From assembly GCA_010094025.1 (NCBI GenBank), contig ML991772.1, positions 434,001 through 498,000 on the forward strand: 64,000 bases of DNA, given 5' to 3'. The notes beneath the pieces were generated by a model. It had not been told where the DNA came from. It ran no database searches and saw only the letters and a program-made list of their open reading frames with translations. Shown here one piece after another: positions 1 through 64,000 of the stretch. Source of the DNA: Viridothelium virens. Lineage: Eukaryota > Ascomycota > Dothideomycetes > Trypetheliales > Trypetheliaceae. The translations under genes and the position numbers were made by a program. Each line of letters begins with the position of its first letter. Within the stretch, counting starts at the first letter, position 1.

Positions 1-542
1 CACGGAGGTGGGGAAGGTGAGATGACAGAGAAAAAAGCCGCAGGAGCGATCAATTGGGAAGTCCAGGCAGTCCAGAATGCCGTTGTCAAGCACGCGCAAG
101 GCGCGTTTGGCGATCGCGACGCGGTGACGCGACGTAAATACAGCGAATATTGCGACTGGCGTCCATGTGGGCATATTCTCCGGAGCAAAAAAAGTCCTAT
201 AGCACCATAGGGTGGCGCTTCCGACTCCCCTAGACCCTGGAGACGACGGGTCATAACCAGAATTTTGGCGTTTGCGGGTCATGCAACGGCTGTGCAGCGA
301 TCGACGAGCCGGGCGCGGACGCGATGGGCGACTCATCCACAGACCCGGGATCGTCATCTGATCACCTCATCGTAGATAAAGGAGATGGCATTGTGAGACG
401 GAATCTAGATGTGGTAAAGAACGTCGATGGCTGGAGAAAGCACAAATAGGGTGAAACGCCCCAGATGGTAATGGCGGAGCAGGGTTATCCGTGGTATGTG
501 ATGAACGCGCAAGGATCGGTAACGGGATACGCATGATGTGCG

Positions 543-3500
543 TTAAAAGCAAACCCGGGAATGAGCGTGGGATGAGGTCGAACGCAGTGAAATGGGAGTG
601 CAGACGGAGCAGACGGTGTAGACATGTACGTAATACGTACCTTTTCCGCCTTCCCAGAATCCTGTTCCCTTTTTACCAATGACGGTCGAATGACAGATCC
701 CGCAATCTTCTGGACGATAGTTTTGTTCGCGTGAACCTATTTCGCCGTCAGTTCTACGCTAAGTACCGGTACATGAAGCCATCTAGTCATTGGGTAGACT
801 TACAGAAGCCACTAGAGGACAAGGCAAAGAAAGTTAGCAAAACCAATCCAAATAGCTTTATTCTTAAGCATGGTCATGGTTCAAGAACGCCTCATTGTGA
901 TTGAAACGCTTAGCGTGGGAAACGCCGGCGGACGCGCCGACGCCATAATTATCTCAGGGTCAATGTTTTACCATGCCAGCCAGCAATCATGCTCAAGCGA
1001 GGTGTGGTAAGCTATTAATCATCGTGACAGTCGGAGGATTTGTCGGTGGAGAGGTCCGCCAAACTCAGATAGGGAATTATTGGTCTGATGCGGGGAATAT
1101 AGAGGGCAGTTGATAGTCGGCAACCATTGAGGCGGGGTTACGGACATGGAAGAAAGCACATACCAGATCATTCTATTTGCATGTTCATTGGGGTGGTCAG
1201 AGGCTTCGTCATGGCATCTGTTGAGTATCAGTACCTTGCAGTCAACATATGGTTGGGGGAAATTAGTATCAGGCCATGTCTAATTAGATGTGGCACAACG
1301 CCTCAAGGTTTGTCAGGACACAACGTACTTGTCACAAGCAAAAACCTTGCTGCAGCAAGAAAATCTGCGGGTTTGTAAGCCTTTCATCCCAATGCTAGCA
1401 AGAGTCAAACCCGTACCGAAACCATCGGTACGATTTTCCGTAATGAGCACATCGTCCCCTGCGAGGAAGCTCTTGTCCAGCCACGATCCCCAGTTTCTCT
1501 TTTGGTCTCTTTTTTGGTGGCGCTCGACTGGCTCGTATCGTAGCAGTACTTACAAGGAGGAACTTAATTTCAGGAAGGCGGAAAGCTTTGGATAGCACAC
1601 CACATTAGTATGAAGCTAAGAGAATCGTTGAGAGCCGTCTGGAGATTGACTCACTCATTCTCTTGTGGCACTCGCGGCAAATGGCCATCGTAGATTCGCC
1701 TCGTACAGAAACAACTCCTGGAGTGGGGTGTGGCGTTGAACATTCAGCACATGTAGGAATGAAATGGCTATCACATCATGTCTGAGTGAAACGGTTCTTG
1801 CAAGACATCTCTAGAGGTTGGATCAACTATACCTTGGCAACATGTCGACGACTGTACAGCCCTCTAAATCCAGGTAACCCGCGCGTACGGAGTTTGCATG
1901 CATTAGATCCATCCGGTACCCAGCTTCAAATGGATTGGCGCATTTTTTACACGAGTCCGAACGCATCCCTGAGGCGTCTCCGTTTACGTTGTTCTTCATG
2001 TTATTGATATCTTTGATGTCCTTGCAGCGTTCACACTTGATGGTAATGCTAAGGGAGACAAGCTCGAGAAGTTCAATACCATGAAGCTCCAGAAAGGGGA
2101 ATGAGACCATGATGCCTCGTTCTATAGTAGTTGGGGCACTCGAAGTCGTTCTGTCCTCACCCGAGGCTTCTTCCTCTCCAACACTTTCGTACTCAGAGTC
2201 GGACGTATAAGAACCAGAACTGCTATCACTGTCCTCACCAGCGGTCGTCCACTCAGGCGGTCGAGGAATGATCTTGATATGATTTCGGTCGTCATCTTCT
2301 CCGGTAACCTTGGAGATGGGCCTGGCGTCTTCGTCGGATTTGATTTGTGCCTGATCTATGCTCAATTGCGAGAGATCTGGGCTTTCTGTGGAGGTGTCTC
2401 TCGAGACAGTAGTTGCCATGATATGCATGTTCTGCGTTAGATTATTAATGAAACTTAGTAGTGTTGCCTCTCGACTCTCCATAGCTTTTAGCTCAAAAGC
2501 TTTCTCGACGTTGATTGCTGCTTCTTTATTGACCCCTTCTAGCTCTATGCGGCAGGGATTGAGATTGTAAAGGACTGGAACGATCAAATTGACTTGCTTG
2601 ATTGCTTGAAGGGGAACAGGGAGATCAGATCGTTTACGAGGTTCAATAGGAACGGTAAAGGAAATTCCGTCTGAATGCTTTTCGAACAGCGGAAGCCTAC
2701 CCATACGCGCTTCGAGCTGACGAACATCAGCTTCGCGCTTCATCTGAGCTCTCTGCTTCTGCTCAGAGGTATACTGAGGCTCGCGAGATGTTGGAGCCGT
2801 ACTAGCGGTTGACTCGGTTTGGACTGCTGGACTGCGTTGGCGCAGACTCTCTTGTACAGACACCAGAGGACGTGTGTTTGACACTAATTTGACCGTATCA
2901 GCCTTCTCCATAGATAACAGCCGCTCGAGCTGCTGGTCGAGTCTGTTCATGAGACCGAGAAGAGTAGCGTTAGGATTGCTCGAGAACAAGTCGTCAAACC
3001 CTTTCTCGACGTTGATCTGATACCCACGGCCCATCTCCTTATTCAGGATTCGTAATCTAGGATTGCCGCTTTCCGGATAAGCTGATGGTACAGAAAGTTT
3101 GCATTCCAGTGCAGTGATATCAAACGGAAAGTCCGGATCTGAAGGAGTCATCTTGAAGATGAGAGCGAGTGCATCCCCATCTGCTTGCTCAGACGGCCCG
3201 AAGCGGCGCCGTATCTGACCGATTTGGAACTCTCGCGGATCCTCAAGCTGCTTCCGGGGGACGGGCCTTCCAAAGATGCGCTCCGGGTCAGCGGCAGGCG
3301 CGCCATGTTGTGAGGCTTGGGAGTCTGAGTTGAATGCCCGGGCAAGAGCCGGACCATTCAGCTGATGCTGAGAAGATGATGGCCTCGCAGTTTCGGAATT
3401 TGGAGGCCTTGCTGCCCCTGACTTGCGAGACGGGTTGTGCTCAGTAGATTGGACATGTTCCGGCAGCTTGGTGACATCGTGAAGATAAGGACAAGCGTCG

Positions 3501-4076
3501 CCAGCCCTGCAGCCTAGAATGCATGGAACGGTACGTTAGCAGCTCGTCCCCTAGGTCCGGTGACAGAACAGAGTAATTGAAGTATTGAAGTAGTGAAGTA
3601 CAGGGAAGGATTGATGACCACCCCCACACCAATTGCGGGAACGAATTGAGAGACAGGAAGAAGGAGAAACATGGGGCTGACGTGAGAGAGATTCGCAAAT
3701 CGGAAGTGTGGGGTTGTCACGATATCTTTCAACGAATAACGAGGACACAAAAAGAAGTCAATCATTACCGGACTTTGCGCCAAAGTAACGACAACTTTGC
3801 TGTTTCTTCCCCTTTGGCGCGCGGCGCGGGGTAGACTGAACGGGCTGAGACGTGGCCAGCGCAGAGGCTGATGAAGATCCTGAGAGGTTGGAGGAGTGAG
3901 CAGATGACCGACTTGCAGCAACGGACTTTGCCAGCGCATCAAGGTGGCCAGCCCAGCAACAGACCTGTCCTGTGGCCAGAAGCCGCGCATCAGAACAAGG
4001 ACTTACCGGCACCGTCGGTGATAGAACCAGGCGGCGGAGCAGGAGTTGTATCACTACTCGCCTGAGCTGCGTCCAT
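543..4076 (-). CDS. CCCH and CHY zinc-finger protein (nine recognised exons, 3' end unresolved)
   Basis: Spliced from the ATG at 4076. Exons recognised by conserved coding and GT–AG borders: 4076–4007, 3969–3769, 3513–1833, 1767–1655, 1585–1417, 1364–1329, 1217–1164, 811–804 and 736–641. Splicing at 3769/3513 builds a perfect C-X8-C-X5-C-X3-H (CCCH) finger, CRYFGAKSG then CRAGDACPYLH. A long middle part with alternating charged and Ser-rich stretches follows, then a zinc-binding CERC...CKKC block near 1900. The C-terminal CHY finger starts at GRCAHYGKSYRWFR and continues through CDKCHDEASDHPNEH, a CGFCSREQNY segment built across the 8-nt exon at 804–811, and DCGICH. CHY fingers occur in ubiquitin ligases such as RCHY1, but no RING is seen here; the molecular role of this fungal family is unknown to me. 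The first intron could instead end near 3886 (also in phase). The terminal exon after 641 was not found; reading on unspliced would stop at 543. Confidence 0.82.
804..811 (-). other. 8-nt micro-exon of the CHY zinc-finger gene
   Basis: On the minus strand this is TGGCTTCT, flanked by CTCTAG upstream and GTAAGT downstream. It joins TG at the end of the exon finishing at 1164 to GT at the start of the exon beginning at 736. The result is the codons Cys-Gly-Phe-Cys followed by SREQNY, exactly the zinc-ligand block expected of CHY proteins. The introns on either side are 352 nt (812–1163) and 67 nt (737–803). Without it both frame and two zinc ligands are lost. Confidence 0.75.
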
Positions 4077-6300
4077 GTTGTTGGTTGGGCAGTGGAGAGG
4101 TCGTTTGTAGATGTGACGAAGATCAAGCGACAATTTCCCGTCTGCTCTTACGGGCCAACCAACGGGTCACGAGTAAGGAGATGTCGCGCGTCGCAGCACT
4201 TGAACAATATGGGGTAAAGGTCTGCGGAGGCGGCTGTGGAGGTATCACGACAGCTGACGTGCCCCTGGCTACTGTAAATATCTACTCACTATCGAGGTCC
4301 GATGACCAGATTTAGAGAGAAGCGACGAGTCACTGCGTTGACTGCGTTGACTGCATCCCATCGTCCAACTGTCCATTGCTCCCACATGGATGAGTCGAAC
4401 CTCGTCTGTGTGACTCACGTAATAGGGTTGACTGACGAAAGCAGCGACGAGCATAGAACCAAAACTTTTCTAACTTCACAACAGATGGGAGTACATGCGG
4501 TATTACTGTTGCATCTCCTGGCCGAAACCTACCTAGTACATAACATGATGTCTGAGTCTCACTCTGGGCACATCCCGTAAGGACTTCCTCTTGAAGGATC
4601 AAGGCCCGGCCCAGCACGCGATATCCGTTCAGCCCAGGCTGACGAGTGATCCGTTGGCGTGTAGGGCTGGCGGAGGTACAGGTGGTACATGGAGATACAT
4701 GACGTCTGGATGAGTGCGTACCCGTTACAAGGCCAACGGACATCACCACCCTATTCCGGGCACCGGTCGTTGGCATTTCTCCCGCTCCACTCATGCATTG
4801 AGGCAATCGTAATCTAAATCTTAATAGCAGCTTCGCGACTGCCGAACGCAGCATCATGCCACGCGTAAGGGGAGAATTTGGGGAAATGCACACATTGATG
4901 CTCTGGGCTCTGCGGAACCCCCAGAATGCTTCCTACATTGGGCCAGCCAACGCCGACATGGTTCCGGAAGAGGCTGCCTGGTTCTCGACGTCCTCCCTCG
5001 TTTGGGAAAGCAGGAGGCGTTGGGCGCCACCCGTCAAGGTTCCGAAAAAAACCCTCAAGACGCGAGGCCCCATAATTCTCGAGACTTTCCGGCCACCAGA
5101 TCGCGGAATCTGGCCCAGCTCCCTGTCACCCTCGGACGCCATTTGTCCATGTCCGGTGTCTAGATCCGGGGGGGTAGAGAGACAAACGGAGGGGGTACGG
5201 AGAGAGGAGGGAAGATGCCTACAACAGAGGCGGCAAATGAGCGCGTTCGCATACGTCTTGACGCTCACAAGTAACTGGGCGCGCCTAATGCATGTGTGAG
5301 CCTTCCGTCCGCTGCTGGCGGCATTGGCCTGCATGACATGTGAGCATGGGGTAAGCTGCTGCAAGTCAATCAACATGGCCGCGCCTAAGCGATGATGATG
5401 ATGATGATTCAGAAAGGCGGTAAGCGGTCGCACTCGACGAATCCTATTGCCGGCCGCGCCGTCTGGCCCTTCGTTGGGGAGCACCTAAGCAGGGAGCACA
5501 ATCTAGAGTACCTACCTTACTTATCCATTGTCGATTCTTGGTGGAGCAATGAGCGATTCTGGTCACGCTTGAACTTTACAGTCACATGCACGACACGTCA
5601 ATGTCAGGGAAGCTAGTTGTATTCAACATTTGCATTATCATTCCATCCACGTAGGGTGGTGGCTTTTTGTGGGAACTCATCGTTCGACCAACTGAGTAGA
5701 TACATGCGTTCGGTGCTCGTGAAAGCGGATGACCCTTCTTGGAGCGCCAAATTATGTCCCCTGTAGGAAAAAGGACCTTCGCAGAGCCAGGTGCCGCTTG
5801 TAACCTTGCCCATCATAACTGAACCAGTGGGATTGCTCCGTCTCATCAAAAAGTAAAAGTACATGGAATGCGTAGTGGTACATTGTGCCGCCTGAGCAGC
5901 ATCGATGTGAAACGCCAGTGAGAGATGGCCGGTGACGCAAAGGTCAGCGAGACCACCTTCGAGAAGTAGAAGTTGAATTAGCCCTGTCAGCTTATCGGGT
6001 TGTGCGCCCCCAAGCTGACCATCCGGACGGATAAGATGCTATGCAGAGAAAGGCATCAGAAAATCTTAGCATCGTGTGCTGCTCGTACTACTGGCACCAC
6101 TGGTACCAAGTAAATAGAGTCGCAGATCAGTGTTTTAATAAACCGCCAGAATTTTGGAATTGACCAGACTTGCGCCGTGCGCTCGATTGCAGACCGGTGG
6201 AAACAAATCATGATAAACAAGCCAACGCCGGCTTGCTAAAATGCACGAGGGAAAGCCGTCCATAGTGAAAAATTGTTGATTGTGTAAATAGCACTCATGA
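4077..6300. other. Intergenic region, no gene recognised
   Basis: This holds the promoter and 5' leader of the CCCH/CHY gene at its left end and the 3' flank of the DUF1752 gene at its right. Several open frames of 140–190 codons lie on both strands (for example 4330–4893 minus, 4856–5299 plus, 4933–5484 minus). They overlap one another antisense, have no domain signature and no steady codon preference, so I do not call them. A short (GAT)n run sits at 5391–5407. Confidence 0.5.
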
Positions 6301-8125
6301 CTACCATCCTTTGCGATGGAAATCCTGTAGTCCTTGATCAAAGTACTCGTTCCAGGATTGGTCATTTGAGGCCTTTTTGTTCATAAGAGGTCCTGTTTCT
6401 TTTGGAACTTTTGGTTCTCCAGGGTATTGTTGAAGATTTTTGACATCAATAGACGTATGTCTACGCTTAAGCGCAGCTGCGGACGTGCTGTTTTTTTGTT
6501 GTCGTTCCCAAAGAAGGTTTTTTCGAAGGGATTCGGTGAGTTCGGTGGAAAGCATATTGCGACGAGTAGTCCGCGGTGAAAGAGCGGGTTGATGTGTGTT
6601 GGAGGTAGTCATAATGATCGGCTTCGACTGAGGAATTTGTTTCCCCTTCATTTCGAGTCCTGGTTCATCGTCATCCGGCGATGCCGCCAGAGACGGCCCG
6701 TTGGGTGTTGATGTCCGTGATCTTCGTAAGGCGGGCGTCGAACGCGATGCAGCATTTTGAAGCGCAGTAGCCCGTTCTGGCTCGTGTATCATGGTCGTTA
6801 GTAGTGACCGACGTGATACAAGATTTGGCTTCGATTCGACGCGTTGGAACATCTGCTTATCGTCAAGACTGGACGGGCCACTGTCGTCTCCATCGTCTTC
6901 CCAGTCGTCTTCGTCCTCATCGTCATCAATGGCGCTTTCAGACACTTCTTCCTCCTCATCCTCGTCTTCATCCTCGTCCTCCTCCTCATCCGACTCAAAC
7001 ACCTCCTCATTCTCCTCAACCGCGTCCTTTATGGTGCGTGTGGTGACTTCGTCCATGAATGAGGTTTGCTTCTTGGTACTTACAGGCCGTTTCAAGCCCT
7101 CTGAGAGGGAGCTGCGCGGAGCATGAGACATATGGATGTCTAGGGAACTCTCCGGCTCATCTGATGAACCAGCACCGATTTGGAACATGGCACCCTTAGT
7201 TTTGGATTTGCGTAATATTGGAACAGGTTCCGGTGATAATTGTGCTTGCGACGGAGACCTGTACGATGAGGAGATTTGACCGACCGAAAAGCCACGTACG
7301 ATGCTGTGGCTGCTCATGTCTGTAGTGTTTGAATCCGAGTCGTTAGCGCGGAGTTGTGTTGATTCGGATGAACCTTGACTGTCTAGGGTGGTGGCCACCG
7401 TGGAGGCGACAGTCGAGGCCGAAAGTTCCGGACCTAGCGGACGTGGCGAAGATGAGCGAGGTGTTCGGTCCTCCGCATGTGGGGAGTTCCGAGGTTCGGA
7501 ATTTCCGTTTTGTGCCTTATTCAGCTCACTGACATGTACGGATGTGTTGGAGGACCTCTTTGGAAGTGGTGACAGAGGCTCGAGTTTATCCCTTTCTTTG
7601 ATAGAAGACATAATCTTTTCGAGATCGACGGGCGAGATGTGCCTTTCTCTCCCTCGGCTCCGGCCCTCGATAGAATCGTAGCTGCGCAGTTCTGGTCGAG
7701 CGAATTCAAAGGCAGAACGATCGGGAAGCGAGGACGGGGTGGCGTGCTCGTTTGAGTCATCGGAATCGACACTCGACGAAAGTGATGGCACCGACATGTC
7801 CTCAGTTTTGGGTCTCCTCGGTATTGTCCACTGGGGACAGGACATGAATTGTGGTTGTTGTTCTGGTGCACAGCAGAAGGTTTCACGGTTCCATAATCGC
7901 CAGCTCAGATTCTCTAGGCGCTTGCCATTCTCCATAACTTCGGAGCATTTGGAGAAAACTGTTGAAGATGAATGATTAGTGGGTTTGCACCGCTACAGGG
8001 CAAGCAAAAGTCAAACAGCTCTTACCCGACCACATGCCAAACAGGTTTTGGACGTTGTGCGTATCGATTGTGTGGATCTTAGGAAAATCGACGCTGAGCA
8101 GAGACTGCTCAGGCCGGAAAGGCAT
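6301..8125 (-). CDS. AreA-like N-terminal (DUF1752) / DUF3295 protein
   Basis: Two exons: 8125–8026 and 7958–6301, with a 67-nt intron (7959–8025). The N-terminus carries the DUF1752 block, seen as VFSKCSEVMENGKRLENLSW; this segment is shared with the extreme N-terminus of GATA nitrogen regulators of the AreA type, but no GATA zinc finger follows. The middle is Ser/Pro-rich and has an acidic run of Asp and Glu around residues 340–385. The C-terminus carries the DUF3295 block, with TRRNMLSTELTESLRKNLLW followed by a basic stretch, and ends near FHRKGW. About 580 residues, probably a nuclear or cytosolic regulator, exact role not established. The ATG at 8125 is the first in frame. Coding-like sequence continues upstream of it to a stop, reading NLPNIRNLDFTIGSLKGIDI, so a further 5' exon is likely. 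Confidence 0.8.
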
Positions 8126-9004
8126 CTCGTCGATGTCGATTCCTTTTAGCGAACCTATGGTGAAGTCGAGATTGCGAATGTTGGGTAGATTTGCTGGGCC
8201 GGTTAAGGCGGGATTGCGTCAGGATCGACCGACGCGCGAGGGCATTGACAGTCGGTAACAGGACAGAGCCGAGCCACTTGAGTCGTCGTCGTCGCAGTCG
8301 TGAATTTGCGTATACTTGGACAGATTCGCGATGAGGACGGCAGCCGATGAGAGGTCGACTCCAAGCAGCAGATGACGGGCGACGGAAGCGAGCGTGGAGG
8401 TGCAGGTAGGAATAGTGGAGTGAAGTGGAGGAAGACGGCGGTAGTTCTTTGTTGCAGCGAGCGACGGAATGCTGGGGAGGCAGGGCAGCTGGTTTTGTTA
8501 TGCGCAGCAAGACAGCTGGAGCCAGAAGTGTTTGCGGGCCTAGGTGGAGGACGCAGTGATGACGGACGCAATTACGGTGAAGGGACTGGGAGGGTACATA
8601 TGGCAGGTGGCGGAGTAGAGAGGTCCGGGTACAAGTACTTGCAGCGGGCCAGGCCAAACGTTCGCAGGGAACACGCCTGACAGTGGGCACGCGGTAACCA
8701 AGGGCTAGCGTGGGAGGGAACGAGCACGGTACTCAGTTGAGGGATGGAAACGGAGGCCGAGTCGCTGTGACTTGGCGTGCGGGAGACAGGTGTGGGCAGG
8801 TGTGTGTGGGCATAAGTGGGCAGATGAGCAACGGCCGACAACGAGGCGCTGGCAGTCACATCTGGCACATCTGGCACATCTAGCACATCTGGGCAGCCAA
8901 AGGAGTGCTCGCACGACTTGCTTTTTGGCCACGACGGGGTGACGGGGTTGATGGGATGTGTTAGTAGTCAGTACGCCAGAAGACAGGCTGGCGGGTAACA
9001 GGTA

Positions 9005-9022
9005 CCGCTACCGCTACCGCTA
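9005..9022. repeat. Short (CCGCTA)3 tandem repeat
   Basis: Three perfect copies of a 6-nt unit, CCGCTA. It sits 35 bp before a second, longer direct repeat. On the minus strand it reads as Gly-Ser repeats in a 145-codon frame (8968–9405) that I do not call a gene. Confidence 0.7.
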
Positions 9023-9057
9023 CGTTTCGCTCTCACGCCCCATGCTACTTTTCCCCC

Positions 9058-9102
9058 CATGCCATCCATGCCACCCATGATGTCCATGCCATCCATGCCA
9101 CC
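9058..9102. repeat. 18-bp direct repeat with 9-bp spacer
   Basis: An 18-bp unit, CATGCCATCCATGCCACC, occurs twice without mismatch (9058–9075 and 9085–9102), separated by CATGATGTC. The unit is itself made of two CATGCCA-type half copies, so this is a small minisatellite. There are only two copies, so it is not a CRISPR array. Confidence 0.75.
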
Positions 9103-12100
9103 CCGTGCCTTCGCTCGACCACCGCCCAAGGCTTCCGCATCCCCATCTTTAGCGCCGATTATAGCATCTGGAAGGGCGTCATGTCGGCCAGGGATCCCCC
9201 AGCCACCTACCCAGCCCGCATTCCCCTGTACAAAGTGCCGGGATCTCGGGAATTGAAAGGTCAGCCATCGTGCCATGTTGGCTCTGGTGCCAGGAATAGC
9301 CACGCTACGTAACTCCCCCGTGAGAAGCCTCGGTACAGTACAGGGTGACAGGCCACGCGAGGAGATGGACTGACGTGGGGGCACGGAGCTTTGACTAGTA
9401 GGCAAGGTGGTAAGGTCGAATTCCTGACTCTGTTACGGCAGCGGTTGGCAGCCAGCCCATGATACTTCATATCTTGATGGCAGTCCAGACAGTAACGGAA
9501 ACACCAAAGGAGATTGAGTGCCAGTGCGAGCCAAGCCATTCGTCCTTCTCAACAGACCATGGTCCATCTCGTGATGATGTTCCTAGAGGCAGGCACCGTC
9601 TCGGAATGCTCCGTGGACGCTTCAGCAGCCTTGTGGAGCAACATCCATCGGCGGAGTGAGACGCCGAACGAAGGTTTCCCTTCCACTCTTCCAGAAGCCA
9701 TGCTCGTGCGCCGCTGACTCGTGCCCATCTCCACCAATGCCCTCCTGGGACCGATTGGGCATACATTATTATTGCCCGTGCTTAATCCATGAGACAGGCA
9801 ACGCCGGCCAAATGCAGACATTTGGCTGGACTTCGTGCAGATTCTGCCAGAGCCTCGAAGCTTTCTGGAAGAATGGGAATTCTCGTCCACAGGATGGAAT
9901 TCGCCAGACTGTCGTACATGCACGATAATTATGGCAATATTGAAGCCCTACAGCTGGACATTAGCACGATAATCCATTCTCTCGTCTCGCCGCTGCGCAT
10001 GGACAACGACTGCCCGTGGCGAGATTAACACAAAAGGGAACAATATTTGCCCCAAACGTCTTTCAGCTGTCCTAGGCACCTCCGAAAAAAACATTGCTAA
10101 CTGACTACGTTACTGCTTCCGTCCGAATGGGCTTTGAACAACTAGTCGAAACATTTACCGTCTGGTTCGTGGCGGAAAGTTTGCGAAAGCACTGGTCCTG
10201 GCACTTGCATTAATTTTTGGCTTCAAGTGGCAAGTTCGCCGGAAGTTTAAAAACCTTGGATCGATGACGTTTCATCTCTACCAGAACATTTCATCTCACG
10301 ATAGTATCACAGGATTACCTGAAAACTTTCATTGTCTGCGCCTACTGACGTCGATGCGAGTCGCCTCCATTGGGGCAATTAAGCCTCTGCGCCACGTATC
10401 AAGTCGCTGCCAAAGTAATTCGACCTTCTCCATTGAGACAGCAGAGCCGGGGAGATCCCGAACGTGCTCCGCATACCACCGTTGGAGGCAGGATGACACT
10501 CATGCGATACGCTTATCGCAACCAGGCAAAGCAATCTAGAAGGAAAAACTTTATGTCAGATCAGATGAGTGAAAAGGAGGGTTGCTAATGAAATAATGCG
10601 ATGTGGGAGATTTGTGGTTTTGTGGGTTTTGAGACACCACGTATCGCCCGCTCCCACGTTACGAACGAGTTTAGGAAGTTGCAGAAGCGAGGCGTATCTG
10701 CGTGACCACCGAGTGCTTTGCTGTACAAGAAGACCATTCCTCGTGGAAAGGGTGATCATTTGGTAAGCTACCGCTCTACTTTGGTTGAGAGCTTGATAAA
10801 TCCTGAAGACTACTCTACCGCCGAATCAGGCCAGGGAAGAGCCATCATGTGCTACACGCCGTACATCGACCAGGTCTGCAGCCTAGTCCTCGTACATTCG
10901 TTAACGCTTTGGTTTCAATGCGTTGTTCGTTCGCCACGGCCCGTTGCAACACCGGACGATCATTTTCGTTCGCTCTGTTCGCCTACTCATGAGCGGCTGC
11001 CTGGCGATGGTAAGGCAATTGGACATCGGATAGCCCGAGTACCCCGACCTTCACGTTTGGCGGTAGAGGAGATTGTAGAAATGCAACGGTCACATGTATT
11101 GATAAATGAGGGGCAAAACACCGGTACGTACGCAAGGACAACAAGTATGCGCATCCATCTCCTCACCGCATTTCCACGTAGTCTGCCGCCCTTTAGTCGG
11201 CACTTTCCCTACCATGTGCTTGAGCAAGTTCTGTCGCCTGTGGAATGGGTTGACACTTTGATGATCTCGGTCGCGTGAGGAGTAAAAGCTTCCTCGGTAG
11301 AGCATCAACTTCATCTGGGCTCTCGACTGGCAAAGTAATAATGCCTGGGTGCCTGGCCTCGATGTTCTTCCTCGTGATCGTCAAACTCTGCGACGCGACC
11401 AGGGCCTCACGATCTGGACAATGTACCCCGCGGATACGTAGGTGCACGGCGCTGAGGAGGTGGCCAAAGATGTAACTAGAAAGTCTCGACTGGGGCCGCC
11501 CCCGCAAAAAAGTAACGAGTGAAATGACAAACCACGTGCCCTTCTGAGGATCTTCGGCCAGGGACGTGGGCAGACAAGCCGACTCGCTCATCCAATGCAG
11601 GGACCACAACCTTCTCACCAGCAGCATCCACGATTCCTTCGTTCCTTGGCCGGTTCGTACAAATCGTTTCACTGCAACGAGTACTGGCTTCTGACCTTCA
11701 TACAAGCTTCGGCTTACTCCAGGGTGTAGTTGAGCGATTTGGAATTCACTCCTTTCTGGCTCCTTCATATCATTTCTGATTCACCGATTTTTCTCCTGAA
11801 TCCAGGGCTTGCACAGTAACTGCCTTGCCGTACGGAGCCCCTCCGAGTTGCCAGACTTATTGATGCTCTCCAAGAGCTGAATGGAGCCCATTCATGGCAG
11901 AAATCGCTTCTAGAGTCCTCGACGTTAAACAACTACTGTAGGACGGTCCTCTCGTTGCATCTGATAAGCTTCCACTGTCAACGCCAAGATAGGCTAGAGA
12001 GAGGAGATCTAATTGGTGACCTCGGCCGGCATTTGTATGTGTAACGGCATTCTTGCATTCTCGTCAGCCTTAGGGAATAAGGGACCAATTGCAGAGCAAG

Positions 12101-14971
12101 CGCCATTGACTCTCTCATTATCGTCCCCTTTTTCCTCGTGCAGAATACTCTACTAAAATTAGGCAGCATTGCGAGGAAAATTCAAGAGGCTGGCGTTCTC
12201 TATAGAAATGAATATTACCTTGCATAGAGTCCAGGCGAGAATGCTGTCGCCGTCTGCTAGATGCTTCGGAGAACTACCCCTTGGAGATAATTCCCGCGTG
12301 TGGGAGCTAAAGATGTGCAAACAAGAGAAACCCAAGACGCCTTTCGCGCTTACTGTATGTTCATGTCATTGGCGCCCTTTCCTGCCACCACTTTATCTGC
12401 GCATAAAATTATAGTTCATTTTCTAGACCATCGCGTGCTGATCCGAGAGACTGTCAAAATCTTGTCTGCATAGGGTCGACAGGGGCTCACGGCCTCTGAC
12501 AGAGTCCGCCTCGACTATAGGTCCTTGCCAAGAGTGGAAATCGAGCATCTAAACGAGCGTACAGGATTTCCTCCGATGCTGGGTGGCACCGACGCATTAC
12601 TCTAATCGACTTGTCGGGTAGAATGATCAGCGACCTACCAGTCGCTTGGAGCGCCACTATTGCAAGCCACGGACCCGACAGCTTGGGTCAGTAATCCTTC
12701 CGGCAGCCGCTATCACAAGACCACTGCATAAAGCCTGCTTTATCCTTTTTGGGTTGGAAAGCGAATCGGTCGACTGCCACCGCAAACGCGACGGGGCCGA
12801 GGTATCGTAGGTATGTACCTTATGTACCGCAAGTACCTCCACGACGTGATAGCGTAAGCTCAGCTAAGGTAGGCGACGGCCCCTCATCTCATTTTCGTCT
12901 GCCTGTACGAGCTGTGAAACAAGCCCTTTGTAGCAGTACATTTACCCGGTAAGCGATGTTGGTGTTTCCACGTGCTCCTCTCCCCGTTTCATCGCCCTAC
13001 ACATCTTACACAACCGTATCAGGACAGGCGATTGCGTCCCAGTTCCTCTATCCTTCCAGTCGTGTTTTAGTTCCTTTTTCGTAGGAGTTCAGCATCCAAA
13101 GGAGAATAGGGATGCAGCCACCAACTGCGAACTTCCGCTCCAGTTGGGGCCTCGTTCTCCCCGCTTATCACCATGTCTCCAGCCGCCCACGTGCGAAAAA
13201 AGCAAGCTTCACAGTCAAGAGCCGATGCCACAACTCCACAACTCACCCCCACGGTGCCCGCGAAGGGGGCACGACAGCCGTTCCAGATGCGAGTCATGCT
13301 TTTTGCTTTTTGGAGCACTCATGAATTACAGTCAAGGCATTAGGGCCCAAAATCTCTCGATCACATCTGCATTGCCATTGCGGCTGACATCAATTGCAAC
13401 TCCGGCGTCCAACTATAAACATCCCGAACCCTTGCAAATTTCCCCTTTATCCTTTCACTTCAGCCCCGTCTCCTCTCTTCCCTTCCAAAGGATTCGACTT
13501 CCATCGGTGGGACCGACGGCGCGGTCCGGGGCAAGTACCTAGTGAAGTGACGGCGCTCGGGGAAGGCGGTAGCTCTCATCCCAGACAGACTCTCTTCTGC
13601 ACCACCGGTCACACCTCGTGGTCGGTCGCGCCATTCTTCGCTTCCCGTTTCGTGCTTGCACCGGACTGAGGCCAATTGCCGACACGGGAGACAAGACAAC
13701 TCAATGCCTACACTTGGTGTCCGTGCTGGTAGATTAGGCAGCTGAGTCATGGACACCGCTCGGCGAGCCCGACAGTCTGGGTCTGAGAGGAGGTGGGAGG
13801 CGATCATTTTTCCCCCTACCCCCTTCCCTCCACTTCTCCCTTTCCGTCTGTAGACCGTGGGGTGATGTACGAAGATGGGGGGGAAAGACGACAGGGTATC
13901 TCATATGGGGTGGGTGGTAAGCATCACCGCTGCTTTTTGCTTTGCCCTTTTCCTCTCTTTCCGCCGCCCGAGATTACGATACGAGACGGCATTCGCTCGG
14001 ACATACGTACTGAATTGGAACGATAGCGGAATCGGCGAGAATAAAACCCTAGGGTTGGGCATGAAAGGGGTCCCCGTTGCAGCGCTGGATAAGGTCGCTT
14101 CCGAAGGGTCACACGTCTTTTAGACCGAAAGCTTGTCGTATCTCTCTGTCCCTGTGTTGTTGTTGACGTCTATCTCTTCTTCGTGACACCCGGGTCCTGC
14201 AAGCTTTGCGCGGAGCATCGGGTCCCCAATCTCGATTTCGCACAGCATCTGTTGGACCATCTTGCGGAACCTGCTTGTACCTGCTGCTTCCGTTGGAATG
14301 GTACTGGTACACTGACTAGCAAGGTAAATGACAGTGTCGTTGGTCGAATGTCCCAAGCACGGTCTTAAGATCGATGTGTCGTACCGAATATTGGGAGTCC
14401 CGGACTATGTAGCCGAACATCTGCTCGGGACTACCAAAGCACCAAGGACATGGCCTTCGATCCGACGGCGCCGTAATTAAACGTCATGGCCATGATCCAT
14501 TAGGCAAGGAACCTGACGCATTTTCTCGCAATCCTTCTCATGGACTTCGTTATTGACGTCGTTAGTTGAGTGCGCGAATTAGAGTGAGCAACTTTCCGGC
14601 TGTTGCTCGAATGACAAGTCATGATGAAGACTTTGCGCTTGACATGATCAATTCCGGCAAATCATGGCCACGACACAATTTAATTTCTTAGTGAAGCTAT
14701 TCGAAAGACGTCAAAAAAGAAGCTAAGTTTCATCTTGGTCTTCAAACCTGTATCCACTTTCGCAAAAAACCACTATGCATATCTATACCTTAGCTTTCAT
14801 AACATCCTCAGATGCTTATACGTAGCCAACCTCGCACGATGCAAAACTCAGACGTTTCCCCCCTCTTCAACCCTTGAGCCACTGTCTAGAAGCAGCAGCA
14901 TGCAAATCTATAGCTATCATAAATCATCATCAGATACTCATGAGTGCCCGTGCCCTCCCATCCCAATCTCA

Positions 14972-16880
14972 TTATTTCCTCCCACCCTGCCTTTCCCCCC
15001 CATCTCTCTCTCCTTCCTCCTCATCCTCCCCCTCCCCTTCCAACAAAATCTCATGCCCATTCCCCTCCCTGACCCACCCCCCGGCCACAAATCCCACAGT
15101 CGCCACGCCCGCCAAAACCCACCACGCAGCACCCACAACGCCCGCCTCCAACCCCCTCCCATACCCCCACCCGGCGACCAACGGCCCCACCGTCCTCGCG
15201 GCACTCGACACGCTCTGCCCAAGGCCATGCACCGTGCCCAGCACACTCGGATGCGGCGCGCAATTATTAACAAGGATAGCGGACGCCGGCAGCGCGAACG
15301 TCCTCGCGAGGACCTGCACGCACAGCACGGCGGCTATGCCAAGCCAGACGACGACGCCGGCAACGGGCGCCGGGGGCGGAGTCGACGACGGCAGCAGCGC
15401 GAGGAAGGGTGCGAGGACGTACGCGAGCGGGAAGAGCGCTAGCGACAGCCGGTAGGAGCGCTGCGTGCCAAGGTGGGTGGAGGCGCGTGGGTAGAGCAGG
15501 AGTTGCAGCGTTATGCCGATGGTGCCGAGGAGGGCGAGGGCGAGGCCGATGCGCGAGGGAGGGAGGCCTAGGCCGCCGGTGAAGCGGAGGGGTGGGGTGG
15601 GGTGGTAGGAGGAGGGCAGTTTGAGGGAGGAGGACGGGTGCGCGGCGTCGTAGCGGGGGGTGGACAGGAAGATGAACCATAGGTTGTTGAAGGTGCCGAC
15701 GTGGCTGGCGAGGAGGAAGTAGGCGAGGAAGGTGAGGCAGACGTTGCGCGTCCAGATGCGGCGGAAGGGGAGTTTTTGTCGGCGGCGTGGGGGAGGGGGT
15801 TTGCTTGGTTGAGAGCTGTTTTGGAGTTCGGTGTCGGGGGAAGTAGGACTGATAGGTTCGTCGCCTGCTAATGGTGTGTATTGATGTTGTCGTCTGCGGC
15901 ATGATAGAAGTCGGCCAAGGCTTCTTCCTAGCTTCAATCCCCAGTCGGATCGATTGCGACGAGCTTCGAGTGTCTGGGCAAAGTCAATTTGACTAGTCTC
16001 TAGTTCTCTCTTTGTGACCGACTACTTACTTCTTCGAGACCAAGTATGACACCCAGAGCTGAGCAGAGCAAAAATCCAGCGCTGACGATATTTGGTAGAG
16101 CATACGGGAACTTCGTCATCCATCTGACGCCCTGCGTGCCCCCGAGTATGGAGTCTGGACCGAATATGTGCGGATAACTCGCTATTGGATCTGCCAGCAG
16201 ACCGGAAAGGATAGGCTATCGGAGTTTAGTCTTCTGCAGCAAACTGGGTGGGCTGCACAAAACAATACTCACGCCAATGATGGACCCAATGTTGAAAGTC
16301 ATGGGTAGTAACAAGAAGGCTCTGGATTGGTATTTCTTTCCCTTGATAATCTCAGATATCATCTATGATTGTCAGTTCTCAGTCAAAATGTGTCTCTTCC
16401 AATTTGGGGACTTGCGGTTCTCATCACTCCCACATTCCCATTCAGAAAGCCCCCAAGACACCGGAAGAAGACTGCTTGCGCAAAACTCCCGGAGAAGCCG
16501 AATCCAAGGACGCTCATGCACGTTCCCAGCAATCCAACGACGATTACTCTTTTGCGACCTCCCCATGATGAGTCGCTGACTCTTCCCCACATCATGGCCG
16601 TCACGAATTGCATGGCCGTAAAGCTGGCCTGCATGGCACCCGCCTGGGCCGAGATGGTTGCATCTGGTGATGAAGGATTGAATGACTTCAGTTGGTAGAA
16701 CATATAAGCCTGGAGACCGGTTTGAGTAAGCGGTTCGGACAGACGAGCCAGAGTAAGTATGAGTAGCTGGTCCTTTCGTGGTAGTGACATCCATGTCACT
16801 GGTCTGTCTTTTTCTACATGATCACTATTGCCAAGGTTGGCGATCGCGGTGGTAGATTGATGGCCAATGTCCAATGTCAT
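14972..16880 (-). CDS. Major facilitator superfamily transporter
   Basis: Four exons from the ATG at 16880: 16880–16416, then 16362 to about 16270, about 16220 to 16047, and from about 15980 to the stop at 14972. The N-terminal half has the MFS signature between helices 2 and 3 (MMWGRVSDSSWGGRKR) and the helix 5 region GNVGVMRTMISEI. The second half has further hydrophobic helices (for example VCLTFLAYFLLASHVGTF). A long cytosolic loop, rich in Pro and Arg, lies between the two halves. The sequence most resembles the fungal tetracycline-resistance-like/Zrt-type MFS group; the substrate is unknown. The first intron (16363–16415, 53 nt) starts with GC rather than GT. The last 150 nt of coding sequence are extremely G-rich on the coding strand and encode an acidic tail. 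Confidence 0.88.
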
Positions 16881-17194
16881 TTAGCGCTACCCTGACGATG
16901 GTGTTGTTCCAGAAGACTCGGGGATTTTTGGACTGCCAAGAGAAGTCGATAGTGAAAGGGCATTGCCCCTCGTACCTGGCCATCATGATATGGAGTCATG
17001 CTCGTGGGCCTACCAATAATGTTTTTGCTCCAGCAATCTATCTACTAGGTGTACCGTGGGGTTTCCCGGCGGTTTTGGTGCCGAGTTTTCCGGCTGATGC
17101 TCGGTAGCGGGGCTCTCTCTCTCTCACACACATCATCGATGGGGTCTTCCTCGACATTTGCTCCCCTGGGTTCGAATTGATTGCGCCCAGCTTG

Positions 17195-17897
17195 TTACGC
17201 TTGACGTTGGACTCGCCCGCGACGTCCAGGTGGAGCAGGCTCATGGCGCTCCACTGGTGTTAGATACACCAGGAGCACCTTGATGAGCATGCCCACGGTC
17301 CCCCAGGAGAAGACGAACCACACGAGCTGCCTGACGAGCCATTCGCATGCCGCGAAGAGGCAGCCGGGGACCACGATGACGATGGCGAGGATGCCCTCAT
17401 GGAGCTGGCTCCACGAGGACATGGCGAAGTTCCCCACCAGGCCACAGACCATCGTCGCCAGGGACAACATGGCGGTGATAAAGGCGTCGGAGCCAGCGAC
17501 TGCCACACCTCGCCCGAAGACGATGTTGCCCTGGAGCCAGTGCCATGGGAGTATGACCACCCCCTTGACGAGATCGCCAAACCCAAGAGCTTGGACGATC
17601 AGGCCTACGAGCTGGTCTGATTTTCCGGCCTGGATCGCCATCGAGGCAACCCCCAGCATGTTCCCCTCGCGGCAGCGGACGTCCACCTCGTGGACTATGG
17701 CCGAGGGCAGGTAGCAGCTCGTGAAGTCGTCGTACCTGAGCCCGTAGGCCCAAGCTAGGAGAGAATAGAGCTAAGAGAGAACGATTAGCCTGGATTCTAA
17801 TGAGGGCCCCCCGATCTGGAAAGCTTACGAAAACCCCGATCTGCTCGTGGGCGATCAGGAGGATTGCTACCAGGGCAAGCAAGGCTGGCCACTTCAT
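17195..17897 (-). CDS. Small four-helix membrane protein, unknown function
   Basis: Two exons (17897–17829 and 17770–17195) with a 58-nt intron. About 214 residues. A hydrophobic N-terminus follows the ATG (MKWPALLALVAILLIAHEQ), which could be a signal anchor or first helix. At least three more hydrophobic segments follow, around AFITAMLSLATMVCGLVG, ILAIVIVVPGCLFAA and LVWFVFSWGTVGMLIKVLL. The tail is basic and polar. No family recognised. Third codon positions are almost all G or C from the very first codons, unlike the mixed usage at the 5' ends of neighbouring genes; this suggests high expression or a different origin. A trinucleotide repeat lies directly upstream in the leader. Confidence 0.72.
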
Positions 17898-17906
17898 AGT
17901 GGCACG

Positions 17907-17942
17907 ATGGTGATGATGGTGATGATGATGGTGTTGATGGTG
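17907..17942. repeat. (GAT/GGT)n trinucleotide repeat in a 5' leader
   Basis: An imperfect run of GAT and GGT triplets starts about 10 bp upstream of the ATG of the small membrane protein gene, so it should be transcribed as CAC/CAT triplets in its 5' leader. Confidence 0.7.
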
Positions 17943-18419
17943 CTGGGGGTCTCCCGAATCAAATTCTTTGATTTGATGTGCGTAGCGGAGAGGAAGGTGA
18001 ACGATAAGGAATGTAGAAAATTTGGAGAAATCATGAGAAATGGAGGCAGGATCTACTTTTATATATTGGAAGACAGCCGAGTATGAGGGGGCCCTCAATA
18101 GAATCCGCTCGAGCTATTGTACAATAGCAAGCAAAGTCAGACCCCGCTAAGCGAGGCGGTGATAAAGATTGAAACATCTAACGACGAAATCGGGCGTACG
18201 ACAATGAGGGTTGCTTCCATATTTCTGGCAGGACAATACTAGAATTGTGATATCTGGCGCTGCAAGGTGATATGCCAAGAGTAGGATGTCAACAAAATAA
18301 GGTGAGTACAGTCTATTGTCGAAGTATATCCTGAGTATCCTCGTTATACTTTGACGAAGTCAGAGCAAATGCAATACCACAATACGACGTGAAGGGCGGG
18401 GTTTTGGAGTCTTGCAATT

Positions 18420-18551
18420 GGGGGTCTCCCCGGTTGTATAAACCGAAAATAGAAATACATGATATTATGGTAACACTTTTTCCAATTGCTTGTCTCTTCA
18501 ATTTGTCAGTAACAACTAGTATTTCCAATTTTTAACTGGGGGCCTCCCCGG
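18420..18551. promoter_or_regulatory. Paired GGGGG[TC]CTCCCCGG motifs
   Basis: Two near-identical 14-bp motifs (18420–18433 and 18538–18551), 118 bp apart and in the same orientation, differ at one base. They contain the C4 core (CCCC/GGGG) favoured by C2H2 zinc-finger stress factors. Their place about 0.5–0.65 kb upstream of the small membrane protein gene would fit an upstream control site. The regulator is unknown and the function is inferred only from the repetition. Confidence 0.3.
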
Positions 18552-19765
18552 AATCAACCAAAGTGAATGAAGAGGAGATCTGGTAACCGAGTCTCAAAGC
18601 TCCCAGACAACGAAAGTCCGTAACAAAGGAATTCCACTGATTGTCACCCCGTGATTTACGACAGTAAGCTGAAGTTAGTCTTCAATAAAATTCATCGAGA
18701 GCTCTAAGGGACCTACCCAATAGAAATCACAGTACTGGTCTCCCTCCACTTCTTGAACAGCACAACTATCCCTTGCTTTACTTAGCAGCAGTCAACACCT
18801 CTCCAGACAACGTTATGAGTGCTACTCGATTGGAGATCTGAATTTATCTTATAGAATGGATTTGATAGCTTACCCCATACAATACATCATGTGTTCCTCC
18901 AACAGGTGGAGAGTCAGCCCAACCCTGGTCTCTGGCTGATGAAGCTCACACCAAAGTCGCCTGGGGGTTGCTCTGTCGGATTTCGAGCTGGTGCAAGTCG
19001 TTAGCGAGAAATGAATCTATGAAGGACTGGTTGCTGTCACCGGTAGCGGCCAGCAGAGGAGAAGAATGCAGACACAGGTACTCCCCATTAGGGCAGTGAC
19101 CACGAAGACTCAATAAGATTCTTTCAAGCGGAAAGCCTTGTGCCTGCTCCGTTGACTTATTGTCTCACAGAATTATTGCTACCAACTTTGCACTGTGGAA
19201 AGGTGCCGAAAAGTCCTTTTGATGAACGTTTATTGAGGATGAGCCCGAGTGGTATTTCCGAATTTTCTCAAGCGCAAGGGCTTTGCCTATTCGTAGCGGA
19301 AGGTATCGAAATGCCCAGAAGATGTGGCGGTTCGATGCCAATCGATAAAAGGACTTTCTTCCATCAATATCGAGTTGAAATCAATCCCAGGCCCCAGAAT
19401 TCACAAGAAACCTGAAAACCTACCTCATTCCAAGATACCAACCTTCAAAACCTTTTACCAAAGAATGGTCAAGAAGCGTTACACGGATCGTGATAAGATA
19501 TTTTATATTCTCTGGGTATCATACAGCCATCCACAACCCTCTACATCTTCCACCTGTGTCATACGCAAAGCGTGCCCATTCACGCCTGCGTGAGATCCTT
19601 TTCCCCATCCAATAGGGTCCAGATCCAATATGTGATGATTAACGCCGATATTCAGCGCCAGTATTCCACATGCCTTTCATTCATTACGTCTTCATCACCT
19701 TCCCAAAGTCCCATCGTCATCATTACATCTCTCCACCTCCCCAATCCCCTATACAGAAAAGAAAA

Positions 19766-21771
19766 TCACATCCCACCTCGTCCACCGTACGGCGCCATCC
19801 CTTGTCCCTGTCCCTGACCCGGCCCCAACCGTCTCCCCACCGCCCCCGCCGTCGCGGACCTCAACGGCATCGGCCCCGGCCCCGGCGATCCACCGCCATA
19901 GTCCTCCTCGTACGCGGCAGGCAGCGTGGCAGACCGCTGCGGCGGCTGCGGACTGAAGTAATCGGCTGGTGGCGCCGGCTGGCGATAGTCGCGGCGCGGC
20001 ATCTGCGGCTGGGCGAGGATAGGCACGCTATTGTTCGACAGGGGCGTTGGAGCGGCGGACCGGCTCGGGTTGTACGGCATATAGCTACGGTCGGCGGGGC
20101 TCTGGATCATCGTGTTGCTGCCGCCGCCGCTGGCGGGCGTCTGGGGGCTCATTTCGTAGGCGTTGCTGAAGTTGGTGTTTTGGCGCTGGGGGGCGCTGCC
20201 ATAGGGGCGGGTGAAGCTGTCTTGGGTGTTTGTGCGCGTGGGAGGGCCGTAGGGGCGTCCCATGCTGTCTTGGGTGTTTTGTCGCGATAGGGGACCGCCG
20301 CCGGGTCGGTAGCCGTTGCTGTGGTAGGAGGGTGCTGGGGTGGTGGGTGAGGGACGGCTCATCTGCGTGGCGCTCGACATGTTGCGGTTCATTGGTGGAC
20401 GGCCGTAGGGAAGAGGTTTACGGATGGGTTCTGACATGCCCATGCCGCCGGCGTCGGATAAAAGAGGGGCATCTGAATCGAAGCTTGTGGTCGAAGAATT
20501 GGTGTTCATTCTTGCAAACATTGGAGCCGGCGCGTCTTCCTCGATACCTGGTAATGTCGGTTGTCGGGTCAAAGCTGGCTGATCCGAAGCGTTGCGGGTT
20601 GGAGGTCGAGAAGTGTAAGGAGGTAGAGTTGACTGGCTTGTTGATCTTGAAAGCACTGAGTCCGCATATTTATCTTCCTTGGAGTCCTCCAACGTAGGCA
20701 ATGTCGGTTGTCTCTGCGCTGTTGGCCGTATACCCTTCTTCATCGCCTCGCGGTCTTCCTTGAGCTGTTGTTTCCTCTCCTTCCTTTCTTGATCTTCGAT
20801 GGCCTTTCTCACCTTGACACTGACGACCCGACTGACACGTTGATTGATCTTTCGGCGACAGTAGATTGAGAGTCTTCCATCGCTTGATGGAATGTAATGC
20901 CAAAGGAAGAAGAGATAGAAAAGTAGCGCAAATAATAAGGATAGAGCAGAAAGGAACCAGATCACAAAGGTGAACAGCATACTGCCCAGAATTGCAGCGG
21001 TTTCAGGCTGTGTATTAGCCAGGATTTTGATGTTGTCGAAGAATTGCCCGACTGGTGAGCCTGCAGCATGTTGTCCTGCGGGAAGTAAATCTGCCTTAGA
21101 CACAGAGAAAAGCGTCATGGCATTGACGAATTGACGTGGTGTTTCTGCAAGGAGCACGCGTATTGCACCTGAATCTCTCGTTAGCATGTAAGAGACGAAT
21201 TTCAAGGAAACAGAACTGCTACCCACCTTTGAAGGAAAAATAAACAAATAGTGCAAGGTAATCGACTCCTTTTTTGCTCTTGGTCAATTCAGCGAATACC
21301 AGGAACCTCCTCCAACCTTTGCCGCTCCCTGGGCGCATGCTTTGCAGTACAACTGCAAGAGGATCCAGGTAGCTCTCTGCGACTCCGCCTCTGCGAATCA
21401 CCCGGATCGCGCGAACATATTCGAAGCCAAGAAGGACCCAAGAAAGCATAATGCAGACGGCAAAGATCCATCTGGAAATGGCGAAGGGTATAGCCGGTTT
21501 GACCTGACTGGACCAGCGATCGAAAGCGAGGAGATTGACTGCAGTGAAGGTGTCAAGGGCATAGACAGCAACAGAGACAATGGCAAGAAACCATAGCCAA
21601 CCGTAGGAGAATCGAGTGATGCAAGATCTGGACTTAAAATCATCAAGGGTCTGTAATATATGATCAGTATTCTGGTTTAAATGGAAAGAAGGAAGGTTCT
21701 CTTACAATGTAGTGCCATTTCTGTTCCTCTGCTATAATGCCCTTTTCCCGATCTCCACTGAGGCAACCCAT
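19766..21771 (-). CDS. KCH1/PRM6-like low-affinity potassium transporter
   Basis: Three exons from the ATG at 21771, with introns near 21650–21706 and 21185–21225. The N-terminus MGCLSG has Gly2 and Cys3, a likely myristoylation/palmitoylation site. The KCH family core follows: LDDFKSRSCITRFSYGW, helix FLAIVSVAVYALDTFTAVN, then RVIRRGGVAESYLDPLAV, GWRRFLVFAELTKSKKGVDY and FLWHYIPSSDGRL, with four or more membrane segments in all. After a basic coiled region the C-terminal ~270 residues are Pro/Gln/Asn-rich and disordered, with repeated SRQNTQDS-like units. In yeast Kch1 and Kch2 (Prm6) mediate K+ influx and activate calcium signalling in response to pheromone. The assignment rests on the whole N-terminal half matching this family; the long tail is a mould-type extension. 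Confidence 0.88.
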
Positions 21772-22985
21772 TTTCTGCGATGACTTCGCGACCCTAGAAG
21801 GACCTATCTAGTGGCCGTCTCGACACGTGTAATCAATGCTGCGCCGTTTTTAAAATTTGGATTTTTCTCCGAGGTTGGTCGGTCCCATGCAATTGTTGTC
21901 AAAATGTCCAAGGTCGGAAAAGAGCCAGACGTTTAGAAGTAGAGAGAGACCAGGTCGAAAGGATGCAAAAGACCTGCTTCTGCAGAGAACGAAAGTCCGA
22001 GACTTGCACAGCCTCTAGCTGCAAAGCTTGATCAGGGATATGCAATGAGCGGAAGGGCTATTCAAAGCGAATGTAAAAGTTCAGTGGGTTGTTCAGGTCG
22101 AGCGCTGGTAAGGAATGCGCATAATCTCGGCCGAAGTCAAATGTGTAGAGAAGTCTAAAAGACCAGGCCAGGGAAAATCATCGAAATGTCAAAGCCAGGC
22201 GATCGAACAATGAAATCAATGGCGTCTGCCAACACCTGGGTTCCTTTGAGAAAAAATTGAGGCGTGTCCAGCGTCTTTATTGCGGTGGCCGCGCTACTTT
22301 TCCCCAATAACGAGTGATCACAACGGGCGGCTAGGCGGGCGGTGAATAGGGCGGCGGCAACACGAAGTGAATTCGCATCACTATGGATGAAGGATGAAGA
22401 AGATGGTGACCTGCGCTGCGGGCGAGAAGAAGGAAGGCTGTGAACCTCTACCCAGGAGACGGCATCCCAGCTTTCCTGTGTCTGAGGTAGATGGTGGTTC
22501 GAGCCTGTCATTCTCAAACACGGCTCGTGCTCGACGGCGCGACCGCAGACATGCGCTACTCCAATCATCGCCCCGGCCCTGCAAAAGCTCCAACTCCTCC
22601 CGTCTGAGACCTTCGTCTCTCCGCGCACAGAGGCACGCCGCAGACCACATCGGTGACATCGATTGGCGCAGAGTACTCCGTACTTCGTGGATCCACCCAC
22701 CTGACAGTCCATGGAACCAACGCAGCCAGAGCAGGTAACGCAGGTAATGCAGGCGTCCATTGTATTACATGATATCGCTAGCCTTTTTAGGATGCATACC
22801 TACCTTATAGGGAATCCATGTATCTTACCTGCGTAACACATGTACGTATATTAGGTATCCGTGGCACTCCGGGTTGATGTCTACCATGTGCAGCCCAGCC
22901 ACTTCTTGGTTATGCGGAAGACCCCGAGTGAAGAGTAGAGAATAATCGCACTACTTGGATAAGGCTGGCACCTAATTGCTAGCTA
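21772..22985. other. Intergenic region between divergent genes
   Basis: Shared upstream region of the KCH gene (minus) and the tail-anchored protein gene (plus). No gene recognised; frames at 22155–22760 (minus) and 22394–22738 (plus) lie antisense to one another and show no domain. The stretch 22740–22870 is rich in GTA/TAC motifs (ACCTACCTTA, TATTAGGTATCC), common in mould promoters. Confidence 0.5.
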
Positions 22986-24065
22986 ATGTCCATTACCATG
23001 AACGGACCACGGCCATCGCGTTACAAGCGACATTCGACTTCATCCCAAGGCGATGCACTCGTCCATTATGAGCCAGGGAGTATCTGCTGGTTGAAGGCTA
23101 GGGATGACTTTGTGGACGACATTGACAGTATAGCAGAGCTTCCAGATGGCTGCTATAATCATCCCGCTGTTTTACTTTGGACAGAAGGGTCTGGAATGAA
23201 GGCTGTCATCTTTCTTGTTGCCGTAACCTTCCCTGCTGACATTGCAGGCTACTAATGGTCGCAGATAACGTCTTTCAATGGAGTTCCACTTCATGTCAAA
23301 CATGCGAAGAGCAAAGCCCTCCGAGAGCAACATCTGCCTATCTCTCCGAGCCCGCCACATCCCGACTCTGGAATCTTGCTCGAGATTGACGGTGATCCTC
23401 TTCGCAATACTAGCTGCGTTAAGGTCAAGAATGTGAGAGTCTGCACCACCAGAGCTCTTCGTCCCTACGGCGCACGCAAACTGACGGCTCCTTCTTACGA
23501 TCTTCTTATGAAGTTTGCCCCTGCTAAGCCCTCAAGTGCAGATATAAGTGCTGTTAAGACGCAACGAGGGTTGCGTTCACAATATATCAAAGCTCTAAGT
23601 CCTTCGTCGATCGCGAACACATCCCTACCAGCACCCAATCGCTCCTCACGACACAAGCACGGCCACGTTACACATACGAGCTTTCCACACACCCAGCCTC
23701 CTCGTCGTACTCGCCAGAGAACAGAGCTGGAAGACCCTCTGTTACGAAGCCTCCTTCAATCTCCGCATCAAGCCGTCTCCCGTCCACCGCGAACCGAAGC
23801 CATATATGGTACTTTTACAGCACGGGATCATACATCCCACTTACCGGTGTATACTTCTCAGCGTCCAGTATCTCCTTCTTCAGAAAATAAATTCTCATAT
23901 CTCGGACTCTTCGAGGTGGTCATCGTGCTTGTCCTGCTTGTAACCGTGCTCGGTGGAGGCTTATACGGGATTGTTATGCTGGCGAGAGCTCTCTGGCCAG
24001 GGATATCTAAGTGGATTAAAAAAATGTTGTCAGGAAAGATTATTGGACACAACAATTTTTATTGA
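22986..24065 (+). CDS. Uncharacterised C-terminally membrane-anchored protein
   Basis: Two exons joined over a very short intron (23223–23264, 42 nt, with a CTAAT branch-like signal and GCAG end). About 345 residues. The N-terminal domain has conserved-looking blocks: GSICWLKARDDFVDDID, LPDGCYNHPAVLLW and, across the splice, VAITSFNG then LRPYGARKL. I know this pattern from conserved hypothetical proteins of moulds but not a named function. A Ser/Pro/Arg-rich linker follows, then one strong hydrophobic segment, FEVVIVLVLLVTVLGGGLYG, 35 residues before the end. There is no signal peptide, so it is probably tail-anchored with the N-terminus in the cytosol. The start could also be the ATG at 22998. 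Confidence 0.75.
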
Positions 24066-24358
24066 ATGCCGTCTCGATTTCAGGGGCTCGGGACTGCTCA
24101 AGTCGGCCATTTTTGACACGAGTAGCGTCTCCATATGCAAATCTGGACTTTTAACTTTACGAATCTATGGCGTTTTTGACTCAAAATTTATGCCTGTCTC
24201 TCACCTCTGACGCCTTCAGGCTTAACAATCTCCGAGTTCGAGCTCTGCCAATTTCGTAATCAATGAATTCAAGTTTACATGAGGACAAGCCCCGAGACCC
24301 GTCGGCGTTATCGTCACCATACATTACACTGTGAGTATTCATCGCATCACGGAGTCTC
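24066..24358. other. Convergent 3' flanks
   Basis: Short spacer between the 3' ends of the tail-anchored protein gene (plus) and the ubiquitin hydrolase gene (minus). I see no feature beyond AT-rich 3' UTR-like sequence. Confidence 0.5.
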
Positions 24359-24412
24359 TCATTCTTGGACAAGAGCCATCAGACTGAAATTGAGATTCTG
24401 GCCATCTTCTCT

Positions 24413-25180
24413 CTATATGAATTCTTTGACGATTTGAAGGCCACTCTCGCCTAGCAAGTCTTCCTGCGCTAGAAGAGATCCCCTGTCGACGGGCCCTTTC
24501 CTATCGCCATCCAGCTCGTACAGACGTCCTCTGGACTTTACGAAGCATATATAGTGATAGTCGACTTCCGCCGCGGCATCTTCTGGTACGCTTGACTGTC
24601 CTTGCATGGCGGCCTTTCTATGAGCGTCCTCGACGTCTCGTGAAGCCTCCAAGGCTTCCGCACGCTCACTTTGTCGCAACGGAATGCATTGTTGTAGAAG
24701 CGATGACAACGGCGTGTCAGTCTCTACAGTGGTTGTCAGTAGCAGGAGGGAATGGCTTGCCCGGAGATAGACCCCTCAAGACTACCCACCAATGGAGTCT
24801 CTAGCCGGTCCATTGGTGACACTGTGTAACACCCCATAGAGGCCGCATGCATTGTGGATTGTTTGCTTGAACCAGATGACATCTTCATTGTCACCATGTC
24901 CTTCATATGGTGCAACGCTTGCGTCTTCTTTAGCCTTCAGCGTCTCATACGCATCCGATGTAGGGAAGATTAGGATCAGAGCGAGCACAGGGCGAGGGAT
25001 TAGGGCCACCAAATCCGGATCGTCTATCGAAAGCACGTCTTGGAAGTGTAGGTTTCGGCTGACACCTAGTTCATGGGCAAGATCTGTGAATATGTCCGAG
25101 TCCGACTCCAGAGGAATATAGTGCTTTTTGTAGGCCGGCTTGCTTGTTGATTCAATTACTGTAGGTTTGCGCGGGTTCAA
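24413..25180 (-). CDS. Ubiquitin C-terminal hydrolase (UCH, family C12), 5' end unresolved, in-frame TAG near the C-terminus
   Basis: A Yuh1/UCHL3-type cysteine protease that removes small adducts from the ubiquitin C-terminus. The catalytic set is intact: the oxyanion Gln and active Cys in WFKQTIHNACGLYGVLH, the His in VDYHYICFVK and the Asp in LYELDGD. The N-terminal KPAYKKHYIPLESDSDIF block is typical. A 66-nt intron (24724–24789) splits the gene after DSI. The exon beginning near 25158 (acceptor CCTACAG) contains no methionine, so a 5' exon must exist; I could not find a convincing one. After IVKEFI there is a TAG (24413–24415). The next 17 codons (24362–24412) still read REDGQNLNFSLMALVQE, matching the conserved family C-terminus, and end in TGA at 24359. 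This may be a decaying gene, an assembly error or stop-codon readthrough. Confidence 0.75.
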
Positions 25181-25889
25181 GCACCCTCAGCTTGAAGAAA
25201 GTTAAAAATGGGAAACCGGACACTCAGTCAAAAGATCTGTTGCTTAGTCATACAATCCAATAGGTAGGTACATTCCACATCAAGTACATGTAGGTATCTT
25301 AGGCGTCGGCTATCGTTCCTCATTAGAGTAAGATACAGTGTCAAGTTCAAAAAAACATCAGATCTTGTCTATATCAAAAAACAACAATGATCAAAACAAT
25401 AAGCATCGATCATTGCCCAATAATACATGAGCTCATGTATCAACATGTTCATGCTACTTATGTTACAACATGTTAAAGTAATAAATGCTCAGCACGACCC
25501 CCCAAATGCTTGTCGTCCCAAACGTTCCCCCGGTCTTGAGTTACACCATACACCAGGCGCGCGATGAAGCAAGCAAGCCTCTTCGTGCAAAATGATACTA
25601 TGGAGTTTTCGCCTCCATGTAGGTACAAATATATTTCGAGACCGACCAACATTGCACACCGGCATCTGAACCCTATTCATAACCCTTAACGCGGAAGAGC
25701 CATAGACGATGTCCCAACGCGAGTGAATTGCTCAACACGAGTTAACATCAATGCGAACACTGATTTCTGCTCATGCCATAATCGTCTGAATCTCCTTCCG
25801 GCACACGGACGTGACCGTCGGAGTTAAAAAAGAGGCTACGAGTCCTTAGACTCAGCCTCTTGCTGTTCAATCCATTTCTGACCATATAG
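25181..25889. other. AT-rich intergenic region with palindromes
   Basis: Upstream of the UCH gene and downstream of the Zds1 homologue. It should contain the missing UCH first exon or promoter. It holds GTAGGTACATT-type runs at 25261–25300, an 18-bp perfect palindrome at 25423–25440 and a 7-bp inverted repeat (AATGATC/GATCATT) at 25386–25414. A small minus frame (25489–25680) shows no domain. Confidence 0.5.
25423..25440. repeat. 18-bp perfect palindrome
   Basis: ATACATGAGCTCATGTAT reads identically on both strands. It is followed by CATG-rich sequence up to about 25475. Confidence 0.8.
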
Positions 25890-28655
25890 TCACCACATCT
25901 CTTCCTCCTTGCTCACCGCCTTCTCCGGCGCCTGGCCAGCATGCCCCGTCGCGCCCTCGCCGCGACCATCCATCTGTCCCGGCTGCTTGCCCTGCTGCTG
26001 CTGCTGCCCAGGCTGCCCGGCAATCTGGATCTGCGGATGCATCTGCTGCACCTTCGCTAGGTAGCTGTACATGAAGTTACTCAGCAGTACCTGCGAGTAG
26101 AGCGCGCGCCGCGGATTCGCCAGCTTCATGTGCGCCATTCGATAGATGGCTCGCTCCTCGAGGATGCTGAAGCGGGTCCAGTTGTAGTCAATGTCGGGCT
26201 TGAGGATGCGCGCGGGAGGCGGGTCGGGAGAGAGGCCGCGGAGGGAGCTCGGCTTCTTGCTGTGTCCGTGGTCGTTGGACGGTGACTTTTTGCGCGCTCC
26301 GCCGAAGATGGAGGCGAGGAGACCGGAGTCCTTCTCTTTCTTGCCTTCGGCCCCGGCTTTGCGACTGCTGGCTTCCTTTTTGCGCTCTTCTTCTAGTCTG
26401 ATGCTCTCGCGGTCCAGGACGAGACTTTCGCGGCCCCGAGATGAGGTGCTGCCGCCGTCAATGCTCGTTTGTAGTAGGTCAAGTCGAGTGTTGTCGATCG
26501 CTTTCTGGTCTGGTCGAACCTGTTTCGATGTCTTGATGCGCTTGGTTGCAAGCTCTCGCTCGTCTCGCTCCTTTTGTTCCTTTTCACGCGCTTTTTCCTC
26601 TGACCCTGAGTTGAGCAAATTACCCCAGCTCCAGCTCGTCTTCCGAGATCCGTCAGAACCGTCTTTCTTGTCCTTCGATTTCTTGGGGTCTGGCTTTTGG
26701 TCCTCAAATGTAGGAATGAAGGAGAGAGAATCAGTACGAATACTGTGGCCAGGTAGTGGCGAAGGCTGCCCGGCCATGTCTTCGAGGGTTTGGTTTGGAG
26801 CTTTGGGTGGCGTAGAATGTGGTCGGGGTCCTGCTGCACTAGGTCTACCTACTGTTCCTGGGGTTTTACGTAAACCACGTGGAGGTATACCCTGTTGGGC
26901 CACAGACGGCGGCGGTGCATGCGAAGACTTGCGTTCTGGATGCCAAATGCTGTTCGCATGGCGTGGTCCATCTTGCGGGGGCGGCGTTTCAACAATTGAT
27001 GGGACATTTGGCGGTGGAGTGTATCCTGGTAATGGTGCTGTGGTTCGCCCGTTCGAGGCGATGCGGGAATGAAATGGTTTTGGTTGGACTGGTCGAGGTC
27101 TTTCGGATTCTGGTGGCTCTGTCATTGTCCTTTGTGGCGGCCGTTCCTCTGTTGGAGAAACTCGATGTTGTTGGGGGACCGATGGCACAGGTACAGTTTC
27201 TTCTTGTGCCTGCACTGGCCTAGCTTTTCGCGGCCGCGAGAAATTGTCCGGAGGCTCGGGTGAGCGTCGCGGAGGCATCGGCTCGGTTTGGACTCTATTG
27301 AGGAAAAATTCTTGTTCTTCCCTAGCTCCACCTATGGGAGAAGTTATTGGAGATTCCTCGCCGTCAGTCTCTGCCGATCTGCTAGCAACTCCGGCTGCAC
27401 GCTTGGAGAAGGGTACGCGCTCCCCCTTTCTAAGACTACCTCTCCGATACGTTGTTCTCGTGGACCGTTTCAAGCTTTGACTGGTGGGAGCAGGTGGTAA
27501 AATCGGCATGTCCTCACCAGCACCCAACTCGACACCAGAGTCATTCGACTTACGACTTGTATCTAGACTAAGGGTTCGCATCATTTTTGATGGATCGTCG
27601 ACCAAGGTCTCCAGTTGGGAAAGATTGGTCCCGCGTCCTGTTTGATTAGCACCTGACCGTCTTCGCTCCAGCCGTTCCGCTCCATCCTCGTAACCGTTGG
27701 GTGTATCAATTTGCCGCGAGAGCATCGACTTCTTCCTTCTTAATCCGCCTCCTGATCCTTGCCTTTCTATACCATCGGATGATAGCAAAGATTCTTCCCC
27801 ACCCGACCTTCGCCTTATCCTTTCAACTTTGTCTTCTATGAATGTTTTGAACTCCTTCGGAGCTAACTCCGGGTGTAGCCTGGCCGGGACCCAAAATAGT
27901 CTTGAAGCGTCATCCTCGTCGGCCGAATGCGATGGTGGTACAGTTGGCACATTGCCAAAGTTTGATGGAAAGGATGGCAGGTCAGGATCTGCGCCATTCA
28001 CATCCATGGACATGCGTCGAATGGCCTGAAGATTGCTCAACTCCTGCGCGACGGCTGCGGGGCTGGATTCATAGTCAATGTCGTTCAGAGGGAAAGGTTG
28101 CGTTGCGGTCTCTGAGGTCGATCGTTGTAGGTGAGGGGGTGAATTGCGCGCACTCTCGGAGCTAGCGGAAGGCCTTCTTCCCGGATCTGGGTTTGGGGAT
28201 CCATTGACAGGACTGTACTTCTTTTCGTTTGACATCGCTCTTTCCAACGGCGATTTGGGAGGGGACGCTCTTTTCGACTCGAAGTAGCTCGAGTTCTTCT
28301 CATAGCTCTCGCCAGGCGGTGTGCTCATGAAGCTTAGCGGCCGCGATTCGTGCTTGCTTCCGTATTCATTGTCTCCGTACATGTCTCCGATAGCCTCGGT
28401 GACGTGATGGTTATCGTCACTTATGGATATTTGAGGCGAATGACCTCGACGGCCGTGGAAGGTCCGGTCCAGCTCTTGCGGTCGTGATGAGGTCTGAAAA
28501 AGAGAACATAGGCGTTAGCAGAGGATTCTGTGAAGATGCAGTGCTCTAAGCACACAAGTCCAAGGTGCTTCCGTCGCAAGCGATGGGGAAGCTCGACGGA
28601 AGATTAATTGAGCGTTGTTGCATCCACTGAGGTTGCAAGGTCAACCCACCTGCAT
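25890..28655 (-). CDS. Zds1/Zds2 homologue, PP2A-Cdc55 regulator
   Basis: Exon 1 holds only ATG CAG (28655–28650); a 156-nt intron (28494–28649) ends at TTTTTCAG. The second exon then opens with TSSRPQELDRTFHGRRGHSP and runs to the stop at 25890, giving about 870 residues. The conserved N-terminal block is LFWVPARLHPELAPKEFKTF, residues about 200–230. The Zds C-terminal domain lies around residues 760–815: DYNWTRFSILEERAIYRMAH, then NPRRALYSQVLLSNFMYSYL. In yeast this domain binds the PP2A regulatory subunit Cdc55 and restrains the phosphatase, affecting mitotic entry and exit, polarity and stress output. Between the two blocks the protein is Ser/Pro/Arg-rich and disordered. The tail is Gln/Gly-rich. 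Third positions turn from C-rich to G-rich at about 26,150. Confidence 0.9.
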
Positions 28656-29570
28656 GTCGGACGCTGGAGGAATGCGGACGATGAATCCCAGGGTGCGGGG
28701 CTCAACAAGAGAGGCTCCGGCAACGAGGAAGAGCGAAGCATCGAAGGTAGAGGGCTGAAGGAGGGTTAGTAATACAGGGAATGATCGTGGCCGGGTCCCA
28801 GACGTAGTCGCCGTAAAGGGGAGGGAGAGATGGAGGTTGGTGGTGTGGCGCCCGGGCTCTAAAAGCCGCGAAGGCCGTTGTTCATGCGGCACCGGGCAAA
28901 CATTGCATCTAGTACTATCAAGGACCCATTTCTCGATCGGAAATCTGTCAGACCTTGTCTCTCATAGTAATCTCAAGCTTGTTCACCAGCAGGGGACGAT
29001 AGAATTTTCTACTCAAACGGTCTGGACAGGGACACCGCAAGAGGACACCTCCTTGACTCGGCTGCGACAAGGCTCTGTCCATTCTTAAAGCTCTGAAGGA
29101 ACAGCTCGTTTCAAACGCCAAAGACCCTGCCTGATTCACAATCTACCGTGGTCGCTTCTAAATCATGCGGCACTCGACTGTTTAATACACTATATTCACC
29201 TTTGATCTCAATGAAAAGAAAGGGGCGTGATACGGTGAGTCTGGTGATCGCAGGTAGCGTTCGAGAAAAAACCCGCGCGCAAGGAGCACCGCGGTACGGA
29301 GTTGAGCTTTTGACGAATAGCAGCGAGCGAGCAGTCCTCCAGCCTGATCCGCCATAACGCCAAGCGTCACGCAGACGCATGCAGCCAAGATTCCAAACAT
29401 ACGCCACCCACGAAAGGAAAACCTACGACTCTACCTAGATTACACGCCTCTCTTGAGGCTTAATGCGTTACTGTCAACGCATCCATCTGCCAGGTCCATT
29501 GATCAAATCATGTGGCTTATCTGTCATCACGAGTGCGCATCTCTGCCGAAGGTACTAGTCGTGCCGGAGC
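28656..29570. other. Intergenic region
   Basis: Promoter and leader of the Zds1 homologue at the left, 3' flank of gem1 at the right. Small frames at 28837–29088, 29111–29407 and 29148–29357 overlap antisense and have no recognisable content. Confidence 0.5.
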
Positions 29571-31583
29571 CTAACTTCCAGCGAAAGAGATGGATCCGGA
29601 CAGATGCTTCTTCCAGACAATAGCAAAGGCAGCGACAGCGCAAGCCGCTGCGCCGAGAGCAACGTACACGCCAGTACGATCGGTTGGCTCTTCATCCGTC
29701 TTTGGAAACGCCGTCGAAGGATGAGTGGCACATTCAGCGAGCTCGATGTAGTGTTAGAGTAGTTGATGGTCAATTTTGGAAATCAAGGACCAACTCACAT
29801 GAGCAATTAATTCAGACACGCTCGACCAGGTGACACTGACGTGCAACGGTGGAGCCATTTTCAATGATGCTGTATAGTGGTCTGGCTGCAACTCGCTGCG
29901 CTGCGTGGCTTTGTCTTGATCGGCCTTTAGAGCTGTGTAAACTGCCGGTACCCCGTCAAGTTGAGGATATTTCTTCCTAAGATCAATGATGTGAGCAAAA
30001 CTGTCTGGATCGCTGGAATCGTAGGTATAGCATAGTATGTCACAGGCATCGAGCTTGGCCTGGTTTTCTAGAATTGCTGGTTCTAGTTCACCAAGTTCTT
30101 CAAGAATAAGATAGCACTGTTTTCCTCCGTGAAGTTCTACCGTGTTAACAGCGGCCCGTGGCTTGATAGTGGGATGATATGTGGTAGTGAACGGCCGGTT
30201 CAGAAACGCAGAGAGCAACGAGGATTTGCCGCTATTGCTCGCGCCTAATACGTAGCAGAGAAACACGTTTCGTTCCACTCTGCCTGGTCTGCGTCTTCTT
30301 TTGCGCGCTTTGGTGACCTTCAGCGCAGATGTTGTCCCTCCTCGGCTCGGACTCTCGAAGCCTAGATACGCAAGATATTCCAGAGTCGTCTTTGGCTCTT
30401 CGAACGTTGTCATACTCCATTGGGCGAGCCAACCCTGTAAGGTGATGTATCCAGCCTCGTTGCGAACTGCGCACGAGGGGAAGGATGATTCGACCCAGGA
30501 AGGCGGCAGGCCAGGGGTTGGGGCAAAGAGGGCAGCAAGCTCAGAGTCGTTCAGGCCGCCATCATTGTCCTTATCAAAGAGCAGGAAAAGATCGACGAAG
30601 AATCGATAGCCCGCTGGGCTGAGCTCGGCGGATGAGAATTGAGGAACATCAAATTTAGGGTGCAGGAACGAGTCATTGAGACTCAGACTATCGGTATAAT
30701 GGAACTTCCTTAAAATGATCCATACAGTTTCATGTCGACCTTTCTCGGCGAACAGCTTGTTGAGGAGTATAAAGCCTTTTTCATCGATACCTCTTTCTGA
30801 GACGGAGAAGGGCAAGAATTTTTGGATGGAGCGTTTGATATTGGCCAGGTCATCCTCGGCAAGAGGTTTTTCAAAGCATTTCATTTGAAAATCATATATC
30901 TCTCGGTCATTCAGATATCCGTCCTGATCCTTGTCGCAAAGATAAAAGATCCTTTGAAGGGCAGATATGGCAGCCGCCTTTAGGTTTTGCTCTTTTGAAT
31001 CGAACAAGGGTGCTATTGGATGGGTCACCGCCTTTTGGCAGAGGAAGAAGACTTCGTTTACATTATGGTGCTCTCTCGCGCTTGTCCGTATGCATGAGTC
31101 GATCTCTTTAAACTCTGCCATAAGCGGAAGCATTTCATCTTCAACCACTTGAGCTGTTGATCCACTTGCAGCAAGGTCCGACTTATTGGCACACAGCACG
31201 ACAGGAACATTGACTCCCAGTGACCGGAAGTAGGGCATCCATGATAAGGCAACGCGTTCGTAGCTGTAGTGGTCTGAGTATACCAAAAGGATCACATTCG
31301 ATTTGCGGATTTCTTTTCGCAAGCTATCTCGGTCTTGGGGCTGTGCCAACGTATCGACGATCGTGGTCGTGACATTATCAGGAGTGCCGAGAGTCGGCGG
31401 TAGTGTCACTTGTGGGAGCACGGGCTGTATCTTTGTGGTAACGAAGACGTCTTTGACGAACGATGCGATGAGGGAGCTCTTCCCAACATCGTTGTCACCG
31501 CACACGCATATTCTGACTGTAGATGCGATCAAAATCAGCGTTCTTCCTCAAATAATAAACTTAGGGTGTGAACCTGTAGCCAT
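29571..31583 (-). CDS. gem1: Mitochondrial Rho GTPase Gem1 (Miro)
   Basis: Three exons: 31583–31574 (MAT plus one base), 31516–29799 and 29741–29571. Order of parts: N-terminal GTPase with P-loop GDNDVGKSS and G4 motif NKSDL; EF-hand [12 protein letters not shown] around residue 210; EF-hand [12 protein letters not shown] around residue 330; second GTPase with P-loop GASNSGKSS around residue 440; and a C-terminal membrane anchor ([17 protein letters not shown]) with a short basic tail. This is the full Miro layout at the usual length (about 630 residues). Gem1 sits in the outer mitochondrial membrane and controls mitochondrial shape and inheritance and ER–mitochondria contacts. The first intron has a GTTCAC donor. 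The membrane anchor is encoded entirely by the last exon, whose acceptor reads CGAG. Confidence 0.95.
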
Positions 31584-32595
31584 GCTCTGGGTGCATGTTT
31601 GTACTGCGGGTTTGTAGTGCGGGGCGACGAGATTCAAGCAGGCGATGAGCCGTTCGTGATCAGATCGAGGTGTTCGGTGAGGAGTGGTGCGAGGCCGCGA
31701 TCAACAGGGGAAGCTTCAGAGCAAAGAAGTTGCGACCAATCTCAAACCTTGACCGCGGCGAGGACCGGGTTGCCGGCATGACGACAACTTTGCTAAACCT
31801 TAGCCACGTGGAGAGGAACTGGGGCAGGGTCGATGTTTCGGTTTCGCGCCAGACCGCAACGGAATTGGTCCCTATGCTGCTCCACTCTGTCGGGATATGC
31901 ATCGTGTAGAAACCTTTTCTCCGTGCCAGCCAAACCACTCTCAGCTGCCTCCCAACATTCGCTCCCGACCCAGGTATTGCAGTACGATAGCTGCTGCTTA
32001 CCACCACCACTCGCTACCCCTCTTGACTCGCCGCTCGCTTCCCGCCTTCAGATCACCAATACACACCTCCCGGCCTATCGCTCATTTTTCCGTCCCTAGA
32101 TACTCCTCTGCGCCACGCCAAAACCCCACATTCACCCTTCCCGCTTCGACGCGCGGTTATGCAACGGTGCACCTGTCGATGCAATATATACCGCTCCGGC
32201 AGCTAGATTTGTCCCCTGAAGCTCGTCGAATGCCGCCACTGCTGCTACTGACCAGGAGGTCCCCGCATCCTTGCGGAAGTTGAAGCAGAGACATTATCTT
32301 CAGCTGGTCCATCGGGCTCGGGTGCATGATGTTGTGAGTATCGCGCGTCCCAATTGCAGCGGTAGACCCTATCAGGGAGTTCCTTTACTGATACCGCCTC
32401 TTTAAGCGTCCTACCTCCGCCGCCAAGATATCCTACTACCGGCGGTCTGTACGCTGGACCAGGTGGTGGAGCTGTACCACTTGTCGAAACCAGCAATTCT
32501 CTGACCCATCCCACGGGACCCGAGTACCAATTGTCGGTGGGAGAAGGTAAAATCGTCTAAATCCTCATTTTGATTCACTCAGCTCAGCTCGTGCG
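31584..32595. promoter_or_regulatory. Divergent promoter region of gem1 and creC
   Basis: A 1.0-kb spacer between two diverging genes. It contains CT-rich stretches at 31910–32130 that fit a creC leader. Frames at 31660–32010 (minus) and 31897–32283 (plus) overlap antisense and are not called. Confidence 0.5.
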
Positions 32596-34464
32596 ATGGC
32601 CACAGGGACGTACATTCTGCGAGACGATCTCCACCTTGCCACACCACCGCCGCATCCTTCTGAAGCTCCTGTTGTGAGCAACAATCCTTTGGCAACAGTC
32701 CCTCAACCCCCAACCGTTGGCACTCGACTTTCACCTATAATTCTTTCCCCTAGACCATATTCTCGACATCGCCTCTATCGCACAACCACAGCAAACAGTG
32801 CTCGGTCGATACCACCGAGTAGAAAAGAGGACGCGCAAACACAATCAAGCGATGGGAAACTGGGCTCTCACGCCAATGGAACGGCTTTATCTTCTCAATA
32901 CCACGCACCATCATTTGGAGAAGGGAATCCTTCGCTGACTGTTGTCAATGGCAAAGAATCGAAAGATCCCTCCAAAAGGCGGAAGCCCAAAACCAATATC
33001 ATTAAGAGTAGTTCCTCTTTCGTGTCGCGGGTAATCACTTCTGAAGCGCTACAGAAGCGCCTTCAAGAACACCCAGCAGATGGCCTTTTTGTCTTCGCTA
33101 ATGTAAATCGAGCCTTTGAATGGCTCGACTTTTCTTCGTCAACCCAGAAATCAGATCATTTGACCAAAATTCTGTTTACGAAAGCTCATGCCTTATGTCA
33201 TGATATAAATCCGATCACGAAGAGCACGACCCATATCGATATAGTCATGGGGTTCAACTACGCAGACATAATATGGTACGAACCGATCTCGCAGAAATAC
33301 ACCCGTATCAATAAAAATGGCATCATCAACCCGCACCCCGTCACCGATATTGCCTGGCTTCCCGGCTCCGAGAACCTCTTCCTGGCCTCCCACATGGACG
33401 GCACACTCATCGTATACGACAAAGAGAAAGAAGACGCCGCCTTCATCCCCGAAGACGCCACATCCAACAGCGACTCGCACCCCGAAAAGCCCATCAACGG
33501 CAGCACCAGCGTCGACCGCAGCAGCGCCCTACACGTCAAAAAATCCGTCTCCTCGCGCAACCAAAAGACCAACCCGGTCGCCGTGTGGAAAGTGTCGAAC
33601 CAGAAACTCAACGCCTTCGCCCTCTCCCCCGACGGCGTGCACCTCGCCGTCGCCTCCGAAGACGGCAGCCTGCGCCTAATTAACTACCTCCAGGAATCCG
33701 TGCTCGACCTCTACACCTCGTACTACGGCGGGCTAGCGTGCGTCGCCTGGTCTCCGGACGGCCGGTACGTGGTGACGGGCGGACAAGACGACCTCGTCAG
33801 CATCTGGAGCCTGGCCGACCGCGCGCTCGTCGCCCGCTGCCAGGGCCACAACTCGTGGGTCACGGCGGTCGCGTTCGACCCCTGGCGCTGCGACGAGCGC
33901 AACTATCGCTTCGGCTCCGTCGGTGAGGACTGTCGCTTGCTGCTCTGGGACTTCGCGGTCGGCATGCTGCATCGCCCCAAGGCGTCGAGCGTGCGGCACC
34001 AGGGGCAGCGTGGATCTGTCTCCAGCACGGCGTTTCCGGGGGGGCTGCCGGGGGGCCTGGCGAGGAAGGAGAGTAATGCGTTGACGAGTACGGTGACGAA
34101 TGCGACGACGGCGAGTGCGGCGAGTCGGTTGAGGAGTACGTCGAGTTTGACGGCGACGGAGGGGGAGGAGCAGGGCGTGGATGGCGATATTGTGGTGCAT
34201 GCGGTGGAGCCGAGGGCAAGGACTGCGATGTTGCCGCCGGTGATGGCGAAGAAGGTGGATGAGCACCCTCTGGCATGGTTAGGATTTGAGGAAGATTGTA
34301 TTCTGACGGCTTGCTTGAATGGTGAGTAACTTCTCTATGAGCGTATTTGCAGAGACAAGAGATTGATGTTTCTGGCTTTAGGACATATTCGAACCTGGGA
34401 TCGACCGAAGGAAGGCACTGGAACAGCTGATGGCGTGACGGATATGTCACATGGTAGTTCATGA
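32596..34464 (+). CDS. creC: CreC-type WD40 protein, partner of the CreB deubiquitinase
   Basis: Two exons, 32596–34322 and 34381–34464, about 603 residues. Joining after LNG gives [12 protein letters not shown], which closes the last WD repeat. WD40 repeats are visible from residue 215 on: [77 protein letters not shown] and VTAVAFDPW. The N-terminus is Pro/Ser-rich. Related animal proteins are WDR20/DMWD. In Aspergillus nidulans CreC stabilises the ubiquitin protease CreB, and the pair is needed for full carbon catabolite repression. Codon use is mixed up to about 33,300, becomes C-ending to about 33,980, then G-ending to the end of exon 1. Confidence 0.92.
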
Positions 34465-36194
34465 TACTTCCCGTCTCTAACTGAGGTGAGAAAAGTGATG
34501 GGTGAAATCGTCCTGCCGACGGATTTGTGTTTTCATTTGAGCGCATTTGAAGGGCAGCGTGGCATATTGATCTTGATCTAGAGCATGTGTCACGTATTTT
34601 AGAGCTTTCAATGATCGTTGGAGCGATTCTACGATACCATTTTGTACGATATTGACAGTTAGCTTCTGGGCAGCCGTTGGTGTCTTTGGCGTATCTGCGC
34701 CTTGTCAATTCAAGTGTATAACCTTCAGGCTTCCAGGCTGTATTAGAGACGTGGAAATGCCTCTATGCTCTGATAATAGCCTGTTTGTCTTCTCGATATA
34801 CTTGGTATCCATTGATAAATCATCCAATGATTGGGGAGCGTTGAACAAATATTGTGGGCTCGATGCTAACTGGCGGTGCGAACTTAGACCAGCGAAGTGC
34901 GGAAAGTCAAGCGACCATCCTGAGAGCGCCTCGTCGGCCCCCAAATACTCTGGTAGGGCAACCAGATACCTGTTATCGCCATGCCGGGCCATCCATTGTG
35001 GACAATATCCCGAGAATAGGAAGTTTAGTACTGGCAATTCGAGAAATAGTTGGATCTCAGCGGAGCTCCTGATGGTGACTCTTCCTTCTCTTTATCGAAC
35101 AGCGGCAATGGAGGTCCGAGGTGGTAAGTGGTACCGAGGCATTGGGGCTACATTGCATTAGAAACAACCAATTTACTTCTCAATGAGGCTCGGCTCGTGA
35201 ACTGTAATCATGGCGCTATGCTGCGATAAGCGACTTGATGACTGATCGTATAGTAGAGGGATTCTCTGCAGGCTCTGGGGAGACCCTGGAAGATCTCGTC
35301 TGATATCTCAACTGCGATCCACAAAATCTGCGACGCTATCAAAAGCATGGCCCAAATATCTTGATACCAGCCTTGTTTTGTTTGGTGTTTCGAGGCATGA
35401 TAGTCAGGAACCGGGGCAAATCTAAGATCGCCTGCAAGGATGTCAAGCCACAGTCTGCTCGTCATCAGCACCAGCCGGGGGAGCCTTTGAGTTGGAGCAC
35501 AAAGACTCCGAAGTCTGTTTGCAGCCGAAATGTTGGTGCAGGAGAAGGGGCTAAGTCAGCGTCTCACACGCCGCAGAAGGCGTCAGCTCGGTTCCATTGA
35601 GGCTGTCCGCGGATGTGTGTTATATGAGCAGCTGGATTCCTGGGTTGTCGCGAGGCAGAAGTACAAACTTGATTTTCTCTTCTCGCCGCTTACCGGTTTC
35701 TTCGACGAGGCAAGGCTTTGCGGTAGGCTATCCGTGCTTGTGGCCCACTCTTTCGTCAAGCCGTTCCCGCCGTTTCCTTCCGAACTCCCGATACGGAAGT
35801 CCGATATCTGTTGATATCCTGTGAATTTTCTGCTCTACCTTACACATGCTAAGTGAGGACCCGCAGCGAAAATTTCCCTGCTGTTGTTCGCTTCACCTTC
35901 CCGGCGCCCTCTGGCTATCGGAGTGCTCCGAGCCAATTGGCAAGGGCTGCCTGGGATTGACACCTGCCTTGCGGGCCATTCCTTGCTCAGAAGCATGCCA
36001 CCATCATCACATCACTCATGCTCCCACTCACCGCGCGATCTTTATATAATCGCTGACGGCTTTCATGATTAGCTCCACGCCCGTCCCTTCTCCCACGAAG
36101 GGTCAAGTATACTACAACGGTAGGCAAACGGCGTTGGAAAGTTTCCTTTCCTCTCGGAACGGAAACCACCGAGACATCCAAGTCTCAATACTCC
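34465..36194. other. Intergenic region, no gene recognised
   Basis: A 1.7-kb spacer between two plus-strand genes. The longest frame is 34652–35161 (plus, 169 codons), with a minus frame (34705–35037) inside it; neither shows a domain or intron borders. The right end (about 35,850–36,190) is CT-rich and fits the promoter and leader of the arrestin gene. Confidence 0.45.
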
Positions 36195-38278
36195 ATGCCA
36201 GCACCCAAAATCCTAAGCGCCCAGGGCGCCGGGAAAGCCGATCTCGACATCATGTACGCGGAATCTAGCCACTTTATCACCCGAAGCCAAAAAACTGACA
36301 TTAGCACTGCAGTCCTGACTCAGAGTTCGTTGTGTTCCATGGCAATGAGCACGAGGCCGGCGAAGTCGAGCTCTATGGAAAGGTGATCCTTAATACACCG
36401 GAATCTTTGAATTTCAAGACAATCAAGGTCTCCCTGGAAGGTAGAAGAAAAATCTCGTATGATTTCCTACTGAACAAACACGACTGAAATTAAAATTGAC
36501 TGACTGACATGTTAGATGGTCAATCAACACTGTCACAGGGGCCGATATCACTGATAAGAAGACATTTTATGTTGAAGAGAAACCCTTAACCTTGGGGCCG
36601 TCGTCCTCTGGGACGCACAAACTCCACCGCGGTCAACATGCCTTCCCTTTCAAGTTCTCCCTTACTGGGGCCATGCCTGAAAGCATCGAGGGCATGGACA
36701 ATTCCTGGATTGTGTACACACTGCAGGCGAGAATTGAAAGGGGAGTTTTATTTGCGAAAGATTTGATAGCCAGTCGACACATACGTCTTGTGAGGACATT
36801 AGGACAAGATGAGCTTGAGACGGTTCAAAGTAGGGTAAGATACTGGGACGTCGCTGCGCTCAGATCGGAAAGCTGACTCGTGTGGATTATAGTCAAATCA
36901 GGACATCTGGACAAACAAGATCAGCTATAACATAAGCCTTCCAAGCGATGCATACATCTTCGGGACTTCAATCACGGCAGATGTGGAGTTGACACCTATC
37001 AGGAAAGGACTCCGTATGGGGAAGATTGAATTGCAACTCCTCGAGAGGAGTACACTCAGAATATTTGCCAATGAAATGATATCATCTGGCCAGGAGCCTG
37101 TACACATGAATGTACATGAGATGGAAGTCGCGAAAGTCCAAATGGATTTTCCGGAGGACTCCCTAATATCAATACCTAACCCAGATCCAAATGCGCTCAT
37201 GGATGAAATGTACAAATTTCCGCTGCACTTGCCATTGCCACGATCTTTGAAACGGTGCCGGCAAAATGTCAGAGATCCGAGGATCAAGATCGAACACATC
37301 TGGAGGTTGAGGGTTAACCTGCATAATCCTGAAGGTCACATTTCGCAACTGGTCTGCAAGATTCCAATCAAGCTATTCATATCTCCAAATCTTCCTATCA
37401 ACGCTGATCAAGATGTTTGCCCCGGCCCGAACCAGGCATCGGAAGCTTTCATTAATCAGCAAGAGACGACTCTGGTTGCGCCGCCTGAATATGGCGCACA
37501 TCGCTTGGATCAACTGTACAATGACATTGACCCAAGCGGTTACAGAACGCCGCATCCTGGAGCAATGTCCGGGAGTGGTGGAAATACGCCTCCCTTGGGT
37601 CGTAGTCGTTCGGACTCCACTGAAAACGTCACATCGCTTATGCATCCTATTGACGACAATACTGATGGCGGGAATCATGGAAGTGGAGGTGGGGTCTCAG
37701 CGAGCGCCATCCATTCACGGCTCAGCAACCTGCAAGAACAGGGCTCTGTACGCTGGGCTCGTTCACAAACTCACCATTTTTCGCCCCATACCCCAGCGGC
37801 ATTGGGCCCAGGAGCGGATTATTTCACTCAGTCGGGGGGCCGAAATAGCAGGCATTCTCCTTCACCCAGCCAAACGGTATCACCGAGACCGTCCGACGAG
37901 AATGCGAATGAAACTGGAGATTCTACTGACCCAATGATGTCGAACCTTTCTAGGGTTCCTTCGTATAACACTGCTGTCCACACTCCACGTCCAGAGAATC
38001 CAGTTGACACTAGCCTACCTACGTACGAGGTGGCGACAAGTCGTCCGCCGACACCTGACCTGCAGCGTCCAGGCCAAGCGCACTTCAGAGGTGGTCACGG
38101 CAGTGGAAGCAATCTTCAGGAAATGACGCTGGTCAATGATGAATCCGAGATCAATGCTGGTGTGACCTCACGGACAAACTTACCAGACAATCGTGTGCCG
38201 CCACCGGCACATCATCAGCCAGGCACCGACGGAGACGATGAAGAAGCCCGGTTAAGACTTTTGAGGGCAGCTAATTGA
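36195..38278 (+). CDS. Alpha-arrestin (ART/CreD-like ubiquitin-ligase adaptor)
   Basis: Four exons with three short introns: 36254–36312, 36459–36515 and 36835–36892 (57–59 nt each). About 635 residues. The arrestin N domain starts at FVVFHGNEHEAGEVELYGKV and includes FPFKFSLTGAMPESIEGMDN. The arrestin C domain opens with WTNKISYNISLPSDAYIFG and continues through ITADVELTPIRKGLRMGKI. The tail is Ser/Pro-rich and carries a PPEY motif (in VAPPEYGAH) and an LPTY motif (in SLPTYEV). These are the kind of PY motifs bound by the WW domains of Rsp5/HulA HECT ubiquitin ligases, so the protein probably directs ubiquitination of plasma-membrane transporters. It belongs to the same broad family as Aspergillus CreD, but orthology cannot be settled by eye. 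It lies 1.7 kb downstream of creC on the same strand. Confidence 0.9.
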
Positions 38279-39157
38279 TGAATCTGGAAAGTGCATGACT
38301 ATGTTTAAATTGGGCGTCTTTGGAATGGATTTGATTTGAGATACACCGCAGTGGCTATCGATGCATTCTAACCTTTCGGAAAGGGCGTTACAAAAGAGGT
38401 TGAAGTCTCAGAAGATTATTCAGTTAGCAAAAAGGCACACAGTACTACCTTATGTTGGTCGTTTCGGAGCAGCGTGGAGTTGTAGGGACAGTTGATGCTG
38501 CGTGGCATTTGGAACGGCGCTGTTGTCCTCTTGGCTCATCTCCTCTTTTCTGAACAGTGATGTGCATTATGCTTACTAGAGCCCCACAATTAAAGACCTC
38601 TCGTATCATTCTAAAGCTTTATGAGTTACTCCGAATTGATGTTGGCCGCGATCAGATGCTCTATGACAGCGCTAAGGATATGGCACTAGCTGAGTGGCCA
38701 CTGTAGCAATATGATCGACGGTCCAAACAGTGCGTCCATCGGATGAGGCTCGATGACTCTGCATAATGGGTGAACGAACTAATGATCAATACATGTACTA
38801 CCAGAAAGGTACATTGCCAGGAATTTTGGTGTGGTGGTGTGTATTGGCTAGAAACGGGAGAATGAACGGACTTGAACTTGAATCGTTTAGGGCGGCGCGG
38901 GGCTTTATCTTGTGGCTTGATAGACAGCGGAAGGACGTCATAGCTTCGGTCTAGATTGTCATGCCTGTGTCGATCCCCATTCGAATTATTTTGCATCATC
39001 TATCCACCATAACCTGCTGGCCACCTTATTAGACCTCCACCTCCTACTCGAATGATCTAGATCTTAACGTTATTCCTGCTGATACGATTAGAGTCCTGAA
39101 GACTATTCAACCTTCTTTTTCATTTATAACCTTTGTTTTCATTCCTTTCGCGCAAAG
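38279..39157. other. Intergenic region
   Basis: 3' flank of the arrestin gene and promoter of the Slm1-type gene. A minus frame at 38661–38999 has no domain and no support. Nothing else seen. Confidence 0.5.
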
Positions 39158-40813
39158 ATGGCAACGGCGGACCTCCCTTCGCGGCAGGGAACCCTGAAAA
39201 GCACAACAACAATGAGAAGCAATGATGACGATGATGCAATCCCGGACGAAGACGCAAGTGAGGTCAGCTAAACCCCGACAAATTCCTGTGTCCGACCTTC
39301 ATACGTCTTGCTAGAACCTCCTACTTACTTCGAGATAGGTAACCAAACTTTTCAACGAGAGATTGCAAGCCTGGAAGCACGCGTGTGGGTACTTAGAGGA
39401 CTATATACAAGCTCAAGAGAAAATGCAGAATGCGCATGGGAAGGAATACGAGAAAGTTGTAAAGGTTAGGATTCATTCAGCTTGTCAAAATGATCGCGCC
39501 CTAACCCTGAGAATGCAGACTGTATCAAATCCTCTGAAGGAGAGTCACCATTTCGACCAAAACGTTGGTGGTGTAGCGGAGCTTTTTGAAAACCTTCGTG
39601 CTAATACGCAGGTACGAATTGATGAATCTACAGGAGAAGCGCCAACACTGATGACGTTTTTAAGGCCGTATCGAATTCACATCATGAGACAGCAAAGATA
39701 TTGAAGGGTTCTGTGCTTCCAATATTCACAAGATTACATGCAGAAATCAAGAACAAGAATAAGGAACTCACTAAAGGTGCTGGCAAGAGCAGCAAAGCCG
39801 TCGACAAAGCCCGAACGGTAACACAGAAGCATATTGAGTTACTAGGCCAGAACACGGCGTCGTTTGATTCCACTGGAGGAAAGACCGATGCTGCAAATGA
39901 TCCATATATCCTCCAGCGCGGTATCTATCACAGACTGAACAAGCAAATCCAAGAAGAGAATAACAACAAGAGAGACATGCTCTCGGTTCAGTCCGCCTTT
40001 TCATCCTTCGAAGCCCACGTCCTCAATACTATTCAACAAGGCCTTGTGCAACTTGTTCAAGTCCTCAATCAACAATCGGACAACCAAAAGACACTGTACA
40101 CTGACACTCTCACCACCGCCCAGCAGATCGCCCCCGACTTCGAATGGAACGGCTTCGTCCAACGCAACAACAACATCCTCATCGACCCCAACGCCCCAGA
40201 CCGCAACGTCCGATCCATCTCCTTCCCCAATCAAGACCACAAAGCCACGCAGCCCATGATCGCCGGGAGCCTCGAGCGCAAAGGCAAGATGCTCAAGAAA
40301 TACGAGACGGGCTACTACGTCGTGTCGCAATCCAAATTCCTGCACGAGTTCAAAACCGACGACGACTTCCAGCGCGACCCCGTCCCGGAAAATTCGCTCT
40401 ATCTCCCGGACTGCGCCGTCGGCGCCCTTGACGGCACCAAGTTCAACGTCAAGGGCAAGGACGTCAGCAAGGGCAAGCTCGGCAATAACTTCTCCATGAA
40501 TCACGAGCTGCAGTTCAAGGCGCACACCGCGGCGGATGCTGCGAAGTGGTGGGAGATCATCAGGCGCTGTGCGGGGCAGCTGACGGAGGAGAGGCCCGAT
40601 GTTAGCGAGCCTAATTCGCCGGTGGATGGGGGGAAGAGGGTCGGGTCGGGCCTGAGCCAGGTGGAGCAACCGTCTCGGACGGGGACGATGGAGACGCAGG
40701 CGAGTGCGGGTGCGACTGGGGAGTCTATGGAGGCGAGGGAGGCGAGGGAGGCTGCAGAGGATAGGCAAGCGGCGGTGTCTGGTGCTGGTACGAATGCGGG
40801 GCAGCAGGTCTGA
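39158..40813 (+). CDS. Slm1/Slm2-type PH-domain protein, TORC2 and PI(4,5)P2 effector
   Basis: Four exons: 39158–39262, 39339–39464, 39519–39611 and 39665–40813. The joins are supported by the continuous family sequence LFENLRANTQ then AVSNSHHETAKILKGSVLP. The N-terminal half is a predicted F-BAR-like coiled domain (EIKNKNKELTKGAGKSSKAV, TQKHIELLGQNTASFDSTGG). The PH domain follows at roughly residues 290–405, from GSLERKGKMLKKYETGYYVV to AADAAKWWEIIRRC. The tail is Glu/Ala/Ser-rich. Yeast Slm proteins sit at eisosomes, bind PI(4,5)P2 and carry Ypk kinases to TORC2. Total about 490 residues, shorter than yeast Slm1. Third positions are C-rich from about 40,050 and G-rich from about 40,560. 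Confidence 0.87.
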
Positions 40814-41306
40814 GTCTGGGTTCGAAGTGGGTTCAATTGCCAATTGAGCGCTTGAGTCGGTTGGATGTTTGGGGGACCTAACGTCGTATGGCATGCGTTA
40901 CGAGCGGCTCCGTCGAATTGTGATCTTACTCCGTTTTTGCTAATTGTGTAGTCTGATATTTTGTACGAGCTTGAAGCATGTATTCTTCTTAAGAGAAGAC
41001 GGTGATCACATCTGCTGTGAATCTCTACATTGGGTGATAGACTGTCTTGTTCCGTCAACCCCTGCAGAAGGATCCTGTACAATCCCTGGTTGATATTCTA
41101 GGCAACGCAATTCTTCAAACACTCGTTGGTCAATTGACTGCTGCGCCGCGGTGCTACTTCGAAGATCAATCAGGCAGCAGATTTATGCTACACAATAGCG
41201 AGCTACACCAAAGATCCCCTCATTCTATTTATTATTAGGGAATACCCGCCCCTCTTTTCCTTCAGCTGCTCCACCATCTTGTTCTGACTCCGTCACTGCT
41301 ACAAAG
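40814..41306. other. Intergenic region
   Basis: Short spacer containing the 3' flank of the Slm1-type gene and the promoter of the DUF4419 gene. Nothing else seen. Confidence 0.5.
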
Positions 41307-42716
41307 ATGAAGAACTGTTTCGGAAGGATTTTCAAGCGCTCTGGCGATGTAAAGCACAATGGCGTTGCCAACGAGAAGCCGCAGTCCAAAGATGGCCAGG
41401 GAAGCTTGAGCTCTAGCTCGAGCATGGAAACCTCACGGGGAGATGGCATTAGTGTTCCAAAATCAGATGAAAATATACCACACGTTACAAGCATCAGCGT
41501 CCCAAAATCACATGAAAATATCCCGCATATTACAATTCACCCAGCTAAACATGCAGCTACAAAATGGTACCAAAAAGGTGTCTCAACTGCGGACGAACTA
41601 TTCCATGGTGCGGCGCCTGAGAAGCATCCTGAGAGCCAGAAAATACTTCAGGGAACGTTTCAAGGATTCGATTTTGACCAGAACACCATTTGCGCGTCCA
41701 CGAATGGTTTAGTCCGCAGTGCCATCTACGCTTACGGGAGGCACTATCATCTCACACTACGACCTGATGACGTTTGGTTTGCAATCCTGACCCAAGTTGG
41801 CTTCTACATCAACAAGCACGCCGAAGAGCTGCGAAATCATTTCGTGGAACACGAAGGAAAGAAAAAGCTTGTAGTCGAACGCTATGGTACCATCGAGACT
41901 GTCGATATCGGAGAAATGTCTGTTGAGATGTCGAATCTCATCCAAGCCAACGTCAAGGATCCTGATCTGCAGAAATGGATTATGCCAAATTTTAGCACGA
42001 CAAAAGAAGAGGACATTGTGGTCGCATCAGTACTAATGATGGGCGCAATGCAGAAATATTTTGCGTACTTTTATGCATGCTGTTGTGGAATTCCATCAGT
42101 AACACTGCTGGGCACAAGGGAGGACTGGCTTGAGATGTTCTGCAGACTTAAAAAGCTTAAGGAGCTTGGAGAAGAGCCGACAGAATTTTACGCCGTCTTG
42201 AAACCAATTCTGTCGTTTTTTGTGCGTTCTTTCGATGAACCAGACAGTCCTCAGGTCATCGACTTCTGGCAGAAAATTGCAGAAGAGGACGGCGGAAGTG
42301 GAAACACTTACCTGTCCGGCTGGATCACTGCCTTTTGCTTCTGGGACGCTGATGGCAACCGTATGATGAGAAACCTGAATCAAACAGAAGACATCAGTAT
42401 GATTCAAGTCGATGACACTCTCAACTTCGACTTAGATATTGCACTCAAAGGGAGGATCGACACTGACGTCGTGCCAGCGGGTTTCGCAGTGGTGCCAGCA
42501 ACGGTCAACGATAATGGGGAGGAATACAAGACCAAGTTGATCGCAGGCTCCATAGGGATCCAGGTGACGAGTAGTGGACAGAAATTGGATGAAGGGCCCA
42601 TCTATAGCCACCAGCAAGGTCAGCAGAGAAAGCCGACAGGTATTCCAGGTTTAGATTCTCTACAGCCTGTGACCGGATGGTGGATGTACAAATTGAAGCC
42701 GGAGCTTCAGGAGTAG
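41307..42716 (+). CDS. DUF4419 family protein
   Basis: A single uninterrupted exon of 469 codons. From about residue 85 it matches the DUF4419 fold by its block order: GLVRSAIYAYGRHYHLTLRP, DDVWFAILTQVGFYIN, HAEELRNHFV, a middle region with FSTTKEEDIVVASVLMMGAM and LLGTREDWLEM, then GNTYLSGWITAFCFWD and near the end GWWMYKLKPEL. The biochemical role of the family is unknown. The N-terminus is lysine- and serine-rich and holds an 18-residue tandem duplication (about residues 48–83: ISVPKSDENIPHVT then ISVPKSHENIPHIT). No signal peptide or membrane segment. Codon use is mixed, without the 3' C-then-G switch seen in neighbours. Confidence 0.88.
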   Translation: MKNCFGRIFKRSGDVKHNGVANEKPQSKDGQGSLSSSSSMETSRGDGISVPKSDENIPHVTSISVPKSHENIPHITIHPAKHAATKWYQKGVSTADELFHGAAPEKHPESQKILQGTFQGFDFDQNTICASTNGLVRSAIYAYGRHYHLTLRPDDVWFAILTQVGFYINKHAEELRNHFVEHEGKKKLVVERYGTIETVDIGEMSVEMSNLIQANVKDPDLQKWIMPNFSTTKEEDIVVASVLMMGAMQKYFAYFYACCCGIPSVTLLGTREDWLEMFCRLKKLKELGEEPTEFYAVLKPILSFFVRSFDEPDSPQVIDFWQKIAEEDGGSGNTYLSGWITAFCFWDADGNRMMRNLNQTEDISMIQVDDTLNFDLDIALKGRIDTDVVPAGFAVVPATVNDNGEEYKTKLIAGSIGIQVTSSGQKLDEGPIYSHQQGQQRKPTGIPGLDSLQPVTGWWMYKLKPELQE

Positions 42717-43613
42717 GGATTGGACGGTGTCCAGCTACACAAGTAGAAATTTCGAGGTTATTCTATTCATCGTAATAGCAACGAGATATGCAATAAGTGA
42801 CGTTGACGGACTATACCGGCGTCCGAGATGCCTGACTTCGGGTTGAGATCTGTTGGGGCCCTCCTTGGATTGGAGGAAGTCAGATTGGGATACCATGATA
42901 TCTTTTGCTGCTTCTCATCCAATAGAATACTGAATTCTTTATTCAATCTTGTATGAATTTGTTGAGGGAATGCTGAAGTCCACTGAGGTCAGAGTGTCGA
43001 CCACGCGTAAGAACATCGGTACGTCTTATTTGGGATTGGAATATCCGAGACGAGATGATTTCCCGTGCAAGTTGATTGGCGGATCCTATTGTAGTCGGTA
43101 TTTAGCCAATGCTGTGGCAAATTTGACTCGATGGTGGACGCGAAAGATTACTGGAAATTGCCCGGATGAAATTGCGGTGGAAGACTATTGGTCTCAATAG
43201 AGCCAGCTGTGAGGTAGAGAAGTTCATGTAGGTATATAGCATGGCACAGTGGCACAATAGATGTCGGAGATGGGAGTTGGAACTCTTAGCGCTATCGATA
43301 CGGTAAGCGCAAGTTCGCGTGAGGTTGGCGGCAACTGCCCGCCGGGGTGCATGTTTACCGCCGCTGAAGAGCAAAACAATCAACTTCTTTCGCCGACCTC
43401 AACGCTTCCAACCGGTCCGGGCCAAAGCCTTCGCGGGTTACCGACGCGATACCCTCCACTTCAAAGAGATACGTGACCTCGGTTTCACTCAATTGGTCAT
43501 CCATCGTTTTGGCGTGATCTCGATCTCCAACTCAAATAGTGCTACCCGCGAATGAGGACCACCCTACAAAGCTATCAGAACCTCTGAAGTGACGGTCAAA
43601 GCTAATTCTTGCC
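42717..43613. other. Intergenic region
   Basis: 3' flank of the DUF4419 gene and promoter of the CDK1 gene. A plus frame at 42949–43200 (83 codons) has no recognisable domain. Nothing else seen. Confidence 0.45.
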
Positions 43614-44745
43614 ATGGAGAACTATCAGAAATTGGAGAAGATTGGCGAAGGTATTTACAAGCCGATTTCTCATTTCATTTTGGACTTCGTACCATCAGAC
43701 GCGAATTCAACATTTTAACTCTACGCGTGACCAGGTACCTACGGAGTGGTCTACAAGGCTAAAGATCTCACGACTAAGGACCATCGGATCGTCGCTCTGA
43801 AGAAAATACGTCTCGAAGCCGAAGATGAAGGCGTACCCTCCACAGCTATCCGCGAAATCTCGCTTCTTAAGGAAATGAATGACCCCGCTATCGTGCGCCT
43901 GTTGAATATCGTGCACGCCGACGGCCACAAGCTTTACCTAGTCTTCGAATATCTCGACCTCGATCTCAAGAAATACATGGAGGCCCTTCCAGTATCACAA
44001 GGTGGGCGCGGTAAAGCCTTGCCAGAAGGCGCGGGCGCGGCATTGGCGACTCTGGGCATGGGTCCTCTGATTGTCAAGAAATTCTTGAGTCAGTTGATTT
44101 CTGGTACCAGGTACTGTCACGCTCACAGAGTGCTCCATCGCGATCTGAAGCCTCAAAATCTGTTGATCGACAAAGAGGGGAACTTGAAACTAGCGGATTT
44201 CGGTTTGGCCAGGGCTTTTGGTGTTCCCCTTAGGACATACACTCATGAGGTTTGTTTTTGACTCTTCAATGCTAGGAAATGTCAGATTCAATGAGCTGAT
44301 TATCTTATAGGTCGTCACTCTTTGGTATCGCTCCCCTGAGATCCTCCTAGGTAGCCGTCAATATTCCACCGGCGTAGACATGTGGTCCGTTGGCTGCATT
44401 TTTGCCGAAATGTGCACTCGAAAACCTCTCTTCCCCGGTGATTCGGAAATCGACGAGATTTTCAAAATTTTCCGCATTCTGGGTACACCCTCAGAGCAGG
44501 AGTGGCCTGGTGTGACTTCTTTGCCTGATTTCAAACCCTCTTTCCCGAAATGGCAACGGAGTGACCTTGGATCTAATGTCTCCAGTCTTGATGAGGAAGG
44601 GCTTGACCTGCTAGATGCATTGCTCGTGTATGATCCAGCAGGTCGAATCAGCGCCAAGCAGGCGCTCATGCACCCTTACTTCATCGACGAGCCTGTACCA
44701 CAACAGCCGCACAGTCGAACAATGGTGAGGAATGGATTTCATTAA
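43614..44745 (+). CDS. cdk1: Cyclin-dependent kinase 1 (Cdc2/Cdc28/NimX)
   Basis: Three exons, 43614–43650, 43735–44249 and 44311–44745. All kinase landmarks are present: the Gly-rich loop GEGTYGVV rebuilt across the first splice, ATP Lys in VALKKIRLE, the PSTAIRE cyclin-binding helix, catalytic loop [11 protein letters not shown] in [11 protein letters not shown], activation-loop Thr in [14 protein letters not shown], and [13 protein letters not shown]. An insert after YMEALPV (Gly/Ala-rich, about 30 residues) is usual for mould CDK1. The kinase drives G1/S and G2/M transitions. The 3' end is uncertain: the frame ends at [10 protein letters not shown], but a donor GTGAGG after SRTM and an acceptor at 44776 could give another tail. 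Confidence 0.95.
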
Positions 44746-44950
44746 CAATGGTCATGAAATTTTTTTGGTAACAGGCCAACATTGGTAACGAGCAATTCAT
44801 TTGTTGGCTTGGAGGGTCTTTGGGAATTGGTGTTCCGGTACGGCGAAGAGGGAAGTTGTAACAATGAGAGTCTCTATCAAGTCGCATCTCAAATGGCTTG
44901 CTTCGGTTTCGTCAAGTTTCCATACCACAACTTGTGTTAAATCATCATCA

Positions 44951-46136
44951 TTAGTCCTGAAATAACAATCCGGCAGCATGTTCCACATTCCCTTCTGTTA
45001 CATTCAACGCAGCCACAGCCTGTGGTCTGGAAAACCCCAAATCCTGCAACTGCCGCACCTTCTCATTCCCAAACGGCGACTCCGCCACCGGCCCAAACGC
45101 CCCCGGCGGCGTCAACGGCCACCCTCTCCCTGCTGCCCCCCCTGGTCTCTCCACCCCTCTCCCCGCCTCCACCATCCCCGCCGGAATCTCCGCCGTCACC
45201 GCCTCCCTCACCGTCCTCGCCCACTCCCACGGCGCCGCCCTCTGCCCCGGCATCGCATTAAAGTACTCCCAGCCCATCACGCCTCCAAAGCGGGGATAGC
45301 GCGCCCTCAGCACCCTCACCACATCCGCCAGGCCCTCATGCTCAACGTACCCCGCGCCATTCTCCGCGTTCGTCACCACGCCCAGCACAACCTTCTCGGC
45401 CGGCCACCCCGCCGCCACGATCGCATCGTAGGTGTCCGGCTTGCTCGCGTCTGCCCAGCCGCAGTAGAACTGCGTGTTGTACCATGCGATCTCGTGGCCT
45501 GCCAGCCGGTGCAGCTCGAAGTAGGAGAAGCCGGAGAGGTGCGGCAGGGAGGGGAGTAGGGCGGTGGCGACAGGGGCGAGGGTGATCAGGAAGGTGGGCC
45601 CGAAGTCGCTGCGTAGACGGTGGATCAGTCGGAGGGGGCAGCTGAGGGGGACGGCTTCTTCGATGTCGAGATCTAGCCCGGAGAGGGAGTAGCGCGTGAT
45701 GAGGCGTTTGAGTGGGAGGTAATAGGCTTCGAACTGATTTTAACATGGGCGACGGGTTAATTTGGTGAGATTAGAGTAAGGATTGGAGGGGAAGGAGGAG
45801 GAGAGTGGGCCGTACGCTGGCGTCGTCTCCGGCGAGACGCTCATAGCTGCCCTTGGCGGCGCCGCCGAGCATGCCGAGTACGCCAATGCCGGCGCCTTGG
45901 AGCCATCGGACCTCGCCCCAGAGCTGTTTGTATTTTGGATGTTCGGGAGGGTCGTCATTCAAGTGGATGTTGCCTGGTCCTTCGTTCAGATGTATCGCGG
46001 CCACTATGACATGTGTGATCCCGGTGGAGTTCGTGAGAAGAGGTAAAAGAGAGATCTCGTTGCCATATTCATCGTGACGGGCCTGCGCGTAAGTAATAAC
46101 TCTCCCTGAATTGAGGGAGGGGAATGCAGGTGGCAT
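44951..46136 (-). CDS. GH18 hydrolase fused to a C-terminal UBA domain
   Basis: Two exons from the ATG at 46136, with the intron at roughly 45,747–45,808 (donor GTACGG, acceptor AATCAG). The N-terminus RVITYAQARHDEYGNEI starts a TIM barrel with no signal peptide. The GH18 catalytic signature is present as SGLDLDIEEAV (D-x-D-x-E, the final Glu being the acid/base). Later barrel blocks are ISLLPLLTNSTGITHVIVA, EIAWYNTQFYCGWAD and GGVMGWEYFNAMPG. After a Pro/Gly-rich linker the last ~40 residues form a ubiquitin-associated domain (VRQLQDLGFSRPQAVAALNV, then the third helix). GH18 enzymes cleave chitin or N-glycan cores. With no secretion signal and a ubiquitin-binding tail, a cytosolic role is likely, perhaps on misfolded glycoproteins (inference). 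Confidence 0.85.
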
Positions 46137-48134
46137 GATGTTGCGAAGACATGATGTCGAGAGCTACGAACTAGTGGGGTGGTGGGGCAGGGCAGGGCTC
46201 CAAGGTCATACAAAAATAAATATACTTGTCTTCCCAATTCGTCTCCTTGGCGAAGACGGGCTTTTTATTTCAGCAAACAGAGAATCACGAAATTGTCTTC
46301 TTCACTGTAGCTTATGATGGCGATGAGTCAATAATTCACCCCTCCTGTACAATTCCGAAACTGAAGCGCACCGATCTGACAATGAACTCGCGCTTGATTT
46401 GGGACCCTTCATAAAAGCTTTAACCCCCATCGCAGCATCTGATTCAATTCTCGCCGTACCAAATGAGCAAGAGCTTGCCAGTGATTGTACTCATTGGCAT
46501 CGTCCGCCTCCAAGCCATTAGGTCCACACTATCCTCCATTCAATAGCCAGGTAGTTGCAATCACCAGCCGTGGAAACAACCAATGTGTCCTGTTTCGGTA
46601 CTCCTCATAGGCTTCCATGCCCTTCCACTATCATTGAACGTTGCATATTCCTTCATCAATACGTTCAAACTTAGCCACAATCCTACTACTATGCGTCTTG
46701 GCCTTGCAAGTTGAAGGTGCCTCTTTTATCTCAGACAAGACCTTGGTAACATTGCGCTCCGTGATCATAGTCCCCACGCTCCACCAACCGTCTTCCATAC
46801 TGGGAACTGTTATCCATTCGCGCATGCGAAGACAGCTCAGCCTGTATCTCTTTGATTTTCCGTAGATGAGACGGTGAGTTTCTATAATTTCCTGTTCTAA
46901 TTCTTCAAGTGACATGTCGTGCTGTAGCAAAACAAAACGGGTTGTTGACGGGCGAGGAAAATGGCGAAATTTGACTGTCGTCCGAAAGAATGGCCCTTTG
47001 GCTTGATGCTTTGGAGCCCTAGGGGAAGGATGGCGATCAGCTTGCAGTTCGGAGGACGTATACGATGGAGGTTCCTGTATGGACCGAAGATAACGACTCC
47101 AAGGCACATCAGTAAACAGATGAAATCTGGAACGAACTCAAAATTCCATGCCAAGTTGCTTACAGTTCGTCTTCGGCAGGCCTTTCCGACTGGCTAAGTG
47201 ATGAGTCGGGAACGAGGGAACAGGTAAGTCGCATCGTTGATCGCGCCATCTTGCAAGGGAAAGGCAGTCTAGTCCTTACGATGCGCAAATAAAGCAGACG
47301 CGACGCACTGCGCACTGGTAACGAAGGAATCCTTCCACGGGACACTGAATATTTGGCATGCACCAAACCATGGTATGGCCATCGAGATGTGGGGTTCAAA
47401 TAAACGTTGCTAGTGAACGAGACCTATCAAGTGGAGCCAAATTGTAACGAACGACAATGGTAAGAAGCCATAGAGTAACCCAAAAAGAAACAAGAAGCTA
47501 CCTTTGCCATTACGGAAGCGGGTAATGTTCATTACTGTCAGTCGAAGCTTTTAAGAGGAGCTTACAAGTCATTGTGATCTATGATCCTTTACTCGTTGCA
47601 CTCTCCAAGGTGATGGGAAGAGTATAAAGAAGCCCCAATATGCAACAGGGCGACCCCCAGATGTACGGGGAGTTTGCAGAGATGAACGCGAAGCAGACCT
47701 GACGCCTGCTAGGCCAGTAAGAGCGCCACTACAGCAGATTTCTACACAAGCCTGACGACTTTCCTTTCTCAAGTCTTCCGCTTATGCATGAACTGGAGGA
47801 CTTGAAGTTGGAGCTAGATGCCCCGGCAGACGAGCACCAACCACCTTGTTGGCGCTTGCGGCTCTGCAGCCTCACAAGCCCCACCTCAAACCTACCCATG
47901 CCCCTGGGGCTTGCAGCTGGATGCAGTGCTGGGTATACCTTACTCTGTACTACTCGGCATGACCGGTCAAGGTAGGAAAAGCTCATGCGGCTGCCTGTCA
48001 GCTGCAGTATCACTCAAAAAAGAACCCAACCTCTCTTCATCGAGGCTGCCTTTAAAGATAGCCTGTCCGAGTCCGCTGCCAGCCTTTCAGACTGCCCTCC
48101 TTTCCTTCTCACATAATAAAGAGCCCTTGTTTTG
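46137..48134. other. Intergenic region, mostly empty
   Basis: Lies between two divergent genes (GH18–UBA minus, calpain plus). Apart from the weak candidate at 46631–47107 no gene is recognised. Frames at 47729–48013 (minus) and 47818–48135 (plus) overlap antisense. A TC-rich stretch just before 48135 fits the calpain leader. Confidence 0.45.
46631..47107 (-). CDS. Possible small hypothetical protein (weak)
   Basis: An open frame of 158 codons whose first methionine codon is internal (MSLEELEQEI, about 95 codons from the end). The part after that Met reads like a soluble helical protein with regular charge pattern. Upstream, another frame encodes a hydrophobic stretch (FICLLMCLGVVIFG) that could belong to a spliced first exon. 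No family recognised. It may be chance. Confidence 0.25.
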   Translation of the reverse strand: MPWSRYLRSIQEPPSYTSSELQADRHPSPRAPKHQAKGPFFRTTVKFRHFPRPSTTRFVLLQHDMSLEELEQEIIETHRLIYGKSKRYRLSCLRMREWITVPSMEDGWWSVGTMITERNVTKVLSEIKEAPSTCKAKTHSSRIVAKFERIDEGICNVQ

Positions 48135-51100
48135 ATGGCAGCTGAAGCGCCTCAACCCGTGTTCTTCGCCAGCGACGCTGGTCCGCAACCCGCTGGTCCT
48201 CTACCTCCAGATGGTAGAAGCGTGAGCTGTATCTTAGACCCTGTGCCTGGACCTGGGCCTGCTGGTCCTAGGCCAGCCCGTGTCATGAACTCACAGATGA
48301 CGCCTCAGCATGCGATTAATGCATTCTGGAAGAAATTTAGCTTGGGCAGTCCTGCTAAAGTCTTTACCATTCTGCCCCAGAACCAAGCGTCTTCTCGCAA
48401 AGCCAGATCAACTCCTCAAGCCAAGACTGATACCAGGAAGGCAGAGCCTGTCTCGATCTCTTATGACAAAGCTGTGGCTGAGTGTCGAGCGAAAGTGGAC
48501 AAGATTAAGAGAGAATGCTATGCTCTGAATCAAAAGTATCGTGATCCCCATTTTAACATTGAGAGAGATTGGTGGGTCGATGGCCAATGTTTCAATGACT
48601 GTCTCATGGCACTCGCAGATGAGAAAATGGAGCTGGTCCCCTTGAGTGTGAAGAGGATCGAAGATATCTTTGACGATCCGGAGTTCTACATTGAAGGCGC
48701 TACTGCTAGTGATATACGACAGGGGAATGATGGAGACTGTTGGTTTCTGAGCGCACTCTCGACTGTCAGTTCTGTCAAGGATCTCATTCATCGTGTCTGT
48801 GTCGCGAGGGATGAAAAAGTTGGGGTGTACGGGTTTGTGTTCCACCGAGATGGCGAGTGGTTCTCAGAGATCATCGATGACAAATTGTTCCTCACGAAAC
48901 CAGACTTTGACGACCTGCCCCCAGAGCAACAGAACGAGTGGAATACGCAGTATCGGAAGGACCCTGAAGATGAATATCGAAAAGCGTTTCAGAGAGGATC
49001 TTCGGCTTTATACTTTGCGCAATGCAATGACCGTAACGAGACCTGGTTACCTTTGCTTGAAAAAGCATATGCTAAAGCACACGGTGACTACGCAGTCATT
49101 GATGGCGGGTAAGTTCAAAAATATCCATGCCAAGTCATGATCATAGAGACTAATTCGTACAGCTGGAGCGGAGAAGCAGTTGAAGACCTTACAGGAGGCG
49201 TGACGACCGAATTATATGCTACAGATATTATCGATAAGAATCGTTTCTGGAAGCAGGAGCTTCGACAGGTCAACAAAGAATTTCTGTTCAGCTGCGGTCT
49301 CCGAACCAGTAAGTACGAGACAAAGAAGGGACTGGTTTTCGGTCACGCCTATTCTGTCTTGGATGCTGTAGAACATACTCGCGATGGCAAACTCTACCGA
49401 CTCGTCAAATTGAGGAACCCCTGGGGCGATTCCGAGTGGAGCGGCGCGTGGTCAGACGGGTCCAAGGAATGGGATGGCTATTGGATGGAGACTTTGAAGC
49501 ATGAGTTCGGCGACGATGGAGTCTTCTGGATCTCGTATGAGGACCTCCTCAAGAACTTTCAGGACTTCGACCGCACCCGACTCTTTGACGACCGATGGAC
49601 GGTGACGCAGCAATGGACCAGTATATCTGTGCCATGGACAATCGATTACCTTGACACAAAATTCAAATTGGAAGTTGCCAGAGCTGGTCCAACAATCATT
49701 GTTCTATCTCAGCTCGACGACCGTTACTTCCGTGGCCTTGAGGGCCAGTACAAATTTAGACTACAATTCCGCCTTCATAAGGGTGACGAGCAAGACTATA
49801 CTATCCGCAGTCAGGCAAACTATAGCATGAGACGCTCAGTCTGTGCTGAAGTTGATTTGGAGCCTGGAATTTACCACATCGTCATCCGTATAGAAGCTAC
49901 AAGGTATCAAGAGAAGTCGTTGCCCGAAAGAGTTATCCCTGCCAAATGTGCGGATAGAAGAGATAAGCTCCTTGCAGTGGGGTTGAGCTATGATCTCGCC
50001 CATGCCAAGGGCCAGTTCAAAGAAAGTGAGGCCGAAAAGCGCAGGCGGGAAAAGAAGGAGACGAGAGCGGCGGTGAAAAGGCAATTCAGGAAAGACGCCG
50101 AGAGGGCTCGTCGTTATCGACTAACACAAAAGGTTAAGGAGAAGAGGAAGCAGATGAAATTTCAAGAGAAGCAGCGCCAATTCGAGGCAACGATGTACGC
50201 AACAGAGCTTCCCGCAGGGTCTCGCCAAGTAGATCCCAGACGCGAAAGGCAAGATTCCACTGAGCTACCTGCGGGGTCCCGTCCAGCAGACGAGAGACGC
50301 GATAGCCAGCTTTCCGCAGAGCTCTCGCCAGGGCTTCACGCAGCAGACGCTCAGAGCGACAGCCAAGTTTCCACCGAGCCAGAGACCGAAACCGGCGGCG
50401 AAGTTGACGAGTTGAAGATCAGACCTCAAGTCACTCGGTTACTTTCGAAGACCAAGTACGATGTCAGCCCCATACCAGAGCTGCCCGCCGGAAGCCTTCC
50501 TAAAACCCAGGCAACACCAGCAGCAGCACAAGAAGAACGACCATCAACCGCAGTGCCCGGATATACACAACAGCATCCCGAACAAGGGATAGATGCCCGA
50601 CGACCATCGTCACCACCGCCCCCACCACCACAAGGCGCACCTCCACCAGTCCCCCGATTCTTCCTCAACAACGCACTGCCACCCGCACGTCCGACTCTCG
50701 CCAACATTAGCGACGACGAAGCATCCTGGGACTCAGAGCTCGACTACCCGTCCTCGCTACGCTCTACATCTTCCTCCTCCTCCAACTCCTCCGCTGCCGG
50801 TGCCGCCGACAGCACCCACTCCGGCGGCGGCGACGGCGGCGACGACTTCGCCGACATGCCCGCAGTGCTGGACTACCTGCGATCTCCGCCGCCGCCTGTT
50901 CCGGTCGCGGCGCCTCAGGGCCAGGGTGGCGGCGGTGGTGGCGTACCGAAGAGGGATATCGCCGAGCTCCTGCAGGATCCGTGGAACGCGGTGTGTGTGG
51001 TGGGGCTGCGGGTGTTTAGTCAAGGGGCAGAGGGGGACGAAGAAGGGGTGCGGGTGGAGGTGGTGAAGCCGGGGAGGAATGCGGCGGAGAAGAGGGTGGA

Positions 51101-51167
51101 TGTGGATGATGCGGCGGCGGATGCGATTAGGGGGTTGGAGATTGGTGAGAGGGAAGGGAAGGAGTAG
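48135..51167 (+). CDS. Calpain-like cysteine protease (family C2)
   Basis: Two exons, 48135–49108 and 49163–51167, about 990 residues. The catalytic triad is present: Cys in GNDGDCWFLSALSTV, His in GLVFGHAYSVLDAV and Asn in KLRNPWGDSEW. The last two come after the intron and the first before it. The protease core covers about residues 150–490 and is followed by a domain III-like C2 fold (WTSISVPWTIDYLDTKF onward). Next is a highly basic coiled stretch of Lys/Arg/Glu (residues about 630–680), then ELPAGSR-type repeats (three full or near copies between 50,200 and 50,500), a Pro-rich run and an acidic C-terminus. Mould calpains of this type are intracellular Ca2+-linked proteases; this is not PalB, which has a MIT domain. 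Third positions turn C-rich near 50,580 and G-rich near 50,890. Confidence 0.88.
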
Positions 51168-51593
51168 TAAAAGGGGTTGTGGGTTGGTTGGACGGGAGGA
51201 TGGTTCTTTGGACGTTGGGCTTTCGGTGTATCTTGTCTCGTGCTCTCCTCTTTTTGGGTCAATTGGTCAAGCAGGCAGTCTCGTACTCTTCTCTGGTGGG
51301 ATCGGTCAGTGTTGGAAGAGAAAAGCGAAATTGTAGCAATAGTGCAGACGTGCTCCGCTTCCTGTATCAGACATCTTCGTCATTATCGTCGTCCCTGCTC
51401 CACAACACCAACCAGTTACGGCATCATGGGTATAAGCTCAAAGAAATGAGAAAATCGCTCTGTCCAATGTAATTCGCTTTCTTCTTGTGTTTCCCAGACC
51501 AGCAATCTTGCCTTTTCAATTGCCACTTGCCCTTTCCCTTTCTGCCATTCTTGTTCGAACCTTGTTCGTGGAGTCTCCGAGCACGGCCACTTC
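51168..51593. other. Convergent 3' flanks
   Basis: 3' flanks of the calpain gene (plus) and the small acidic protein gene (minus). Nothing else seen. Confidence 0.5.
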
Positions 51594-52247
51594 CTATTGA
51601 GCTGCATGCGCGAACTCCGGATCATCCTGCAGTGGCCCACTCGTCGCGCTCATGCCCTCAGCATGCTCTCTGGGTTTCGCCTCCGGCGGCATGCTTCCTA
51701 CGGCTTCCTGCCTCGCTGCCTCTCTCACTGCCGTGCCGGCCTCCTCCGGCTTCACTGGCTCCTCCGGCTTGGAGGCATCGCCTTGAGTCTCGGTGGCTGT
51801 AGCGGGGAGAGCGAAGTGAGTGGTGGCGACTCGGGAAGATGGAGTAGGATTTATATACCTGTCACGCCTGCGCCCTGTGTGGCATCGCCTTCATCCTTCT
51901 TCTCCCCCGTACCTGTCTCGCCGGCCTTTGCGCTGTCGGTGGGTTCCTCTTCGGCAGGCTGGGTTGTTGTGGTGGTCGGGGGTTTGGAAGCCTCTGTCTT
52001 GGAAGATTCGCCGGTGGATTTGAAGCTCTGGGAGTCTCTCGACTTTTTGTTCTTGCTGAAGAGACCTTTGATGCCCTTCTTGAGCCGATCGATGCCGTCT
52101 GGTGCTGCATTGGAGGTCGATGTTAGATTGAGATCCTCTCTCTATAGTCATCCGTGGTAGATAATAAGCCAACCAAGGAGCACTATCTTTTACAGGTGCT
52201 CCCAGAATTTTTTAGGAAAATCATGTGTACTCACGGACTCCTGGCAT
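51594..52247 (-). CDS. Small hydrophilic Ala/Glu/Pro-rich protein
   Basis: Three exons, all on the minus strand: ATG at 52247 (MPGV), a middle exon of about 250 nt ending at a GTATAT donor near 51,855, and a last exon beginning after CTACAG and ending in TAG at 51594. The middle exon encodes DRLKKGIKGLFSKNKKSRDS, a basic amphipathic stretch, then a Thr/Glu/Ala-rich run. The last exon encodes KPEEPVKPEEAGTAVREAA and ends DDPEFAHAAQ. No domain; low-complexity proteins starting in this way (…DPIMPGV then a Lys-rich helix) occur in many moulds, function unknown. Upstream in frame WITDPIMPGV looks coding, so the true start may lie in an earlier exon. The plus-strand frame across it is a shadow. 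Confidence 0.62.
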
Positions 52248-53174
52248 GATTGGGTCAGTGATCCAGTGGGGCTTGAGATGAGGTTGATATAGAATAGGGT
52301 TCACAATGGTATCAACAGCTTAAGGAGTGACTGAAGAAGTGAACCGGCAGCCGATCTCTAGAGACGAGTCATGCTGAGACGAGACCAAAAATTCCGGATA
52401 TCGCGGTCTCATATACAAGCAAGCTGTGGAAGGCGGAGGCATGGTCAGCTGGCAATTAAGCTCCTACTCGGAGCCAGGACAATTTGAGACGGAGCGCGAA
52501 ATGACGAGGGCGTTGCTAACAAGCTCGCTACCCTGCAGAAGCCTGTCAGAAAGCGATGCTGCCGGGGCGGGAAGGGGGAAGGACGATGCGGTGATGCTAT
52601 TATTGGCAGTGTGGCGATGCTGAGCTTGCTTGAGTTAGTCCACCACCCGTAATCGTTTTGTCTCTTAGGCAGGCTAATGTGCGCAATCATGCAAATCATA
52701 CTCTTGCAATTAAGCAGTGGTCTCATCCGCACACCATCGGTGACATGATTGGACGATTTAGACATGTTTCAGATCGCCTAGCACCATGTATCTACGACTG
52801 GACGAACCCGATGCACCTCCCACTCCACGAAGCACCGGAAGGGTGACGAAAGGGGGAGGCTGAGCGTGCATCCGGTGCTACCGCAGCCGAGTGTCTACAG
52901 CAAACTTCTCTTTCCAGAGCTGCGTCTAAGATCATCTTACTCCACTGTGCTTCTCCATGTAACGCTGCCTATCAAACGCGACGGTACAGCCTCGCTGTGC
53001 GTGACCTGCTGTCGTTCACTTGCCCTTCTTGTTCCTCATCCTACCCACTCCTGCATCGAGGGTTGGATGACTGCTTGCCATTCCGACATTCTACTACTTT
53101 TGATCCATTGTCTATCCGCTTATAGATATGCAATCAAGCGGCGAGGTTGGATTTAGACACGCGAGCTGAAAACT
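52248..53174. other. Intergenic region
   Basis: Promoter of the small acidic protein gene at the left and 3' flank of the PTPA gene at the right. Frames here (for example 52445–52765 minus, 52866–53156 plus) are short and featureless. Confidence 0.5.
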
Positions 53175-54823
53175 TCACTTATCCGCCCATGGAGCTCCGC
53201 TTGGTGCGGTCGCGTTGTCCGGCTGCTGCTCTGTCCGTGGGCGCGCCCAGGGTGCTGCTGTTCCTGTAGAAGGTGGCATTCGGTTTGTCGAAGTTGGAGT
53301 TGCCCAAGGGGCTCTTGTTGGGGGCTCCTGGAGGTTTCTCAACGGCGGTTCCCGACCTTGAAATCGAGTGGTAGACGCGACCGCAGGTCCTCCTGATGAT
53401 GCCCCTGGCGCTTTCGTACCTCCGAGAGGTCCAGCTTCTATCGGTTGACTCGTAGTACTGCCAGCTTCCCTTTTCTGCGATGGTTGGGTTGAAGTGTGAA
53501 CCGAGAACTTCACGGGAGTAGCCAATGGGTCCTTCTCCCACTGGAACAACGATCCGAAGGGGAAGTGTTGTACGACCGGAAATTTCGATAGCACTTCAGC
53601 GTTATACATTTTGATCATCCCCTATTGTCACGACTATCAGCCTCCGAACTGCTTGATAAGAATCTCAGTCAGTATTTTTCACCTTATTGATTTTTGCCCA
53701 GCCAGCACGAATCCCTGAGATGTCGAACAACATCGGACTGTGTTCCCAAAAAGGACCTTTCTTTACATCGTAAATGAAGCCGATCGCCGAGAAATACATA
53801 TTGTTGACTCGTTCCCTCTCAACGGCGGCAGCTTTTGCAACATCCGATGGGTCAGGAGCGTCAGGCCTTGAACCCTCTTGTGGAACCCTCGCTCCATCGG
53901 TAATAGCAGGAGAGAGCTGAGCTGAGCCAAAGATGTAAGGAACGAAGGAGTGGTCATCAAGTCCCCAGACCCCATGCGTACCGGCTGGTTCCAGAGTGTA
54001 CGTCAGAATCAAGCGGCGGATCAGCTTCAGGTACCTAGAGGGAGGGATGAGTCAACCAAGCCGGGACCCTTCAATCAAGAGGAGCATACGGCTCTATCAC
54101 GCCTAGAACAATGCCTCGTTCTTCGATCCCCGCCTCTGCTTTTGGAAATCCGCCAAGCTTCCATATGCAGCCTAAGAAAGCCAAGAAACTTAATTCGTGG
54201 CCAGTGCCGTAGTCTAACCTCTGAGCGCTGCCAAAACCTCCGAGCAGATATGCTCGGAGTTCATCTTTGGCGGTAGTGACTGGGTTGTCTTTCGTAGTGA
54301 AGTCTAGTACACTTACTGGGACGTACTGATCTATAAGGTCTGAAACACGCTCTTCCACAAGATTGTACCACTTTCGAAAACTGATATTACCAAATCTTCT
54401 GGGTCCAGTGTCTGGGGGAGCTTCTTCAATGAATGTTTCAAGTTGATTTATCAGCTTCTTTAACTGTTTGTTTGCTGCCGAGTACTCGACGTTCTGTGTC
54501 CCAATCTCCCATGAATGGACATGGGCCGAGGATTTATCTCTACGAGGAAACATGGAAGCATTCAGTTGAAGTAGAAAAGTCGTCAAATCTGTGTAGGCCT
54601 TGGATGAAAGGAAGAATGATACATCTTCGCCGTCATGAATCCGTTTTGCAGGCTGGATAAAGGAATGGTCCGCTTCGAGAGGAAGGACTTGGAGACCTTG
54701 TGAGTCTTTCTCGCTTTCCACGCTGTTTCTCAAATTCATGTTGAGACCCCTTTTGCTTTGGACGAACGTGATAAAGTCCCTCAATTGCGTTTCGTTAATT
54801 GAGATGCGAGGTAATGGAGCCAT
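53175..54823 (-). CDS. PP2A phosphatase activator PTPA (Rrd/Ypa family)
   Basis: Three exons from the ATG at 54823; introns near 54,034–54,093 (donor GTATGC) and 53,625–53,685 (donor GTGAAA). The family blocks appear in order: [99 protein letters not shown] and, after the last splice, [24 protein letters not shown] is a peptidyl-prolyl isomerase-like activator that conditions the PP2A catalytic subunit and PP2A-like enzymes. After the core there is a Pro/Thr/Ala-rich extension of about 110 residues, common in moulds. Which of the two yeast paralogues (Rrd1 or Rrd2) it matches is not clear. It starts 170 bp from the divergent AT-hook gene. Confidence 0.92.
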
Positions 54824-54993
54824 CACGTGATGTCGCGTCGGCGTGCCCCGGCAACCGCACCTCTAACACGTCAATAGGTACAGAGTAAGCTCTATAAATT
54901 GATCTGCCTATCCAGCGCACTCATGACACAACATGCTACCATTGAGGCCGACTTGGTTGATTTGACTATGGACGCCAAAATGTAGTCTCTACC
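54824..54993. promoter_or_regulatory. Compact divergent promoter of PTPA and the AT-hook/SANT gene
   Basis: Only 170 bp separate the two start codons, so regulatory elements must be shared. The sequence next to the PTPA start holds TCACGTGATG (54822–54831), an E-box-like CACGTG core often bound by bHLH factors. Confidence 0.5.
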
Positions 54994-57900
54994 ATGGCGT
55001 ATAAAAATCAAAAGGCCAAGAAGCGAGCGTCTCGAGCACAAGCATCCAAGAAAGATTCCAACAGCAGAGATGGCGGACAGTCGCCCATGCAGAACAGGCC
55101 TAAATGTAAGCAGCTCTTGATAAAAACCTGGGTAGTTTCCGAGGGTGTGACCTACCCGATCGGTCAGCCAGATTGCCTGTTCCACCATAAGGCAGGCCTA
55201 ATCGATCCGCTGCTGCCACCAGCAACGTCTCCGTAACCCGCTAATAGTAATCGGTAGCGCGAGACACAAGTGCCCAGCACCCAATTGACCAACAGCTACG
55301 CAGCGAGGACCGACAGCATGTTGGTACCAGAAGCTCTGCCGAACGCCTCAGTGCAGAGTCAACCGCCCTCCTCAACGCTGCCAGACAGAATAAGGGCAGT
55401 CGAAGTCCTGGACGTATTCATAAGAATGCGGACGACGTGCTTGAGATTCTGGGAAATGAAATGGGTTTACAGAAGCGCCTGCCGAATCCTCCGAGAACAG
55501 CCCTGAAAGGAAGCCAACCGGTGAATAGTGACGTCGCGGATCGCTCGGACCTGGGTCATGATCTAAGAGAAGATGATGGGACTGTCCGGAAAATTCATGC
55601 ATCGTTGCCTTCAACGGATCTCTTCCCCCCGATATCACCAAGGAAGCGGAAAAGAAATGAAATTCCCAACCAGGAACACCACGACAATCACGGAGACAGT
55701 GAGAAACCAGCTAAAAAGACGCGGCTTCAATCCACTGCTGAAAAGACAGATTCCTTGGCTTTGGATGCTTTTGCAAACACACACACGCCTGTACCCTTGG
55801 AAAAGGGGACGAGTAAGGGTACTAAGGCTAGACAGGACTGGACAAGAAATGGACCAAGACGGAGTGCACGGCTCCAAGAACAGCAATCAGCCCCAGTCGA
55901 GAGCAATGAATCTCCAAAGCCGAAAAGTCCCAAGAGCGGAGGACACGAGCAAAGGAGATCATCTATTGCGATTAACAAAGAGCAACAACAAGACAGGCCT
56001 ACACGTGGGGGAGGCGTCCAAAAAGGACCATCTAAAGAGGGTGAAATTGGCCAATCGCCTGCAACGAGCAAGAGGCGGGGCCGTCCGCCAAAGAACCAAT
56101 CCAGCAGGAATAGTGAAATTACGAAGGCCAAAGAGACCGGTCCTGAAGATGAGCCGCCAAATGCGGAGCTCTCTAACGCCAAGTCAAAAAAAAAGAGAGT
56201 AGACTCTAGCGCTGGGATATTCATGACTCCGAATGAGTCATCGTTAGGTGGTACTGAACAGAATGATGACCTTGGTAGAGGTAGTCCAGAGTCCGAAGGT
56301 TCTCAGGAGGGAAGCGAGTCACAAGTTGCCGACGGACAGGATCCGGAAAAGAACCGTGATGAGCAGACCAATACTGGCGGTGCTAATGAGAGCGGTATCT
56401 CCGAAGAGGAGGACTGTAATGACCTTGACCAGATGATACATGATGAAAGTCTTGAGGCCATGGATAATAGCAGGCTGTTTGGACAGGTGTCTCATTTGAA
56501 AGAATTACTAAGTGGATTAGGGAATATCGGTGTTTCCAAAAAAGGTGGGGATAGGCATAATCGTCGTCCTGAACTCAACGGCCTAAAAAAAGGACAAGTC
56601 AAGAATTTGTGTGTGGCATGCGAGGAGACCGTTGCTTTTATTCAAAACCCGTCGCTTAACCAAATTCATGACCAAGATGAGGACGGAAGTGGGAATACTA
56701 TCACGCGAACTACTCTACTAAACCGAAAGCTTGGCGATCTCGCCGAAGTCATTGATGATTTCAATATCACCGAGTCCAACGATGATTCCGGATTGGAGCC
56801 TGAACAGGTCATCCAAGGCACCTATCGGCACATCTTCCCAGCCCTCATCCGCGTCCTCACCGCCGCCAGCACAGCCTACGACACCCACTTTGGCGGCCTC
56901 CCCGAGTTACAGCGTTGGAAAGACGCCAACCAATGCCGCCTCCTCCAATCCCTCATCGCCCACCTCGACCTCATCCTCAACCTCTACGCCAACCTCGAAG
57001 CCATCACCCTCGCCCACCCCGACTGGAAACCCTCACCCGGCTCCTCCCCCCCGCTCCTCCAACCCATCAAGTCCATCTGCGCCGCCCTCAAACCCATCCA
57101 CGCCGCCTTCGTCCGCGCCTTCGACGCCCAACAGCACCGCCACGCCCAAGACGCCGAACACCGCGCCCGCCTCGCTGCCCGCGCGGCTGAGACAGACGGT
57201 GCTGCGGCGATCCGCGCTCGTCGCGAGCGCGAGCGTCAAGATGAGCACCTCGCGGAGATCTGGCGCGTCTTGCGCACTGTCCGCGCTCTCGTGGAGCCGT
57301 CTGCGGCAAGGAAGCCGCGGTTTGCGGTCCCGGCTGAGGAGGATGAGGAGGAGGAGGAGTGGGACTCTGATGTTAATGGCGGTGGTGGCTCTGCTGACAA
57401 CAACGACGATGATGGGGGCGGTGAGAGCGAGGTCGATGACGAAGACGATGATGACGAGGAAAACATGTACGATGGAGATGATGATGACGTTGTTTATGGT
57501 GAAAATGAGGATGCGGCGGTCGTATACGACGAGCATGGCGAGCAAGGAGAGCGCGTCTCCATTTTCGGGGCGTGGCTTCCTCCTCCTCCACCGAGCAATG
57601 GCGACGCTGCTGATGCTGATGCTGATGCTGATGCTGACTCTGGTGTTGACGTTGATGCTGACACCGGTGCTGATGCGAGCGCCGACGTGTCCGCGAGCGC
57701 GGCACAGCGACTACGACGCAGGCGGCAGGAGGCGCGGCGGCAGAGGATGAGAAGAGGCAGGGCCAGGGAAAGGAGGAGAGCGACAGGCGCCAACTGGACG
57801 CAGGAAGAGAAGTGGGCGCTACAACGAGCGCTGAAGGCGTATACGGCTCTGCCGGCAGGTGCGCCAGCGCGGCGGGGCGTGGGGAAGGAGGTCGCGACGT

Positions 57901-58091
57901 GGCCGTTCCAATATGTGTTCCGGCAGTGTTGCGGGTATCAGAAGGCGCTGCGGGAGAAGGATGCGTTGGAGATTGTGAAGGTTGCAGGGCGGTTTCGGGA
58001 ATTTAAGTTGAGGGAGGCGCAGAGGAGTGGGGAGGAGGTGGAGGCGTGGGTGAAGGAGATTCCGATGATTAAATGGAGGAAGGGGTTGTAA
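54994..58091 (+). CDS. AT-hook and SANT-like chromatin protein, unknown function
   Basis: Two exons, 54994–55105 and 55258–58091, about 980 residues, with a 152-nt intron. The spliced start is MAYKNQKAKKRASRAQ. After a conserved-looking segment (KNADDVLEILGNEMG) comes a long disordered basic part with an AT-hook, SKRRGRPPKNQ, near residue 300, and an acidic stretch. A helical domain covers about residues 500–700 (YRHIFPALIRVLTAASTAYD, LLQSLIAHLDLILNLYANLE). Next are Glu/Asp-rich runs, a (Asp-Ala)n tract, an Arg-rich run and a C-terminal SANT/Myb-like block starting ANWTQEEKWALQRALKAY and ending PMIKWRKGL. It is probably nuclear and DNA- or histone-binding; I do not recognise a named orthologue. 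Coding composition flips from C-rich to G-rich at about 57,175. Confidence 0.82.
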
Positions 58092-58794
58092 AGATGAAAT
58101 GGTTTGGTTCCGTGCTTTGAGGGAGCTAGAAGGGTGAAGGGAGATGTTGCTTTTACGATATCACGAATGTAAAATAGGGCTCAGTTGGATGCGAAGAGTA
58201 AGGTGTTCGTAAATAGGAAATTGATTGCTGCAGGGCTGGCTTCGCGGTGCGGCTCTGTGGTGCCGTCGTGTGAGACCACGTTATCTTGCATACTCCAGTG
58301 TGACACTAATTTGCTCATCAGCGAGCCTAAGCAAGCGTTACGAATCAAGTCTATGGTTTGCATTGCTCGAAAAATCAACTAGAACCCGGACCCGCCCCAT
58401 ATATCGTCAGACTTCTTATGAAGCCAGAGTAAACATGAAAGAAATGTTGATTGCCGAGACCCCGCCGTTTCGGGATATGTGCCGTATGTGCCATCTACAG
58501 CTCGAGCTCAAAAAAGAATGTGGGAGAAGATGCTATAGTAAAATGCTGTGCAGCTGAAAAATCAAGATAACAAGGAAAATATTCACATGAATGAATTTGG
58601 ACACATATTGTTATTCGTCCCATTAGTCCCGCATCTCGCAGAAGAGCAAGAGAGCAATGAAGACATGAAGGGATAGGCTAATGAAGCAAAGGGAAGGGTC
58701 ATGCATTGTCGTGACAAAGAAATGGGGGAGATGAAGAAGAAATAGAAGAAACAAAAGAAGAAGGCGCCGGCCCTGGGAGACCGGTCCACGCATG
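58092..58794. other. Convergent 3' flanks
   Basis: 3' flanks of the AT-hook/SANT gene (plus) and copper-fist gene (minus). Small overlapping frames only; nothing called. Confidence 0.5.
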
Positions 58795-60623
58795 TCACCT
58801 GAGCCAGTCGTCGGATACTTCACCAAGGTTGGTAGAGGAATTGCTCCAGGACGGTAGACCATGGGGTTGAGTGTACATTGACTTGTGTGACTTCTCGGAA
58901 GAGGGAGTGGGCGGGAGGAGGGCGGTGCCAGGGAAATCAGTACCCTCGAAGTCGTCGATAGATAAGGTATTGCCCACTGGCCAATTACTCGGTTCGTCAA
59001 CGCTATTGTTGACAGCAAGGTTGTTTGCATCACCGCCGTACACTTCTGATGCGTTCATTTCGTAGTTCAGACCGAGATCCTTGAGCCACTCATTTGTGTT
59101 GGCAGTGAGATTGACATTACTGTCAAGGGTTGCCTGGGCAGATTGGCTGGTGGTCACCGGAAAGTTGGGAGAGCTTCTAGGCTGGCTGGTGAGATTTTGG
59201 TATGGCACGGAGGGTTGGTTCAAAGATGCGGGGCGTCCATTGGTGATACTCGTACTCATTTGATTGCTGATGCTTTCCTTTTGGTAGTCTTTGAATGGGC
59301 TGTGGGTACTACCGAGTGATGAGGCCTGTGGTCCCGAGAAGCTTGGCATGCTCCAGCGATTGTTCGAAGGCTCGTTCAAATTAAGATTCTCCGTCAGGCT
59401 GAGGTTCTCCCAAGGACTAAGCTCATTGGCTGCAACTGGCTGAGAGCCCGTGCTTGGTGGGCCACTGAGCTGTTGCGCGAGCAACGCATCTTCAAAGCCA
59501 AATGCATCGTCAATCTCGGACTGCGGCCCTGAAGACGATGTATTAGTCAAAGCCGGTTGCGTTGGGAGGCTATTATTCCCATGGGCCCATGAAAGAGGGT
59601 CAGACTCAGACCGGTTCCGATTCCCAATGGGTAGATCATTGCCAGTCCAGGGCCACATGTCAGGTCCCAGGCTTGTAGCTGATAGTAGTCCTACATCGCT
59701 GTCCTGGCAAGAGATATTTGTATCGATCCAGGTGGCAGATGATTGCTCAGGAATAGTGCCACTCAGGTATGGGATGTCTAAAGAGGCTGTGCCGGGTTGC
59801 GATGTCGAACCTTGTCCATCCAACGGCGGAGTATTCATGAAAGGCCGAAGTAGTGGGGATGTCTGTTCAGATTTGCTCATCCTACGTTCCGTCTTGATCC
59901 CCTCAGGGAAGCTCGGTGTTTGTGGAGTAGTGATGTCACGCTCGAAAGAATCCAAGGTAGGCAAGCTCTCGGTTGAATGATGAGCGACAACATTGAAAGT
60001 TCCGGGGGCTGGGTGGAAGTTTGGGATACGGTATGGGACACCACATTCGTGAGCGGCGTTGTTGTTTCTATGAACAGGCTTGTGGTGTCCATTCTGGAAG
60101 ACAGTCATGTGATGTTCGGAAGAAGAAGTCTGAAATAGCCGGGGTCGACGAGAGGTGGGCGGTGGTGGCATGGAAAATACAGGTTGTGCCTCTGCAGTAT
60201 CCGACTTGAGAGCGCAGACACATTTGCCGGTCTCATGGCATTGACAATTTTCGAGGTCCAATGGCTGAGAATCATGGTTGTGTTCGTGCGCACTGTTTGG
60301 AGGAGATTGGCTTTTCGGAGGTATGCCCTTCTTGAGGTGGCAGCATTTTTCCTTTGCAGTATGCGCCTTTTCCCCACAATCACATTTGACATGCGCTGAG
60401 CGCTCTTTGCGTAGAATGCGGCAATGATGACATTGAGAGACGGGACGACCTTTCTTGGCAATGTGCTTGAGTTCCCGATCTGCACACACGGTGGGGTCAG
60501 GAAATATGTCGAGATAGTGAAGGGTAGCCAATGCCACTTACCAATGTGAGTACAATTGCTCACACGATGCCCTCGGATGCAGGGCTCGCAAGCCCATTTC
60601 TCGCCGTCTGCATCCAGTACCAT
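58795..60623 (-). CDS. Copper-fist transcription factor (Cuf1/Ace1/Mac1 type)
   Basis: Two exons, 60623–60542 and 60479–58795, with a 62-nt intron. The fist begins at the start Met: MVLDADGEKWACEPCIRGHR, then VSNCTHIDRELKHIAKKGRP and VSQCHHCR, with KCDCGEKAHTAKEKCCH completing the zinc/copper ligands. The KKGRP motif is the minor-groove contact of this family. About residue 100 has a C-X-C-X5-C-X-C cluster (CQCHETGKCVC), similar to copper-sensing clusters in Mac1 and Cuf1. The rest (~450 residues) is Ser/Asn/Pro-rich and acidic, suiting a transactivation domain. No second Cys cluster was found, so a role in copper uptake or in detoxification cannot be told apart. The start at 60623 fits the family, which begins MVL or similar. 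Confidence 0.9.
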
Positions 60624-62345
60624 GCCTTGGATAGGTGGAATCGGCAATGGGTCGCGATCGACAGCGGTGAACGCTCAGTAGCAGTGGAGGAGGGTGGGCG
60701 GTCGCAGCAGGCAGGCAGATAAGCAGATCATATAAGATTGGTGCCGGGGTCGGCCTCGATCACAGACGGTACGGTATGAGTTTCAGAAAGTTGGAAGTAG
60801 ACTTCAAGGGTGATGGATGGTGCAGCAAAGAATCCGTGAACGCCGTCGCAAGCAGTGAACGCCGAGAAAAGAGGACACGATGGGTCAGAGTCTGCGAGCA
60901 AGGCCAAGCACAGCACCGTGAAGGTGCTGGCCGTCGAAGTGGCCGAATAGGTTCTGGGGGCGACCAAAATGGATGCAGCTGATGATGGAGGCAGGAATGG
61001 AAGGGAGAAGAATAGGTAAGGTAGGTAGAGGCGTGGAGGGGTGGCACGAGTGGGGACGTGGACGGCCAGTGGCCACGATGGCGTGGAGGGGATCGCTGGG
61101 CGCGCACGCACACTCACTCACTCACACTCACTCACTCACTCACTGCACTCTAGGTCTAGCATGCCATGCCTCATGGCACTCCTGCTACCAGTTGCCCGGA
61201 CGGAGTACTCATCATCTCATGGCACTCACCACACTGATGGGTGGCACTGATGCACGATGGTTTGACCGTGTGTGGCAGCGCTCGACCACTAACCCCCATT
61301 CGGCATCTCCTCTCAAACGTGGATGGTAAAGAAGTCGTCCAAACCGCTTGGCCATCGTTCGTCCCGACAATTCTTCCCACTTCTTGCCCCTCTGCCGCCG
61401 GCTCAATCACTGGCTTCCAGTAAGGTGAGTAACTTTTGCCTAGCGATAGCCCAGAAACCCCCCATCGGGACATCAGGGACACCTCGAGCTTGAGGTTTGC
61501 GACTGTCTTCGTATCATTGCATCACTCCTACCTGTACCTCCCTCAGCCGCCATGGGATCCCATCGCTGCGACTGCCTCTCTTCGAGTCAGAAATCCATCG
61601 AATCCAATCGGTGATGACCATGGCGTCGTTCGAGCTGCAGCCCCTCGCCGCAAACGCATGTCGCCGTCCGTCATCGCCCGTCAGCCGTCATCTTATTCCA
61701 TGTCTCCTCCCGCCGCTCGGCCGGCTACCAACAGCTTTCTAAGCGGCTTGTTTTCGAGATCTGCTTCACTTGCTACGCACAGATAGGCTCAGATTTAGGT
61801 TCGGATGCTGACAGAACCTGGCTCCACAGCATCGTGAACACAAGTTTGCCTCTATGTCTAATTTCAAAGCGTTGCTCATACTTTACTTGTGTAATCACAC
61901 CCCTAGCAAGGGTGGTGGCAATCTGACAGAGGGCACATATCACTCAGTCCAGACTATGATTTGAACCTGAGTTTAAATCTCTTTGTGCGCCGCTGAATGT
62001 AGTGATACCATGTTGTATATACAGTGTCCAATCTGTACGTAGCTACGCTCTCGTCCCTGTCCCTTGTCCATCGTGTAGATCAATCTGTATCCCAAACAGC
62101 GATGAACGCCCACCGCTTAAGAAGGCCGGCTCATTCGCTGTAAACGCCTTGCCGGTCGATGGGTAACAAAAGCCCTCTTGGTATAATCCAAAACAGTAAC
62201 AATCCACTCTTTGAACGAAAACAATCAAATCAGAAGACGAACGCCCAAGTCTATGCTGATGTAGTACGAAGACGTGTGGAATGGCAAATAAAACGATAAG
62301 GTGACAAACACCTAGATACAGAGGTGGACTGACAGCGTGGTTCCC
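60624..62345. other. Intergenic region with microsatellite
   Basis: Upstream of the copper-fist gene, downstream of atg13. It holds a (CACT)n microsatellite at 61109–61146. Plus frames at 61436–61786 and 61497–61742 overlap in different frames and carry no domain; I do not call them. The rest is unremarkable. Confidence 0.45.
61109..61146. repeat. (CACT)n microsatellite
   Basis: About nine CACT units with one interruption, followed by a near copy. Located about 0.5 kb upstream of the copper-fist start codon. Confidence 0.85.
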
Positions 62346-64000
62346 TCACCTGGACCATCCACTGCTGCCACCTCGGCGACTTCCTCGACCCGAGCTTCCC
62401 TTCGTGCTTGAATTATCGTCACTTTTTGTTCTGGCGAAGGCGCCGAAGTCACTCATTGCGAACAAGAGCGGCTCTCCATCGTCCTCTGTAGCAGCTTGTT
62501 GAACGGTAGGCGCCGCCGTCGCAGGTCGTGAAGAAAGCCGTCCACCACGGTCAGACGAAGCCGCCGAGCCGGCCCCAATACTGGAGGAGCTCGCATTGCC
62601 AGAAGACAGTCGACCACGGCTACTGAGGCTGGTGCGGGACCGGATGGGGAAAGAGCCACCAGCGCTTGAGCGGCGACTTCTCTCTTGGGGCTCATGCGCG
62701 GTGGGGCGATGTTGAGACTGGACCCGATCAATGCTTGGGTCGTGTGCATACATGTGTTGTTGGGGAAGCATCTCTGCTCCACCTGGTGGAAGCTCGGGTC
62801 CGTAGGTGGGCTGCTGCAGTTGAAGAAGTTCACTGAGACTGAGGTCGCCGCGCTCTTCCGCGGGCAGGCTGGTGCTACGCATCTCGAACGATAACATGTC
62901 GTCTCCTCCGTAAGCCCGATGTTGCTGTGCTAGTGAGCTGGATCGGCGACCATGAGAATAGAGCCTCGGCGATGTTGGAATATCGATGGCGTTCGTAGCT
63001 CCATCGCCCGGAATTTCGTCCGGATCTCTCAAGTCTCGCCTACCCGATTCTCTCTCATGAACAGTATCCCTCACGTGCGGAGTGTAGTTTGCGCTTAGTC
63101 GTGAAGGAACCGCTGGAGTATGAGGTGTGTGCGGGGAAATTGGTTTACCCGGGGATGATGAAGTTGACACAGAAGTTCCAGCCATCATGGGTGGTACACT
63201 AGACAATTGTCGGCTGGAGGACGTCGAGGACCGATGAAGCTGCATTGAAGTAGATAAGCTGTCAGATAGTGCTGCGTTGGAGTCGCGCATGCGCTGGTAC
63301 TTGGACAAGGCGGCAGCTGTTCGCCTAGTCGAGTTTTCGCGAGCATTGGAATCTGTGCGGCTGAAGCTTTTCAAGTCTTTCTTTTGCTCCAAGAGCTTTA
63401 GGAAGTCAGAGATGTTCTCCTCGTCCGTCTGAACGGAGCCAGAGCTTCCACCATCGCCTTCGTTGAGCACACCTGACCCGGGTTGCGCGGAAGACGTCAG
63501 ACTTCCTTTACCACTACTATTGTTGTCATCTTCAGTTTTACTCCCTCCACCTGACGAGAGTCGACTTCTCCTATGACCAAAACTGCTACTGTACCTCGAA
63601 ATCGGTGCTGGCTTTGGAGAACTTGACGTAGAGGAGGAAATGGCGGTCTCATTAGGCAAAGCCGCAGTTCTTAGCGCTGCCTGTGGGAGGGTTGTAATCG
63701 AATTCCTATTCTTTGCGTGTGACGGTGCATTCGGGATAGTCGCCTTGCCTACAGAACTTCCCGGAGAGGGAGGAACATGTGGCGACGAAGACAGAGACCC
63801 TGCTTTGAACGGTTGAAACGACACAGAGGCCCGCCGTTGAAAGTTTGGAGCGCCTTCATTTGAACGAAGAGAAGACTTGGATCCCGTAGCAATGCGATGG
63901 TTGGGAGGAATTTTCTGAGGAGGTGATGCAGTAGGCGACGGCGAGGTTGGTGAAGCATTATCTCTCGCAGCCCGCAAAGCAGATATGGGACTTGATCTTG
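62346..64000 (-). CDS. atg13: Autophagy protein Atg13, C-terminal part (5' end beyond window)
   Basis: An open frame of at least 543 codons that runs off the right edge, so the N-terminal HORMA domain is missing from view. Typical Atg13 C-terminal blocks are seen: RRASVSFQPFKAGSLSSSP, then ENISDFLKLLEQKKDLKSF, DDMLSFEMRSTSLP and, near the end, DDGEPLLFAMSDFGAF. The rest is Ser-rich and disordered, consistent with many TORC1 phosphorylation sites. Atg13 binds Atg1 kinase and Atg17 to start autophagosome formation when TORC1 is inactive; the region seen here is the one that contacts Atg1 and Atg17. Stop codon TGA at 62346–62348 after GWSR. Confidence 0.9.
   Translation of the reverse strand, partial: RSSPISALRAARDNASPTSPSPTASPPQKIPPNHRIATGSKSSLRSNEGAPNFQRRASVSFQPFKAGSLSSSPHVPPSPGSSVGKATIPNAPSHAKNRNSITTLPQAALRTAALPNETAISSSTSSSPKPAPISRYSSSFGHRRSRLSSGGGSKTEDDNNSSGKGSLTSSAQPGSGVLNEGDGGSSGSVQTDEENISDFLKLLEQKKDLKSFSRTDSNARENSTRRTAAALSKYQRMRDSNAALSDSLSTSMQLHRSSTSSSRQLSSVPPMMAGTSVSTSSSPGKPISPHTPHTPAVPSRLSANYTPHVRDTVHERESGRRDLRDPDEIPGDGATNAIDIPTSPRLYSHGRRSSSLAQQHRAYGGDDMLSFEMRSTSLPAEERGDLSLSELLQLQQPTYGPELPPGGAEMLPQQHMYAHDPSIDRVQSQHRPTAHEPQERSRRSSAGGSFPIRSRTSLSSRGRLSSGNASSSSIGAGSAASSDRGGRLSSRPATAAPTVQQAATEDDGEPLLFAMSDFGAFARTKSDDNSSTKGSSGRGSRRGGSSGWSR

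Follow-up and report, generated by a model that had tools for sequence, protein, structure and literature searches.

Paired C-rich and G-rich zones at gene 3' ends in Viridothelium virens look like a scar of long-term one-strand exposure

Why do genes of Viridothelium virens change from C-rich to G-rich shortly before they end? A preliminary description of a 64-kb window of this genome (the window being the whole stretch of DNA analyzed, to which coordinates without a prefix refer) had noted such a flip at the third codon positions of nine genes. The question was pursued in a 304-kb sample, composed of the window, C1:1-200000 and C10:100001-140000.

Results

Gene models were the output of a purpose-written gene finder. 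Switches were located by a gene-blind, base-level scan, in which the G − C density left of each point was subtracted from that on its right; the arms were 400 bp long, and values ≥0.30 were counted as strong switches. The gene ends of three models (C1:192202, C10:38310 and creC) are wrong or uncertain. They were used uncorrected in the switch counts, the stop-anchored mean, the four-fold sites, the segmentation and the intron counts. C1:192202 and C10:38310 were re-ended for the gene-end tie, the two-fold codons and the comparison of two-fold and leucine coding; creC was excluded from the gene-end tie, and all three are left out of the 3'UTR comparison. The gene-end tie includes three peaks placed by open frame alone (C1:97240, C10:19537 and C1:156452), and the peak C1:56243 was assigned to no gene.

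The third-position flip was confirmed in all nine named genes. Each gave a permutation p of 0.003, the smallest value possible with 300 shuffles of within-gene third positions and the flip re-chosen for each shuffle; Fisher p values ranged from 1.7e-5 (small acidic gene) to 2.7e-25 (GH18). The gene-blind scan recovered seven of the nine at ≥0.30 in the window.

Five of these genes lie on the minus strand. The MFS gene flips at 15398 (scan maximum 15346), and segmentation places its sense C half at 15372..15914 and its sense G half at 14739..15371, which extends beyond the stop at 14972 and is C-rich on the plus strand. The KCH gene flips at 19952 (scan maximum 19915), with the C half at 19916..20643 and a G half (19519..19915) that runs past the stop at 19766. 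For GH18-UBA the flip is at 45422 (scan maximum 45425); the G half (44919..45460) ends close to the stop at 44951, and the C half (45461..45809) covers most of a predicted intron, 45734-45815, in which 3 of the 73 inner bases are G and 32 are C. The two remaining genes fell below 0.30 in the base-level scan. Zds1 (flip 26127, scan 0.215) has 68 C and 26 G at the third positions of the 130 codons preceding the flip (26128..26517) and 16 C and 50 G in its last 80 codons (25890..26127), and the small acidic gene (flip 51768, scan 0.24) has 8 C and 32 G in its last 59 codons (51594..51768).

On the plus strand, creC flips at 33981. Its C-rich scan arm (33455..33854) holds 102 G and 157 C in 400 bases, and its G-rich arm (33855..34254) holds 170 G and 97 C; judged from the sequence, the gene probably extends via an intron beyond the predicted stop at 34329. 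The Slm1-type gene (flip 40498) has the C half at 39992..40504 and the G half at 40505..40875, beyond the stop at 40813. Calpain (flip 50879) has halves at 50467..50916 (C) and 50917..51228 (G), the latter passing the stop at 51167, and AT-hook/SANT (flip 57200, scan maximum 57175) has a C half at 56809..57180 and a G half at 57181..58274, past the stop at 58091. Six genes had been said to lack the flip. This held for gem1 (p 0.19), the arrestin (0.44), CDK1 (0.17), PTPA (0.59) and atg13 (0.11), and failed for DUF4419, where a weak flip was found 35 codons upstream of the stop (p 0.007).

Across the 304 kb, the scan found 34 strong C-to-G switches, recurring every few kilobases. Thirty of them fall in confident predicted genes, mostly within the last two fifths of the gene. 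G-to-C switches at the same threshold numbered 26, of which 24 have a C-to-G switch no more than 900 bp away and 2 are isolated. C-to-G switches averaged 0.3, 5.2 and 7.7 after shuffling in blocks of 30, 90 and 150 bp, with a maximum of 11 in 20 repeats, and under synonymous-codon shuffling 2.3 genes reached 0.30 compared with 19 of 77 observed. The mean skew anchored on the stop codons of 79 genes runs from −0.15 at −900 through +0.30 at −100 to about 0 at +200. The proposal had been that a subset of genes carries the flip in a position anchored on the stop, an idea to be given up if the anchored average kept one sign; since that mean changes sign in the 304-kb sample, the proposal holds. The C-to-G flip is real, strong and genome-wide. 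No shared motif was found at the 34 sites, where the top k-mers stayed within the maxima of half-wise shuffles, and one DNA search for likeness to mobile elements returned a paralogue as the sole other match.

The flip is not confined to third positions, as had been supposed, because the first and second codon positions, introns and the 3'UTR are skewed as well. The four predicted introns in C halves contain 23 G and 114 C in 278 bases, whereas the 71 introns elsewhere contain 735 G and 880 C in 3757. Two predicted introns in G halves, at least one of them past a likely stop, have 41 G and 35 C and thus no clear skew. In the first 100 bp of the 3'UTR, G and C amount to 0.314 and 0.163 in 27 switch genes and to 0.245 and 0.207 in 49 other genes; the small p values for intron and 3'UTR skew are only indicative, because bases within one gene are not independent. 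The composition at stop+250-450 is alike in both gene sets. With regard to intron loss through cDNA, the raw counts of introns ≤110 bp over the final 900 bp are 9 for the 30 switch genes and 22 for the 49 other genes. A codon, tRNA or mature-mRNA cause is contradicted by the skew in C-half introns and the 3'UTR, and a codon-usage or translational signal would be confined to coding sites.

That protein sequence is not the cause was borne out by four-fold sites, by synonymous shuffles and by the two-fold amino acids, all nine of which shift in one sense in the G half. At four-fold sites, C and G change from 0.61 and 0.18 before the flip to 0.15 and 0.63 after it. T falls there from 0.28 to 0.13 in the G half, and therefore deamination alone cannot be the process. 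At free sites of the G half, G rises at the expense of A, T and C; at sites restricted to C or T, T rises over C. In two-fold codons of the gene body, C/(C+T) is 0.49 and G/(A+G) 0.50. The corresponding values are 0.34 and 0.85 in the inner and 0.26 and 0.81 in the outer G half, and 0.87 and 0.52 in the inner and 0.75 and 0.38 in the outer C half. The C half is thus an imperfect mirror of the G half, with an inner G/(A+G) of 0.52 rather than about 0.34. Leucine TTG/(TTG+CTG) is 0.54 in the G half and 0.53 in the body.

Strand-blind GC-biased gene conversion would raise both two-fold ratios. Because C/(C+T) goes down while G/(A+G) goes up in the G half, the plain form of biased gene conversion offered in the preliminary description is contradicted. 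GC3 gradients of grasses are an example of this process, which shares with V. virens a local GC peak inside genes; its strand-blindness sets it apart from a G half in which the two ratios diverge. The opposed shifts fit damage that is confined to a single exposed strand and ends in G. Changes ending in G have accumulated on one strand, which is the sense strand in the G half and the antisense strand in the C half.

In the 26 strongest peaks, GC content reaches 0.67 at the flip compared with about 0.49. The skew around the flip is nearly mirror-symmetric over about ±450 bp and is back to baseline within about 500-600 bp. Such flip-centred averages carry an artificial edge at ±400, a product of the 400-bp arms, from which the stop-anchored profile is free. 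The end of the G half tracks the gene end (rho 0.41-0.83 across four settings), whereas the length of the C half does not vary with the stop position. At the middle setting, the median length of the C half is about 460 bp; across settings, medians vary from 300 to 489 bp for this length and from −15 to 141 bp for the offset of the G end. The C-then-G order in both gene orientations, previously read as evidence of polarity, is uninformative because it is its own reverse complement and is identical on both strands. The true link to gene direction is the 3' location together with the G half ending near the gene end; the informative features are the constant sign, this location, and the tie of the G half, not the C half, to the gene end.

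The orientation of the downstream neighbour was rejected as a cause (tandem in 15 and convergent in 14 switch genes; the other genes gave 26 and 21), as was fold-back of the two halves in the mRNA (mean z −0.58, sd 1.1, n=30, relative to half-wise shuffles). A protein-level proxy was applied to 360 listed homologues of three genes. Among these, the four closest to Slm1 rank 18, 12, 8 and 7 of 120, the Bogoriella Slm1 ranks 49 of 120, and close relatives of KCH and calpain are scattered in rank.

Discussion

The paired zones look like the scar of long-term exposure and damage of one strand; the cause is unproven. Transcription-linked asymmetry and R-loops had been suggested before. They are our preferred, equally unproven reading, and we tentatively propose, at somewhat less than even confidence, that a sense R-loop at the gene end fires an antisense R-loop and that the two produce both zones. 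The exposed strand would be the displaced strand of the R-loops. An R-loop of the mRNA would cover the final few hundred bases before the gene end, its upstream edge would fire an antisense transcript, and this transcript would form a second R-loop extending about 460 bp back into the gene. C on the displaced strand would be deaminated and read as T, and lost bases would be bypassed by a Rev1-like polymerase. Because such polymerases insert C opposite the gap, any lost base would become G and a lost G would be restored. Deamination and bypass together may account for both the skew and the higher GC content, with no need for biased gene conversion.

Of 53 predicted R-loop-forming stretches, 43 lie no more than 650 bp from a flip, a zone that makes up about 15% of the sequence, and 42 of the 43 point away from the flip. 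A divergent pair is present at 17 of the 34 flips. The prediction is partly circular because the zones are G-rich. With the same circularity, the zones show the hundreds of bases of G excess on the displaced strand, with G clusters, of an R-loop element. Families present include Sen1, RNase H2, RNase H-type, UDG and Rev1, which is no more than compatible with R-loops. Antisense transcription driven by R-loops, also in termination regions, is reported in mammalian cells (PMC6868509). In V. virens, such transcription would leave a pair of displaced strands in divergent orientation at the end of a gene.

No G skew follows the start at ordinary promoters, and genes are slightly C-rich over their first 300 bp; transcription from a start therefore does not suffice. 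Work by Ginno and colleagues (2012, 2013) reportedly tied R-loops to GC skew in human DNA, both at CpG-island promoters and at the 3' ends of genes. The G-rich displaced strand, the local GC rise and the 3'-end form are shared with V. virens, whose zones differ in lying within coding sequence, having a C-rich upstream partner and being absent from ordinary promoters. Further observations count against the R-loop explanation: the imperfect mirror in the inner C half, the fall of T at four-fold sites of the G half, the two G-half introns with no clear skew, and the flat leucine ratio, since C deamination at first positions predicts a rise.

One strand may be exposed in another way, for example if breaks at gene ends are processed on one side or topoisomerases cause damage there, and here the sequence cannot identify the cause. 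We consider this unlikely, although the substitution signature requires strand exposure without naming its cause and is missing from promoters. A two-sided break at the gene end predicts a C-rich zone downstream, where switch genes and other genes were the same.

Meiotic break hotspots at the flips are a comparably doubtful explanation. Repair from the homologue, with strand-directed repair of heteroduplex, would leave C on one side, G on the other and a GC peak, and the observed peak and the mirror skew have a plausible resection scale. A Spo11-type family is present. In Zymoseptoria, which belongs to the same class, exons hold 1435 of 2578 hotspots, and GC-biased conversion was described there as extremely weak or absent (PMC5844332). 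The flanks of human hotspots show strand-asymmetric mutation and the central 100 bp none (PMC7615360); a mirror change of spectrum about a centre, with weaker asymmetry at the centre itself, is common to both systems. As we read PMC7615360, C is lost in humans from the strand that resection leaves single-stranded. This would give G-then-C, the opposite sign: C loss on the 3'-ended single strand on both sides is not seen in V. virens, where the plus strand is C-rich left of the flip. The V. virens zones are also shorter and bounded on one side by the gene end, which hotspots leave without explanation, and the lower C/(C+T) of the G half is contrary to strand-blind conversion.

Replication starting at the flips, with damage to the exposed lagging-strand template and a leading strand rich in G and T to either side, is very improbable. 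Replication forks run much further than the roughly 500 bp within which the skew is gone, and skew from an origin would extend over kilobases on both sides; flips recur too closely, and one side halts at the gene end. The C-to-G sign and the excess of G and T over C and A match the leading strand in most bacteria (PMC10030826), where the skew is not, as here, limited to hundreds of bases and tied to gene ends. Selection on codons, protein or mRNA structure can practically be set aside: the protein composition changes at the flip as well (from P, S, T to G, E, A, V, R) and folding energy is slightly below half-wise shuffles, but the skew extends to C-half introns and the 3'UTR, is not reproduced by synonymous shuffles and is concordant in nine two-fold amino acids of the G half.

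Sharp strand skew is usually taken as a mark of replication origins or CpG-island promoters. In this lichen fungus, equally sharp skew occurs at gene ends, in coding and non-coding DNA. We see an even chance that it marks a long-lived, genome-wide mutation landmark of gene 3' ends, in which divergent zones with opposite strands exposed are driven toward G strongly enough to rewrite the protein tails encoded by between a quarter and two fifths of genes, with neither GC-biased gene conversion nor codon selection needed. The two-fold-codon test distinguishes such skew from strand-blind GC-biased gene conversion and is applicable to any genome. If the skew does record a strand that was exposed for long, sites of long-term R-loops and antisense transcription could be mapped from sequence alone, and a mutational force shaping protein C-termini would be revealed.

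Presence and Frequency of the C-to-G Switch

The genome behind the window comprises 30.7 Mb in 175 contigs (window, C2:434001-498000) and is taken as that of V. virens, a lichen-forming Dothideomycete. The Slm1-type protein matched a protein labelled Viridothelium virens with 100% identity over 97% of the query, and the calpain part (49113-51167) matched a protein from a lichen assembly labelled Trypethelium eluteriae with 100% identity over 89% of the query. One label may be wrong, or both may cover the same fungus.

The preliminary description had reported a third-position flip, C-rich then G-rich on the sense strand, in nine genes (MFS, KCH, Zds1, creC, Slm1-type, GH18-UBA, calpain, small acidic protein, and AT-hook/SANT). 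All nine flips were confirmed near the named points. Among six genes said to lack it, gem1, the arrestin, CDK1, PTPA, and atg13 showed no significant flip, but the final 35 codons of DUF4419 (42614-42716) carry a weak flip (p = 0.007). A gene-blind scan of the window, scoring G-C density to the right minus the left of each point over 400-bp arms, gave scores of at least 0.30 for seven of the nine. At the 0.30 threshold, 34 C-to-G switches were found in a 304-kb sample (the window, C1:1-200000, and C10:100001-140000), compared with a mean of 0.3 to 7.7 in block-shuffled sequence. Opposite, G-to-C switches numbered 26, of which 24 adjoined a C-to-G switch. Synonymous shuffling left 2.3 genes with a switch compared with 19 of 77 observed, and protein composition is therefore a minor contributor. 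Flip strength was graded across genes, with no split into two classes. Genes without a strong switch carried a faint version on average.

Position and Polarity of the Switch

The place and sign first described, C then G at the gene 3' end, were correct. Thirty of the 34 switches lay inside the 79 confident genes predicted by our own gene finder, which cover 47% of the sample. Successive fifths of these genes, 5' to 3', held 0, 3, 4, 12, and 11 switches, at a median of 352 bp upstream of the predicted stop; three of the four switches outside confident genes lay 272-501 bp ahead of the stop of an open frame. A score of 0.35 was passed in the 3' zone by 9 of 30 genes of at least 1.8 kb, in the 5' zone by 1 of 30, and in the middle by none of nine genes >3 kb.

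The shared C-then-G order in plus- and minus-strand genes had been taken as evidence of direction. This was mistaken; a C-rich-then-G-rich sequence keeps this order on the other strand, and equal order therefore carries no polarity information. Informative for polarity are the rarity of isolated G-to-C switches, the position within genes, and the end of the G-rich half as defined by segmentation, which was run in gene orientation at four settings and supplied the ends and lengths of both halves. The G half ended 64 bp past the stop (IQR 5 to 175, n = 32, middle setting), and its length tracked the flip-to-stop distance at all four settings (rho 0.41-0.83, slope 0.54-1.65). No such relation was seen for the C half (median length ∼460 bp; rho −0.16 to 0.29, four settings). 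Isolated G-to-C switches were two in total. One, at 8826 (8109-9300; score −0.345, GC 0.60), lies upstream of the minus-strand DUF3295/GATA gene, with the predicted R-loop stretches around it pointing toward each other. The other, at 61091 (60600-61800; −0.36), lies where no confident gene was predicted.

The flip-to-stop distance was 374 bp in the MFS gene and almost the same, 333 and 309 bp, in the pair of paralogues closest to it (56 and 45% identity), which lie elsewhere in the genome. A paralogue at 39% identity had a weaker flip (0.28) 533 bp ahead of the stop, and two at 35% identity had none; a seventh match, whose frame could not be read reliably, was left out. Two readings follow from these sequences: the flip is old, or it has been made anew about as far from the gene end each time.

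Sites Affected and Substitution Signature

Its description as a third-position effect proved too narrow, as codon positions 1 and 2 flip as well, and a protein composition rich in P, S, and T gives way to one rich in G, E, A, V, and R. Within C halves, four predicted introns had 23 G and 114 C in 278 bases compared with 735 G and 880 C in 3757 bases of the 71 other introns; two predicted introns in G halves, in genes whose ends are doubtful, had no clear skew. The first 100 bp past the stop had G 0.314 and C 0.163 in 27 switch genes compared with 0.245 and 0.207 in 49 others, and from +250 to +450 the groups were alike. The flip-making process acts at the level of DNA, not codons. Around the start codons of the 79 predicted genes, skew was about −0.19 in the 100 bp upstream and between −0.13 and −0.15 over the first 200 bp, and GC did not peak there.

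Two-fold and four-fold sites were analyzed in 30 genes, and the analysis was repeated anchored from the stop in 27. Gene bodies were strand-symmetric, with C/(C+T) 0.49 in NNY and G/(A+G) 0.50 in NNR codons. The respective ratios were 0.75 and 0.38 in the outer C half, 0.87 and 0.52 in the inner C half, 0.34 and 0.85 in the inner G half, and 0.26 and 0.81 in the outer G half. Four-fold sites had A 0.26, C 0.28, G 0.19, and T 0.28 in the body, C 0.59 with G as in the body in the C half, and G 0.62 with C 0.16 in the G half. The G-half shift was shared by all nine two-fold amino acids; of these, the six pyrimidine ones also agreed in the C half, where the three purine ones barely moved. The pattern is that of one-strand changes ending in G: those in the G half fall on the sense strand, and those in the C half, where the pattern is less complete, on the antisense strand.

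Proposed Mechanism

A long-exposed strand would suffer deamination and base loss, and a polymerase inserting C opposite lost bases would turn each into G. The exposed strand would be the sense strand between flip and gene end and the antisense strand upstream of the flip, each displaced by one of a divergent pair of R-loops. Of 53 predicted R-loop-forming stretches, 43 cluster at flips and 42 of the 43 point outward, partly because these zones are G-rich. Antisense transcription started by R-loops, including at termination regions, is reported for mammalian cells (PMC6868509). The main difficulty for the R-loop mechanism is that ordinary promoters lack the effect.

On our reading of human data (PMC7615360), a break at the flip followed by resection would expose the other strand. 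Protein families present in the genome include Sen1, RNase H2, RNase H-type, UDG, Rev1, and Spo11-type, which decides nothing. Simple deamination is disfavored, as the Leu ratio TTG/(TTG+CTG) did not change in the G half (0.54 compared with 0.53) and T drops at four-fold sites. Strand-blind conversion would raise C/(C+T) and G/(A+G) on both sides, and the observed ratios differ; in Zymoseptoria, hotspots are reported to lie often within exons, and GC-biased conversion to be extremely weak or absent (PMC5844332).

A literature search, at the level of titles and abstract beginnings for part of the matches, found no earlier report of the pattern, which is weak evidence of novelty. The flip is a real, strong, genome-wide feature.
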